From assembly GCA_029834535.1 (NCBI GenBank), contig JAQMWT010000349.1:62001-126000 (forward strand): a DNA stretch of 64,000 nucleotides, given 5' to 3'. Positions 1 to 64,000 of this stretch are shown here, one piece after another. The stretch comes from Chrysophaeum taylorii (taxonomy: Eukaryota > Sar > Pelagophyceae > Pelagomonadales > Pelagomonadaceae). A program made the translations under genes and the position numbers. The notes under the pieces are model-generated. The model saw nothing but the letters and a program-made list of their open reading frames with translations. It did no database searches and was not told where the DNA came from. The first letter of the stretch is position 1. Each line of letters begins with the position of its first letter.

Positions 1-1180
1 GCACATCATCCTTATCCTCAGCCTCCTCCTCTTCGACCAAGATGCCAGCAGTGGCTGCAATAACCCGGCAAACTTCGTCGAGCGAGTACTTTGCGAAACC
101 CGTCATCAAGAGCTCGTTGACACTGTCGACCAGCAACGAGGTGTTGGGAACACTCACGTTCACTTCGCGAGACGCACTCGCCATACTCTCAAGTGCATCA
201 GTAATGACCACGGTCACTTGCAGACTGGGTGGGGCATTGCCGATCGGCAAGCGTGCGTTGTCAAGTACAGTATCGGGCGACGAGGTGCGCAGGATGCCAC
301 GTTCGGTCTCGAAGCGGTATTGAAGCGGCAGCTCTGCAGACACCCAGCCCTCGGCCAAGAGCGTGAAGATCGTGTACAATGCAAAGCCTGCGGTGGGAGT
401 CACGTCCAGATCCCCCGAAGTCGGAGGTTCAATTGTCGTGATCGAGATACTTGCGAAACCGTATTTGCTTCCGACAGTCGCTTCGAGATTGAACGTGTAC
501 GTGCCACCGGGTACGAGTGCTAAAGGTGCGATAACCAGCGGGTGAGACCGAGATATATTAACATCCAATGATTTTGACACGGCTAATGGAGTTCGAGCAA
601 CATTTTCGAGGCTCTGGTCGGCGACGAGAGCGCCACGGGCAAGCGACCAGGTTGACACAACAACCTGCTCGGCGTCGGCCGCATCCTCGGGCAGCGCAAT
701 TGTGGCTTCGATTGTGAGCTTGTCTGCAGACCTTACGGTGGTCGTGTCGAAAAAAGTGATGTCGACGCGGGGGATAGCCATCGAAACTACCGTAAGGATC
801 TTTTGCGCCTCCGCCATGCGTCCATCTTGGGTGGACACCTCTACACTGAATGTGTACGTACCGGGTGCCAGTGTCCCAGCAGGCAGGAAGAGCACAGGGG
901 TCGTTGTCACTGGGACGTCGTCGCAAAGGCTCGTCTCCACCGCAGAGCATCGCCATTGGTACCCCAGCGTTGCCATCGGGTCGTCTTCGTCATATGATAC
1001 GGCAGCCGAGAGCACGATGTCCTCCAAGGACGATGCCGACTGGCTCGTGCCACCGTCGATCGCCGCGACGACGTGACCCGTGCCAACCTTTATCAACACG
1101 TCTTGTGTGTTGTTTAGACCCGAGAAAGTCTGGTCGACGACGGTAGCGCAGAGAACGTAGGACGTGTTCGACGCCAAGGC
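1..1180 (-). CDS. Gene A exon 4, partial (REJ-type region)
   Basis: From the acceptor (CTCAG before 1180) the frame starts GCC TTG GCG TCG (ALAS) and stays open to the window edge, about 393 residues. It has no internal Met requirement because it is an internal exon. It matches exon 4 of genes B and C almost residue for residue: ASNTSYVL near the start, the YQWRC...C cysteine pair, GTYTFSVEVSTQDGR, and the DVTPTAGFALYTIFTLLAEG block typical of REJ regions. The last readable residues are an acidic run near base 1. The GPS motif and membrane helices seen in B and C would lie further left. Confidence 0.85.
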
Positions 1181-4100
1181 CTGAGGTTGAACATAAGATG
1201 AGAATTTCAAGAGCATTAAGACAGGTCAATTCAGAAAAGCGAAAGATGAAATGCCGATAGAAAAAGGACTCTGCCTAATGCGAAGGCGTCGAGCTTGAAA
1301 ATACGATCGTTTTTGGAGGTAGATTCGAAATTTAGGCGCTCGAGAGACCCATCGTGTGGTCGTTCCTCAAAAAGCGTCCACAAAAACTCGACTTGACGCT
1401 CGAAATCGACTCTCCCGTCGCATTCTGTGGCGAATCCCAGAGCCTCAACTAATAGAGCCTCGCTTCGGCTCGCCAATAATACGTCGGCACCACCAACGAT
1501 CACAAGCGACGGGATGAAGTCGTAGGTAAGTCGAACAGTATAGCTGGCTGTCGTGGCGACCTAAACACATGGCCATTCACGAAACACAGGAATCTGAATA
1601 ACAGCGACATTGTGCGGGACGAACCTCAAGAAAATTTGTCACTCTCAACGTGAGCTGAAGTCGCGAGCTGACTGCGATAATTTCGTCGAGCTCGGCATTT
1701 GACAACGTAAAGAACGCGCTCCCTTGCGCGCGGTCAACCGCCGCGGCCAACGTTGCACTCTCGGCAGCAGCTACTGCATTCCAGAAAAACGTCATATCCC
1801 GACCAGCGCTGCCCGTTGATTGATCGGCCCGCAACGTGTAGTTCGTGCAGACGGAAACCGACTCGGGACCTTGGAATCCTACGCGCGGGACGATGGCATT
1901 GGCGGGTGCCAACGCCCGAACGGTCGTCCCATTCGCCGGTTCATAGCACTCACACCTGTCCACAAACAAAATCGTCAGCTCCGTGTCCACACCAAGACAA
2001 TTGAGGTCTCGCATCTGACACTGTCTCTCACCTCGCGCCGATTATACACTCCGCTTTCAAAACACCATCCAAAAGCGTGACGTTGCTCCCTGGAACGAAG
2101 CCCAGAGCATCGCTGATAACAGCATCCACAAACGTCGCGTTAACCCACACGCATGTTGCCTCCTCTACGTCTGTGAATAAAAATATATCTTTGCACGCGA
2201 ATTCCGCTCCGGCGACATGGCCCGCGCGATTCGTGACTGAATCGAAGCTGAGACCAAGTCGAGCGCCGCTTGAGCTGAATTGAGCCGAACGAAGCTTTGG
2301 CGGCTTGGGGATGTTGAGTTTCTTGCACGGTATTTGGGATGGTGGTGCTGACAGATCACTGGTGGTCGGCGCAACAGTAATCCGTGAGAAGTATTGATTC
2401 GACGTGACCGTTGGTTGCCATGTCGGACTTTGTCCATCTGTGACCTCGAACGCCCCGAATACCGTGTCCGCTGCGATAGTCGCCAAAGAAGCATCCCCGT
2501 CGACGGTTGCGTCGTTCAATGCAGACGTTACATTTGCTGCCTCGATGACGGCTCGCAACGATTCTTGGAGAGGACTTGTTGATGTGTCTGCCGAGGGTGT
2601 GACGGCTAATGTGAGTTCATTTTTTACGCGAGATGTAAACGCAGCGCTGTCAGTTGTTGAAACTGACTCAAATAAAACGACAAACGAGACGTCGATCGAA
2701 TGGCTGACTTCCTCCAGCTGCCGACGACTCAGGAGGCGACGGGTAGTGCGATCCTGCGCTTCGGCATTCGTAACGTCATCCGCGATGTCTAGCAAGCTAA
2801 ACATCGCCAAGGAGAACAGATTAGCTTCGGTTTCACCGAAATCATCTGCAATCATGCTCGCGAGGACCACTGTGGACTTAATGATCATAGTCGTTGAGTT
2901 AGTCGCCGATGGGGCTGCCGTGGGAGGCCCGGTGGGCGAGGTAGATGGTGTGACCGACTCTCTACCTTGCTGCAATGGAGTGCTAGTTGGTACCAGGTTT
3001 GGCAGCGCGCTCGGATGCGATATCGTCACTTCAGTCGGATTCGTCATGGGCACCGCAGTAGGATTGTTGTTCGTTGGCTCCGGAGACTCGGGGTTGATGG
3101 ACCCTGCTGAGTATGGGGGAATTGTCGGCATCCCAAATGGTTCGCTCGTCGGCGGTAAAGTCTCAAAAAACGATGGCTCAAGCGTTGGGTATGTGGGAAC
3201 GCTTGGCGAAATACCATTCGTCGGAACAATAGTACTTGCTGCAGCTGGGGCTGTTGCAGGCGGCAAAGTCACCGTGATCGTCGATTCTGGCGTTGGTACC
3301 AAGGATTGCGAAGACGTTGGTGTTCTAGTGGGTGATAATGTGGGTGGTAATGTGGGTGGTAATGTGGGTGGTAATGTGGGTTGTAATGTGGGTTGTAATG
3401 TGGGTTGTAATGTGGGTTGTAATGTGGGTTGTAATGTGGGTTGTAATGTGGGTTGCAATGTGGGTTGCACCATTGGATGGAAACTTGGTGGCACCAACGG
3501 ATGGGTGGTTGGCACCCACGAGAGTTGCAATGTTGGCCCAGATGACGATGACTCGTATAATGATGGCATAACAGTCGGACATGCTGGCGAACCTTGCCCA
3601 CTTGAGCTCCCTGGTGTACTCGCCGACGGGTGTATGGACGGCTGGATGGAATGTCTAATGATCGGCATGCTGCTGGGTAAGCTCGATGACGTTGAGCCAG
3701 GAGATGCAATCGGTCGAACCGAGGATGCCGACGAAGGCTCTGATACTGGTATCGATGTCGGAAATGGCGACGATGAAGAACTCGGAAAGGAAATGGGTAG
3801 ACCAGTGGGAGCGGGCGAAGGCCAAGATGTAGGTTGTTTCGTTGGCTCTGCGGATGGTGAGTCTGTCGGCTCAGAGGTTGGCGCACTCGTTGGAAACAAT
3901 GATGGTTGTGAACTAGGACTGTTTGATGGCGTCGCGGACGGACTGGCCGACGGACATCCAGACGGCTGGCTCGATGGTGCGCTACTTGGCGTGCTGCTTG
4001 GAGATGATAAGGGAATGGGTGATGGCATATACGTTGGGATTGAGTCCGGCACATATGAGGGAAATGGAGTTGGAAACGAAACGGGCTGTTGTGTTGGCGC

Positions 4101-7100
4101 CGATGCCGGAGGTAACGTTGGCTGATTCCATGGAACGGCTGAGGGCACGGCAGCTTCCGTGGTGAGCGCTGACGGGAGAGAACTTAAGACAGTCTCGCTC
4201 GAAGGATATAATGAAGGTATGGCTGAGGGTGCACCAGATGGTTGACCCAAGGGGCTGAGACTCAATATGCGCGATGGAAAGATGGATGGTACATTCGTAG
4301 GAATCGCGCTTGGCACAGTCGAAGGCAATGGCGACGGAATACTTGTTGGAAATGGAATAATAACTGATGTCGGCACTGCAGTTGAGCTTGAGCTTGGCTG
4401 CTTTGCTGGCATCGATGACTGCCAAGACGAGGGCAAACTTGTTGGATTCGACGAGGGAGCTGCGGTTAGCGCGGGAGTCGCAGCTTTTGTGGGAAACGAC
4501 GACGGCAAGGAGCTTGGCGTGGTGGAAGGCAACATCATTGGATTTTCTGTTGGAGACGAGTTAGGTTTTGCGCTCGGCACCACGCTGGGAAACGAGCTAG
4601 GTAGCATTGTGGACGTCGACGATGGCGACGACAAATTCAAGCTTGCCAGATCAGCTGAGGGAGGGATGGTTAGTGCAGAAGTAGGGGGATTCGAGGGCCA
4701 TGAGCTCGGAACACTAGAAGGCAACGGCAACGGGTATGTTCTTGAAAAAGAAATAGGACCTGATGTCGGCATCGCGGTTGGGCTTGAGCTTGGCTGCTTT
4801 TTCGGCATCAACGACGCCCGCGACGAGGGCAAACTCGTCGGACCCTCCGAGGGAGCTGCGGTCGGAACGGACGTTGGGGTTTCGGTGGGAATCGACGACG
4901 GCAACGAGCTGGGGACGTTCGTTGGCAGCGCCGATGATGCCGCAGACGGTGTCTCAGTTGGCTGGCTTGAAGGCGATTCACTTGGAATACTGCTAGGGAC
5001 GCTCGAGGGACACACTGTAGGCGCAGAGCTTGGCATGCTAAGAGGCAGCATTGATGGATTTGCTGTTGGGAACGAGATTGGTACTTTGGTTGGGACCGCA
5101 GTGGGATACGAGATAGGTGATATTGTTGGTGTCGACGATGGCGAAGACGAGGGAGCGCTTGTCGGACCAGCTGAGGGAGAAGCGGTTGGCGCAGTAGTCG
5201 GAGCCACTGTGGGAAGTGACGACGGCCACGAGCTAGGTGTGCCCGACGGCGCCTTAGACGGAGCTGCTGTAGGAATTCTGGTTGGTTGGCTGGATGGAGA
5301 TGCACTAGGACTGCTCGAGGGACTTGCTGTCGGCCATGAGCTCGGCACACTCGAAGGCAACGGCGACGGGTGCGTCGTTGGGATTGAAAAAGGAGCTGAT
5401 GTCGGCATCGCTGTTGGGCTTAAGCTTGGCTGCATGGTTGGCATCGAGGATGGCCACGACGAGGGCAAACTCGTCGGATTCGACGAGGGAGCTGCGGTCG
5501 GCGCGCGCGTCGGAGCTTTCGTGGGAAGCGACGACGGCAAGGAGCTCGGAACGCTTGTAGGCAACGCGGATGGAGCCGCAGATGGCGTACCAGTCGGCTG
5601 GCTCGAGGGAAATGGACTCGGAATGCTGCTAGGGAAAATCGAAGGATTCGGTGAAGGCGCAGAGCTCGGCATGCTAAGAGGAAGCAGCGACGGATTCGCT
5701 GTTGGGAACGAGATTGGTACTTTGGTTGGGACCGCGCTGGGATACGAGCTAGGTGACATTGCGGGCGTCGATGATGGCGACAACGAGGGAACTCTTGTCG
5801 GATCAGCTAAGGGAGGGACGGTGGGTGGTGCAGACGTCGGGGAATTTGTGGGCAATGAGCTCGGTACATTCGAAGGCAACTGCGACGGGTGTGTTGTTGG
5901 GACTGACAAAGGAACTGACGTCGGCACAGCAGTTGAGCTCGAGCTTGGCTGCTTTGCACTTGGAATGCTGGTAGGGATGCTTATGGGACACACCGTAGGC
6001 ACAGAGCTTGGCGTGCTGAAAGGCAGCGGCGATGGATTTGCTGTTGGGAGCGAGATTGGTACAAAGGTTGGGACCGCACTGGGATACGAGCTACTAGGTG
6101 ACTTTGTTGGCATCGACGATGGCAACAACGAAGGAACGCTTGTCGGATCAGGTGAGGGAGGGCTGGACGGTGTGGCAGTCGGAGCAGCCAGAAGCGAGGA
6201 CGGCCACAAGCTGGGCGTGCTCGACGGCGCCTTGGACGGAGCTGCAGTAGGCATTCCGCGTGGTTGGCTAGATGGGGATGCACTAGGACTGCTCGAGGGG
6301 CACGCGGTGGGCCACCTGCTCGGCAATATCGAAGGCAACGGCGATGGCGATGGGTGCTTTGTTGGGAAAGAAACAGGAACTGATGTGGGCACTGCAGTTG
6401 GGATGGAGCTTGAATGCTTTGTTGGCATCGAGGACGGCCAGAACGAGGGTAATATCGTCGGATCCGCCGAGGAAGCTGTGGTCGGCGCGGACTTTAGAGT
6501 TCTAGTGGAAAGCGACGACGGCAAGGAGCTGGGAACGCTCGTTGGCGACGCGGATGGAGCTGCAGACGGTGTCCCAGTCGGCTGGCTCGAGGGCAATTCA
6601 CTCGGAACGCTGCTTGGTATAGTGGAGGCACTCGGTGTAGGCACAGAGCTCGGGGTACTGGAAGGCCGCATCGATGGATTCGCTGTTGGGAACGAGATTG
6701 GTACTATGGTCGGGACCGTGATTGGATACGAGCTTGGTGGTACCGTGGGCGTCGACGATGGCGACGACGAGGGGAAGCTTGTCGGGTCAGCTGACGGAGG
6801 ATCGGTTGGTGCGGAGGTCGGAGAATTCGTAGAATGCGACGACGGCAATGAGCTGGGCACGCTTGACGGCACCAGGGACGTCGGGATTCTGGTTGGTTGG
6901 CTCGATGGAAATGCACTAGAACTGCTCGAGGGACGTGCGGTGGGCCATGAGCTCGGCACACTCGAAGGAAACGGCCACGGGTGCGTCGTTGGGATTGATG
7001 TCGGCATCGCAGTTGGGCTTGAGCTTCGCTGCACAGTTGGCATCGAGGACGGCCACCACGAGGGCAAATTCGCCGGATTTGACGAGGGAGCTGCGGTCGG

Positions 7101-10010
7101 CGCGGGCGTCGGAAATTTGGAGGGAAGCGACGACGGCAAGGGGCTGGAGGCTCTTGTTGGCAACGCAGATGTAGCTGCAGACGGTGTCCCAGTTGGCTGG
7201 CTCGAGGGCAATGGACTCGGAATGCTGCTAGGGATGCCCGAGGGACACCCCGTAGGCGCAGAGCTTGGCATGCTAAGAGGCAGCATTGATGGATTTGCTG
7301 TAGGGAACGAGATTGGTACTATGGTTGGGACCGATCTGGGATACGAGCTAGGTGACGTTGTGGGCGTAGACGATGGTGACGACGAGGGAGCGCTTGTCTG
7401 ATCAACCGAGGGAGGAGCGGTTGGGTCAGTAGCCGGAGCCACCGTGGGAAGCGACGACGGCCACGAGCTGGGCGTGCCCGACGGCGCCTGGGACGGACCT
7501 GTTGTAGGAATTCTGGTTTGTTGGCTGGATGGGCATGCACTAGGACTGCTCGAGGGACATGCGGTGGGCCACGAGCTCGGCACACTCGAAGGCAACGGCG
7601 ACGGGTGCGTCGTTGGGATTGATAAAGGAATTGATGTCGGCATCGCAGTTGGGCTTGAGATTGGCTGAATGGTTGGCATCGAGGACGGCCACGACGAGGG
7701 CAAAATCGTCGGATTCGACGAGGGGGCTGCGGTCGGTGCTGGCGTTGGAGCTTCAGCGGGAAGTGACGACGGCAAGAAGCTGGGGACGCTCGTTGGCGAC
7801 GCGGAGGGAACCGCAGACGGTGTCCCAGTCGGCTGGCTCGAGGGCAATGCACTCGGAACGCTGCTAGGGATGCCGGAGGGACACACCGTAGGCACAGAGC
7901 TTGGCGTGCTCGACGGCATCGCCGAGGGCAGTGCGATTGGTTTTGTCGAAGGCCAAGCGCTCGGAATGACCGTAGGGAGGCTCGAGGGACTGGCGGTAGG
8001 TGCTGAGCTCGGCAACCTTGAAGGCAGTGACGATGGAATCATCGTGGGCGCGTCGAACGGCGGTAGCGACGGTAGCATTGTGGGAAGGAAACTGGGCTGA
8101 TTCGAAGGTGTTGACGACGGCAACGGCACGGGAAGAATCGTCGGATCGGAAGACGGTGCGACAGTCGGCGCAGAACTCGGAGTATTTAATGTTGGAAAGG
8201 GCGACGGAACAACAGAGCTGGGTGCGTTTGATGGCGTCGTCGAAGGACGAGCCGATGGCGCCGCGGACGGCAAGGTCGAGGGTCCAGCGCTTGGCGCGCT
8301 CCTCGGCGACGACGTAGGGTTCGAGCTCGGCGCGGTCGACGGCGTAATCGAGGGCATGGTGGTCGAGGGCTTTGTCGAAGGCCAAAAACTCGGCTGGCTG
8401 CTCGGGCTTGTCGAAGGCCAAAAACTCGGCTGGCTGCTCGGGCTCGTCGAAGGCCAAAAACTCGGCTGGCTGCTCGGGCTTGTCGAAGGCCAAAAACTCG
8501 GCTGGCTGGTCGGGCTTTTCGAAGGCCAAAAACTCGGCTGGCTGGTCGGGCTCGTCGAAGGCCAAAAACTCGGCTGGCTGGTCGGGCTCGTCGAAGGCCA
8601 AAAACTCGGCTGGCTGCTCGGGCTCGTCGAGGGGCTCGTCGAGGGAATCGCCGTCGGCATCCCTGTCGGAAAGAATGTTGGCCGCGCGGTGGGAGTAGAC
8701 GACGGCGGCGCACTAGGCGAGTGCGACGGCGCTGCGGTCGGTCGCGCGGACGGCACTTCCGAGGGACGGGTCGTAACCAGTGCCGGCAAGGGTGAGAACG
8801 TAATCGATGACGGCGCATAAGTTGGCGAGTCGATCGAAAAGACGTAAGCGGAACCGACGTTGAGGCTCGATCCGACATTATCGCTGTAGGCTCCCGCGAC
8901 GATCGTATTTTGGTACGCGGCTACCGACGATCCGAAATAGTCGAAGCGAAAGCCATCGCTCGCGAGAAGCTTTGCCACCAGACGAGCATAATTATTATTA
9001 TCACCATCATCATCATCGTACTCGAAGACGTAAGCTGAGCCCGCTTCCGCGCCCTCGTCGTTGTCGCCACTCGCACCAACAACGATAATACCGTCATAAA
9101 TCGCTACCGAGACGCCAAACCAGTCGTTCGCGGAGCCGTCGCTCGCCACGAGTTTCCAGAGCTGAACGTACGTAGTGGAATTATAACGGAAAACGTAGAC
9201 CGCGCCCTGGTCGTTGCTGCTGGCATCTGTATAGCTCGCGCCGGCGACGATCGTGTCGTTGTAAAGAGCTACCGTTTCGCCGAGATAACCCTCCCTCTCG
9301 CCGTCGCTCGCGACGAGCTTACAGACCTGGACGCCGTTTTCGTATACGTAGACTGCGCCCGCGTTAAAGGTCACGTCGTCGTCCCGCGGGGCTCCCACAA
9401 CGATCACGTCGTTGAAAATCGCCACAGCATACCCAAAATAATCGTCGTACCCGCCGTCGCTCGCCGTTAGCTTCCAAATTTGCTCGAAAGTGGAAGCGTC
9501 GAAGACGTACGCCGCGCCAGCGTTTGTGTTCTCCTCGTCGTCGAGGATAGAACCGACGACGATCGTGTTCTCGAAGATCGCCACAGACCACCCGAAATAG
9601 TCGTACTCGCTACCATCGCTCGCTTTGAGCTTGGCGACCTGGGTCTCGCCGCTAAAAACGTAAGCCGCGCCAGCGTTCGTCCCGAGATCGCTGTCCTCGT
9701 TCGCGCCGACGACAATCGTATCGGCGTATATTGCGACCGAATTCCCGAATTCGTCGCTCTGACTGCCGTCGCTCGCAACGAGTTTCGCGACTTGCGCGTA
9801 CGTCGTAGCGTTGAACACGTATGCCGCGCCCTGATCACTGTCGTCGCCGAACGCACCCGCGACGATCCTATCGTCGAACATCGCCACAGATCCTCCCAAG
9901 TAATCGTAGGCGCTTCCATCGCTCGCGCTCAACTTGGCCACCTGCTCGACACTCGTGAGCCGCCGCGCCATCGCGCCGGTGGTGCACAGCACCACGAGGA
10001 GTGCTGCCAT
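1..10010 (-). CDS. Gene A: giant FG-GAP / PT-stalk / REJ receptor-like protein, 3' end off the window
   Basis: Leftmost of three tandem paralogues. Exons read on the minus strand: 10010-2032, 1955-1625, 1560-1270 and 1180 to beyond base 1. Introns are 76, 64 and 89 bp with GT-AG ends, and frames join cleanly (phases 2, 0, 0). The ATG at 10010 opens a signal peptide (MAALLVVLCTTGAMA). Seven FG-GAP repeats (about residues 20-390) follow, each with a KL.ASDG...FG.SVAI...IVVGA core; seven blades would make a complete integrin-type propeller. A Pro/Ser/Thr stalk runs to about residue 2365, then a conserved domain (STVVLASM...) and the start of a REJ-type region (FSSSGARLGLSFDS) that continues through exons 2-4. 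About 3,260 residues are visible. The membrane part must lie left of the window. Role inferred: cell-surface adhesion or sensing. The FG-GAP and REJ calls rest on visible motifs; ligand and function are unknown. Confidence 0.85.
3337..3468 (-). repeat. 12-bp coding minisatellite, 11 copies, gene A
   Basis: Eleven near-identical 12-bp units (AATGTGGGTTGT on the plus strand, with GGT and TGC variants) encoding PTLQ repeats followed by PTLP in the stalk's C-terminal part. The matching stretch in gene B (about 20030-20190) is diverged PT(L/M/V)xP sequence, so the homogeneous array arose or was refreshed in A. Confidence 0.9.
8374..8625 (-). repeat. 36-bp coding minisatellite, 7 copies, gene A
   Basis: Seven head-to-tail copies of a 36-bp unit encoding SPSSQPSFWPST (with SPTSQ and WPSK variants). 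Starts are exactly 36 bp apart from 8374 to 8590. The array lies at the N-terminal end of the stalk just after the propeller. Neither B nor C has a Trp-containing array at this position, so it is a recent expansion private to A. Confidence 0.9.
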
Positions 10011-10600
10011 CTTGAGGCTATTTATTCCTCTTTACGCCAGGGGAAGGGTAGGGAAGCTTCGCAGAATCTTTGTTCATTTTAAAACACGGACGTTATGTTG
10101 TTGGTCGTGGCATTTGTTCATTCTGTGGCTAATTTCGACTGACGCCAGATGCATCTTCTAATATAAGTTAACGGCTCTTATCCACCCACCCATCCATCCA
10201 TCCATCCATCCATTCTGTGGGTGACGACGGGTAACTTAACTTGGGATGGATGTCCTCCACCCCGCCACAGCATCGTCACAGGCTGCGAAGTTGCCAATAA
10301 AATCGACGCCCGCCGCTTATGGAGTCTCCCGAGGTCCGTTGCCGTCGGTGCTCCTTGCCATCTTATGTGCTGTTGATGACATGTGGTTCCTTCGTTCTGA
10401 TGACTTTCGGCCAAGTCATAATTGCGCGGAACCAATCGTGGCGCGGTGTGTGGTGCTGCGATCAATTCAACACAACCGCCGTTTTCCGCGCTTGGAAAGA
10501 GTCGCGCTTTTCTTTTTTTTTTTTGCGCGCGCTATCTCCTTTTCTATCAATGGGCTTGGCGACGGCCGCATCCGAGGTGGGGGGGGCGCGCAAGAACATC
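10011..10600. other. 5' flank of gene A; no gene seen
   Basis: Holds the presumed promoter side of gene A. A (CCAT)n tract lies at about 10182-10214 and a T-run at about 10511-10523. Short open frames in 10240-10700 lack any recognisable domain and overlap on both strands, so none is called. Confidence 0.5.
10182..10214. repeat. (CCAT)n microsatellite
   Basis: A CCACCCACC lead-in followed by six CCAT units, upstream of gene A. Simple sequence, no coding potential inferred. Confidence 0.85.
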
Positions 10601-10601
10601 G

Positions 10602-11378
10602 TTTTACTGACCGGGGGGGGCGCCACACCCCAGCGCTAAGGTTTTGTGCCCGGGGGGGGAGTCTGCGACCTCCCAGCACGAAAGTTTCGTGCTAGGGGGG
10701 TGTCTGACGACCGCGTACGCAAGCTAGAAGGGGCCTTAGGAGTGCTTGCCGGGCGCCCAGGTGGTCAGCAAAGCTATAAACCAACGGACAGCCACGGACT
10801 GGGGGCCGGCGACTCGGCCGGGAGGGCGCGCTTCTGCTAGCCTCGCGCACTTCGCGGGCATGGGCGTTATAGAATCGGACCAGAGAGAGCACGGCTGCAG
10901 GAAAATCACCGTGCCTTTGCCATACGCGCGACTCCGAGCCGTAAAACTTATCAAGATATTGTGCGCGTCCTGTCTTCAAGGCGACGATGATGACGGCAAC
11001 GAACAGCCCCCGGTGAACATGGCGAGGCCAAAGAGCCAGACTCCGTCGACGAGACTGCCCTCGACGAGGAGGAGGAGGAGGCGGAGGATGAGGGCCGCGC
11101 TCCCGAGGAGAGAACCTCCGCGACTACCTCATGGAACTCGGCGACGCCGCATTCTACCATGAGGCCGCCGCATTCCTCGCGGCCCATTCCGCGTCGCCAA
11201 ACACCCCCCTCGACCCCGATTTCCCTGCCGAACTATAGCCTGCCTTGTAGTACCACTCTGGTGCTGCAGCGCACGTCGTCCTAGGGGGGGGGGGGTCACC
11301 GATCCCCCAGCGCTATAGGAGACTCCTAACGTAGGGGACACCCCAGCGCTAAGCTTTCGTGCTGGGGGGGGGGGGGGT
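10602..11378. repeat. Dispersed G-run hairpin repeats
   Basis: A recurring motif, CCCAGCGCTAAG.TTT.GTGC followed by 6-15 G, occurs at 10628-10659 and 11341-11378, with a partial copy at 11303-11325. A clearer inverted version lies at 10672-10700, where the arms CCCAGCACGAAA and TTTCGTGCTAGGG pair except for one bulged base. Further G-runs lie at about 10606-10614 and 11283-11295. They look like hairpins capped by G-tracts. Their origin is unknown, and run lengths may be affected by sequencing error. Confidence 0.55.
11024..11238 (+). pseudogene. Coding-like remnant with acidic stretch, unidentified
   Basis: One frame from 11024 reads a Glu/Asp-rich segment (EAKEPDSVDETALDEEEEE). A second frame then reads ENLRDYLMELGDAAFYHEAA and on to a stop at 11236-11238. 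The helical, non-random composition of both pieces and the frame change between them suggest the decayed end of a gene, perhaps mobile-element borne. No family recognised. Confidence 0.3.
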
Positions 11379-11440
11379 TCTCGTCGTGTTCTCGCGCCCC
11401 CCCACCCCCGGACGCGGCTGTCGCCAAGCCTTGACTTTGG

Positions 11441-11760
11441 TCAACAACGCCTTTCATAAACGCGAGTAGCTTCCGCATGTCTGCGCGCGCCTCGCAGCAG
11501 AGCCCCAGGAAAAGCCGCTATGCCTCGGGAAACCACCCTATAAGTAAAGAGCTCCAGCGCACTCGTTGGATCCTTCCGTGGCGGGCTGAAGTCGCCGGCC
11601 TCCTCACCCTGACTCCCCCCCATGCACTCCGCGCCCCCGCAAACCGGCGATATGTAGAATTCCGAGTCTAGGAGCCTCCACCTATGCTTAGTGCCGGCAT
11701 CTATCTTTGCGTACTCGGGCAAGAAGAGGGACTGCTCGGCGAAGAAAATGTGTCCTCGGG
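11441..11760 (-). pseudogene. Weak coding-like remnant, unidentified
   Basis: An open minus-strand frame reads LPEYAKIDAGTKHRWRLLDS and continues about 90 residues. Composition is plausible for a protein, but there is no clear start, partner exon or domain. Could be chance in GC-rich DNA. Confidence 0.2.
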
Positions 11761-11999
11761 ACGGTCATAACGAAGGCGGGTGCTACGGGAAATTGTCGCC
11801 GTGGGCGTGCAAGCTGACGAACCCCATCGGTGCCCTCTTGGCGCCTCTACTCCTCTCAGCACTCTAATTCGACTGTTGAAAACCCACAGACACAGGGGAC
11901 GTCTGCGTCCGACCCGCAGCTTTCGTCTGCTCGTGTTTGTTGTTCCCCACAGAGTCATTCCGACGCGGAGTAATTGACGCAGATATAATCATAGAATCA

Positions 12000-12234
12000 T
12001 GGCCCGCAGAGCTCGCCCTGGTTCGTGGTCAGATAATTTTTGGGGATCAAGCGTTTTCCCTCTAACTGGTGAGCCATGCTCGTCCTGAGCCAAAATAGCT
12101 CTCGGGTTGTTTGTCGTGGATCAGAAGAAAATGCGTACCTTGGCGGTGCTAGGATCGAGTAGCGCAGGAGCATGACCGGCACTCCGATGTTAAGCACGAT
12201 CTTGTGCGGCGTCCTAAGCCCAACTCGCGAGATC
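12000..12234 (-). pseudogene. Remnant resembling the C-terminal part of a PIF1-type helicase
   Basis: From a stop at 12235 the minus strand reads TPHKIVLNIGVPVMLLR. This matches the PIF1 helicase consensus PPH.L.LKVG.PVMLLRN, which normally precedes an N-G-T-R segment. After LLR the match breaks off; a GTACGC donor-like site follows, and an N-G-T-R-like stretch may resume after CAG near 12110. No helicase motor motifs lie upstream, so this is a fragment. PIF1-like helicases occur both as host genes and in Helitrons; nothing here decides between them. Confidence 0.4.
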
Positions 12235-12339
12235 TAGTACGTCCTGCAGGATGAGTTTTGAGGAATTCAACAAGGCAGAGCGATGTGTTTGTCTGTTGTT
12301 GAATTGTATCAAACAATACACTAAAAATAAATACACTGC

Positions 12340-12409
12340 ACGACGACGACGCCGCCGCCGCCTTAAAAAGTTACGGCGGCGGCGGCGGCGGCGGCGGCGG
12401 CGTCGTGTG
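12340..12409. repeat. GCC/GGC trinucleotide inverted repeat
   Basis: ACGACGACGACGCC(GCC)n, a 12-base AT-rich loop (12363-12374), then (GGC)n GTCGTG. The arms are complementary and would fold into a strong hairpin. It lies in the 3' flank of gene B. A (TTTC)n tract follows at about 12470-12487. Confidence 0.75.
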
Positions 12410-12665
12410 TTACCACGAAGCTCATCGCTCGCGCTTGAAACGACGGTTGTTGTTGCAACTGTTCCCGATCTTTCTTTCTTTCTTTCTAGCCAATGTTGTT
12501 TAACTCACCCAGTTGTTAAAATACGTTAATAAAAATCGATAAAAATGTTGAATTAGTTAGAATCATTATTATTACGAAATTATTCCTCCTTCAGGAATGT
12601 GACCAAGGAGGACAGAGAGGAGAGAAGCAACTATAGCTAAGGGCATGGCTTTACGTAGCCCGCAC

Positions 12666-12676
12666 AGAAGAAGAAG

Positions 12677-12706
<30 letters not shown>
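12666..12706. repeat. (GAA)n microsatellite
   Basis: Forty-one bases of pure AGA/GAA triplets, 113 bp beyond the stop codon of gene B. Read from the gene strand it is a TTC polypyrimidine tract in the presumed 3' UTR. Confidence 0.85.
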
Positions 12707-12707
<1 letters not shown>

Positions 12708-12818
12708 CGACGGCGAGGCGTGAGGATTCAGGACACAATTAGCCGAGAGCTAAGAAGGGGCGAGGAAACGAAGCGAAGGTGCTTAATTAAAATATTTGAA
12801 CACTTAGTACAAGAGCCT

Positions 12819-15800
12819 TCAAGAAAAGGGCACTGAGTCGGGTTCGGAGCGAGATTTCGCTACCGAGCGAAATTGCGCTTTGGGGATACTACTGGAGGAG
12901 CGGAGGAAACTAGAGGAACGGAGGATACTGGAAGAACGGAGAAAACTACTCGAGGTGCGGAGTATACTGGAGGAGCGGATGAAACTAGAGGTGCGGAGAA
13001 TACTGGAGGAGCGGACGAGGACGTCGTGGGATTTGACAAAAAAGCGCACGAAAACAACGACGAGAGCGACGGCTACGACAGACGCGAGAAGGAAATAAAG
13101 CTCGCCGATACTCTCTTGGGAGGACGGGGTAATGTGGTCTAGTAGCATGGAGGTCGCAATCGCGCCAAGGGTGGCAACCAGGAGCACAATTTCTTCGAAT
13201 AAGGGCTTCTGGACGTAGTCGGGCAGCGTGACTAGCGCGGCGCAAAGACGAAGGCCCGCGCGCACGGCTGGCGATGGCGTCCACGTCAAGTCCTCGTGGA
13301 TTCCAGGAAGCTGGTCGAACAAGAAAACCTCGTCGAAGCGATTATTGATCCTGGACGAACGAAGCGACGCTTCGCGCAGCTTGCGCGCGACGTCACCGGT
13401 GACATACCTTCCTAGACGCGTCGACCCGTAGGCGGGCTCGAGCTGACAGTAGAAGAAGACTGGCGAGGCTGGGACGTTGGCGGCAAAGGGGAAAGTGCGA
13501 AGCGCCGTCGGGTCGTCGAGGCGTCGTAAGCGGTCGATGATGAGCGAGGGCAAGGCAACGTTGAAGATGACGATTTCGAGGGGAAAGAGAACGACGAACA
13601 TCAGGACGAGATTGACGACGACTCCCAGCAGCCAATGGCGAGCGCGGTCGTAGCCGATCGTCGTCGCGACTTGCAGCATGACGACGATGGTGGCGGCCAT
13701 GATGCCCGTAACCACGAGCCAAGCCGCTACGTAGGCAGCGGGAGACGGCGAAGATTTTGCTGTCTGCTTGCGCACGGTCATGCGGTATATTCGCTTCTCG
13801 ACCAACGAGAGGTGGGAGGCGCGCTCGGCTTCGACGAGGCGCTCGAGTCGCTGGACGAGCGTCGCGGCGGGCGTGCTGGCCGCAATCTTTTCCACTTCTT
13901 CTCGCAGACGCCAGGCCTCGGAGATGTGACCGCGAATCATCTCGAGCACGTTGTCCTCCCACTCGGCCTCGTCCGGCGTCCAGCGCCAGTCCTGCCGTAA
14001 GCGCCGCTCGATAGCAGCGAGCATCATAGTAGCTTCCGCGAGTCTGTTCGACTCCGCGTACTTGCGACACGTCTGGAGCTCAAAGAAGCCGAGTTTCATG
14101 TTTTGCACGACCTCGACGGCCAGCGCGTGCACGTCCATCGCCGCCATTCGGAAGCCCGAGGAGTTCGCGGCCCACTTTCGAATCGCCGACGAATCTTGGT
14201 TAAACGGCTTAATGATCCCAAGAGATAGCTTGGCGCGCGATAGCTTGCTGGTCAAACGACTGCCCGTCGTGCTGGTTTTTGTCTTGGAGATCGACGCGTT
14301 TTCGAATCGACAGCTTTGGACGCTGCGGCCGTGTTCGAGGCTCGAGTGACACCGAGAAACAAAATGAGGCCACGTCGAAGGGTTCGTTGTTGTCGGTGCC
14401 AAAGAGTGGCTCGATGATGCCAGAGACGGTACGCTGACCTCGTCCGTGCTCGTGGGTTGGAGGAATTCGTCGAAGCCGAGCGCTACGTCGTCAAATAGAT
14501 AAACATCGCGAGCAGTGCTGCCGGTATCCGCGTAAGAAAACAATTCCTCGACCTTGATTTCCTCGTCTTCTTTAACTTCGATGCCGTCATCGGAGCAGCA
14601 GCGGCCAAGGTGCTTCGACGACCTTTCTTCCTTACGGTCATCATCCACAACGAGGAGCATCGAGTCCGTTGCTTCTGTAGGGTGGGCACCTCGATTTTCA
14701 ACGGGGGTTTTTTCATTATCCCCGAAAAGTTGCTCGGTCGTCGTCGTCGTACGAAGAAGATGCGTGCCCGACCCGATAGAAACAGCAGCAGATTCCCGAG
14801 GAGCATCATCATCACAGCGTGGGTCCTGCGACGTCTCATCGTGTTCCTCAAACATGACTTCGATGATGGCGTCCTCCCGAGAGTCCCCCGCGATCCGAGG
14901 GGCGGCGTCCGACTCGGGCGCCAGGGGCGCACCGGACGGTGCTTTCGACTGCACTTCGCGTATAGAATCAGAAGAGCCACGACAAAACCAGTGGGCCGGC
15001 TTGAGCGCCGGAGGCACTGGCGCTACGATAAAATGACCGATGATCCAATCCAACGAGGCCAGCACTGGAATGACGATCGCCAGAATAAGAAGCAACAGTA
15101 CGAAATGCTCTACGGTTGCTCCAGCATCTCTCGTACTCCTCTTGACGCACGACGCAGAGCATACGTCATATTTACAGAGTGGCCTGCGAGACACGAGACT
15201 CCGAGCGTCGATCGCGCATTGGGTCTCGTCGTCGTACGCGCCGCAGTCCACGCTGGGGAACTCGATCCAGACGACCTCCAAAGCCAGCGCGAGAAAAATG
15301 AGGGCGCACTCGACACCGAGCTTGAGAGCACGCCACTTGCGCGGCATCGTCGCGCTGTACACGTTATACCAGTTGAGAATGGGATGGTGTTTGTTGAGAG
15401 AGTCAACCACGTCTCTTAACGATCGACCGGGAATGCTCTCGATTTGTCGGCGAGCGAGCGCGTGCGTCGTTGGCGTATCGAGGTCCACCAGACTTGCGCT
15501 CCTCGGCATCGTCAACGAAGCTGGAGGAGGAGACCCGTAACGCTTTCTTCTGCTTACGAGCCGCGCGTCGCGCTGGTCCATGCACTCGCCGACAACGGCC
15601 GCAATAGCGGTGATGACGACGAGACCAAGGCATGCTGTCAGCACGAGTCGCGATCGGCGGATTTCGGGTTTGGTTTCAAATACTTGCGTGTATACTTCGA
15701 CGGCATTCGTTACTTCGCGGCGCGTCGAGTAATCGGTTGCTTGGTCTCGGAGGTCGACGCGACACTCGCACCGCGTCGACCCATCCTCCTCGATCGTCTC

Positions 15801-18800
15801 GCAGGACGGTGGTACGACCCATCGACGACTCGACACGTCCCACGTCGCGCAGGCGAGCGATGTCGAGTTACACGTGTAGTTGAAAAATCCGGGCGCGAGC
15901 CCGTCGCAGTAGATCGAGACCGTCGAGTCCGGGCACTCGAGCTCCTTGAAACCAACAAAGCCACACTCGCAGTCTGCGGTGACGGTGAGGACCGGAGTCA
16001 CGTTCAAAGCAACCTGCCCTGGGATTGTCAGGTTGACATCGGTGGCGGCGCTCGCTGTTGTACGTAGTTGTCCAGCGCTCGAGACGTTAATGCCAAAGCG
16101 CACGACTCGAGATAGCGCTGCGTTCCCTTCTTCTTCCAGGTCATGAGGGTTGACGAGGAACTCCGCGAGGGAGATCGCGTACACACTACCGTCGTCGGGC
16201 ACGATCGACGACGACGACGACGAGGCGTTCATATCGCCCGTGGTTCCGACCACTTGGATCCCTTCTCCGAGCTGATTCGAGACGACCTTTGATGCCGTTC
16301 TGAGATTGGAAGCCCGCGCTCCGATTGCGTCCTCATTTTCCACGAGCGTTTCGCGTTGGACCAGCGTCAGCGCGTCAACTGCCTCTAGAAAAATATCAGA
16401 AGCGACGCCATGACTTTCGTTGTTCTTCTCCAGACGACGGCGGCGGCGATACCTTTGGGATAATTCATCATCCGCGGTGACGAACAACCGCGACGCCAGC
16501 AAGTTGCTTAGAGCATCGGTGGCCGCCTGGGCAGCCATCGTGTTGCCCGAAAGTCCGACACCTGCTAGCGTCGAGGTGAGCCCGTGCAAGACGTCGAGAA
16601 CCTCCGTCGCCGAAGGATTGTCGAGGTTACAATCGGACAGGGCGCGAGAGGCTTCGATACTTAGCTCGAGCTGTTCAAGCTCCGGGTCCACCAAATCTTC
16701 CACGGCATCGGCGTGAGCGGCGACAACCGTTTCGAGTACCTCAAATTTGTTGTCCAAAACGTCCGTCGCGGATGCGACAACCTGACAAATTTCGTCGAGC
16801 GAATACTTCGCGAATGCCGTCGTCAAGGCACCGTCGACGTCATCGACAACCAATGAAGTGTTGGAGAGGGTCACGTTCACTTCGCGAGAAGCGTTCGCCG
16901 TGCTTTTCAGCGCATCCGTAACAACCACCGTCACAGAGAGGCTGGGCGGCGCGATACCAATCGGGAAGCGCGCGTTTTCGAGGAGAGTATTTGGCGACGA
17001 CGTTCGTAGGATGCCACGCTCGGTCTCGAAACGGTACCGAAGCGGAGGCTCCGCCGATACCCAGCCTTCGGCCAAGAGCGTGAAAATCGTGTAAAAGGCA
17101 AAGCCGGCAGCAGGGGTCACGTCCAGGCCCCCAGAACTGGGGGGTGCAATCACCGTCATCGAGATGCTCGCATAACCGCGATGCGTGCCGAGCGTCGCTT
17201 CGAGGTTAAACACGTATTCACCACCCAACACAAGCGCGAAAGGTTCGATGACCAGCGGATGAGAACGAGACATGTTTCCGTCCAAGGATTTTGAAACGCT
17301 CAGCGGCGTCCGCGCGCTGTTCTCGAGGCTTCGGTCGGCGACGAGAGCGCCACGGGACAGCGACCATGTTGAAACAACAACAACAACCTGCTCGGCGTCG
17401 GCCGCGTCCTCGGGCAGCGCAATTGTGGCTTCGATTGTGAGCTTGTTTGCCGAGCTTACGGTGGTGGTGTCGAAAAATGCGATGTCGACGCGGGGGGTAG
17501 CCACCTTAAGCACCGCAAGGATCTTCTGAGCCTCCGCCATGCGTCCATCTTGGGTGGACACCTCTACACTGAATGTGTACGAACCGGGTGCCAGTGTCCC
17601 AGCAGGCAGGGAGAGCACAGGGGTCGTTGTCACTGGGACATCGTCGCAGAGGCTCGCCTCCACCGCAGAGCATCGCCATTGGTACGCCAGCGTTGCCGTC
17701 GGGTCGTCTTCGTCATATGAAACGGCAGCCGAGAGCGCGATGTCCTCCAAGGACGATGCCGACTGGCTCGTGCCACCGTCGATCGCCGCGACGACGTGAC
17801 CCGTGCCGACTTTTATCGACACGACTTGCGTGTTGTTTAGACCAGAGAAAATCTGGTCGACGGCGGTAGCGCGGAGAACGTAGGACGTGTTCGACGCCAA
17901 GGCCTAAGGTTGAACGTTTTATGCCAATTTTATAACAAGCCAAGCGTCAACAATTTGGCGATACAGGGCGACTCAACGCAAGATATAGGGCAAAACGACG
18001 AAGATAAACTCTGGCTCGTGCGAAGGCGTCGAGATTGAAAAAACGCGCGTTCTTCGAGGTGGATTCGAAGTCTGTGAGCATCAGCGACCCATCGTCTTGT
18101 TGTTCCTCAAACAGCGTCCACAAAAAATCCACTTGACGCTCGAAATCGGCCCTTCCGTCACAATCTGTGGCGAATCCCAATGCTTTAATCGAGAGAGCCT
18201 CGCTTCGGCTCGCCAACACAACGTCGGTACCGCCGATGATAACGAGCGACGGGATCCGGTCGTATGTCAGTCGAACACTAGAGCTGGCAGTCGTGGTCAC
18301 CTGCGTGGACGGAATATGTTTTGATGAAAGACTGTGACATTGTTGGTAGCGAACCTCAAGAAAATTCGTCAAACTCAGTGTGAGCGAAAATTGCGAGGTG
18401 ACTGCAATGATTTTGTCGAGCTCGGCATTTGACAACGCAAAGAACGCGCTCCCTTGCGCGCGGTCAACCGCAGCGGCCAACGTTGCGCTCTCGGCGGAGG
18501 CGGCGGCGGCTGCTGCACTCCAGCGAAACGTCATCTGCCGACCAGCGCTGCCCGTTGATTGATCGGCCCGCAACATGTAGTTCTCGCAGACAGATATCGA
18601 CGCTGGACCTTGGAAGACGACGTGCGGGACGATAGTATGGGCGGGCGCCAACGCCCGAATGGTCGTCCCATTTGCCGGTTCGTAGCACTCACACCACCTG
18701 CGCACAAATAAAATTGTATGCTCGGCGTTCCAGACAAACACGTATTAAGTTGAGATGTTGAATCTGACTGTGACTCTCACCTTTCTTCGTACACACACTC

Positions 18801-21800
18801 CGCCTCCAGAACATGATCCAGAAGCGTGACATTACTTCCTGGCATGAAGCCTGGAGCATCGCTAATCACGGCATCCACAAAAGTCGCATTCACCCAGAGG
18901 CATGTCGTCGCTTCAACGTCTGCGAATATAAACAGTTCGTCGCAGCCAAATTCAACTCCGGCGGCACGGCCTGCACGATTCGTGGCTGAATCAAAGGTGA
19001 GACCAAGTCCTGCGCCGCTAGAGCTGAATTGAGCTGAATGGAGCTTCGGCGGCTCAGGGATGTCGAGTCTCTCGCATGGAATTTGGGTTGGCGCGGTCGA
19101 TAGATGACGGGTCGTCGGAATGTGAGAAGTCCATGAAGGGCTAGGGCTCAATCCAACGGTCGGTTGCCTTGTCGGACTTTGGACCTCTGTGGCCTCAAGC
19201 GGTCCGGCTTTCGTTTCCGCTGCGATGGTAGCCAGCGAAGCGTCCACGTCGACCGTCGCATCTTTCAACGGCGATGATATATTCGCCCCCGCGGCGACTG
19301 CTCGCAGCAAGTCCTGGAGAGGACTAGTTAATGTGCCCGCCGAGGGTGTGACGGCAATAGAGAGTTCAGCTTCGACGTGAGATGTGAGCCCAAAGCTGTC
19401 AGTCACCGCAATTGAGTTGAACAAAACAACGAACGAGACGTCAATCGCAAAAGTGTTTTGCTGCAGACCACGGCGGCGTACGAGGCGACGGGTAGTACGA
19501 TCCTGAGCTTGAACATTGGTCACATCATCGGCGCCGGCGATCAAGCCAAGTATAGCCACAGAGAACAGTTGAGACTCAGTTTCACCGAACTCGTCTGCGG
19601 TCATGCTCGCAAGGACCACAGTAGATCTAATGCTCAGCGATGTCGTATTAATAACCGATGGACCTGGAGAGGGCGACTCAGTGGGCAAGGCAGTCGGCGC
19701 AGCTGACACTTTAGCTCGCAGCGAAGGGGTGCGAGTCGGTACCACGCTTGAAAACGAGCTTGGTTGCGATGTCACCAATTGAGTTGGATTCATCGTAGGC
19801 ACCATAGAAGGATCGTTGCTCGTTGGCATCCGAGACTCGAGGTCGCTGGATCCTGTAATGTTCGGAACGGACGTCGACATTTCGAGTGGATTGCTCGTTG
19901 GTTGTGAAGTCCGACCAAGAGAGGGATTGAGCATCGGTTCTGTCGTTGGCACGCTCGACGAAATATCTTTCGTCAGATTAATCGTGGCTGCTGCTTTCGT
20001 TGGCTGCAATGTCGGCGCGCTCGTCGATCGCGACGTTGATGCCGAGGTAGGTAGAGACGTCGGTACTATCATCGGCAATATTGTCGGCGGCATTGTCGGC
20101 GACAATGTCAGTAGCATCGTCGGTGACACCGTCGGTGCAACCGTTGGGAGCACCGTCGGTAGCATCGTCGGTGACAATGTTGGTGTCACCAACGGTGACA
20201 CCAACGGACGAGAGATTGGTGGCTGCAATGGATGGGCGGTTGGCACCCACGAGAGCTGTACTATCGACCCAGGTGACGGCGAGGCGCTTATCGATGGCGC
20301 AACAGTCGGACATGCTGACGAGCGATGCCCACTTGAGCTCCCTAACGTACTCGCTGATGGACGAACAGACGGCTGGCTCGATTGTCTAATGCTTCGCATG
20401 CTGCTGGGTGAGCTCAAAGAACTTGTGGTAGAAGATACAGTCGATGATACCGACGGAGCCGGCCATGGCATTGATGCTGGTATCAATGTCGGGATAGGTG
20501 AACGAACAGAACTCGGAAACAAACTGGGTCGATTTGTGGGAAGCAGCGATGGCCAAGATGTCGGTTGATCCGTTGGTTCTCCGGATGGCGAGGCTGTCGG
20601 CTCAGAGGTTGGGGCATTTGTTGGAAACGATGATGGTTCGGAGCTAGGAGTGCTCGATGGCATCGCGGACGGACTACCTGACGGGCATCCAGACGGTCGG
20701 CTCGACGGTGTTTCGCTTGGAGTGCTACTCGGAGATGCTGAGGGACCAGGTGACGGTACATATGACGGTACATATGTTGGAATTGAGTCCGGCATAAAGG
20801 AGGGAAACGAAGTTAAAAACGAAATGATAGCCGGAGAAGATGTTGGCAGATTCCATGGTTGGCTCATGGGAATGGAAACGGGTGTGCCCGATGGAATGCT
20901 GGATGGTAACTTTGAGGGAGTTGTGCTCGGCACACTCGAAGGCAACGGCAATGGGTGCATCGTTGGGATTGAAAAAGGAACTGATGACGGTATCACAGTT
21001 GGGATTGAGGCTGGCTGCACGGTTGGCATCGAGGATGGCAACGACGAGGGCAAACTTGTCGGATTGAAGGAGGGGGCTGCGGTCGGCGCGGGCGTCGGAG
21101 CTCTGGTGGGAAGCGACGACGCCAAGGTGCTGGGGACGCTCGTTGGTAACGCGGATGGAGCCGCAGACGGTGTCCCAGTCGGCTGGTTCGAGGGTAATGC
21201 ACTTGGAATGCTGCTTGGGACAGCCGAGGGACTCAGTGTAGGCGCAGAGCTTGGCGTTCTGGAAGGCAGCGGCGATGGATTTGCTGTTGAGAACGAGATT
21301 GGTACATTGGTTGGGACCGCGCTGGGATTCGAGATAGGTGACATTGTTGGCATCGATGATGGCGACGACGAGGGAGCGATTGTCGGACCAGCTGAGGGAG
21401 AAGCAGTTGGCACAGTAGTCGGAGCCACCGTGGGAAGTGACGACGGCCACGAGCTGGGCATACTCGACGGCGCCTTAGACGGACCTGCAGTAGGAAATCT
21501 GGTTGGTTGGCTGGATGGAGATGCACTAGGACTGCTCGAGGGACATGCTCTGGGCCATGGGCTCGGCACACTCGAAGGCAACGGCGACGGGTGCGTCGTT
21601 GGGATTGAAAAAGGAACGGATGTAGGCATCGCAGTTGGGCTTGAGCTTGGCTGTATGGTCGGAATCGAGGACGGCCACGACGAGGGCAAACTTGTCGGAT
21701 TCGACGAGGGAGCTGCGGTCGGCGCTGGCGTCGGAGCTTTGGTGGGAGGCGACGATGGCAAGGAGCTGGGGACGGTTGTTGGCAACGCATATGTAGCTGC

Positions 21801-24800
21801 AGACGGTGTCCCAGTCGGCTGGCTCGAGGGCAATGCACTCGGAATGCTGCTAGGGATGCCGGAGGGACACACCGTAGGCACAGAGCTTGGCGTGCTGGAA
21901 GGCAGCGGCGATGGATTTGCTGTTGGGAGCGAGATTGGTACTACGGTTGGGACCGCGCTGGGATACGAGCTAGGTGGTATCGTTGGCGTCGACGATGGCA
22001 ACGATGAGGGAGCGCTTGTTGGATCAGCTGAGGGAGAAGCGGTTGGCGCAGTAGTCGGAGACACCGTGGGAAGTGACGACGGCCACGAGCTAGGTGTGCG
22101 CGACGGCGCCGTAGACGGAATTGCAGTAGGAATTTTGGTTGGTTGGCTGGATGGAGATGCACTAGGAATGCTTGAGGGACATGCTGTGGGCCATGAGCTC
22201 GGCACACGCGAAGGCAACGGCGACGGTTGCGTCGTTGGGATTGAAAAAGGAACTGATGTCGGTACCGCAGTTGGGCTTGAGCTTGGCTGCATCGTTGGCA
22301 TCGAGGATGGCCACGACGAGGGTAAACTCGTCGGATTCGACGAAGGAGCTGCGGTCGGTGCGGGCGTCGGAGCTTTGGTGGGAGGCGACGATGGCAAGGA
22401 GCTGGGGACGGTTGTTGGCAACGCATATGTAGCTGCAGACGGTGTCCCAGTCGGCTGGCTCGAGGGCAATGCACTCGGAATGCTGCTAGGGATGCCGGAG
22501 GGACACACCGTAGGCACAGAGCTTGGCGTGCTGGAAGGCAGCGGCGATGGATTTGCTGTTGGGAGCGAGATTGGTACTACGGTTGGGACTGCGCTGGGAA
22601 ACGAGCTAGGTGGTATCGTTGGCGTCGACGATGGCGTCGACGAGGGAGCGCTTGTCGGATCAGCTGAGGGAGAAGCGGTTGGCTCAGTAGTCGGAGCCGC
22701 TGTGGGAAGCGACGATGGCCACAAGCTTGGCGTGCTCGACGGCTCCTTGGACGGAGCTGAAGTAGGAATTCTGGTTGGTTGGCTGGATGGAGATGCACTA
22801 GGACTACTCGAGGGACATGCTGTGGGCCATGGGCTCGGTACACTCGAAGGCAACGGCGACGGGTGCGTCGTTGGGATTGAAAAAGGAACTGGTGTCGGCA
22901 TCGCAGTTGGGCTTGAGCTTGGCTGCAAGGTTGGCATCGAGGACGGCCACGACGAGGGCAAACTTGTCGGATTCGACGAGGGAGCTGCGGTCGGCGCTGG
23001 CGTCGGAGGTTTGGTAGGAGGCGACGATGGCAAGGAGCTGGGGACGCTTGTTGGCAACGCAGATGTAGCTGCAGACGGTGTCCCAGTCGGCTGGCTCGAG
23101 GGCAATGCACTCGGGGTGCTGCTAGGGATGCCGGAGGGACACACCGTAGGCACAGAGCTTGGCGTGATGGAAGGCAGCAGTGATGGATTTGCCGTTGGGA
23201 ACGAGATTGGTACTACGGTTGGGACCGCGCTGGGATACGAGCTAGGTGGTATCGTAGGCGTCGACGATGGCGACGACGAGGGAGCGCTTGTCGGACCAGC
23301 TGAGGGAGAAGCGGTTGGCGCAGTAGTGGGAGGCACCGTGGGAAGTGACGACGGCGCCTTAGACGGAACTGCAGTAGGAATTCTGGTTGGTTGGCTGGAT
23401 GGAGATGCACTAGGAATGCTCGAGGGACATGCTGTGGGCCATGAGCTCGGTACACGCGAAGGCAACGGCGACGGGTGCGTCGTTGGGATTGAAAAAGGAA
23501 CTGATGTCGGCACCGCAGTTGGGCTCGAGCTTGGCTGTATGGTCGGAATCGAGGATGGCCACGACGAGGGCAAACTCGTCGGATTCGACGAAGGAGCTGC
23601 GGTCGGTGCGGGCGTCGGAGCTTTGGTGGGAAGCAATGACGGCAAGGAGCTGGGGACGCTTGTTGGCAACGCAGATGTAGCTGCAGACGGTGTCCCAGTC
23701 GGCTGGCTCGAGGGCAATGCACTCGGAATGCTGCTAGGGATGCCAGAGGGACACACCGTAGGCACAGAGCTTGGCGTGCTGGAAGGCAGCGGTGATGGAT
23801 TTGCTGTTGGGAGCGAGATTGGTACTACGGTTGGGACCGCGCTGGGATACGAGCTAGGTGGTATCGTAGGCGTCGACGATGGCGTCGACGAGGGAGCGCT
23901 CGTCGGATCAGCTGAGGGAGAAGCGGTTGGCTCAGTAGTCGGAGCCACCGTGGGAAGTGACGACGGCCATGAGCTAGGTGTGCCCGACGGCGCCTTAGAC
24001 GGAACTGCAGTAGGAATTCTGGTTGGTTGGCTGGATGGAGATGCACTAGGAATGCTCGAGGGACATGCTGTGGGCCACGAGCTCGGCACACGCGAAGGCA
24101 ACGGCGAAGGGTGCGTCGTTGGGATTGAAAAAGGAACTGATGTCGGCACCGCAGTTGGGCTCGAGCTTGGCTGCACGGATGGCATCGAGGATGGCCACGA
24201 CGAGGGCAAACTCGTCGGATTCGACGAAGGAGCTGCGGTCGGTGCGGGCGTCGGAGCTTTGGTGGGAAGCGACGACGGCAAGGAGCTGGGGACGCTTGTT
24301 GGCAACGCAGATGTAGCTGCAGACGGTGTCCCAGTCGGCTGGCTCGAGGGCAATGCACTCGGAATGCTGCTAGGGATGCCGGAGGGACACACCGTAGGCA
24401 CAGAGCTTGGCGTGCTGGAAGGCAGCGGTGATGGATTTGCTGTTGGGAGCGAGATTGGTACTACGGTTGGGACCGCGCTGGGATACGAGCTAGGTGGTAT
24501 CGTAGGCGTCGACGATGGCGACGACGAGGGAGCGCTCGTCGGATCAGCTGAGGGAGAAGCGGTTGGCTCAGTAGTCGGAGTCACCGTGGGAAGTGACGAC
24601 GGCCATGAGCTAGGTGTGCCCGACGGCGCCTTAGACGGAGCTGCTGTAGGAATTTTGGTTGGTTGGCTGGATGGAGATGCACTAGGAATGCTTGAGGGAC
24701 ATGCTGTGGGCCATGAGCTCGGCACACGCGAAGGCAACGGCGACGGTTGCGTCGTTGGGATTGAAAAAGGAACTAATGTCGGCACCGCAGTTGGGCTTGA

Positions 24801-27545
24801 GCTTGGCTGCATCGTTGGCATCGAGGATGGCCACGACGAGGGTAAACTCGTCGGATTCGACGAAGGAGCTGCGGTCGGTGCGGGCGTCGGAGCTTTGGTG
24901 GGAGGCGACGATGGCAAGGGGCTGGGGACGCTCATTGGCGACGCGGACGGAGCCGCAGACGGTGTCCCAGTCGGCTGGCTCGAGGGCAATGGACTCGGAA
25001 TGCTGCTAGGTATTCTCGAGGGACACACCGTAGGCACAGAGCTTGGCGTGATGGAAGGCAGCGGCGATGGATTCGCTGTTGGGAGCGAGATTGGTACTAC
25101 GGTTGGGACTGCGCTGGGATTTGAGCTAGGTGGTATCGTAGGCGTCGACGATGGCGTCGACGAGGGAGCGCTTGTCGGATCATCCGAGGGAGGAGCGGTC
25201 GGCGCAGTAGTCGGAGCCGCTGTGGGAAGCGACGATGGCCACAAGCTTGGCGTGCTCGACGGCGCCGTAGACGGAACTCCAGTAGGAATTTTGGTTGGTT
25301 GGCTGGATGGAGATGCACTAGGACTGCTCGAGGGACATGCTGTGGGCCACGAGCTCGGCATACTCGACGGCAACGGAGACGGGTGCGTCGTCGGGGTTGA
25401 AAAAGGAGCTGATGTCGGCATCGCAGTCGGGCTTGAGCTTGGCTGCATGGTTGGCATCAAGGACGGCCACGACGAGGGAGCTGCGGTCGGCGCGGGCGTC
25501 GGAGCTTTGGAGGGAGGCGACGACGACGAGGAGCTGGGCATACTCGTTGGATCTGTCGAGGGCGTGGTGCTCGGGGTTTTGGTGGGAAGAAGCGATGGCC
25601 AGGAGCTTGGCGTGCTCGACGGCATTGGCGACGGATCTGCCGAGGGCAGCGCAGACGGTTTTGTCGAAGGGCAAGCGCTCGGAATGCTTGTAGGGAGGCT
25701 CGAGGGACTCGCGGTAGGTGTTGAGGTCGGCAAGCTCGAAGGCAGCGTGGATGGAATCATCGTGGGCGAGTCGAACGGAGCTAGCGACGGTAACATTGTG
25801 GGAAGGAAACTGGGCTGATTCGAAGGTGTTGACGACGGCAACGGCACCGGAAGAATCGTCGGATCGGCAGACGGTGCGACCGTCGGCGCAGAACTCGGAG
25901 TATTTGTTGGAAAGGGCGACGGAACAGAGCTGGGCGCGATCGACGGCGTCGTCGAAGGACGAGCCGATGGCGCCGCGGACGGCAACGTCGAGGGTCCAGC
26001 GCTTGGCGCGCTCCTCGGCGTCAAGGATGGCGCCGAGCTCGGCGCAAAGGACGGAAGGGGCGTCGGAGAAGAGGTTGGCTTCCGCGACGGCGACAACGTA
26101 GGACTCGAGCTCGGCGTAGTCGAAGGCGCGGTCGAAGGCTTTGTTGAAGGCGCAAAACTCGGCAGGCTGCTCGGCGCGGTCGTGGGGCTCGCGCTCGGTA
26201 CCGCCGTCGGCATCGAGACTGGCGTCGAGGATGGCATCCAAGTTGGAAAAAAGGTTGGCTGCGCGGTGGGAGTAGACGACGGCGCGTCCGTCGGGATGGC
26301 CGACGGCGCGAGAGTAGGGTCGCGCGACGGCGCGAGAGTAGGGTCGCGCAAGATGGTAAAGACGTAGGCAGAGCCTGTGTTCCAACTCCCGGAATCTTCG
26401 CCGTACGCGCCTGCGACGATCGTGTTGTCGTACAGAGCCACAGCACGGCCAAAATAATCGTTGGACGTGCCGTCGACGGCGACGAGCTTAGCGACCTGAG
26501 ACGTCGCGAGGCTACCGTACTCGAACGCGTAAGCCGCGCCCGCGTCTGTGCCCTGGTCGTCGTCACCAGTGGCACCAACGACGATCGTGTTGCCGCGAAT
26601 CGCGACCGATCGGCCAAACCAGTGGTTCGCTCCGCCGTCGCTCGCGGTGAGCTTGGCGAGCTGAACGTAAGCGGAGCCGGAGTAGCGGAAGACGTACGCG
26701 GCGCCTTCGTTGTTGACGTCGTCAACATCCGCGTACCTCGCACCGGCGACGATCGTGTCGTCAAAGATAGCCACGGTTTCGCCGAGACGAGCCTCCCTGT
26801 TGGCATCGCTCGCGGTGAGCTTGGCGACCTGGACGCATCTTTCAAAAACGTATACGGCGCCCGCGTCGAAGTCGACGTCGTCGTCGCGCGACGATCCGAC
26901 GACGATCGTGTTGTTGAATATCGCCACAGCATACCCAAAGTAGTCGCTGTCGCCGCCGTCGCTCGCGGTGAGCTTGCACAGCTGAGCGTAGGTGGAGGCG
27001 TCGAAGACGTAAACAGCGCCCGCGTTCTCGTACTTTCCGTCGTCGAAGATGGAACCGACGACGATCGTGCGATCAAAAATCGCCACGGACCACCCAAAAT
27101 AGTCGTACTCGCTACCGTCGCTCGCCGTGAGCTTGGCGAGCTGGCCGTAGGTCTTGCTGCTGAAAACGTAAGCCGCGCCCGCGTTTATTCCGCGATCGTC
27201 GTCGTACCTCGCCCCGACGACGATCGTCTCCTCGTAGATTGCGACCGCGTTCCCGAATTCGTCGCTGGAGTCGCCGTCGCTCGCAACGAGTTTCGCGACC
27301 TGGGCGTACGTCGTTGCACTGAACACGTAGGCCGCGCCCTCGTTGGAGTTTTCGTCGTTGTCTCCATACGCCCCGACGACAATCGTGTCCCCAAAGATGG
27401 CCACCGTCGTCCCCAACGAGTCGAAGGCGCTTTCGTCGCTCGCACTCAATTTGGCCACCTCCTCGACACTCGTCAGCCGCCGCGCAAACGTCCCGCCATA
27501 TCCTTGCGCAGCCGCTAGAAGACTGACAAGAACTGCTGCGATCAT
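12819..27545 (-). CDS. Gene B: giant FG-GAP / PT-stalk / REJ / GPS-like multi-spanning receptor-like protein
   Basis: Complete paralogue, about 4,827 residues. Exons: 27545-18781, 18697-18355, 18300-18010, 17903-12819; introns 83, 54 and 106 bp. ATG 27545 gives a signal peptide (MIAAVLVSLLAAAQG); upstream in-frame codons lack ATG. Order: seven FG-GAP repeats (about 30-395), PT/PS stalk (about 400-2627), conserved STVVLASM domain, REJ-type region (about 2830-3500), then a GPS-like motif with conserved Cys and Trp near residue 3820. Seven hydrophobic segments lie near 3883-3905, 3996-4016, 4064-4091, 4521-4545, 4555-4586, 4701-4723 and 4731-4756, with a 430-residue acidic/Ser-rich loop between the third and fourth. 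REJ plus GPS plus several helices recalls polycystin-1-type proteins, but there is no room for a PLAT domain after the first helix and no channel signature is evident. Signalling or adhesion role is inferred. Confidence 0.88.
12870..13020 (-). repeat. RSSS(I/F)LR repeats in the gene B C-terminal tail
   Basis: After the last hydrophobic segment the tail reads repeated R-S-S-S-I-L-R/T and R-T-S-S-F units (about nine), from a short GA-rich DNA repeat. Gene C ends instead in a shorter Ser/Arg tail, so the expansion is specific to B, at least against C. Arg-x-x-Ser sites suit basophilic kinases; that is inference only. Confidence 0.75.
20941..25392 (-). repeat. 636-bp higher-order repeat in gene B stalk
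   Basis: A landmark (GGCAACGG on the plus strand) sits at 20941, 21577, 22213, 22849, 23461, 24097, 24733 and 25369: six spacings of exactly 636 bp and one of 612. Each unit encodes 212 residues and consists of two homologous halves of about 106 residues, one containing FSIPTT(H/Q)PSPLPS and the other ISLPTANPSPLPS. Copies are nearly identical over long stretches, pointing to recent amplification or gene conversion. The array continues more weakly on both sides. Confidence 0.92.
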
Positions 27546-27950
27546 CAGTTTGCCATAAGATATGGTTTCACTTAATAATAACCCCGGGTGGCACTCTACT
27601 ACTACTTTCAAACAACCTTGGTATATGCCTCGGCGACGGCTGAGAGCAGCAGGGTGGAGATTGGCGCGAGCACGGCGGTTTGCAGCTTGTGTCGCGCGCG
27701 CGCTTTAGAAAGCTGAGGTCAGGAGACAACAGCGTACATTGATATTGACATTAAGGGGACTGCTGGCCTTCTCTCAAAAGACAGCAGCAAAGGAGGCCAT
27801 CGTGCCGCCGCAAGGGATATAGGTACATATTGGAGTTTCTGAGACTACCTGGAAACGGCCGGGAAAATACAGAATCCTCCGGATAGTTATTAGTGTTTTT
27901 GCCACTAATTAATATAACGGTCGTCGAAAATGACGTCCCGATAATAATAA
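27546..27950. other. 5' flank of gene B; nothing recognised
   Basis: About 400 bp before the gene B start codon. It is AT-richer towards 27890-27950 and contains no open frame or repeat I can name. The promoter is presumably here, but no core element is clear. Confidence 0.4.
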
Positions 27951-28560
27951 GGGAAAAGTCAAGTTTCCAACTACCATATAAGTTTGGTCACCATAAACCT
28001 TCAACAATTTTGGTCACTTGAGTTTAGTCGATCCGTATCTTTTGGTTGACCAAACTTGTACTCTTAGAGACCGCAAACATACGGTTCGTCGTGACAAAAC
28101 AAGGCCTTGTTCGTGATCAAGCTTTCAGCGGTTCTGCACGTCGTCGCGCTGTGGTGACTCCGGAGCGTCCTTCGACTTCGAAACGAACACGGTATCGATG
28201 CGGGTTTCGTCGTCGCTCGGGTCGAGCGGGAGCGTGGTGGTAACACGCCGACGTCGGTTGACCACGACGCCGAGAAAGAAAACAACAAGTCTAAGCGTGC
28301 CCAGACGAAGGTAAACGACTGTGAGAGATCGCCTAGTACGCTGTCGCAGCTCAGAGCGCGCAAATACGAGGCACCACTTTACTCGATCTAACCAAGATGC
28401 CAAGTTCAGCATGTGTGTTCTCGAGGCCGACTTGCAGCAGTCACACAAGTTGACGGCGCGTACAACATGGTCTACAGCGCGACAGCGCTGTCGTTCAAGT
28501 GCTATATGCAAGATGCAGCTTTTATGTGCGTGCTGGTCGTTGTGACGTGCAAGTAGACAA
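27951..28560 (+). mobile_element. Truncated copy of an inverted-repeat DNA element (AAGTTTGRTCA family)
   Basis: Starts GGGAAAAGTCAAGTTTCC. Its first 120 bp match, base for base in long blocks, the reverse complement of the element end at 59141 (ATAAGTTTGGTCACC, TAAACCTTCAACAA, GATCCGTAT). Internal sequence at 28110-28370 also matches the interior of that second copy, including GTTCTGCA..CG and CTGTCGCAGCTCAGAG. The far end is missing, and LINE-derived sequence begins a few hundred bases on. The transposon superfamily is not identified. Confidence 0.65.
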
Positions 28561-28824
28561 TACCGTCACGTGTGTTGTAAAAGGCACACCTGCTCTCGGG
28601 ACCTTCTTGCCGACAAAAAAAGATCCAGCTATCGCGCGAAGCACTTCTGCGAGGCCGTGTCGGTCCTCATCAAGGGCTTTATGGAGGGCAAGTCAGGCGG
28701 CTCGCTGGCCGGTGAGCACCCGGAAAGTCCGCGCTGGGAATCATGGGGTTCGCTCGGTTGGGCAGAGCGCGACGGACAGGTCGATTGTTCGTGGACCAAC
28801 ACGTCCGCGGCCTGCGACGCTTTT

Positions 28825-28996
28825 GCACGACCTCGCACAAGACCGCGCGCAGTGGCGGTCCACCATCAACAAGTCCGTCCTCGTCCCTCGCCTCTGCCCC
28901 AACTGCGCGATTTTCCTCTGTGATTCCGTACCGGCTCCTGCCGGTCCGGCCTGGCTCCCATGCTCGGGAGAGGTCTGATGTTAGTTAGTTAGTTAG
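28825..28996 (+). mobile_element. LINE 3' end with (TTAG)n tail
   Basis: Matches the 3' end of the LINE at 53390-55372 from CGACCTCGCACAAGACCGCG onward. One frame reads DLAQDRAQWRSTINKS, the usual end of a LINE reverse-transcriptase ORF. It ends GGGAGAGGTCTGATG followed by four TTAG units, then three TCAG units. Only the last 170 bp are present, as expected for strong 5' truncation. Confidence 0.7.
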
Positions 28997-29051
28997 TCAG
29001 TCAGTCAGGCGGATCTTCTCGGCATATGCGTTTGATAGACATCTGCAACAA

Positions 29052-29130
29052 TAACTAACTAACTTCAGACCTCTCCCGAGCATGGGACCGACAGGCCGGA
29101 CCGACAGGAGCCAGTCCGGAATCACGGCCC
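29052..29130 (-). mobile_element. Second LINE 3' end, opposite strand
   Basis: On the minus strand the sequence ends CATGCTCGGGAGAGGTCTGAA and then (GTTA)n, the same 3' end and tail as the copy at 28825-28996. The two therefore meet tail to tail with about 45 bp between their tails. Confidence 0.65.
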
Positions 29131-29301
29131 TGTAGACGAGGAGCGCCGAAAAAAAGGTCGGTCGGCGGAGAGTGACCATCAAGCTTGTTGTCGCCATGCG
29201 ACGAGGAGAGAGACCGCGATGTGGCTGACAACCAACTCGTCGATAACCTTCCGTCTGCCCCCCCCCGGCCATACCCCGTCCCACACTGGGAACGTTCCGG
29301 C

Positions 29302-29353
29302 TGCCAACCATCCTAGTAGTCGTCGAATAGGTGCCAACCATCCTAGTAGTCGT
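29302..29353. repeat. Short direct repeat, 2 copies
   Basis: TGCCAACCATCCTAGTAGTC occurs at 29302 and again at 29332 (30-bp period), 90 bp beyond the stop codon of the ABCG gene. Confidence 0.8.
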
Positions 29354-29442
29354 ATGTATATCATACTTGGGAGGTGAAAGAAGCCCACCCCACGTTGTCC
29401 TTGGCACCACATATCCACGCATAAAAAAAGAGGCGGGGCTTG

Positions 29443-31245
29443 TTAGAAAAAGGCGAGATGGGGTCGGCGGTGGGTTTTGGCGAGGGGGGGGGGCTCGGCG
29501 AGGAGCGCGAAGTGGGGCTTGGAATTTTTGAGGGTGCGATACGTCTGGAGGTAGGAGGAACCGAGGATGAGGGACTGGGCCGTGAGGGCTCTCTTGACGG
29601 TGGAATGTCGGAAGTCGAGGCGGTCGAGGGCGTCCTCGCCGGTGAGGGTACCGGGGGGGCCGCGTTTTCGGGGCTTAAAGACGAGACCGGTGAACTCGTT
29701 GACGGCCAAGGCCTCGAAACCCCACTTCACCAGGGAGATGGTGGGGAGCCAGCGGAGAAGTTTTGGGGTGGACTCGACCGAGATGTTCGCGCCGTTGAAG
29801 ACGACGCTGAGGACGATGACGACCGGGAATACGGCGAGCGCGGCGTCGGTCGAAGGCGCGAGAGCGCCGACGAGGAGGCCGAGCGCCGAAGACGCTACGG
29901 TGTTAAGGGTCGTGACGCCGAGGAACGTAAGGAACTTGCGCATCGTGCGCTGGAGCCTCGCGAGGGGGTAGACGACAACCCCGAAGAGCGCGGAGAGCGT
30001 GGCGACGAGAGGTACCTCGGCCGCGACCTTGGAGAGGAGGTAGGGGAACGCGCCGTAGAGGTCCCTCTCCCCGAGGACGATCTGCTTCTCCTTGGGAAAG
30101 GTTCTGATCGACGAGGCAACGGCGAGATTCGTGCTCCCGATGATACTCAGGGACAGCAGGCCAAACCTGTCCTGGATCGACGCCTGGGTATCGTCGAGGG
30201 CGTAAATCCCGCCGTAGATCAGCGCCGTCATGAGCTGTTGGGCGGCCTTGACCGCGTTCGCGCCTTTGGCCCGACCGACGTCCCGCGCCGCCCGCGCGTA
30301 CAGGAGCCGGAACTGGGTCCACGGACTCGCGCGCGCGCGCACAACGTTGTCGTCGTTGTCGTTCGCGGTCGCCCGTTGGTGATGCTTGCCTCTCGCCGAG
30401 GTCGCGGCCTTGGCGGCGATTTTCTCGAGCCGACGCCGACTCGCTGTCTCGTCCTCGACATCGACCGAAACCACCGCCAGCGCGTGCTCTGCACGAGAGG
30501 CCGAGCGCCGCGGAAATCCGAGGGAAGCAAAGTACGCGTCGCACAGACTTATCGGTCCCGAGTACATGAGCTCGCCTTCGGACAACAAAATCAGATCGTC
30601 GAACATGTCGAAGACCGCTGCCGAGGGCTGGTGGATCACGCACACGACCGTCCGGCCCTCGTCGGCGAGCGCCCGGAGGGCTCGGGCAACTCGTTCCGCG
30701 CTGTACGAGTCGAGCCCGCTCGTAGGCTCGTCCAAAAACACGCACTCCGGATCGTCCAGCAACTCCCGCGCAATCGACAAACGCCGCCGCTCGCCCCCCG
30801 ATATGCCCCCCACGGTCGTATCCTTCACCTTGGACAGCCCCGTCTTGGCCAACGCCCCCGCGACCCTTTTGTCCTGTTCTTCTTCGCTCAACCGAGCGAG
30901 CTTCAGACGGACCGCGAACTCCAACGTCTCCCGAACGGTGCTGTACTCGTAGAACAAATCGCTCTGCTGCACGAAGGCGATCCGCGACGGCACGCCCTCG
31001 ACATGCCCCGACGCGGTCAACGACTTGGACGCCTTGAGCCGCGAGGCAATCGTCTTTAGCAGAGTCGACTTCCCCGCGCCGCTCGGACCGCACACGGCCA
31101 CAAGTCGACCCGGCGAAGCCGTTCCCGAGATCTCGTGCAGCAGCTTCTTCCCGCCGACCTCCACGCTGATTCGACGCCACTCCACAACGGGCCCTTCGCC
31201 GCGGCACACAACGAACAACAACCACCACCACATCTTCAACTTCAT
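29443..31245 (-). CDS. ABCG-type (White/Eye-pigment family) ABC half-transporter
   Basis: Single exon, 600 residues from ATG 31245; the upstream in-frame GTG at 31296 is not a plausible eukaryotic start. Nucleotide-binding domain first, then the membrane domain, the reverse order typical of ABCG. Walker A GPSGAGKST is at 53-61, Gln at 93-94 (Q-loop), signature ISGGERRRLS at 148-157, Walker B CVFLDEP at 168-174 and the switch His at 205. About five hydrophobic segments follow in 315-540. The family exports lipids, sterols or xenobiotics as dimers; the substrate cannot be told here. The N-terminus (MWWWLLFVVC) is unusually hydrophobic. The usual last helix is weak, and the final 15 or so residues are read through a 10-G run at 29484-29493, so the C-terminus may be shifted by a homopolymer error. 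It lies between B and C with no obvious functional link. Confidence 0.9.
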   Translation of the reverse strand: MKLKMWWWLLFVVCRGEGPVVEWRRISVEVGGKKLLHEISGTASPGRLVAVCGPSGAGKSTLLKTIASRLKASKSLTASGHVEGVPSRIAFVQQSDLFYEYSTVRETLEFAVRLKLARLSEEEQDKRVAGALAKTGLSKVKDTTVGGISGGERRRLSIARELLDDPECVFLDEPTSGLDSYSAERVARALRALADEGRTVVCVIHQPSAAVFDMFDDLILLSEGELMYSGPISLCDAYFASLGFPRRSASRAEHALAVVSVDVEDETASRRRLEKIAAKAATSARGKHHQRATANDNDDNVVRARASPWTQFRLLYARAARDVGRAKGANAVKAAQQLMTALIYGGIYALDDTQASIQDRFGLLSLSIIGSTNLAVASSIRTFPKEKQIVLGERDLYGAFPYLLSKVAAEVPLVATLSALFGVVVYPLARLQRTMRKFLTFLGVTTLNTVASSALGLLVGALAPSTDAALAVFPVVIVLSVVFNGANISVESTPKLLRWLPTISLVKWGFEALAVNEFTGLVFKPRKRGPPGTLTGEDALDRLDFRHSTVKRALTAQSLILGSSYLQTYRTLKNSKPHFALLAEPPPLAKTHRRPHLAFF

Positions 31246-31476
31246 AACTTCGAAACTTGCCCTCCTTGTGACCCTGGTGGGTAGCCGCGACACCACGCCG
31301 ATTTTTAGTTGGTGGCGATGCTACGTGAGAATATGCTTTCGGATTATTAACGGGGGGCATCTCTGGATCTCTCGAACGGATCTTGTGCATATCGGGCGAC
31401 TTGCCGGTCCGGCTTTAAATCTGCTGCTCGAGGAAGTGTCGCAGGGAATCTGAAGAATCAAGAAACAGCAGCACCG

Positions 31477-34013
31477 ATGCGAGCATTCTCGGACGCTCTC
31501 GCGCGGCACTTTCAGACTCCGATTCGTCCTGGCGAGTCGGTCGAGGTCGTCCAGGACTTGGTTAGCGGGGCGGTTGTGCTCGGACTGTCCAGTGCATCCG
31601 CTAAAACGCCGACGCCGGCACTACTACTTTCGCGTCGAGACGACGATCGCCCAGACCGTCACCGTCGTATCTTGGCGGGCGACGCGGAAAATCGTGTCCC
31701 TCGTCCGGCGATGCGAGCGACGAGCCGACAGCCCATTCGGCCGAGTAGTTCGTGTGCGCTCAAAGAGAGTTGTCGTCATCATCACCCGAGCTTGGGTGAT
31801 CGAGCTAAGAGACAACCTGATCCAGCACCTCGAGACGACCAAGGCGGCGCAAGAAGGGCGCGCTACCGCAGCCGAGCGCGTACGGAACCAGGCCCACGCC
31901 GAGACTCTCGATGTTGAAACGGAGTTAGCCATGGCCGAGGCGGGGTTGAGGCCGAGCAGAAGTACGAGGACGAGTTTCGGGATGCCGCACGTCGGGAGGA
32001 GCGACACCGGGTCCGGAACGAGCGCCTAGTTTTGCCGCCGCAAGGGAGAAGCAGTACAACCGCGAAGGTGCAGCAATCCATCGGCGAGCTCACTGAACGC
32101 GACCAAGGCCCAGTCACAGGAGGCGGCAAGAGAGGCTGGCGGTCGAGGCGCGAGGAACCGACTTAAGAAATTGGACCCTAGGGACGTGCGACAACTCAAG
32201 GACAAACACGCCGCCGTCAACCAGGAGGCGAAATAAATGGAGATCGAGGTCGCGGTTGCCGAGGGCCACGTAGGAAGAGATCGAGCGGCTGCGGGAGCGG
32301 ATCGCGGGCTTCGAGAAGCTGAACGCAGAAGTGCGGGTACCGCGGAAGCCGTCCGGCAAGGGATCCGGCAAGGGCGCGCCGTGGGACTCGAAGCTCGGGG
32401 CGAAGTTCTCGCCTCTCGGATTGCGTCTTCGAAAATTTCCGAGAGGTCCTGGCTTGGGTCGTCGAGGCGGTCGCCGGCCCAGAGCGGGCGAGAGACAATG
32501 AGCTCCCGTCCGAACGCTTCATTCGCGACCTGCGCTCAGAGATGGGCGTCCTTCAAGAGACCGCCGTCGCCCTCGCTCTGGGCTACGGTGACGTCGTCGA
32601 CGCGCCGACGGACGCGTCGCCGCTTGACGGCAAATTTTTTGCTACCAGCCGTAAGTTTTTTGCTCCCGCCCGTGTCACGACAAACCCGGCTGCGAGACAG
32701 AGAACTGGACGTGCACAGCGCGTACGAGATCTCCGACTAGAGCACGGCGGGCGAGGCCATGGCGATCGCCAATCGGTTCGGCGACCTGAGTCGAGCGCTC
32801 CAGCTCGTTCGTCCAGCTCGTTCGTCAAGTTCACCAGGCGCGCTATATACGGAGCCGACGTCGCGACGGTTCTCGAGTTCCAGCCAGCCTCCTTCAGAGT
32901 CTGCCAGGATAATCCACAACTCGTCGTCGCGACCGCCGAGTACGAGGCCTTCGACACCGAGATCGCTACGTACCCCCAGTTCCTCGAGATCCGGGCTGGA
33001 TCGGCGAAGCTGTCCATCGACGGCCAATCCTCGTTGCCGTTCGGGCATACGGCTCTACTCTCCGACTGACTCCAACGATCCAGAGACCATGCTCGACGCG
33101 CTCCGGTGCCGCGGCAGCACGTTGGAGTGAGGGGGGGTCCATGCGCTACGTTGGCGACGGGCGGCGGTCAAACAGACGTCGGAGCTACAGAAGGAAGGCC
33201 TTCGATGGCACGCGGCGGAACTCGAGTTTAGCACCTTGAAGTTTAACAACGCCGCCTTCTTCAACATATGAGCGTCGAAAGCTGCGCCGGTGTCGTCTCG
33301 TGCCAACGGGACCACATCTTTGTCCGTGCCGCCGCCACGAGTTTTGCGGCCAAGCGCCAGCGACACGTCGCCGAAGAGGTCGCTGGTCGAACGACAACAA
33401 CGAAGACTAAAAACGCGTGATCGAGATGACGGAGGACGCCTCGCCACGAGCAGCGACGACGTTCAAAGAGCGTCGATGGAGGCGGCTCGTCGTGGTCGGC
33501 AGAACCGCAAGGCGCAGGCTGCCGCGCGCCGGGAGGCGGCGATGGAGCACCATCGCCGCCGCGGCTGTCGAGAAGGCCCTCTTCTGAGCGCGCCAGATGA
33601 ACGACTACGCCAGGGCCCTGGAGGCCACGAAAGTGACGAAACCTGTCGTCGACGAGCTTGAACTCCTCGAGAAGGCCCAGCTCTCGACGGTCAAGAAGCG
33701 ACTCGACGCGGCACTTAAGCAGCTACCGAGCGACGCTGCGCGGTCGAACGTCCTCGAGCCGAACATCGAGAGGTACGTCATAAGCATGGGTATGGGTTAC
33801 CTCAAAACCAAGTCATACACATCGGGAAAGGACGACCCGACGATCGGCCAGGCCGGTTCCAAGGCCAAGGTCGAAATTTTTCTCACGGCGCACCTCAAAA
33901 AGTACGAAAAGAGTTGGTTGCCGAGGCAGAAGTCCGAGCGTGTCGACGGCAGCCGCCAGTGCTTCGGACCGCGACGACCCAGCGTGTCGATCTCGACGCG
34001 AGGCGGCACTTGA
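31477..34013 (+). pseudogene. Block of broken coding-like sequence with coiled-coil character, unidentified
   Basis: Runs of protein-like sequence keep changing frame on the plus strand. Around 31790-32030 the reading is coiled-coil (ELRDNLIQHLETTKAAQ, then AEQKYEDEFRDAARREERHR). Around 32290-32420 it reads EIERLRERIAGFEKLNAEV and PWDSKLGAKFSPLGLRL. The longest clean piece, 33597-34013, reads ARALEATKVTKPVVDELELL and EPNIERYVISMGMGYLKTKS. I know of no family with this combination. It could be one large decayed gene or several mobile-element fragments. It lies head to head with the ABCG gene. Confidence 0.35.
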
Positions 34014-34253
34014 GTGTTGGCGAGCTCAAGGTTGAGGAGTGCCGCGCGTCTCGCCACCAACGAGTGGCAGCTACCGACGATCGCCGCGGCGTTGGTTGGT
34101 TCACGCGTCGAAGTGGCCCCAGCGTGCAAAAGGCGCAGTCTAAAAGCCCGCACGACCCGGCCCACGGACATTCCCAACGCGCCGAATGTTGTGTTTGGAG
34201 CCGATGGTATCGTGCAGAGTAGATCCGCGTAGGGGCCAATACACCTCACCCCG

Positions 34254-36047
34254 ATGTGGATTCTCCAGATCGGTAGCTACCGACTTCGTTTGTTCCAGTA
34301 TAAAACTGGCTTCATTTTAGGTCGACTTGACGACGGTCAAAAAAACCGCCAGTCCTTGGGGATTTTTATGGCCGCGGCGAGGGACGTTCCTTTTTCCACC
34401 CCACATCTTTTTTCGCGTCAACTCCGCCCGAGGGGGTCTCCTTGCTTCAACACCACCACGCACGTCAGTGTTTGGGTCGGGTGCCGAACCCCATCATTCC
34501 GTTTCTTTGCCGGACTCCTACGAGAGCGATCAGTGGCCGACGAACGATATGGAGGAATTAGCGGCGTCCACACGAGACTCAAGACCGCAGGGTGAATATT
34601 CAAGTACCGAAGAATTGGGAAGGTGTTGTGGTCGACGCGCTGCTGAGGGGATCTCGCATCGGCCTGCCGAGTCACGAGATTGGTATGAAAATTTTTGGCA
34701 AGAAGCAGGTCATCTTACTGTGCGTGTTGGTCTCTCGGCGCGCGGACGACATGGACGCCGACCACCACGATGCTATCAGTGCTGTGATCAGCGATGCCTT
34801 TCAATGTCACGTCAATCCGCAGGATACCACGGAGCCTGCTCCAACCGGCGGCGTTGCGACGGCCAGTTTTGACGCCCAACGCGTGTCGCCAAGGTCGCCG
34901 GGCGTTCCTATCGTCTCGTTAAACGGTGGTCGTGGGATCCCGACGTGGGTGTGTTCAAGTCAACCTCAAGTTTGTGTCCGGAGCCGAGATCTCCGCTGAA
35001 CATGGAGAGTTTCGGGCGTCGCGCGACTCGATGCCAAACCGGTGGACGTCGCTCCGTGGCGGCTTTCGTGGTGCTGCTGTGATTGCCGAATTTGTGAAGG
35101 GAAATTGTGATGATTACTGGAAGGACAGTAATTCTCGGTGGGAGCGCCAGTTCGTGATCGACGCGTCGTTTGCCATTGGTTGCATACTTTGTGGCACCAT
35201 TCGATTCGTGCAGAATGGAGGGCAACAACTGAATAATTTTGCTGAGCTGAAGCCTCCACGTCCTGGACGGGCGCCTCGTGTTGCATCGTCGTTTCGGCAC
35301 TTCGACGGACCACCTGGCGACTTTGATGCCGCGGCACACTCGAAAGCGCCTCCGACCTGTCTCGATCTGATCACGAATCTTTTTTGTGACTGTTTAGTAT
35401 CGGGCATCAACTTCACTTGCGTTTGTTTTAAAGGCTTCAGGATGAGTTGCTCGGGCAGCAACAGCATCGCCAGATGTACCAATTACGGTGCAGGCAACTC
35501 GAAGAACAAATGGAGTGCATGCCAACGCCAAAAGACCACCGCACAATCTCGCACCTGAAAATATAAAGTGTCTCAGTTTTCGGCCGACAACGATGATGTG
35601 TCCGCGAATAACGAAGACGAGGAGAATGAAGATATAGATTCCTGTGAAAGTCTGCATTCGCCATCAGACAGTCAAGTCGAGAATGTACCCGCGGTCTTTC
35701 CTGACAAAAAACGACAAAAAACGACAAAAAACGACAAAAAACTCCTACGCGAAATTTGTGAAGCAGAATCTCTCTACGTATCAAACGATTTTTTTGAATC
35801 GGCGCGACCAGTTGCGCAATCCTGCTACCGTGTGGCGCGCGATGTGTTGACAGGCGTCAACGACTCAGAGGGAAAGTTGCTACGCGAGGTGAAAATGTGG
35901 GGCGTTTCAGTGTTTTGGATGCACGAGACACCCAAAAATGTGTTGACGAGAGCTCACTTGGACGTGGCGAAAGGAGTCCAGCGACCTGCTGCTGCAACGC
36001 CAGCGCACGAATATGATTTAGGAAATAAATCTCTCCTCTCGGGTTAG
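34254..36047 (+). pseudogene. Second block of broken coding-like sequence, unidentified
   Basis: Overlapping plus-strand frames, none with a domain I recognise. Pieces include NIQVPKNWEGVVVDALLRGS and FGKKQVILLCVLVSRRADDM (from about 34592), RVAKVAGRSYRLVKRWSWDP (about 34880), and a 160-codon frame ending at 36047 with an acidic start and no ATG (DDVSANNEDEENEDIDS...). Four GACAAAAAAC units lie at about 35702-35741. It may be a gene with introns I could not resolve, or a remnant. Confidence 0.25.
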
Positions 36048-37415
36048 TTGTCCAGCGTCTACAATTTGCCCCATCTTTCTCTTGCTCTCTTCCATCATCC
36101 TTCTTTACTGCCATCTCTCTCTTCTTTTGCTCCATCTCACTGTGCCCTTTGCGCTTCCTTGATTCTTATACGCTCCACCGCTCTGGTCTTTCTTCTCCTT
36201 GTGCGCCTGTTCTATGGCCGTTCTTATTTCTTTCGCTCCACTCACTCTGCGTTCGTCCGCCCTAACTCCTCGAGCCTACCACTTTCAAGATTGACCTTGA
36301 GAATGAGAATAAGTCGGGCGACTTGGAATGCGTGCAGCGTTGCGGATGTGTCTCCCTCCACACGTTCTAGAGCACAAGCTCGAGAATTTCGGGCGACTTG
36401 AAATGCGTGCAGCGTTGCGGATGTGTCTCCCTCCACACGTTCTAGAGCACAAGCTCGAGAATGTATATGATCATTCAACCGCTTGCCCATTTCACGATCA
36501 AGGAACGACTGTCGCTTCGCACTCCCTTTTCCGCTTCCCAATCGGCCGGCCACCTGCAAGAAATCTACCGTGAAAATCCACCCGTCCCGCTCGCGGTGCT
36601 GCCTGGAACGCATCACTCCGGACGACGCTCAACACCGCGTCGGAAGAGTCGACCATCGGAAGCGCGTGCGCCGTCGGAAGGAAGCGCGCGGGGTCCGCGA
36701 GGCTCGATGGTTGCGGTCGCCCGCGGAACGCGCCCGTGTAGCGCACTAACATGCGACCGCAACGCCAGGTCGCGCGGCGATCCGCCCTACCGCGGATCTC
36801 GCCGTTGACTGCCCCGCGCCCCATCCCGCACGACAATTCAAACGGCGAGACGTGTTCGTCGCCATGGTTTGTTGGGCCGCGCCTTGCCGAAAAGACATAT
36901 AATGTATTCAGACCTTATTCAGACCTATTTATACTCTCTATTAGACGTAAGTAGACTTTGTTCAGAGGTATGTAATCTTCGATTGGTGCATCAACGTCGA
37001 CAGCTGGGCATAGACGCGGCGGGCGCCATGCATGGGACAACGCGGACTCTATTTCACGGCGTTGCGCCCGCCCGCGGACCGCGTCGCCTCCCAATTCCAA
37101 ACTAATATCGTTCTATTGCTAGTATATTCCTTCACACTGTGGCCCGGAGGCAAATCATTGGTCGGCAGGCTATTCACCAAGGGCGATCGATGTCCAAAAT
37201 CCTATGAGCTAGTAACCCACGAAACCACACCACGTTTGACACCGAGCTTTGGAAGCAGCATGGAAGCAGCATAAAATCAATATCACTATGACTGACATTG
37301 TACATCAACAAAAAAGGGCAATGCTAACATCGTACGGCGAATGGACGATGAGTCGACCACGCGCGACGCGAGATGTTGCCACTGACAAGACTATGTTCAT
37401 CCGGAAGGCGCGAAG
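36048..37415. other. Non-coding interval before the 3' end of gene C
   Basis: A polypyrimidine-rich tract (36060-36250), a 75-bp tandem duplication (36316-36465), then about 950 bp with only short overlapping frames on both strands. The last few hundred bases should include the 3' UTR of gene C. Confidence 0.4.
36316..36465. repeat. 75-bp tandem duplication
   Basis: GGGCGACTTG.AATGCGTGCA begins at 36316 and again at 36391. The copies differ by about one base until the second diverges after CTCGAGAAT. Perfectly phased at 75 bp, so recent. Confidence 0.88.
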
Positions 37416-40400
37416 TCAGCGACCTAAACCGGAATGTGGTCGTACTTGCGGGGTAGAAGAACTACTCCGGGATCGTGAAGGGGCGTCGTGAAACTTGACG
37501 TAAGCGCCCACAAGTACGATGACAAGCGCGACAGCGAAGATAGAGGCGAGAAGGAAATATAGCTCGCCGACGAGTCCTTCGGAGTTTGGGGACAAACGGC
37601 TCAGCAAAATAGACGTCGCGACAGCGCCAACGGTGGCGACTGAGAGCACGAACTGCTTGAAGGCGGGCTTCCGGATTGCATCGGGCAGCGCGACAAAAGC
37701 GGCAGAGAGCCGCAGACCTGCGCAGACTGCAGGCGGGGGCGTCCACGTCAAGTCCTCGTATATGCCTGGAAGCTCATTGAAGTAGAATGTCTCTTCAAGT
37801 TGGCCGTTGTCGCTCGACGAGCTATACGAGTCGCGTGACCTGCGCGAGGTTTTGCCGAGGACGTGTCGTCCGAGGCGCGTCGATGCGTAAGCGGGCTCGA
37901 GCTGGCAGAAAAAGAAGAGGGGCGAGGAGGGGATGTTGGCAGCGAAAGGAAATGTCTGAATCAAGGTTGGATCCTCGAGACGCCGTAATCTGTCAGCGAT
38001 GAGCGAGGGCAGGGCGAACTCAAAGAAGATTATTTCGAGCGGGATGATGATGCCGTAGGTGAGCACCAGATGAACGATGACGCCCACGACCCAATGAAGC
38101 GAGCGATCGTAGCCAACAGTGGTGGCTACCTGCAGCATGATGACGACCGTGGCGGCCATGAGCCCCAGAACGCAGAGCCAAGCTAGAACGTAGGCGAGGG
38201 GCGAGGGCGGCGTTTTTTTATCCTCTTGGCGAAACGTCGCTTGGTAGATGCGTCGCTCGACCAAAGTGAGATGTGCGGCGCGTTCAACGTCGACAAGGCG
38301 CTCGAGCCGTAACACAAAGGTCGCCTCGGGCGTGTCGCCCCATATCTTCCCTGCTTCATTACGCAAGAGCCAGGCTTCCCGGATGTGACCACGCACCATT
38401 CGCATAACATTCTCCTCCCACACCACCTCATCTGCATCCCAGCGCCACTCTCGCTGAAAGCGCTCCTCGAGCGCGGAAAGCATCAAGGCTGCATCAAAGT
38501 GCTTGTTCAACTCAGCGTAAATACGCCCTCTCTCAAGATCGACAAGTCCGAGTTTCATGTTCTTCATGACGTTGATAGCCAACGCACGCACGTCCACTGC
38601 TGCCACTTGGGGGCTTACCGCGCCGGTGGCCCACTTAAGAATCCCATATGAATCCCGGCTAAACGACTCCCGACCAAACAAATTCTTTTGACCAATCGGA
38701 AAACGCCCAAGCGACTTCCTGTCGCCTACGCGACTTCCCATCTTTTTGTTTTTCTTCTCCGATCGTGTGGCTGGCGACACCTCATCGCTGGAGTCCGCTT
38801 CAAGGCTTGACAGACACCGCGCAACGAACTGAAGCCACACCGCCGGATCTAATGTTCTCGTAGGCCCCCCGCCTGCATCATCAATATCATTGCTGCTGTC
38901 TGTCTTCGCACGAGATGTGCTTTCGTTCTTCGCTTCCTCACCTTCTCTGTGACTCTCACCGTCGTCGAAATAAATGAGTGTCTTCTGTGACGCGGCGTCC
39001 TCCGTTGCATCTGTGAGCTTGTCTAAGTAATCTGCCACGTCGTCCTTGTCATCGCAGGCTTCTCCGAGTTGCACGGCCACATCATCGCCCCAAGCGATCA
39101 CAACAGAGTCTGGAGGAGCAGCATCATTTCGATCTCGTGTGTCAATCTGCTGCGTGTCAACCTCCGACGTTCCATCGCGAAAGCCAATTTTAGTTTTCCC
39201 AATCCCATCGTTTGATTCGGGTGCCGGGGGAGCACCGGCTGCAATTGAAGGTGTGTTGCCTTGGCGAGAATGAGAGGCACGACATAGCCAGACCGGTTTG
39301 AGCGCCGGAGGTACTGGCGCGGCGATGAAGTTGTCGATGAGCCAATCTACGAAAACGAACAACGGAATAACAATGGACAAAACGACCATCAACAGGAAGA
39401 AGTGTTCCACTGTGGCTGCAGCCTCCCTTGTACTCTTCTCGACACACGACCCAGAGCATACGTCAAACCTACAGAGTGGTTTGCGAGATACTAGACTCAG
39501 CGCCTTGCTACCACAATCATTTTCGTCATCATTATACACGCCGCAGTCGATACTGGGGAACTCGATCCAGACGACCTCGAGCGCCAGCATGAGAAATATA
39601 AGGGCGATCTTGCAACCAAGCTTGAGAGCGCGGCATCTGCGAGAAATGGTCACGCTGTAATCAAAACACCAGTCAAGCATGGGGTGGTTTCGACTTAGAG
39701 ATTCGACAACATTTAGCAATGATCGGCCAGCATGAACAGCCTGTCGGCGGGCAAGAGCACGTGTTGTTGGTGTATGCAGATCCTCAAGACTAGTTCTAAT
39801 TGTTGTTGTAGCCGAGGAATCTTGAGGCTCCTGGATGTGATTCGAAACATTGCCACCATTCTTCCCGATGAGCTTTTCGTTGCCTTTATCAAGATGCTCG
39901 CCGACAACGGCCGCAACGCAGGTGGCGAGTACAAGACAGAGGCATGCTGCCAATACGAGCCGTGATCGGCGGAGGTCGGGTTTTGTCTCAAAGACAGACG
40001 TGTACAGCTCGACCGAATTCGTTACTTCAGCGCGCGTAGAGTAATCCCTGGCACCATTGTCTTCAACGCGGCATTCGCAGCGCGTCGAGGCATCATCCGT
40101 GACAGCGTCGCAGGACGGCACGACCCAGCGACGACTCGACACGTCCCACGACACGCAGGCGAGTGATGTTGAGTTGCACGTGTAGTTTATGATTCCGGGC
40201 GAGACCCCGTCGCAGAAGACTGGGACCTTCGCGTCTGGGCACTGAACCTCCTTGAATCCAACGAATCCGCATTCACACTCCGCAGTAACGGTAATTGCAG
40301 GTGTCACGTTCAGGGCCACCTTACCGGGGATCGTCAAGTTGACATCAGCAAAGGGCTGTGCGAAAGAACTTACTGCCCTTTCTCCTTCGCTAGTCGAGAC

Positions 40401-43400
40401 ATGAAGGTCAAAGCGCACAATCCGCGACAAGGCTGGCTTGATTTCTTCCAGATCGTGCGGGTTGACGAGGAACTCCGTTATCGAGATTGCGTACACAGAA
40501 CCGTCGTCGGGTGCAATCGACGACGATGCGTTCATGAACGCGAGCCCGATTTCTTGTACCCCGTCTTTGATCTCATTTGAGATTACCTTTGATGCCGTCT
40601 TGAGATTGGCAGCCTCCACCCCGGTCGCATCCTCGTTTGCCGCGAGCGTCTCGCGCTGGATCTGCGTCAGCGCGTCAACGGTCTGTAGGAGAACATCAGA
40701 AGCAACTCGAGGACTACCATCTTCGAGAAGACGGTGCCGTCGCGTAGCTTCAGGTGCGGTGAACAACGATCCCTTTGCCAATAAATTGCTAAGCGCTTCG
40801 GTAACAGCTTTGACGGCCACTGTGCTGCCAGATGCGCCAAGGCCCACACTTGCGAGCGTCGAGGTCAGCCCATCCAAGACCTCGAGAACTTCCTGCCCCG
40901 AAGCGTCGTTGAGGTTTGTCTCGGTCAAGGCCCGCGACGATTCGATGCTGAGCTCGAGCTCTTCTAGCTCCGGGTCGACTAGATTTTCCACGGCGTCGGT
41001 GAGAGCGCTGACGATTGTTTCGAGCACCTCCTCATCGTCGTCTAATATACCCGCCGTCGAGACAACAACCTGACAAATTTCGCTCAACGAATATTCTGCG
41101 AATCCCGTCGACAGGGCGTCATTCACTTCGTTGACAAGCGAGGAAGATGTGTTGGAAAGAGTCACGTTAACGTTTCGAGACTCGCTGGCTGAGCCTTCGA
41201 GCGCATCGGTAACAACCACTGTGACTTGCAGGCTAGGTGGTGCGATACCAATCGGGAAGCGTGCTTTTTCGAGAACATTATCGGGCGAAGACGCCCTCAT
41301 AATACCGCGCTCAGTCTCGAAACGATATTGAAGCGGCGGTTCAGCCGACACCCAGCCCTCGGCCAGGAGCTTGAAGGACGTGTACAGCGCAAAGCCGGCG
41401 GCGGGGGTCACGTCCAAGTCTCCAGATGTCGGGGGTTCGATAGCAGTAACCAAGATGCTAGCATAACCGCGATTGCTGCCGAGCGTCGCTTCGAGTTCAA
41501 ATGTGTATGTGCCACCAGGCACGAATGATAAAGGTGCGATGACCAGCGGGTGATACCGCGACGCGTTACCAGTGAGCATCTTCGACACGCTCAGTGGCGT
41601 CCGCGCGAAACTCGCAAGGCTCCTGTCGGCGACAAGGTCACCGCGTATGAGCGACCAGGTTGAAATAACGACCTGCTCAGTATCGGCTGCGTCATCTGTC
41701 AACGCGACAGTAGCTTCGATGCTCAACTTGACCGTGGAGCTCACTATGGCATCAAACGTGGCGATATCGACGCTGGGTATTGACATTGTAACCACAGCCA
41801 GGATCTTCTGTGCTTCCGCCGTTCGTCCGTCTTGACTGGAGACCTCGACACTGAACGTGTATGTACCGGGTAAAAGTGTTCCAGGAGCCAATGATAGCTC
41901 GGGCCTTCTCGTGACTGGGACATTGTCGCATAGACCCGCGCTCTCCGAAACACAACGCCACCTGAAAGCGAGGGTTGCTGTTGGGTCATCTTCGTCGTAT
42001 GATGCCGCAGCCGAAAGTTTGACGTTCTCCAATGTCGAGGCCGACTGACTTGTGCCACCTTCAATGACCGCGATGACTTGACCCACGCCGACGTGTATCG
42101 ACACATCCTGCGTGTTGTTTCGCCCTGCAAGGCTCCTGTCGACGACGGTAGTTCGTAGCACGTAAGACGCGTTCGATGCCAAGGCCTAAGTGCGTTTCAC
42201 ATGAATTTTGTGCGTAGAACACAACTTTCAATGAAATGCGCTTGACTCTGGGCTTTTTGCAAAGGCCGCCAGCTTGAAAAAACGCTTGTTCTTGGCGGTC
42301 GATTTATAATTCGTGCGCACCAGTAACCCATTGTCTGGTTGCTCCTCGAAGAGCGTCCACAAAAAGTCAACTTGTCGCTCTGAGGCTGCCCTCCCGTCAC
42401 AATCTGTAGAAGAACCCTTAGCTTCGATGGAGAGAGCCTCGCTTCGGCTCGTCAATTCGACTTTTAACCCGCCAACAATCACAAGCGACGGGATAAGGTC
42501 AAATGTCAGTCGAGTCGTGTAACTGCCAATAGAGGTAGCCTATGTGCGAATCACGTGATCAGTGCGTGCGCCACGTAAAACACTGAGGATTTGGTGACGA
42601 ACCTCAAGAAAATTTGTCAGGCTCAACGACAGCTCGAGCAAATTGCTGGCTGCGATTATTTTATCGAGCTCGAAGTTCGACAACTCGAAGAAAGCACTCC
42701 CTTGCGCACGATCGACGGCAGCTGCCAATATCGCGCTTTCACTTGCGGCTACCGCACTCCAGCGAAACTCCATCTGCCTACCAGCGCTGCCCGTAGATTG
42801 ATCAGCGCGCAATGTGTAATTCTCGCATACAGAGATTAACGTGGGTCCTTGGAATACCACGCGTGGGATGATGGCATTGGTGGGCGCCGTTGCGTGTATG
42901 GTCGTCGCATTCACCGGTTCGAAGCAGTCACACCTGCGCACCAATCAAATTTGCCACCCAGCATCAGGCTATAGCACGTTGGAACTCCACGAGGGATTTG
43001 AATCTGATAGTGAGACGCACCTTTCGTCGTAACCGCATTCTGCTGCCACCACGCCATCCAGGAGCGTGACATTGCTTCCTGGCACAAAGCCAAGAGCACT
43101 GCTGATGATGGCATCTACAAACGTTGCGTTCACCCACGCGCAAGTTGTCGCTTCAACACCCGCGAACACGAACAGCTCGTTACAGGCGAACTCCACACCA
43201 ACGACACGCCCAGCGCGATTTGTCGGCGAGTCGAAGGTGAAATCCAGTCGAGCGCCACTGGAGCTGAATTTCGCTGAGAGGAGCTGTGGCGGCTCGGGAA
43301 TGTCAAGTTTATCGCACGGGACTTGGGTTGGTGATCTTGACGGCTCGCTGCCTTTCGGAACTGACGACGGGTGGGATGTGATTGGGAGTAGCGTTGGCGG

Positions 43401-46400
43401 GCTGCTGGTCCATGTCTGGGGTAGACTCCGTATAACGGTTGGTTTTCGTGTCGGACTTTGCGTTGCCGAGTGATTAACGACCTTGGCTCTCGTTTCCTCT
43501 GCGATGATGGCCAATGAAGCGCTCTCGTCGACTGTTGCTTCGTCCAATGGCGATGTCGTGTTCGCCGCCGCGACGGCTGCTCGTAGTGAGTCTTGGAGAG
43601 GACTTGTTGACGTGTTGGCCGAGGTCATAACGGCAGTCGAGAGCTGTGCTTCGACGCGAGAAGTGAGCACGGGGTGTTTGGTTGCCGCGACGTAATGAAA
43701 CAAGACAACAAATGATACGTCGATCGAACTGTCGACCTCTTGCAGTTGTCGACCAGAATTCGCAAGGCGACGGGTTGTGCGATCCTGCGCTTTGATATCG
43801 GTCACCTCGTCTGCACCGTCTATCAGGCCGAGCAGAACCGACGAAAAGAGTTCGGCTTCTGCTTCGCCGAACTCGCTCGCTGTCATGCTAGCGAAGACCA
43901 CAGAAGATCCCACGCCAAGAGTCACATTGATTACCACTGATGGTTTTGGCGTCGGCGACTTGGAGGACGACGGCGTCGGTAAAACCAACTCTCTGGCTTG
44001 CAATGACGGATAGCCGGCTGGCACTATGCTGGGTAGCAAGCTTGGTTGCGTTGCCCGCAACTGACTCGGTTTCATTATGGTGCGCACTGTCGTGGGAATG
44101 TGCGTGGTCGTTGGTGTCGGACTAGACACAGACGTCAGATAGGTTGGTGTTGTCGTGTCCGGACAAACTGTTGGCACCCCAGAAGTTTCGCTTGATGGTG
44201 GTGTAGTAGGAACAAGTGAGGGGTTGACTGTCCAAGCAGTTGGCATTTTGGATGAGACGCTACCCACTTGAATCGTTGTGACTCTCGCTGTTGGCAGCAA
44301 CGTCGGCGTGCTCGTTGACCTAGACGTTGATGCCATGGTAGGCAGAGTAACAGATAGAGTCACAGGTTGAGATGTTGGCGGCAACGTTGGCGGCGATGTT
44401 GGCGGCGTAGGCATCGGTGGCAACGAAGGCGACAACAACGGATGGGGTGTTGGCACCCACGAGAGCTCAAGTCTTGGACCGAAAGTTGGTTTGGAGAATG
44501 ATGGAGCAACGCTGGGGTGTTCTGACGGCTGTCCACGATTTGACCTCGTGGGTATGAGCAGTACAGGGCACGGAGTGGGGAGCATGCTAGAAGGATGCGG
44601 GGTGCGTTCGGTTGGAATCTTTGAAGACAGAAAGGAGCTTGGCATGATTCCCATCCCACCGACTCGTGGTGCTGATGGCTGAGTCTGCGAGGAGACTACT
44701 GAACTAGGGGACGCTGCCAGATGATTTTCGCTGTGATTGAAACTCGGAGGTAGCGACGGCACAGAAAGTGAATCTGTTGGCATTGGTAAAGGTGACGAGC
44801 GCGTCGCCACGAAAGCAGGAGATTTAGTTGTTTTGGACACACTTGGGATGGGGCTCGAGTGAAGAGGTGTGGGGGCTGTCGTCGCATAGGCGTTGATTGG
44901 CTGCACTACTGGCATTTGGGTTGGCGATTCAATTGGGTCCGTGGTCGGCATGCTCAAGGTTTCTCCAGATGATGCCGCCAATGGTAGCGATGTTGGACAT
45001 TGACTTGGGCCAGGCGACAGTGACGGACCACTTGTGGGAGATGAGGTGGGTGGCTTTGATGGGACGCTCGACGGAACTGTCGACGGAATAAGGAGCATAC
45101 GTTCGCTCCTTGCAGATGGTTGTACTGATGGTGGTGTTGTCGGGCACGGACTTGGCGCAGGAGATAACGATGGAAATATTGTGGGAGAAGTAGCTGGCAG
45201 CTGCGAGGGAATGCTCGTCGATGTTGTCGGATGCAGAGTTGGTGAAAGCGATAGCGATGGAGGACTTGTTGGAGTGGTGGTTGGTGGTTGTGATGGGAGG
45301 CTCTCCAGAGTTGTCGATGGTTGGCGAATGAAAGCACCAGATGTTAATACTGTTGGATTCAGAATCGGTGAGTGCGACAGCGAAGGAAGAACTGTGGAAT
45401 AGGAGATGGGCCGTTGAGGTGGAATACTGGTGGGAGCTTTAGACGGACCATGCAATCCTCCACCAAAATCTGATGGTTGTGATGTTGGATCCGCCGATGG
45501 AGCAGCATCCGGCGGCAAGGTCGGAACCCGAGTGGGAAGCGACGATGTCCACGACCCACCACCGCCTCTCGACTTTGTCGCTGACGGAGTGGCAGTTGGG
45601 ACTCCAGGTAGTGGACTCGAGGGAATAACTGTGGGCGTTACGCTCGTTGCGCTCGAGCTCAGAGGTGTCGGATTCGTCGATGGTAACGCAACAGGAACAG
45701 ACATCGGCAACGCAGATGGATAAGAGCTGGGATGCAGTGTGGACTTTGACCACGGCGACAAGTTAGTTGGGTCAGCTGAGGGAGTCGACGATGAGGTCCG
45801 AACCTCAGTTTGAAGCGATGACGGTAAAGAGCTGGGTGCGCTCGATGGCGTCGCCATGAGAGCGGCTGAAGGGGTAGCGCTCGATGGGCTCGAGGCCAAA
45901 CTACTCGGCACGATGCTGTTAGGGAAGCTTGAAGGGCTCGCAATAGGCACTGAGCTCGCAGGGCTTAAAGGCAGGGGCGTCGGATTCGTCGTCGGTGATG
46001 AGATAGAAACTGTCGTCGGAATCAAAGTGGAATATGACATGGGGTGCTTCGTGGGCCTCGTCAACGACTGCGACGATGAGGGTGTGCTTATTGGATCCAT
46101 AGAGGGAGCGGCAGTCGGCGTAAACAATGGAGCCTTTGTGGGAAGAGATGACAGCAACGAGCTAGACATGTTTGTTCGTAACGTAGACGGAGTAGCAGAC
46201 GGTGTTCCAGACGCTTGACTTAAGGGGCATACGCTCGGAATAACGCCAGGGATTCTTGATGGACATGCTGTCGGAACACTTCTAGGGATGCTCGGGGAAC
46301 TGACTAATGGCGCTAAGCTCGGCGTGCTCGCAGGCTGAGGCGATGGTTTCGTTGTAGGGACAGAAATTGGAACCGATGTCGGGATCACGGTGGTATACGA

Positions 46401-49400
46401 GCTAGGCTGTCTTGTAGTCGTCAATGAGGGTATAGATGAGAGAGCGCTCCTCAGATCGGTGGGTGGAGTTGCGGTCGGCGTGGGCGTCGGAGCTTTGGTG
46501 AGGAGCGATGACGGCAATGTGCTGGAAATGCTCGTTGACAATGCTGATGGAAAGGCAGATGAGATTCCGGTGGGTTCGCTTGGGAACAATGCACTAGAAA
46601 TGCTACTAGGGATGCCAGAGGAACTCACAGTTGGCGCTGAGCTGGGCGTGCTCACCTTCTGATGCGATGAGTTTGTTGTAGGGAGAGAGATTGGAACTGA
46701 TGTCGGGATTGCCATGAGACACAAGCTAGGCTGCGTTGTGGGCGTCAACGAGGGCAAAGATGATGGCATGCTTATCGGATCAGTAGATGGAGTTGCGGTC
46801 GGCGTGGTTGTCGGGGTTTTGGCGGGGAGCAATGATGGCAAAGTGCTGGGAATGCTCGCTGACAAAACTGATGGATTTGCAGTCGAGATTTCGGTGGGCT
46901 GGTTTGAGGGCGATGCACTTGGAATGCTGCTAGGGATGCTCGAGGAACTTGCTGTTGGAGCTGAGCTGGGCAGGCTCGCAGGCTGAGGAGATTTGTTCGT
47001 TGTAGGGAGAGGGATTGGAGATGATGTCGGGACTGGATACGAGCTAGGCCATATTGTGGGCGTCGACGAGGGCAAAGATGATGGCGCGCTCATCGGATCA
47101 GTAGATGGAGTCGGCGTCGGAGCTTTGGCGGGGAGCGGTGATGGTAACGTGCTAATGCTCGTTGACAAAGCTGATGGATTTGCAGTCGAGATTTCGGTGG
47201 GCTGGTTTGAGGGCGATGCGCTTGGAATGCTGCTAGGGATTCTCGAGGAACTCGCTGTTGGTACTGAGCTCGGCATGCTCGCAGGCTGAGGAGACGGGTT
47301 CGTTGTAGGGAAAGGGATTGGAACTGATGTCGGGATCGTCGTTGGATACGAGCTAGGCCGCATTGTGGGCGTCAACGAGGGCGAACATGATGGCGCACTC
47401 ATTGGATCAGTAGATGGACATGCGGTTGGCGTGGGTGTCGGAGCCTTGACGGGGAGCGGAGATGGCAAAGTGCTGGGAATGCTTGTTAACAAAGTTGATG
47501 GATTTGCAGTCGAGATTCCGGCGGGCTGGTTTGAGGGGGATGCGCTTGGAATGCTGCTGGGTATGCTCGAGGAACTCCCTGTTGGCGCTGAGCTGGGCAG
47601 GCTCGCAGGCTGCGGAGACGGGTTCGTTGTAGGGAAAGGAACTGGAACTGATGTCGGGATCGCCGTTGGATACGACCTAGGCCGCGTTGTGGGCGTCAAC
47701 GAGGGCGAAGATGATGGCGCACTCGTCGGATCAGTAGATGGAGTCGGCGTCGGAGCTTTGACGGGGAGCGGTGACGGTAACGTGCTGGGAATGATCGTTG
47801 ACAAAGCTGATGGATTTGCAGTCGAGATTCCGGTAAGCTGGTTTGAGGGGGATGCGCTTGGAATGCTGCTTGGTATGCTCGAGGAACTCCCTGTTGGCGC
47901 TGAGCTGGGCAGGCTCAAAGGCTGAGGAGACGGGTTCGTTGTAGGAAAAGGAACTGGAACTGATGTCGGGATCGCCGTTGGATACGAGCTAGGCCGCGTT
48001 GTGGGCGTCAACGAGGGCGAAGATGATGGCACACTCGTCGGATCAGTAGATGGAGTCGGCGTCGGAGCTTTGACGGGGAGCGGTGACGGTAACGTGCTGG
48101 GAATGATCGTTGACAAAGCTGATGGATTTGCAGTCGAGATTCCGGTGGGCTGGTTTGAGGGGGATGCGCTTGGAATGCTGCTTGGTATGCTCGAGGAACT
48201 CCCTGTTGGCGCTGAGCTGGGCAGGCTCAAAGGCTGCGGAGACGGGTTCGTTGTAGGGAAAGGAACTGGAACTGATGTCGGGATCGCCGTTGGATACGAG
48301 CTAGGCCGCGTTGTGGGCGTCAACGAGGGCGAAGATGATGGCGCACTCGTCGGATCAGTAGATGGAGTCGGTGTCGGAGCTTTCGCGGGGAGCGGTGATG
48401 GTAACGTGCTGGGAATGATCGTTGACAAGGCTGATGGATTTGCAGTCGAGATTCCGGTGGGCTGTTTTGAGGGGGATGCGCTTGGAATGCTGCTGGGTAT
48501 GCTCGAGGAACTCCCTGTTGGTACTGAGCTGGGCAGGCTCGCAGGCTGCGGAGACGGGTTCGTTGTAGGGAAAGGAACTGGAACTGATGTCGGGATCGCC
48601 GTTGGATACGAGCTAGGCCGCGTTGTGGGCGTCAACGAGGGCGAAGCTGATGGCGCACTCGTCGGATCAGTAGATGGTGTCGCGGTCGGCGTGGATGTCG
48701 GAGCCTTGACGGGGAGCGATGATGGGAATGTGCTGGGAATGCTCGTTGATAAAGCTGATGAGATTCCGGTGGGCTGGCTTGAGGGCGATGCCCTTGGAAT
48801 GCTGCTAGGGATGCTCGAGGAACTTGCTGTTGGAGCTGAGCTGGGCAGGCTCGCAGGCTGAGGAGACGGGTTCGTTGTAGGGAAAGGAACTGGAACTGAT
48901 GTCGGGATCGCCGTTGGATACGAGCTAGGCCGCGTTGTGGGCGTCAACGAGGGCGAAGATGATGGCGCACTCGTCGGATCAGTAGATGGAGTCGCGGTCG
49001 GCGTGGATGTCGGAGCCTTGACGGGGAGCGGCGATGGCAAAGTGCTGGGAATGCTTGTTGACAAAGCTGATGGATTCGCAGTCGAGATTCCGGTGGGCTG
49101 GTTTGAGGGCGATGCGCTCAGAATACTGCTAGGTATGCTCGAGGAACTCGCTGTTGGCGCTGAGCTGGGCAGGCTCGCTGGCTGAGGAGACGGGTTCGTT
49201 GTAGGGACAGGAACTGGACCTGATGTCGGGATCGCCGTTGGATACGAGCTAGGCCGTGTTGTGGGAATCAACGAGGGCGAAGATGATGGCGCACTCGTCG
49301 GATCAGTAGATGGAGTCGGCGTCGGAGCCTTGACGGGGAGCGGCGATGGCAAAGTGCTGGGAATGCTCGTTGATAAAGCTGATGGATATGCAGTCGAGAT

Positions 49401-52400
49401 TCCGGTGGGCTGGTTTGAGGGCGATGCGCTTGGAATGCTGCTGGGTATGCTCGAGGAACTCCCTGTTGGCGCTGAGCTGGGCAGGCTCAAAGGCTGAGGA
49501 GACGGGTTCGTTGTAGGGAAAGGAACTGGAACTGATGTCGGGATCGCCGTTGGATACGAGCTAGGCCGCGCTGTGGGCGTCAACGAGGGCGAAGATGATG
49601 GCGCACTCGTCGGATCAGTAGATGGAGTCGGTGTCGGAGCTTTCGCGGGGAGCGGTGATGGTAACGTGCTGGGAATGATCGTTGACAAGGCTGATGGATT
49701 TGGAGTCGAGATTCCGGTGGGCTGTTTTGAGGGGGATGCGCTTGGAATGCTGCTGGGTATGCTCGAGGAACTCCCTGTTGGCGCTGAGCTGGGCAGGCTC
49801 GCAGGCTGCGGAGACGGGTTCGTTGTAGGGAAAGGAACTGGAACTGATGTCGGGATCGCCGTTGGATACGACCTAGGCCGCGTTGTGGGCGTCAACGAGG
49901 GCGAAGATGATGGCGCACTCGTCGGATCAGTAGATGGTGTCGCGGTCGGCGTGGATGTCGGAGCCTTGACGGGGAGCGATGATGGGAATGTGCTGGGAAT
50001 GCTCGTTGATAAAGCTGATGAGATTCCGGTGGGCTGGCTTGAGGGCGATGCCCTCGGAATGCTGCTAGGGATGCTCGAGGAACTTGCTGTTGGAGCTGAG
50101 CTGGGCAGGCTCGCAGGCTGAGGAGACGGGTTCGTTGTAGGGACAGGGATTGGAGATGATGTCGGGACTGGATATGAGCTAGGCCGCGTTGTGGGCGTCA
50201 ACGAGGGCAAAGGTGATGGTGCGCTCGTCGGATCAGTAGAAGGACTCGCGGTCGGCGTGGATGTCGGAGCTTTGGCGGGGAGCGGTGACGGTAACGTGCT
50301 GGGAATGCTCGTTGACAAGGCTGATGGATTCGCAGTCGAGATTCTTGTGGGCTGGTTCGAGGGCGATGCGCTTGGAATGCTGCTGGGTATGCTCGAGGAA
50401 CTCCCTGTTGGCGCTGAGCTGGGCAGGCTCGCAGGCTGAGGAGACGGGTTCGTTGTAGGGAAAGATATTGGAACTGATGTCCGGATTGCCATGGGACACA
50501 AGCTAGGCCGCGTTGTGGGCGTCAACGAGGGCGAAGATGATGGCGCACTCGTCGGATCAGTAGATGGAGTTGCGGTCGGCGTGGGTGTCGGAGCTTTGGC
50601 TGGGAGCAATGATGGCAAAGTGCTAGGGATTCTTGTTGACAGAGCTGATGGACTCACAGTCGAGATTCTTGCGGGCTGGGTTGAGGGCGATGCGCTCATA
50701 ATGCTGCTAGGGATGTTCGAGGAACTCGCTGATGGTACTGAACTGGGTATGCTCGCAGGCTGAGGAGAGAGGTTCGTTGTAGGGAAAGGGATTGGAACTG
50801 ATGTCGGGATCGTCGTTGGATACGAGCTAGGCCGCGTTGTGGTCGTCAACGAGGGGAAAGATGATGGCGCGCTCATCGGATCAGTAGATGGACTCGCGGT
50901 CGGCGGGGATGTCGGAGCCTTGGCGGGGAGAGATGACGGGAATGTGCTGGGAATGCTCGTTGACAAAGCTGATGGATTCGAAGTCGAGATTCCGGTGGGC
51001 TGGCTTGAGGGCGATGCCCTCGGAACGCTGCTAGGGATGCTCGAGGAACTCCCTGTTGGCGCTGAGCTGGGCAGGCTCGCAGGCTGAGGCGACGGGTTCG
51101 TTGTAGGGAAAGGAACTGGAACTGATGTCGGGATCGCCACGGGATACGAGCTAGGCCGCGTCGTGGGCGTCAACGAGGGAAAAGGTGATGGCGCGCTCGT
51201 CGGACCAGTAGAAGGACTCGCGGTCGGCGTGGACGTCGGAAATTTTGTGGGTAGTGATGATGGCAAGGTGCTGGAAACGCTCGTTGGCACTGGACTCGCC
51301 GCCGCGAACGCGATAGGATCTGACGTCGGTGCCAGCGCGGGACTCGCGCTCGGTTGTTCTGTCGGCGCCAATGATGGCAAAGAGCTAGATGCCGACGGAC
51401 AGATCGTTGGAGCCACGCTGATAGAGCCCAACAACGGCGACGTTGACGGTTGCAACGTGGGCGTGAAAGTTGGTGTGATTGCGGGGGGAGTAGTGGGCAA
51501 ACCCGACGGCGACAACGACGGTCGCAGCAAGGGCACGAAAGTAGGCGAGATGGTGGGACGGGTCGTCGGCAGCGAGGTTGGCGAATCAGATGCTAACGGT
51601 GTTGAAGGTAAGAACGTCGGCGCCACTGTGGGCAAGTCGAGAGCATAGTCGTAGATGGTGATTGCGTTGATGCAGCCCGTGAAGTTCGCGTCGACGATTT
51701 CGTTTGATCTCCGCCGTAAGCCAACGTTGACGGCGGTCGCGGTGATGTCAAAGGGTGCCGGCGTTGTTGCGATCGCCGTGCCATTGCAGAAAAGGACGAG
51801 GAGCGAGCCGTCGAAGACCGTCGCAATCGTCGTGCAGCCCACGATGTTGGCCGTCGTGATCTGCTCTCCGTCCCACGCTCCGATCTGCACGCTATCTTCG
51901 CCATTCCAGAGCCAACGGTGCGCGAAAGTGCCACTCTTGCCGACGTGCAACAACCATTGAGGCTCGCCGTTGTAAACCGCATCGTTCCAGCTCAGTTCCA
52001 TGACGATAGAATGTGCGCCGTTGCCCAAGGGCGTCGGAAGAACTGTACTCCACCCGCACGCGGTAGACTCTTCGTAAAGCAGAGGGTTCCCGGGTCGAGT
52101 AGGCGACGTCGAGGGGGCGGGCGTGGGATGCGCCGCCGTGGTTTGCGGCGCAAACGACGGCACGGACGTGGGATCGGGGAGGAGCCAAAACACGTAAGCC
52201 GCGCCCGGGCCGGTGCCAGAAATCGCTGTCGCACCGACGACAATAGCATCGTCGTAAATCGCCGCGACGCGGCCAAATAAGGGATCGTCAGCATCGCTCG
52301 GGACGAGCCTGGCGACCTGAGCGTAGGTCGCTGCATCAAAAACGTAGGCCGCGCCTCGGTATTCGTCGCCAGGAGCGCCGACGACGATCGTGCCGTCAAA

Positions 52401-53309
52401 GATCGCTACGGCACGGCCAAACCGGTCGAAATCCTCCGCGTCGCTCGCGACGAGCTTGGCGACCCGAAGATAGGACGTTGCGTCGAAGATGTATGCGGAG
52501 CCCGCATTGTCGTCGTCACTCGCGCTGACAACGATGGTGTTGTCGAAGATCGCGACCGAGCGACCGAAATCATTGTTCGCCAAGTCGTCGCTTGCCGTAA
52601 GTTTCGCTAGTTGCGCGCGAGTCGTCGCGCTGAAGACGTAGGCCGCGCCGGCTTCGTTCTGGGAGCCGATCGTCGCCCGCCTCGCGCCCGCAACGATGTT
52701 GGCCCTCGAGATCCCCACACTTTCGCCTAATCTGTGCCGGCTGCCACCGTCGGTCGCGACGAGCTTGGCAACCTGGTGGCAGTCTTGGAAGACGTAGACG
52801 GCACCGGCGTTGGTGCCCGCGTCGTCGTCTCGAGGCGCGCCGACGACGATGGTGCTCCCATAAATCGCCACACTCCACCCGAAATAGTCGCCGTTGCCAC
52901 CGTCGCTCGCGTTCAGCTTGCATACCTCGTCGTACGAGGAGCTGTTGAAGACGTAGACGGCACCGGCGTCCTCGCCCGCGTCGTCGTCGCCGTATGCCCC
53001 GGCGACGATCATCTCCTCAAAAATCGCCACCGACCACCCGAAATAGTCGTAGGCCTCGCCGTCGCTCGCGGTCAGCTTGGCGACCTGGCTCGTCGAATTG
53101 AACACATACACTGCGCCCGCGCCGATCCGCCCGATAGAGTCTGCTGCCAAGTATAATGTACAGTTGTGTGCGCCGGCCACAACTGTCCCACCAAACGTCG
53201 CAACCGACACCCCCAGCCTGTCTCGGTCACCGGCATCGAGTGCGGTGAACCTGCTCACCTGCGCCACACTCGACGCCCCGACGGTCGCGACCAGCGCCAC
53301 GATCATCAT
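37416..53309 (-). CDS. Gene C: giant FG-GAP / LamG / PT-stalk / REJ / GPS-like multi-spanning receptor-like protein
   Basis: Complete paralogue, about 5,226 residues, the longest of the three. Exons: 53309-43021, 42933-42603, 42539-about 42247, 42185-37416; introns 87, 63 and about 61 bp. ATG 53309 (MMIVALVATVGASSVAQ, signal peptide) is chosen over an upstream GTG. Order: seven FG-GAP repeats (about 15-385), a LamG-like domain (about 410-556) absent from A and B, PT/PS stalk (to about 3121), conserved domain (SSVVFASM), REJ-type region (from about 3346), and a GPS-like motif (coding about 40150-40050). Seven hydrophobic segments are coded near 39965-39905, 39610-39545, 39420-39330, 38195-38125, 38110-38015, 37660-37590 and 37570-37500. 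The third intron is odd: the GT aligned with A and B leaves the exon 2 nt too long, so a GC donor or other site must be used, or the frame is broken there. A LINE ends 80 bp upstream of the ATG. Confidence 0.85.
46341..51110 (-). repeat. 312-324-bp higher-order repeat in gene C stalk
   Basis: A landmark (GACGGGTTCGTTGTAGGG on the plus strand) recurs at 47293, 47617, 47929, 48241, 48553, 48865, 49189, 49501, 49813, 50125, 50443, with a variant at 50767, and 51091. Spacings are 324, 312, 312, 312, 312, 324, 312, 312, 312, 318, 324 and 324 bp. Weaker units extend left to about 46341. Each unit encodes 104-108 residues with PTTNPSPQPASLPSSAPT in the middle, and each matches one half of the 212-residue unit of genes A and B. 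Confidence 0.9.
51640..52080 (-). other. LamG / concanavalin-like domain unique to gene C
   Basis: About 147 residues interrupt the PT-type sequence. They start at a Cys-Gly-Trp (ACGWSTVLPTPLG), run through paired strands such as QWLLHVGKSG and VFDGSLLVLFCNGTAIA, and end VNVGLRRRSNEIVDANFTGC then INAITIYDYAL. The DGS.L..F.NG and FTG.I....IYD.AL patterns are hallmarks of LamG/pentraxin-like jelly rolls, which bind sugars or proteins. PT sequence lies on both sides, so the domain was inserted into, or kept within, the stalk start. Confidence 0.75.
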
Positions 53310-53319
53310 TTTCACCCCT

Positions 53320-53346
53320 GACTTGCCAGGGGTCCTGTGGCAAGTC
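53320..53346. promoter_or_regulatory. Perfect 9-bp inverted repeat just upstream of the gene C start
   Basis: GACTTGCCA (53320-53328), a 9-base loop, then TGGCAAGTC (53338-53346), with the near edge 10 bases before the ATG. It would form a hairpin in the 5' UTR or serve as a palindromic binding site. Function is a guess. Confidence 0.5.
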
Positions 53347-53389
53347 AGACGGTCAGCGAAAATTCTCTACCCGCATCGATACAACTTAT

Positions 53390-55372
53390 AACTTCGGACC
53401 TCTCCCGAGCATATGGAGCATATGGGAGCCTGGCTGGACCCGGTCCAGGACCCGGTCCAGGATCAACAGTTGGGGTAGAGGCGAGGGATGAAAAGGCGTT
53501 GATGGCGGACCGCCATTGCGCGCGGTCTTGTGCGAGGTCGTGCCACGAGTTGAAGGGGATGTCGCATTTCCGGAGGCGCCTTGGCGAGCGTCCTCCCGTA
53601 CGTCATCTGCGGAGCCCCCGGTGGGGGCTTGGAGCGGACCCAAGACGAGAGTATCTTGCGAAGGATTCGGGAGAAGGGCATGCGAGCGACGTGACCGGCT
53701 CTGCTGGCGGCGCGCGACGTAGACGTCGTTGGACTCGAGGCCGAGGCGCCGTAGCAGGATCTCCGTTGAGATGTGGTGCAGCCAGGTATGCTTCCGGGTC
53801 ACACGACACACGACGCGGGCGCACTGCGCGTGGAAGCATCGCAGCCGGCGGAACAGGACCTCGGCGAGGCACCACGACTCCGCACCGTGAAGGAGGATGG
53901 CCAGGACGAGCGAAACGTAGACGAGGCGCTTGGCGCGACCAGAGACGGACTTCGAGGCGAAGATGCAGCCCCGCAAGACACCGAAGGCCTGAGAAAAACG
54001 CCATCTTGATCCGCGCGTCGACGTCTGAGTTGTCGCGGCAGTCGCGCGAGAGGACCGAGCCGAGGTACTTGAACTGGTCGACGACCGGAATGAAGCGGTC
54101 GCGCCCGAGCTCGATGTCCGAGAGGTCCGTGTCGTCGAACGACCGACTTTGGGTCGCCGTACAGGTGTGTGCCGGGCGAGCGACGAACAGCATCTCCGTT
54201 TTGGACGCCGCCTTCGTGTGTCGGTTGCCGCAATGCACCTCCATGCCCCAGGCGTCGCAGTGATCGATGAGGCGCGGTGTCTCGCTGGCGGCGATGCGGC
54301 GTTCCCAGAAGAGAAAGGCGACGTCGTCGGCGTACGCCGACTCATCGAAGGGAAACTCGTCGTTGCGAGCGGACCAACTCCGGTTCGTCGTCTGAAAGCC
54401 CTCCCGCGTACGGTAGACACACGGGACGCGGCCATGGCGTCGTCGAAACGACGTCGTCATTGCCGCCATGAACAGCACAAACAGGACGGGGCCTAGGACG
54501 TCGCCCTGCTTGACGCCGATGATCCAGTCGACCGAGGCGACGACACCGCTGACAGAAAAGTGGACCTGGATACGGTGGAGGCCCTTAATGACTTCGACGA
54601 GCTTCGGCGGCGGGACGCCGAACTTCATGAGCACCTCCCAGAGAAGCTCTCGCGGGACGCGGTCGAATGCCTCAACAAAATCGATGAACAGTACCGACGA
54701 GTCCTGACCGTGCTCATGCCGTTTCTTCAGCGCCAGCTTGAGCGAGAAGGTGGCGTCGGACGTACCGCGCTCGGGTCAGAAACCACGTTGGGACTCGTGA
54801 TCGAGGGCCTCGCAGATGACGCCTAGTCGCGCACGGACGATGTTCGAAACGATCTTCTGCGCGACCTCGAGCATCATAATCCCGCGTTAGTTGCCCGGCA
54901 GGGAGAGGTCCCCCTTCTTGGGGAGAATCTCGAGGAGCCCAACGTCCCACTCGGCCGGCTGGACCTCGGACTCCCGGAACTCGACGACCACGCGTTCCAA
55001 CAGCGGGAGCGTGCGAGCGTCGGCGGCGAGCGCCTTCTAGACCTCCGCGCGCAGGCCCGATTCGCCGGGTGCGGTGCAGTTCAGCTGACCAACGGCCCGT
55101 TCTATCTCCTCCTGCGTCGGTGGTTCCCCGAGTTCCGGGCGGATCGGCAACTGGTCAACGTCGTTGATCACGGTGGGGTCGTAGCGAGCTTGTCGACTAT
55201 AGAGCTCCTCGAAGTGCGCCTCGAGCACGTCGACGTTCTCCTGTGGCGATGAGCACCTGCTGCCGTCGGCCTTCGTCATCTGCACCTGCGCGTGGTCTTT
55301 GCGGACACGGGGCAGTACACCCACCGAACCTCGACAAAGGTATTCGTCGTCACCGGCGACAAACGTTTTCAC
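53390..55372 (-). mobile_element. 5'-truncated LINE (non-LTR retrotransposon) with reverse transcriptase
   Basis: Reads on the minus strand from 55372. First comes the region before the fingers (HFEELYSR, PPTQEEIERAVGQLN, APGESGLRAE), then LFIDFVEAFDRVPRELLW, GVKQGDVLGPVLFVLF and the catalytic AYADDVAF (about 54345-54322), then QFKYLGSVLSRDCRDNSDVD. The C-terminal half continues in another frame (LAILLHGAESWCL, then RRLGLESNDVYVARRQ). No endonuclease domain lies upstream, so the copy is 5' truncated. The RT frame carries stop codons (one in the conserved N-W-R-G-I region, another before PERGTSD) and at least two frameshifts (near 53990 and before the last 80 bp), so it is dead. The 3' end (GAGAGGTCCGAAGTTATAAG) matches the LINE ends at 28996 and 29052. 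Confidence 0.85.
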
Positions 55373-55378
55373 CGGATA

Positions 55379-55422
55379 ATAACCGTGATCAACCGCGATT
55401 AACCGGGATCAACCGGGAAAAA
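55379..55422. repeat. Short GATCAACCG tandem repeat
   Basis: AACCGTGATCAACCGCGATT, AACCGGGATCAACCGGG: three to four imperfect 15-bp units directly at the 5' edge of the LINE. It may be the target site or a pre-existing simple repeat. Confidence 0.5.
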
Positions 55423-55751
55423 CTCCACGATGGCTGTTGACTCCCACAAAACGGCCACAGATCGTTCAAATATGAGTTGTGCAGCCACATCGGGCCGTTG
55501 GGGCCGCAGCGCTGCACGTTTACGGGGTGTCGATCGACGTGCTCGGACTTGGAGCATCCAGGGACGTCATGAACAAGGGCGGGAGCCCTCAGAGTGCGGT
55601 ACACGCCCACGTGGGCAAGCCTGGTGCATCACCGTTGTCGATTCAGAGATCTGTAAGCAGAATAAGATGCATTCTCCCTCGCTAAATGGCACGTCTCCGG
55701 CCGTAACCAGTTTCCCAGGATCGCTCGCTCCCATCGACGAGTATCCTCGAC

Positions 55752-56102
55752 ATGCTCGCCGTCCAGTCTGCCGACATCGAGCGCGCCTGCAAGGCCCACA
55801 AGGTCATCCTCACCAAGGCCCGCTCATACCTCCGTACCTACGCGGAACACATGCTTCTCTTCACGTACATCAACCTCCGACTCATCAACAACTGCGCCGC
55901 CGAGATTTGCGACTTCCTCCTGCAGTGCGCTGCCGGCGAGGACAACCGCGCCACCGCCGACGAATACAACGACGTCGAGATCGTCGACAACCCCGCCGCC
56001 ACCCCTGCCGACGACGACGACGCAGGCGACGGAAGGGAAAAAAAAGGAGGATCACGTAAGATCGGCAAAGCTCAACACCACCACCAAGCTCAACACTACT
56101 AG
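55752..56102 (+). CDS. Small ORF, unidentified
   Basis: 116 codons from the first ATG after an in-frame stop. A helical N-terminal part (IERACKAHKVILTKARSYLR, then LLFTYINLRLINNCAAEICDF) precedes an acidic linker (PADDDDAGDG) and a basic, His-rich end. Base composition by codon position looks coding-like, but I recognise no family. It could be the last exon of a gene or a mobile-element fragment. The 380 bp between it and the LINE hold nothing else I can support. Confidence 0.35.
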   Translation: MLAVQSADIERACKAHKVILTKARSYLRTYAEHMLLFTYINLRLINNCAAEICDFLLQCAAGEDNRATADEYNDVEIVDNPAATPADDDDAGDGREKKGGSRKIGKAQHHHQAQHY

Positions 56103-56708
56103 TCCCAATCTGTGTAAACCCTACGCCCCTCTCGCTCCTTTGTACAATGATGTCTGAACCCAAGATTTCGGATCGCGATTTGAAATTTTATGGAGTATGG
56201 CTCTCGCACTTCAGCGGCCGCTGCTGCATCAAAATGAGCTCGTCCTCGCCTGGCGACGCGGGCGTTGAGTCCTTTGATGTCCAAGGCTACCTCGTCAACT
56301 TGTTTGGCGATGTGCGAACACGGGAGTGGTGAGTTTGATGTCGATGTCGGCGCGCGTCCGAAATATCATAAAATTGGAATGGTCGGTGTGGGCACCGTGT
56401 ACCGTATTTTTTTATTCAGAGGATGGCGACGGTCGTCGGAGCCTATGAACGAACTCCTGGCGTACTCCGAATAAAAATATATCTCGAGGCGCGGTAACTG
56501 ATTGTCGCGAGACGCTGTCGTTGTCGCGGCCTGATATATTTTCGTCCTTCGTGTCGGCAAGAGTGAGTGCCTCTCGCAGGTCGAACAACACACGCAATTG
56601 GGGTGGAACGGTGTAGACGTTGCCAAGAAAATCAGAACGGCGCGATGTGCTATCGCGGCAAGATCGTCGTCCTCAAGCACTGTGAACGGCGTGTGCGTCA
56701 GGAAGACC

Positions 56709-57237
56709 ATGAATTTCGTCGCGCAACCGAACGAGGACTGGGGATTCGCGCCGCGCGACCAGTACTGCGCCGAGAATCTCTTCGTCGAGAGCTGGGACTT
56801 GGTGCTCGAGATGCTCGTCGCCGACGAGACGCGTCAGACGCCACCCTTCGACGACGACGTGTCCGTCGACATGCTTCCGAAGCTGCAGTCTCTCTTGGCT
56901 TTCGTCGAAAAATCGCTGCAGTACTCGTCGGCCGTCGATTTCGCGCGCTCTGTGGCTTTGCTCATGCGCGCGAAGGAACTTCCCGCACTCCGCGCTCCAG
57001 TGTTTCCCACCGGCGCGGCCTCTGAGCAGGGCCCCACGCGTGGCCGCCGCGACGACCCAGCTCTTCCTCTGCCTCCCGGACGCAGCGCGGGCCTGGTGGT
57101 ACTTCAAGAACGCTCTCATTGACGAGCTGAATCGGCACAGCGACGTCGACGTGGCGACGGCCGACGTCGAGGTCCTCTTCCAGCCGCCAGCCCGCACCTT
57201 CCTCGCCGGCTGCTTCATGCCTCCGCGCCCGGGCTAA
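56709..57237 (+). pseudogene. Coding-like remnant, unidentified
   Basis: From an ATG at 56709 one frame reads MNFVAQPNEDWGFAPRDQYC and ESWDLVLEMLVADETRQTP to about 57000. A second frame then carries on plausibly (AATTQLFLCLPDAARAWWYF, DVEVLFQPPARTFLAGCF) to a stop at 57235-57237. The change of frame near 57000 means a short intron, an indel or decay. Family unknown. Confidence 0.3.
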
Positions 57238-57448
57238 CAGTTCATCTGGGTGCCGCCGAGCACCAAAGTCATTGCCCACGCATGCTGGCCAACCAGCTCC
57301 ATCCCGCGACTGCTCGTCGACAATGCTCTTGTCCTTCTTCGAAGTGCAACCCTAGCGTGGCTTCGGAGACCGTAAGATGGATTTCGCCCTGAGGGGCTCT
57401 GCCCCGTGCCCACAATAATCCTCATTATTAACAACGACAACGCCCAAG

Positions 57449-57853
57449 ATGGTTTCTCTCGAGGATGCGGCAAGGGAGGTCGCCGAGGGCGATGTGCTGG
57501 AGGATGTCGGAGATGAAGAGGAGGAGTCGACAAAGCCGGATGAGTCGGAGCTCGCCGAACTGCGTCCGATGGACGCTATGCGGCTTAGCACATCGGAACT
57601 CGTTGTTGCAATGGAGCGTCGACGCTTGCACCCCAAGGGGTTCCTCTCCGACGGCGTTCGAAGCACAGACGTAACTCGAGAACTGCGTCCTTCTCTCGAC
57701 TGCTTCGCTGGAGGCGCGTGCCGGGCGGGCGCGTTGCCCGAGTCGACGTCCATGGCCTCAACAAGCGACGGCCGACATGCTTCGGTTTGCGTCGGCGAAG
57801 TTCCGATACCCGTATCACGACTACGCGCGGCACGCGGGCCTTGTTTTCATTAG
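57449..57853 (+). CDS. Small ORF with SAP-like motif
   Basis: 134 codons from ATG 57449. An acidic N-terminus (EVAEGDVLEDVGDEEEE) is followed by MRLSTSELVVAMERRRLHPKG, which fits the SAP helix-turn-helix pattern (L..EL...L..R.L...G). SAP motifs bind AT-rich DNA and are often at the N-terminus of chromatin or mobile-element proteins. The rest has no recognisable domain and may be out of frame. Probably the 5' part of a larger gene or a remnant. Confidence 0.35.
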   Translation: MVSLEDAAREVAEGDVLEDVGDEEEESTKPDESELAELRPMDAMRLSTSELVVAMERRRLHPKGFLSDGVRSTDVTRELRPSLDCFAGGACRAGALPESTSMASTSDGRHASVCVGEVPIPVSRLRAARGPCFH

Positions 57854-57973
57854 CGAAGTGCCCATATTGCGAAATTGGGCTCAGACATCAAACGATCGTT
57901 AGAGGGATTTTCGAACGCAGGTGTGCTGCCCCGTGTAGTACACTGCCCCATGCTTGAGATCACATGAATTATT

Positions 57974-59141
57974 AGGGAGCGGTCAAGTTTGATCCAAAAA
58001 TTTGATCGATTTCTTTGAAGTTTGATCAATATGGTGTATGATTGAGGGGAAAATTATAAGTTTGATCTTATTCGTTATAGTTTGATCAATTAAGTTTGGT
58101 CACTCTCGCGTTGCATTAAGTTTGATCACATGACAACTTTAGTTTCATCAACGACCTTGTAAGTTTGATCATTCTTACCCGAAGTTTGGTCAACAAGTCT
58201 GATCACAACGCCTCAAACTTCCACAGCATTGATCAAACATTGGCTTTGACAACCAAACTCGATGGGCGTTTTAAGGGGGCGTGTGAGCGCTATTGGTGCG
58301 AAATTAATTGCGTTAAGTACGAGCGAGGTGCTGCGGCTACGCAGAATTTACCGTGGCGGTACACGCACGGCACGGGCACCCTCCCATGACCGCCTTGGAA
58401 GGAGATCCGATGACAGCGCGGCGATAAGAAAGGAGTTTTACGAAGAGAGGGCATCGACGCGCGGCCTCGAGAGAAGCTTGCCCACTGCTTCTTTCTTGAA
58501 CTTGGCCATTCTCGCACCTTCCATCGTTCGTAGAAGCATCCCAAACCGCGACCCGGCATGGTGCTGTTGCCGTGGTCCGCCACCATTCTTCCGCAACAAG
58601 CGGACATCGGACGCCAGAGGTACATGGTCTGCGTGAGACGGATCACGCCATTCTGAATCCCAAAATCCGAGAGGAGAGCGTCTTTGCGAATCGACTCGGA
58701 GTAAAGTGGAGCCTCGTGTTTGCACTCTCTGAGCTGCGACAACGTACAGGCGATCGCTCATAGTCGTTTAGCTTCGTGAAGGCACGCGACTTCTTGTTTT
58801 CTTCTTTCTCTCGGCGTCGTTGTCAACCGACGTCGGCGTGTTACCACCATACTCCCGCTCGACCTGAGCGAAGCCCGCATCGATACCGTCCAACTCGTGA
58901 TTCGTTTCACAGTCGAAGGACGTTCCGGGGTCACTGCGCGACTTGCAGAACCGCCGAAAAGTTGATCACGGCGGTCCTTATATTGTCAGCGATCCCTATC
59001 TTTGATCTCTAAAATTATAATAAGTTTGGTCAATCCAGATATGGATTGATCTAGATCTGGATTGACCAACTTAAGCGATCGAACTTGTTGAGGGTTTACG
59101 GTGATCAAACTTATGCGGCCGTTGCAAACTTGACTTTCCCC
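57974..59141 (-). mobile_element. 1.17-kb inverted-repeat DNA element with arrays of AAGTTTGRTCA
   Basis: Left edge GGGAGCGGTCAAGTTTGATC; the right edge read inward is GGGGAAAGTCAAGTTTGCAA. Just inside the left edge there are about ten copies of AAGTTTGATCA or AAGTTTGGTCA between 57983 and 58205, 14-40 bp apart. The same motif appears inverted near the right edge (for example TGATCAAACTT at 59102). The middle, on the minus strand, has broken coding-like frames (CETNHELDGIDAGFAQVERE, then QLRECKHEAPLYSESIRKDA) that match the copy at 27951. Likely non-autonomous or decayed. The subterminal repeats are of the kind that bind transposases; the superfamily is unassigned and no clear target duplication was seen. 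Confidence 0.65.
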
Positions 59142-59146
59142 AGTAA

Positions 59147-59540
59147 ATAATTGATTTGATCCACATAGGCTGAATCCTGCGAGTTATTAATTAATTAAAG
59201 GCGGACGTTTTTACGTCAAAACTCGAAGCAGCCTCAGGCGGGTGCAAACATGGTCTCAAATAAGGATGAAATAATTGATTTGATCCAAAGAGGCTGAATC
59301 CTGCGACTTAGTTAGTTGCGTAATAGTTCGAGCCAAAGATGTACCAAGTTAGAGTATAAACGTGGATAAAGAAGCTGAGTCAAATCTTAATTTATTTGGA
59401 GCCTAATAGGACAAGTATGATTGATTTGATTCAACTAGGCTGAATCCTGCGACTGAGTTAGATGCGACTTAGTTTGAGCCAAAAGTGTACCAAGTTGCGA
59501 GTGAAGCTGTCTATAAAGCTGAGCCAAGTCAGTTATTTTG
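59147..59540. repeat. Diverged triplicate repeat of about 124-146 bp
   Basis: ATTGATTTGAT(C/T)CA followed by TAGGCTGAATCCTGCGA begins at 59150, 59274 and 59420. Copies 2 and 3 also share GAGCCAAA.(A/G)TGTACCAAGTT. The block starts 5 bp beyond the element ending at 59141. Confidence 0.8.
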
Positions 59541-59618
59541 TTTGAACCAAATACTTGGAGCAGCATACAATTGTAGTACTAGGCTAAAATACCACGTCGT
59601 TGTTGTTGGGAAGATTCC

Positions 59619-59688
59619 CTTGGGGAATCATGGTTTACGTACCCAGGGATCATAAATAATGGGTACCCCTATTGCACTACAAGAAGTC
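59619..59688 (+). repeat. hAT-like element, left terminal inverted repeat
   Basis: Starts CTTGGGGAATCATGG and ends CACTACAAGAAGTC. Pairs with 63601-63676. Confidence 0.8.
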
Positions 59689-59798
59689 TTCCAGTCGTCA
59701 CGTCACTCCTGGGGCACACGTGGCATGGTGAGTGATCACGTGTAGCCCGATGGCGCACTCGACACAAAAAAAAAACGACTAAAAAATCAGCGCTCAGC

Positions 59799-60031
59799 AT
59801 GGCGGAGCGACCGCTGCGACCACTCAACGAGGTGTTTGCCACTGCGTTGAAGATGCTGACAGGGAAAGAGTGCGACGGAACGTCCTGTGTGCTCGACATG
59901 GCGCGCGAGGCGTGCGACGCTTTCGGCTGGCGCCGCCGCCAAGATATTACCAGCGTTGGGAATTCACTTCAGCAGGTGAACGTGAACCACTTCACCAGCC
60001 ATGCAATATTGGTGAAGTGATTTGAAGTGAA
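59799..60031 (+). other. Small ORF ending in nested inverted repeats
   Basis: A 73-codon frame from ATG 59799 (MAERPLRPLNEVFATALKML) runs into a nested palindrome. The inner arms CACTTCACCA (59988-59997) and TGGTGAAGTG (60010-60019) and the outer arms TTCACTTCA (59963-59971) and TGAAGTGAA (60023-60031) are both perfect. It lies inside the hAT-like element, downstream of the transposase. The frame may be a real short gene or chance; the palindrome is certain. Confidence 0.4.
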
Positions 60032-60281
60032 CACGTCACCCAACGTGGTCATCGTGAACCTTTGTGAAGTGACGCCACTTTTTTTTTTTTAACGCCAGCG
60101 CCGGTCCCTGCCGCGCCCCGTCAGTTCCGTGCCCCCCGCGCGCTATTGCCTCCTAGGTCTGGTGCTCTTAGATTCATTCGCGTTTCGGGGCGAAGGAGGA
60201 GTTACCGTGGATGGGGTTCAGTGTTTCTTACTTTAGGCGATGTGTACGACGACCTCGGTATCTTCGTCTGGTTCTTCCTCA

Positions 60282-62722
60282 TCAACCTCCATCTCCAAAG
60301 AGTCTTCGGGGAATCATGGTGCTCTCGGCGTTTTTGAAAAACTCGGTCTCGTGTCCGAGGTCCCTGTACTTAATCCGGGCCGCCGCAATGAAATTCTTGT
60401 TCATGCGCAGTATACTGGCAACTTTGTCCGTCTCGTCCGCGCCGAGAAACGTGTTTCCCTCGGTCAGGACAAGATTTCCAATGCTCAGGCAGCGCTCACA
60501 GTAGCTCTGCACGCCATGTGTACCAATTGAACCCTCAGAGGCTCTCGTCATGTCCGGAAGGAACCCATACTGCTTCTTGGTGAGCGGTCGATACAGCTTT
60601 CCAACGTCGAGCACGGCCAGGTCTGTGAAGCCGACTTCATCCTTCTTCTCAAGTTCAGGATAATGCTCTTTCCAGTTGAGCGATCTCGAGAGCCTGATCC
60701 AAAGAGCGAAGACCGGTTCAAACTCCACATTGAATTCGGGCATCTGGTTCTCAGGCATAGAAAAAGAAGGCATGTCGCCACTAATGTCGTCGTCCCAAGC
60801 GTCGGGTGCGTCGAGTGCCGCCAAGAGGCTGCGGGCAGGCGCAGGCTCGGAGGGCGGCGCAGACTCGGAGGAAGTCTTTACCTTTTCGTGGTGGAATGCA
60901 GTCCGTGCGTAAATCACATATTCTTCCTTGAGCAACTTCCTGGCCAGAGCTCTCTCTGATTGGACGACAGGTGCCGGCAGTTAATAGTCCGAAAGTCAAG
61001 AAGGAAGGGAATCAGCTCGCGATCGTTGAATTCGTAGTCGAAGTGACGCACGTAGTTTTCATTATTCCCGCAAAACCGACGCTCGCATTCGAGAATAATA
61101 GCCCGCTCAAGACAGGTTTTTGCTGGTCTCGCTGAGATCGTCAACATCGAGACCGTCTTACGTGGCATGGATTTCGTAGTTATGTTCGGGAGATTAATGA
61201 CGTCTAGCGTCCCAGCTCGCAGAGACTCGATCATGTTGTGCTTGATCAATGCGGCGCACGCCCCCAGGTATAAGTGTTCATGTTGCACGAAAACAACGGC
61301 CTCATCCGTTATAGCAAAAATCGCCTCGAATTCAGCCAACGCCACCCATTGCTCATCACTGATTGTCCAGGGGAGTCCAATGTTGGTAGCCGTGTACTGT
61401 TTGAGCACGTGGTGCATACGCAGCAAGGAACGAATAAGTTGGTATCGCGCCCGGAACCTCGTCTTATTGAGGTCGAGCTTGAGCTTCGGCGATATATTTC
61501 CCCGGCTGTAATGGCAAAAGCGCATGCATATCCTTCAAACGTGTGTGCCGTAAGAAAAGTACTTGGCACCATCGTGGGCACTGTTCAGCAGCTCCTGGCC
61601 TGCTGGGAATGGATTAATCACCTGCTTGCACCTGGATCGTGTCAAGTCGCCGCATGCCGCTGCCGAGATTTTTGAGATATCATGCATGTCACACGCTTCG
61701 ACCTCAATAAAAATTCTTCGGCGACGCGAATTGCAGCCCGGTCTTGAACAATGGTTGCGGCCGCCAAATCGATATCGATTTCCGCACGCTCCGCGACCAC
61801 AGAACGGAGCAGAGAAGCCGTGCCGGAATCGGTTCCGTCGTCAGCTGGAACGAGGCCCACGCACACCGTCTCAACGCCACTCCAATCGGGCCAGATGAAG
61901 GATAGCCCAATGGCCTGTCGCTTGAACTTATCCTTGAATGTCCTGCCGTCATGCAGCATCTGGGCGAATGGATTGTCGAAAGCCGCTTCATAACGCTCCG
62001 TCACGACGTGCTTCGAAATTCGAACAAAGCAACGATATTCAGCGTCCACCCATTCAAACAGCGCCTTTCGAGTCATGAACGGGCACTTGCCTTTCCCGCC
62101 ACCGCCGCGGTAATACGGCTCAGTTAGGTTGCGATGATCTTCGTCGTCAAAGGTGCGCTTGGAAAAAATCCGCTGCGACGTGTACACGTAGTGCCGAGCC
62201 GAGAACGCCATCAGGGAAGAGTGCCTTGCCTGGCTGGGCATGGCCATGAAGTATCTCGTAATATCCGATTTACCCTTCGAGGCTGCCACAACGCCCACGG
62301 CCGTGTCATAACGCCCTCCTTTTCTTGGTCTGTCTTCTGTTTCTTGGTGAGCTGTTGACGTCCCAGCTCGTCCTCCTCCGGATGCGCAGCCTTGAAGTGG
62401 GCCCCAAGAGGGTTTGGTCGTCTGCCACGTGCCTTTTTTGAAGTCTCTCGTCACCTTCAGGCGCTCCCAGCACCGGATACACACATGTGTCGCCTTCCCA
62501 CTGACGCGGCCAGGATGATTTTCCTTCAGGCGACGCACGCAGTCCCACACCTTGGAAAAACCTGGTTGATCGTCCACTTTTGTCGGGTGTGTTCCACGTC
62601 ACAGCATCGACGTCGCAATCGGCTCGTTCTTGTGAACTTCCTCCTTCTGTTCCGCGTTTAAATTCCTCCTCATCATCAACATTATCCTCCACCTCCAGGT
62701 AGCGCGGCTCGACTTCGCTCAT
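60282..62722 (-). pseudogene. hAT-type transposase with BED zinc finger, decayed
   Basis: Start ATG at 62722 (MSEVEPRYLEVEDNVDDEEE). The frame shifts once in a run of four A near 62579, after which VDDQPGFSKVWDCVRRL leads into a zinc-finger segment (CIRCWERLKVTRDF...TTKPS) of BED type, whose His end is blurred. Next comes the hAT core: SDITRYF, then a C.HDISKIS stretch near 61690-61670 in a shifted frame, then KLKLDLNKTRFRARYQLI (the TRW..T-like block), and ISDEQWVALAEFEAIF. The C-terminal dimerisation region has LNWKEHYPELEK, then SYCERCLSIGNLVLTEGNTF and ILRMNKNF (SERxFS...L.xN pattern). Frames change at about three places, so this copy cannot make a full protein. Confidence 0.72.
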
Positions 62723-63600
62723 CAGACGGGGCCGTCAGCCAAAGTGAATGAACGTGAAGTGAACTTTGGACTTCGGACGAAAAAATTCGGACGAGGTGCT
62801 GCTCTCCGCAAGGTGCGGGACGGCCCGCGACTCGAGGTCGCCGACGACTTGTTTCCGGACCAATTCGAGATGGAGGAGCGCAATCTCGGGACCCGCGTGC
62901 CCCTCCTGAAACTCGTGCACGGCCAGAGCCGGTTTGGCTCTGTCGATGATACCCGCGGAGACGGCTTCCTCGCCTTCCTCGCTCTTCGACCGCGAGGTCG
63001 CAACGGCGACGCGGGGGCGACGCGGCGGCGTTGACGAGACGATTTTGCGCCGCGACGGGGTTGTCAAGGCCAAGCTCGTGAGTCCGGTAAAGCGCCACGG
63101 TGTTTGGGTGGGGGGGTGCGCAAGACCCACTTCGTGCGTGTTACGCGGCTCGCCGGACGACCCGCCGCCTCCTCCTAAAGAGCGCGAGCCCCGGGGTCAC
63201 CTCGATGCTGTGGTATGTCGCGCGGCCCGGCCTTCCGCCTTAGCTTTGTTTTTCACCCCCGGTATCTCGTCGCAAAGTGCACGCAGGGGCCTGGTTTCCC
63301 TCCCTCCGCGGGCTTTTGGCTCCCGTTCTTTTCCACGACTTCCGGTCCGACCACTACGCCGAGCGCGAAGTCTGCTCGACATCGCGGCCGCAACTAAGCG
63401 CGATGCCATCCCAAGCTCGGCTGCCACCCCACCCCACCCCACACCACACCACCTCTGTGCGCGTGCCCACACACCACACCAAAACTTTCAAGCACCCGCA
63501 CCGCCACCTCTTTGCGCGTCCCTATTTTTAGAGCGGGGTCAAGCGAATCAGGGCAGGGTTGCAGCCACGTAGCACCGTTAAACACTTGATCCCAACATTT

Positions 63601-63676
63601 GACTTCTTGTAGTGTTATGGGGGTTTTTACCCAAAATTTATGATCCCTGGGTGTGTACGTAAACCATGATCCCAAG
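63601..63676 (-). repeat. hAT-like element, right terminal inverted repeat
   Basis: Reads, on the minus strand, CTTGGGATCATGG to CACTACAAGAAGTC. It is 6 bases longer than the left repeat owing to small insertions near the middle. Confidence 0.8.
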
Positions 63677-64000
63677 AGCGACCTCTGGTCCCGTTGTTGT
63701 TGTTGATCCCCAGACAGACAGGGTGGGAGCTCCCTTACTCTGATGGCTTTCCGCATGGTTTTTGAGATGGTGGATGGTAATTAATGAACCCGCGCTCTGC
63801 GCGCGCATCGGTCCTCCCGGCGTATGTTGGCATCTGTTCTCGCTTCCCGAGCGGAAGGTGGAACGGTTGCAGCGGGACAGCGTGTGGCCGGAGGAGAAAT
63901 TAAAGACGAAGTTGATTGTCCGTCAAATTGCGATCTCCGCGTCGCATCGTGTCAGGCCATCACCCCCCACCGTCCTTTTTGCTCCCATCGTATGAAAAGA
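63677..64000. other. Right edge; no feature recognised
   Basis: A (GTT)n tract at about 63699-63710, then sequence with one unremarkable 77-codon plus-strand frame lacking any motif. Confidence 0.4.

Follow-up and report, generated by a model that had tools for sequence, protein, structure and literature searches.

Giant propeller-headed REJ genes clustered in the alga Chrysophaeum taylorii: candidate adhesion or recognition receptors with mosaic paralogs

What kind of protein carries an integrin-type propeller at one end and a REJ region with a multi-pass membrane part at the other? The question is raised by a window of 64,000 nt (the whole stretch of DNA analysed; positions 62,001 to 126,000 of Chrysophaeum taylorii contig JAQMWT010000349.1), in which three genes, A, B and C, lie in tandem on the minus strand. 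Each is predicted to encode, in this order, an FG-GAP_2 head, a Pro/Ser/Thr stalk, a REJ region, a GPS-like motif and hydrophobic segments (Table 1). A preliminary description of the DNA had recognised a trio; all three genes are real, but the cluster has a fourth member, D, just beyond the right window edge (65,365-80,876, counting on from the window), and the last exon of gene A runs 4.1 kb beyond the left window edge. The idea of a family held together as a cluster is supported. We know of no animal protein that joins an integrin-type head, a mucin-like stalk and a polycystin-like membrane end. Titles and abstract openings of the best literature matches listed held nothing on the propeller/REJ combination. 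One paper, on bacterial ice-binding proteins, mentions both FG-GAP and REJ domain, and its excerpts assign them to separate architectures.

Table 1 Positions of the parts of genes A, B and C, and of related features, in the window
Feature	Position	Strand	Remarks
Gene A exon 1, head: signal-peptide-like start and seven FG-GAP_2 blades	8820..10010	-	Pfam E 8e-106, 7 stretches
Gene A exon 1, Pro/Ser/Thr stalk, 2,164 residues	2328..8819	-	Pfam PT E 2.5e-37; P+S+T 0.60; period-4 proline
Gene A exon 1, REJ region start	2032..2327	-	
Gene A exon 2 (predicted)	1625..1955	-	
Gene A exon 3 (predicted), 273 nt	1288..1560	-	
Gene A exon 4 (REJ 134-1180), then 4,093 bases off-window with GPS-like motif and seven hydrophobic segments	1..1180	-	
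Gene B exon 1, head: seven FG-GAP_2 blades, modelled closed propeller	26340..27545	-	
Gene B stalk, 2,421 residues	19077..26339	-	Pfam PT E 3e-84
Gene B exon 1, REJ region start	18781..19076	-	
Gene B exon 2 (predicted), 343 nt	18355..18697	-	
Gene B exon 3 (predicted), 273 nt	18028..18300	-	
Gene B exon 4: REJ (Pfam part 16851-17879), GPS-like motif 15759-15872, seven hydrophobic segments 13035-15647	12822..17903	-	
Gene C exon 1, head: seven FG-GAP_2 blades	52170..53309	-	Pfam E 5.8e-86
Gene C weak Laminin_G_3-like stretch, between head and stalk	51624..51977	-	E 1.2e-4
Gene C stalk, 2,951 residues including Laminin_G_3-like stretch	43317..52169	-	P+S+T 0.585; period-4 proline
Satellite within gene C stalk: 312-bp unit, 15.8 copies	46282..51286	-	
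Gene C exon 1, REJ region start	43021..43316	-	
Gene C exon 2 (predicted), 331 nt	42603..42933	-	
Gene C exon 3 (predicted), 273 nt	42267..42539	-	
Gene C exon 4: REJ (Pfam part 41115-42167), GPS-like motif 40068-40178, seven hydrophobic segments 37506-39959	37419..42185	-	
Tract 99.17% identical to C331	37261..46535	-	stalk edge meets C331 stalk satellite edge

We consider it probable that A, B and C (and D) are single-chain cell-surface adhesion or recognition receptors whose paralogs exchange DNA at joints in the stalk. The integrin-alpha-type seven-bladed propeller would bind a ligand; the stalk, with 2,000-3,000 residues and proline in every fourth place, would keep it far from the membrane and is probably O-glycosylated; anchoring and inward signalling would fall to the REJ region, the GPS-like motif next to the membrane and the seven-span part. 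If this is true, an integrin-type binding head occurs within a single-chain seven-span receptor outside animals, and the REJ family gains a new kind of head.

Propeller heads, proline-rich stalks and their possible setting

The seven FG-GAP blades ascribed to all three genes are recovered by the Pfam FG-GAP_2 profile, with seven repeats each (E 4e-115 for B); the signal-peptide-like start of gene A was judged by eye. The preliminary description hinged on the blades closing into one propeller, and in the predicted model of the gene B head they do, with a structure match to the integrin-alpha type. Repeats, model and structure match together place the head in the integrin-alpha-type beta-propeller fold. 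The proteins do not fit the integrin alpha subunit, which has leg domains and a single membrane span: the head is 18-21% identical to the integrin alpha headpiece, no leg domains were matched, and a stalk, a REJ region and a seven-span tail follow instead. A sequence search of the PDB with the head returned no significant match (best E 0.03). Giant FG-GAP_2 proteins, among the 120 matches listed, are 37-48% identical across the head, but none of the 120 carries a REJ domain; an organism is named for five, all bacterial. Of 83 viral matches for the head, a relative is encoded by 60.

A PT stalk of 2,000-2,600 residues was first proposed; the measured stalks have 2,164 (A), 2,421 (B) and, with the Laminin_G_3-like stretch, 2,951 residues (C). 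Pfam PT is significant in A and B, and no PT match is reported for C. Proline, serine and threonine make up 57-62% of the stalk in A-D, and in A, B and C, where periodicity was examined, proline recurs with a period of four. The Laminin_G_3-like stretch of gene C scores 22.7 bits in the protein scan, below the 27.6 cut-off, and 30 bits, above it, in the genome search.

Such receptors would recognise substrate, neighbour or mate; sequence does not distinguish between roles in mating, adhesion and mechanosensing. One special case of the favoured explanation, to which we give a little less than an even chance, is that they would adhere to substrate, mucilage or cell wall and sense touch at zoospore settlement or colony formation. 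C. taylorii colonies lie in mucilage and the predicted head fold is that of adhesion receptors; zoospores of Revolvomonas, another pelagophyte, use the flagellum in settling and gather in rafts, although these observations come from another genus. A second special case, unlikely in our judgement, is gamete or mating recognition, in which the propeller would read the partner's surface and the REJ-GPS-7TM part trigger fusion, as proposed for sea-urchin SpREJ1 and Ectocarpus Esi0130_0068. The REJ-GPS-7TM layout resembles that of Esi0130_0068, described in excerpts as a male-gamete gene with positively selected sites, and five Ectocarpus REJ-like genes are given there as expressed in male gametes only (PMC4700764, PMC3879662); head divergence in C/C331 and C/D would likewise suit recognition. 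However, FG-GAP heads at at least 12 of the 42 REJ loci of the C. taylorii genome (the N-termini of C186 and C387 were also read in the head survey) are many for a mating pair, positive selection is not established, and the words 'sexual', 'gamete' and 'mating' are absent from the main text of one pelagophyte paper.

Mosaic divergence among paralogs

Head and membrane parts had been thought conserved and the stalk divergent. Instead, REJ-GAIN is the most conserved part and divergence across paralogs is mosaic; in A/B, the best-matched parts are the stalk and early REJ rather than the tail, so that 'heads vary, tails kept' is no rule. A tract of gene C is 99.17% identical to paralog C331 across 9,275 bp (C331:77022-86296) and ends on both sides, 155 bp beyond the stop codon and at the satellite. 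The flanks of the C331 tract, about 9 kb on each side, align collinearly with nothing in the 87 kb of contig C349 compared, where two short matches (134 and 77 bp) are all that appear; since the flanks do not match, we reject C331 as a simple allele of C. Another break, between C and D, lies inside one contig. Some copies look as if they had exchanged DNA, their heads differing and other parts being alike. Gene conversion or unequal exchange between paralogs, with two sharp joints in the stalk, would leave heads free to diverge while homogenising the other parts.

That the C/C331 mosaic is instead an artefact or an unresolved rearranged haplotype strikes us as improbable. We keep this reading as a rival because haplotig-like collinear matches occur in the assembly (C25/C521) and repeats account for about one half of the first C331 flank and for the greater part of the second; the joint also coincides with the satellite. 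It is opposed by the two tract ends, the non-collinear flanks and the C/D break within a single contig.

Selection is purifying overall. For the heads, positive selection is not established, grouped loop classes having pN/pS of at most 0.99 and single classes (14-57 codons) reaching a nominal 1.05-1.18. Changes in C/C331 are concentrated in loops that we take to form the integrin top face (Fisher p 1e-8 versus the rest, 0.002 versus bottom loops). The excess over the rest recurs in A/B (p 0.03) and C/D (p 1e-4), whereas the comparison with bottom loops is reversed in A/B (p 0.003) and shows no difference in C/D (p 0.83), so we do not claim the concentration as general.

A broader idea is tentative and rather unlikely: a modular recognition system in which REJ-7TM tails bear varied heads, and exchange at stalk repeats would uncouple propeller from tail and build a repertoire that might serve to recognise self, kin or mate. 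If true, this would be a concrete case of stalk repeats seemingly acting as joints between binding and signalling parts. C. taylorii, a culturable, bloom-forming, colony-forming marine alga, is where both the receptor and the joint ideas are testable.

REJ region, GPS-like motif and membrane end

The REJ-type region reported for A, B and C is matched by Pfam in the last exons (E 1e-35 in B, 9e-37 in C and, in the genome search, 2.5e-42 in A); the REJ domain is a feature that they share with the Polycystin-1 / REJ family. A GPS-like motif is present in A-D. The seven hydrophobic segments described after it in B and C are found in A as well, with six above threshold in D; outside the tail, another three stretches exceed the hydrophobicity threshold in each of C and D. 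The GPS-like Cys/Trp pattern before TM1 is invariant in all 11 alignment rows, only one of which (the C40 paralog) matches Pfam GPS. The usual GPS cleavage residues are H-L-S/T; none of the 11 rows has them at that site, and A-D and C331 carry R-V-E/D after the last C-x-C of the motif. The chain is therefore expected to stay uncleaved, and such a receptor would signal by force or ligand-induced change. The membrane/GAIN structure model (mean pLDDT 34) is too poor to use, and GAIN fold and topology thus rest on motif and hydropathy. Tail searches returned C. taylorii proteins only (8,000 and 7,997 candidates scored), and 33 viral pattern matches included no relative of the tail.

The polycystin-like membrane end originally suggested is, in the strict sense, not supported. 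Of nine PKD_channel matches across the genome, not one falls at a REJ gene, and the members scanned have none, which leads us to reject a canonical polycystin channel; a PDB sequence search with the tail gave no significant match (best E 0.17-0.33), solved polycystins included. PLAT has no match in the members scanned, and the genome search for it was silent, as were its 14 controls. That these proteins regulate a separate PKD2-like channel, as true members of the polycystin-1 type, strikes us as quite unlikely. In favour, REJ adjoins a GPS-like motif and PKD_channel matches do exist elsewhere in the genome; against it, besides the missing domain and sequence matches, the hydrophobic segments number seven, not eleven.

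In the excerpts, Esi0130_0068, also from a stramenopile, combines REJ and GPS with a predicted six or seven membrane spans, a layout that A-D resemble with their GPS-like motif; it is 1,427 aa long with no propeller or stalk named (compared by description), its GPS match is significant and a match to the polycystin channel lies within its REJ domain, neither found in A-D (PMC4700764, PMC3879662). Sea-urchin SpREJ and polycystin-1, as excerpted, share with A-D a large modular ectodomain, REJ and often a multi-pass end, and have a membrane-adjacent GPS where A-D have the GPS-like motif, with lectin domains, PKD repeats, usually PLAT after TM1 and up to 11 TM with a channel; SpREJ members without the cation channel are still counted in the family (PMC1934368). 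A-D have instead a propeller head and a Pro-rich stalk, with neither PLAT/channel match nor canonical cleavage residues.

Predicted exons and introns, and the reading frame

The claim of identical intron positions agrees with prediction, which puts three introns at the same sites in A-D. Predicted exon 3 has 273 nt in all four copies; predicted exon 2 has 331 nt in A, C and D and 343 nt in B. Introns 1 and 2 are GT-AG. For intron 3 no GT donor keeps every copy open, and GC-AG fits A-D and paralog C331; splicing of the window genes would follow this scheme. It is very improbable that head-stalk and REJ-7TM belong to two genes, one for a secreted wall protein and one for a receptor next to it: GenBank model P0007 starts within REJ, so that head and tail are not joined in that model, and intron 3 has no common GT donor, but the REJ region starts in frame inside the exon of the stalk, all four copies keep the predicted exon lengths and phases, and we reject this arrangement because paralog C65 carries head, stalk and REJ in one reading frame.

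Gene models and chain continuity

The minus strand carries three genes of one receptor-like family, A, B and C, with a fourth member, D, next in the row beyond the window. Four exons are predicted per gene. Exon 1 (8–10 kb) would encode a signal-peptide-like start (recognized by eye), a head of seven FG-GAP blades, a stalk and the beginning of the REJ region. Exon 2 measures 331 nt in A, C and D and 343 nt in B, exon 3 measures 273 nt throughout, and exon 4 would contribute the remaining REJ, then a GPS-like motif and the hydrophobic segments. The predicted proteins of A, B, C and D comprise 4,619, 4,821, 5,220 and 5,083 aa, respectively. Introns 1 and 2 have GT-AG borders; alternative splice choices at intron 2 leave the frames open too, and the one adopted aligns between copies. 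Intron 3 has no GT donor with which every copy stays open; read as GC-AG, it leaves A–D and the paralog on contig C331 in frame. This odd intron may be why the deposited GenBank model P0007 starts inside the REJ region.

Assigning head–stalk and REJ–membrane parts to separate genes was rejected, as the REJ region begins within the stalk exon and, in the paralog on contig C65, a single unspliced frame of 3,983 aa runs from a signal-peptide-like start through seven blades and a stalk into REJ (its stalk scoring slightly below the Pfam PT cut-off). FG-GAP and REJ matches on C492, C315 and C524:451k show equal open-frame lengths which, pointing the same way, would make these single head-to-REJ genes as well. 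As predictions, the domain architecture and the propeller fold have good support, and A–D most likely function as single-chain receptors in adhesion or recognition. Possible roles in mating or settlement fall under this explanation as special cases, and their probabilities therefore overlap with its own.

Stalk and membrane end

Pro, Ser and Thr make up 57–62% of the stalk in A–D, and proline recurs with a period of four residues in the three stalks examined (A, B and C). A polyproline helix extends about 0.31 nm per residue; if polyproline-helix-like and extended, the stalk would be an estimated ~0.7–0.9 micrometre long. Between its head and stalk, D has a segment that contains Cys and a DWGDGWNGA motif.

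The Cys/Trp pattern of the GPS motif is common to all 11 rows of an alignment of family tails. The GPS cleavage consensus is H-L-S/T, which follows the last C-x-C in none of the 11 rows; A–D and the C331 paralog have R-V-E/D there, and only the C40 paralog gave a Pfam GPS match. A polycystin-like membrane end, proposed in the preliminary description, was not supported in the strict sense: none of the nine PKD_channel matches in the genome (on C392, C362, C552, C390, C317, C345 and C578) coincides with a REJ gene, and where the two share a contig they are at least ~75 kb apart. These nine sites are candidates for a PKD2-like partner. A PLAT search returned no match, nor did its controls, and the predicted structure of the GPS/membrane part, with a mean pLDDT of 34, is too poor to use. 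Past the last hydrophobic segment, the C-terminus of gene B (window ~12822–13035) carries Ser-rich RSSS-type repeats, present also in A and hardly at all in C and D.

Patchwise divergence among paralogs

Family paralogs differ patchwise; it is the heads that diverge in two of the pairs, but this does not extend to every pair. The earlier proposal that head and membrane parts are conserved while the stalk diverges has to be abandoned, as head and stalk identities are alike (69% and 69.5% for A/B; 54% and 50% for A/C, the stalk values being raised by composition) and REJ-GAIN is the most conserved part in A–D pairs. Against the A stalk, shuffled C stalks reached 33–35% (n = 3) and 12-residue-block shuffles 42–44% (n = 3), compared to 51% for the real sequence. 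In A–D pairs, pN/pS stays under 1 in every part compared (head, stalk, REJ-GAIN, tail).

At C residue 2,606, ~0.8 kb beyond the satellite within the C stalk, third-position identity between C and D doubles from 0.36 to 0.72; A and B match well across stalk and early REJ and break within REJ. In seven of seven pairs, 0 of 1,000 block permutations reached the observed value (chi-square 653 for C/C331, 601 for C/D, 38–124 for the other five), yet the permutation ignores rate differences between domains, so that breaks alone are no proof.

The strongest item in favor of mosaic divergence is the synonymous contrast between C and C331, whose heads share 72% identity (pS 0.24) while two tail segments have pS of 0.004 and 0.019. 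The two are 99.17% identical across a tract of 9,275 bp that reaches from the stalk to a point 155 bp beyond the stop codon. The tract's stalk edge coincides with the C331 satellite edge; the chi-square scan placed the break ~0.4 kb deeper in the satellite (C residue 2,137). The C331 flanks (~9 kb each side) have no collinear match in 87 kb of the window's contig, the only matches being one of 134 bp and one of 77 bp. Multi-copy repeats account for about half of the flank downstream (33 of 4,325 candidates scored) and for most of the flank upstream (39 of 3,407). Elsewhere in the assembly, contigs C25/C521 and C161/C184 show collinear or equal-scoring matches, suggesting uncollapsed haplotypes. 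For C331, a separate locus is more likely than a rearranged haplotype. Past the 3' end of gene C, a 75-bp unit occurs in two copies at 98% (window 36314–36462).

Certain head loops presumably correspond to the integrin top face. Between C and C331, 64 of 135 top-face loop codons changed versus 40 of 219 elsewhere, with pN/pS of 0.99 in top-face loops compared to 0.58 in bottom loops and 0.40 in strands. A/B shows more change in bottom than top loops and C/D no difference between them; the C/C331 concentration is a lead, not a result.

Family size, relatives and neighboring elements

Across the genome (70.8 Mb, 697 contigs), 45 REJ matches were hand-merged into 42 loci, at least 12 of which have FG-GAP upstream on the same strand (150 of 213 FG-GAP candidates scored). 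N-termini were read in two of the other 30: one REJ paralog (L124, C186:22501–24813) apparently opens with a Glyco_transf_8 domain (1e-17), the other (C387) with a PT stalk and no head match. Position and frame length agree with a single frame through to the REJ–membrane part in both.

The nearest layout described, in the accessible portions of the literature, is that of Ectocarpus Esi0130_0068, a male-gamete gene with sites under positive selection, encoding 1,427 aa with REJ, GPS and six or seven TM (PMC4700764). Five Ectocarpus REJ-like genes are reported with male-gamete-only expression (PMC3879662), and SpREJ proteins with 0 to 11 TM (PMC1934368). The paper describing the genome of the pelagophyte C. 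taylorii contains, in its main text, no word starting 'rej'. Tail homologue searches returned C. taylorii proteins only; as each search scored about 8,000 candidates, absence of relatives elsewhere is weakly supported.

Of the neighboring elements, the half-transporter would be ABCG-like by domain order, and the reverse-transcriptase element has at least 39 other copies of ≥1.3 kb at 89–94% (40 of 1,875 candidates scored).

Other elements located in the window
Feature	Window position	Strand	Evidence
ABC half-transporter frame, between genes B and C	29446–31320	−	ABC2_membrane 5e-37, ABC_tran 4e-24
Separate dispersed repeat family	~31502–34114		dozens of copies, 72–84%
Reverse-transcriptase element	~53389–55289		RVT_1 3e-12
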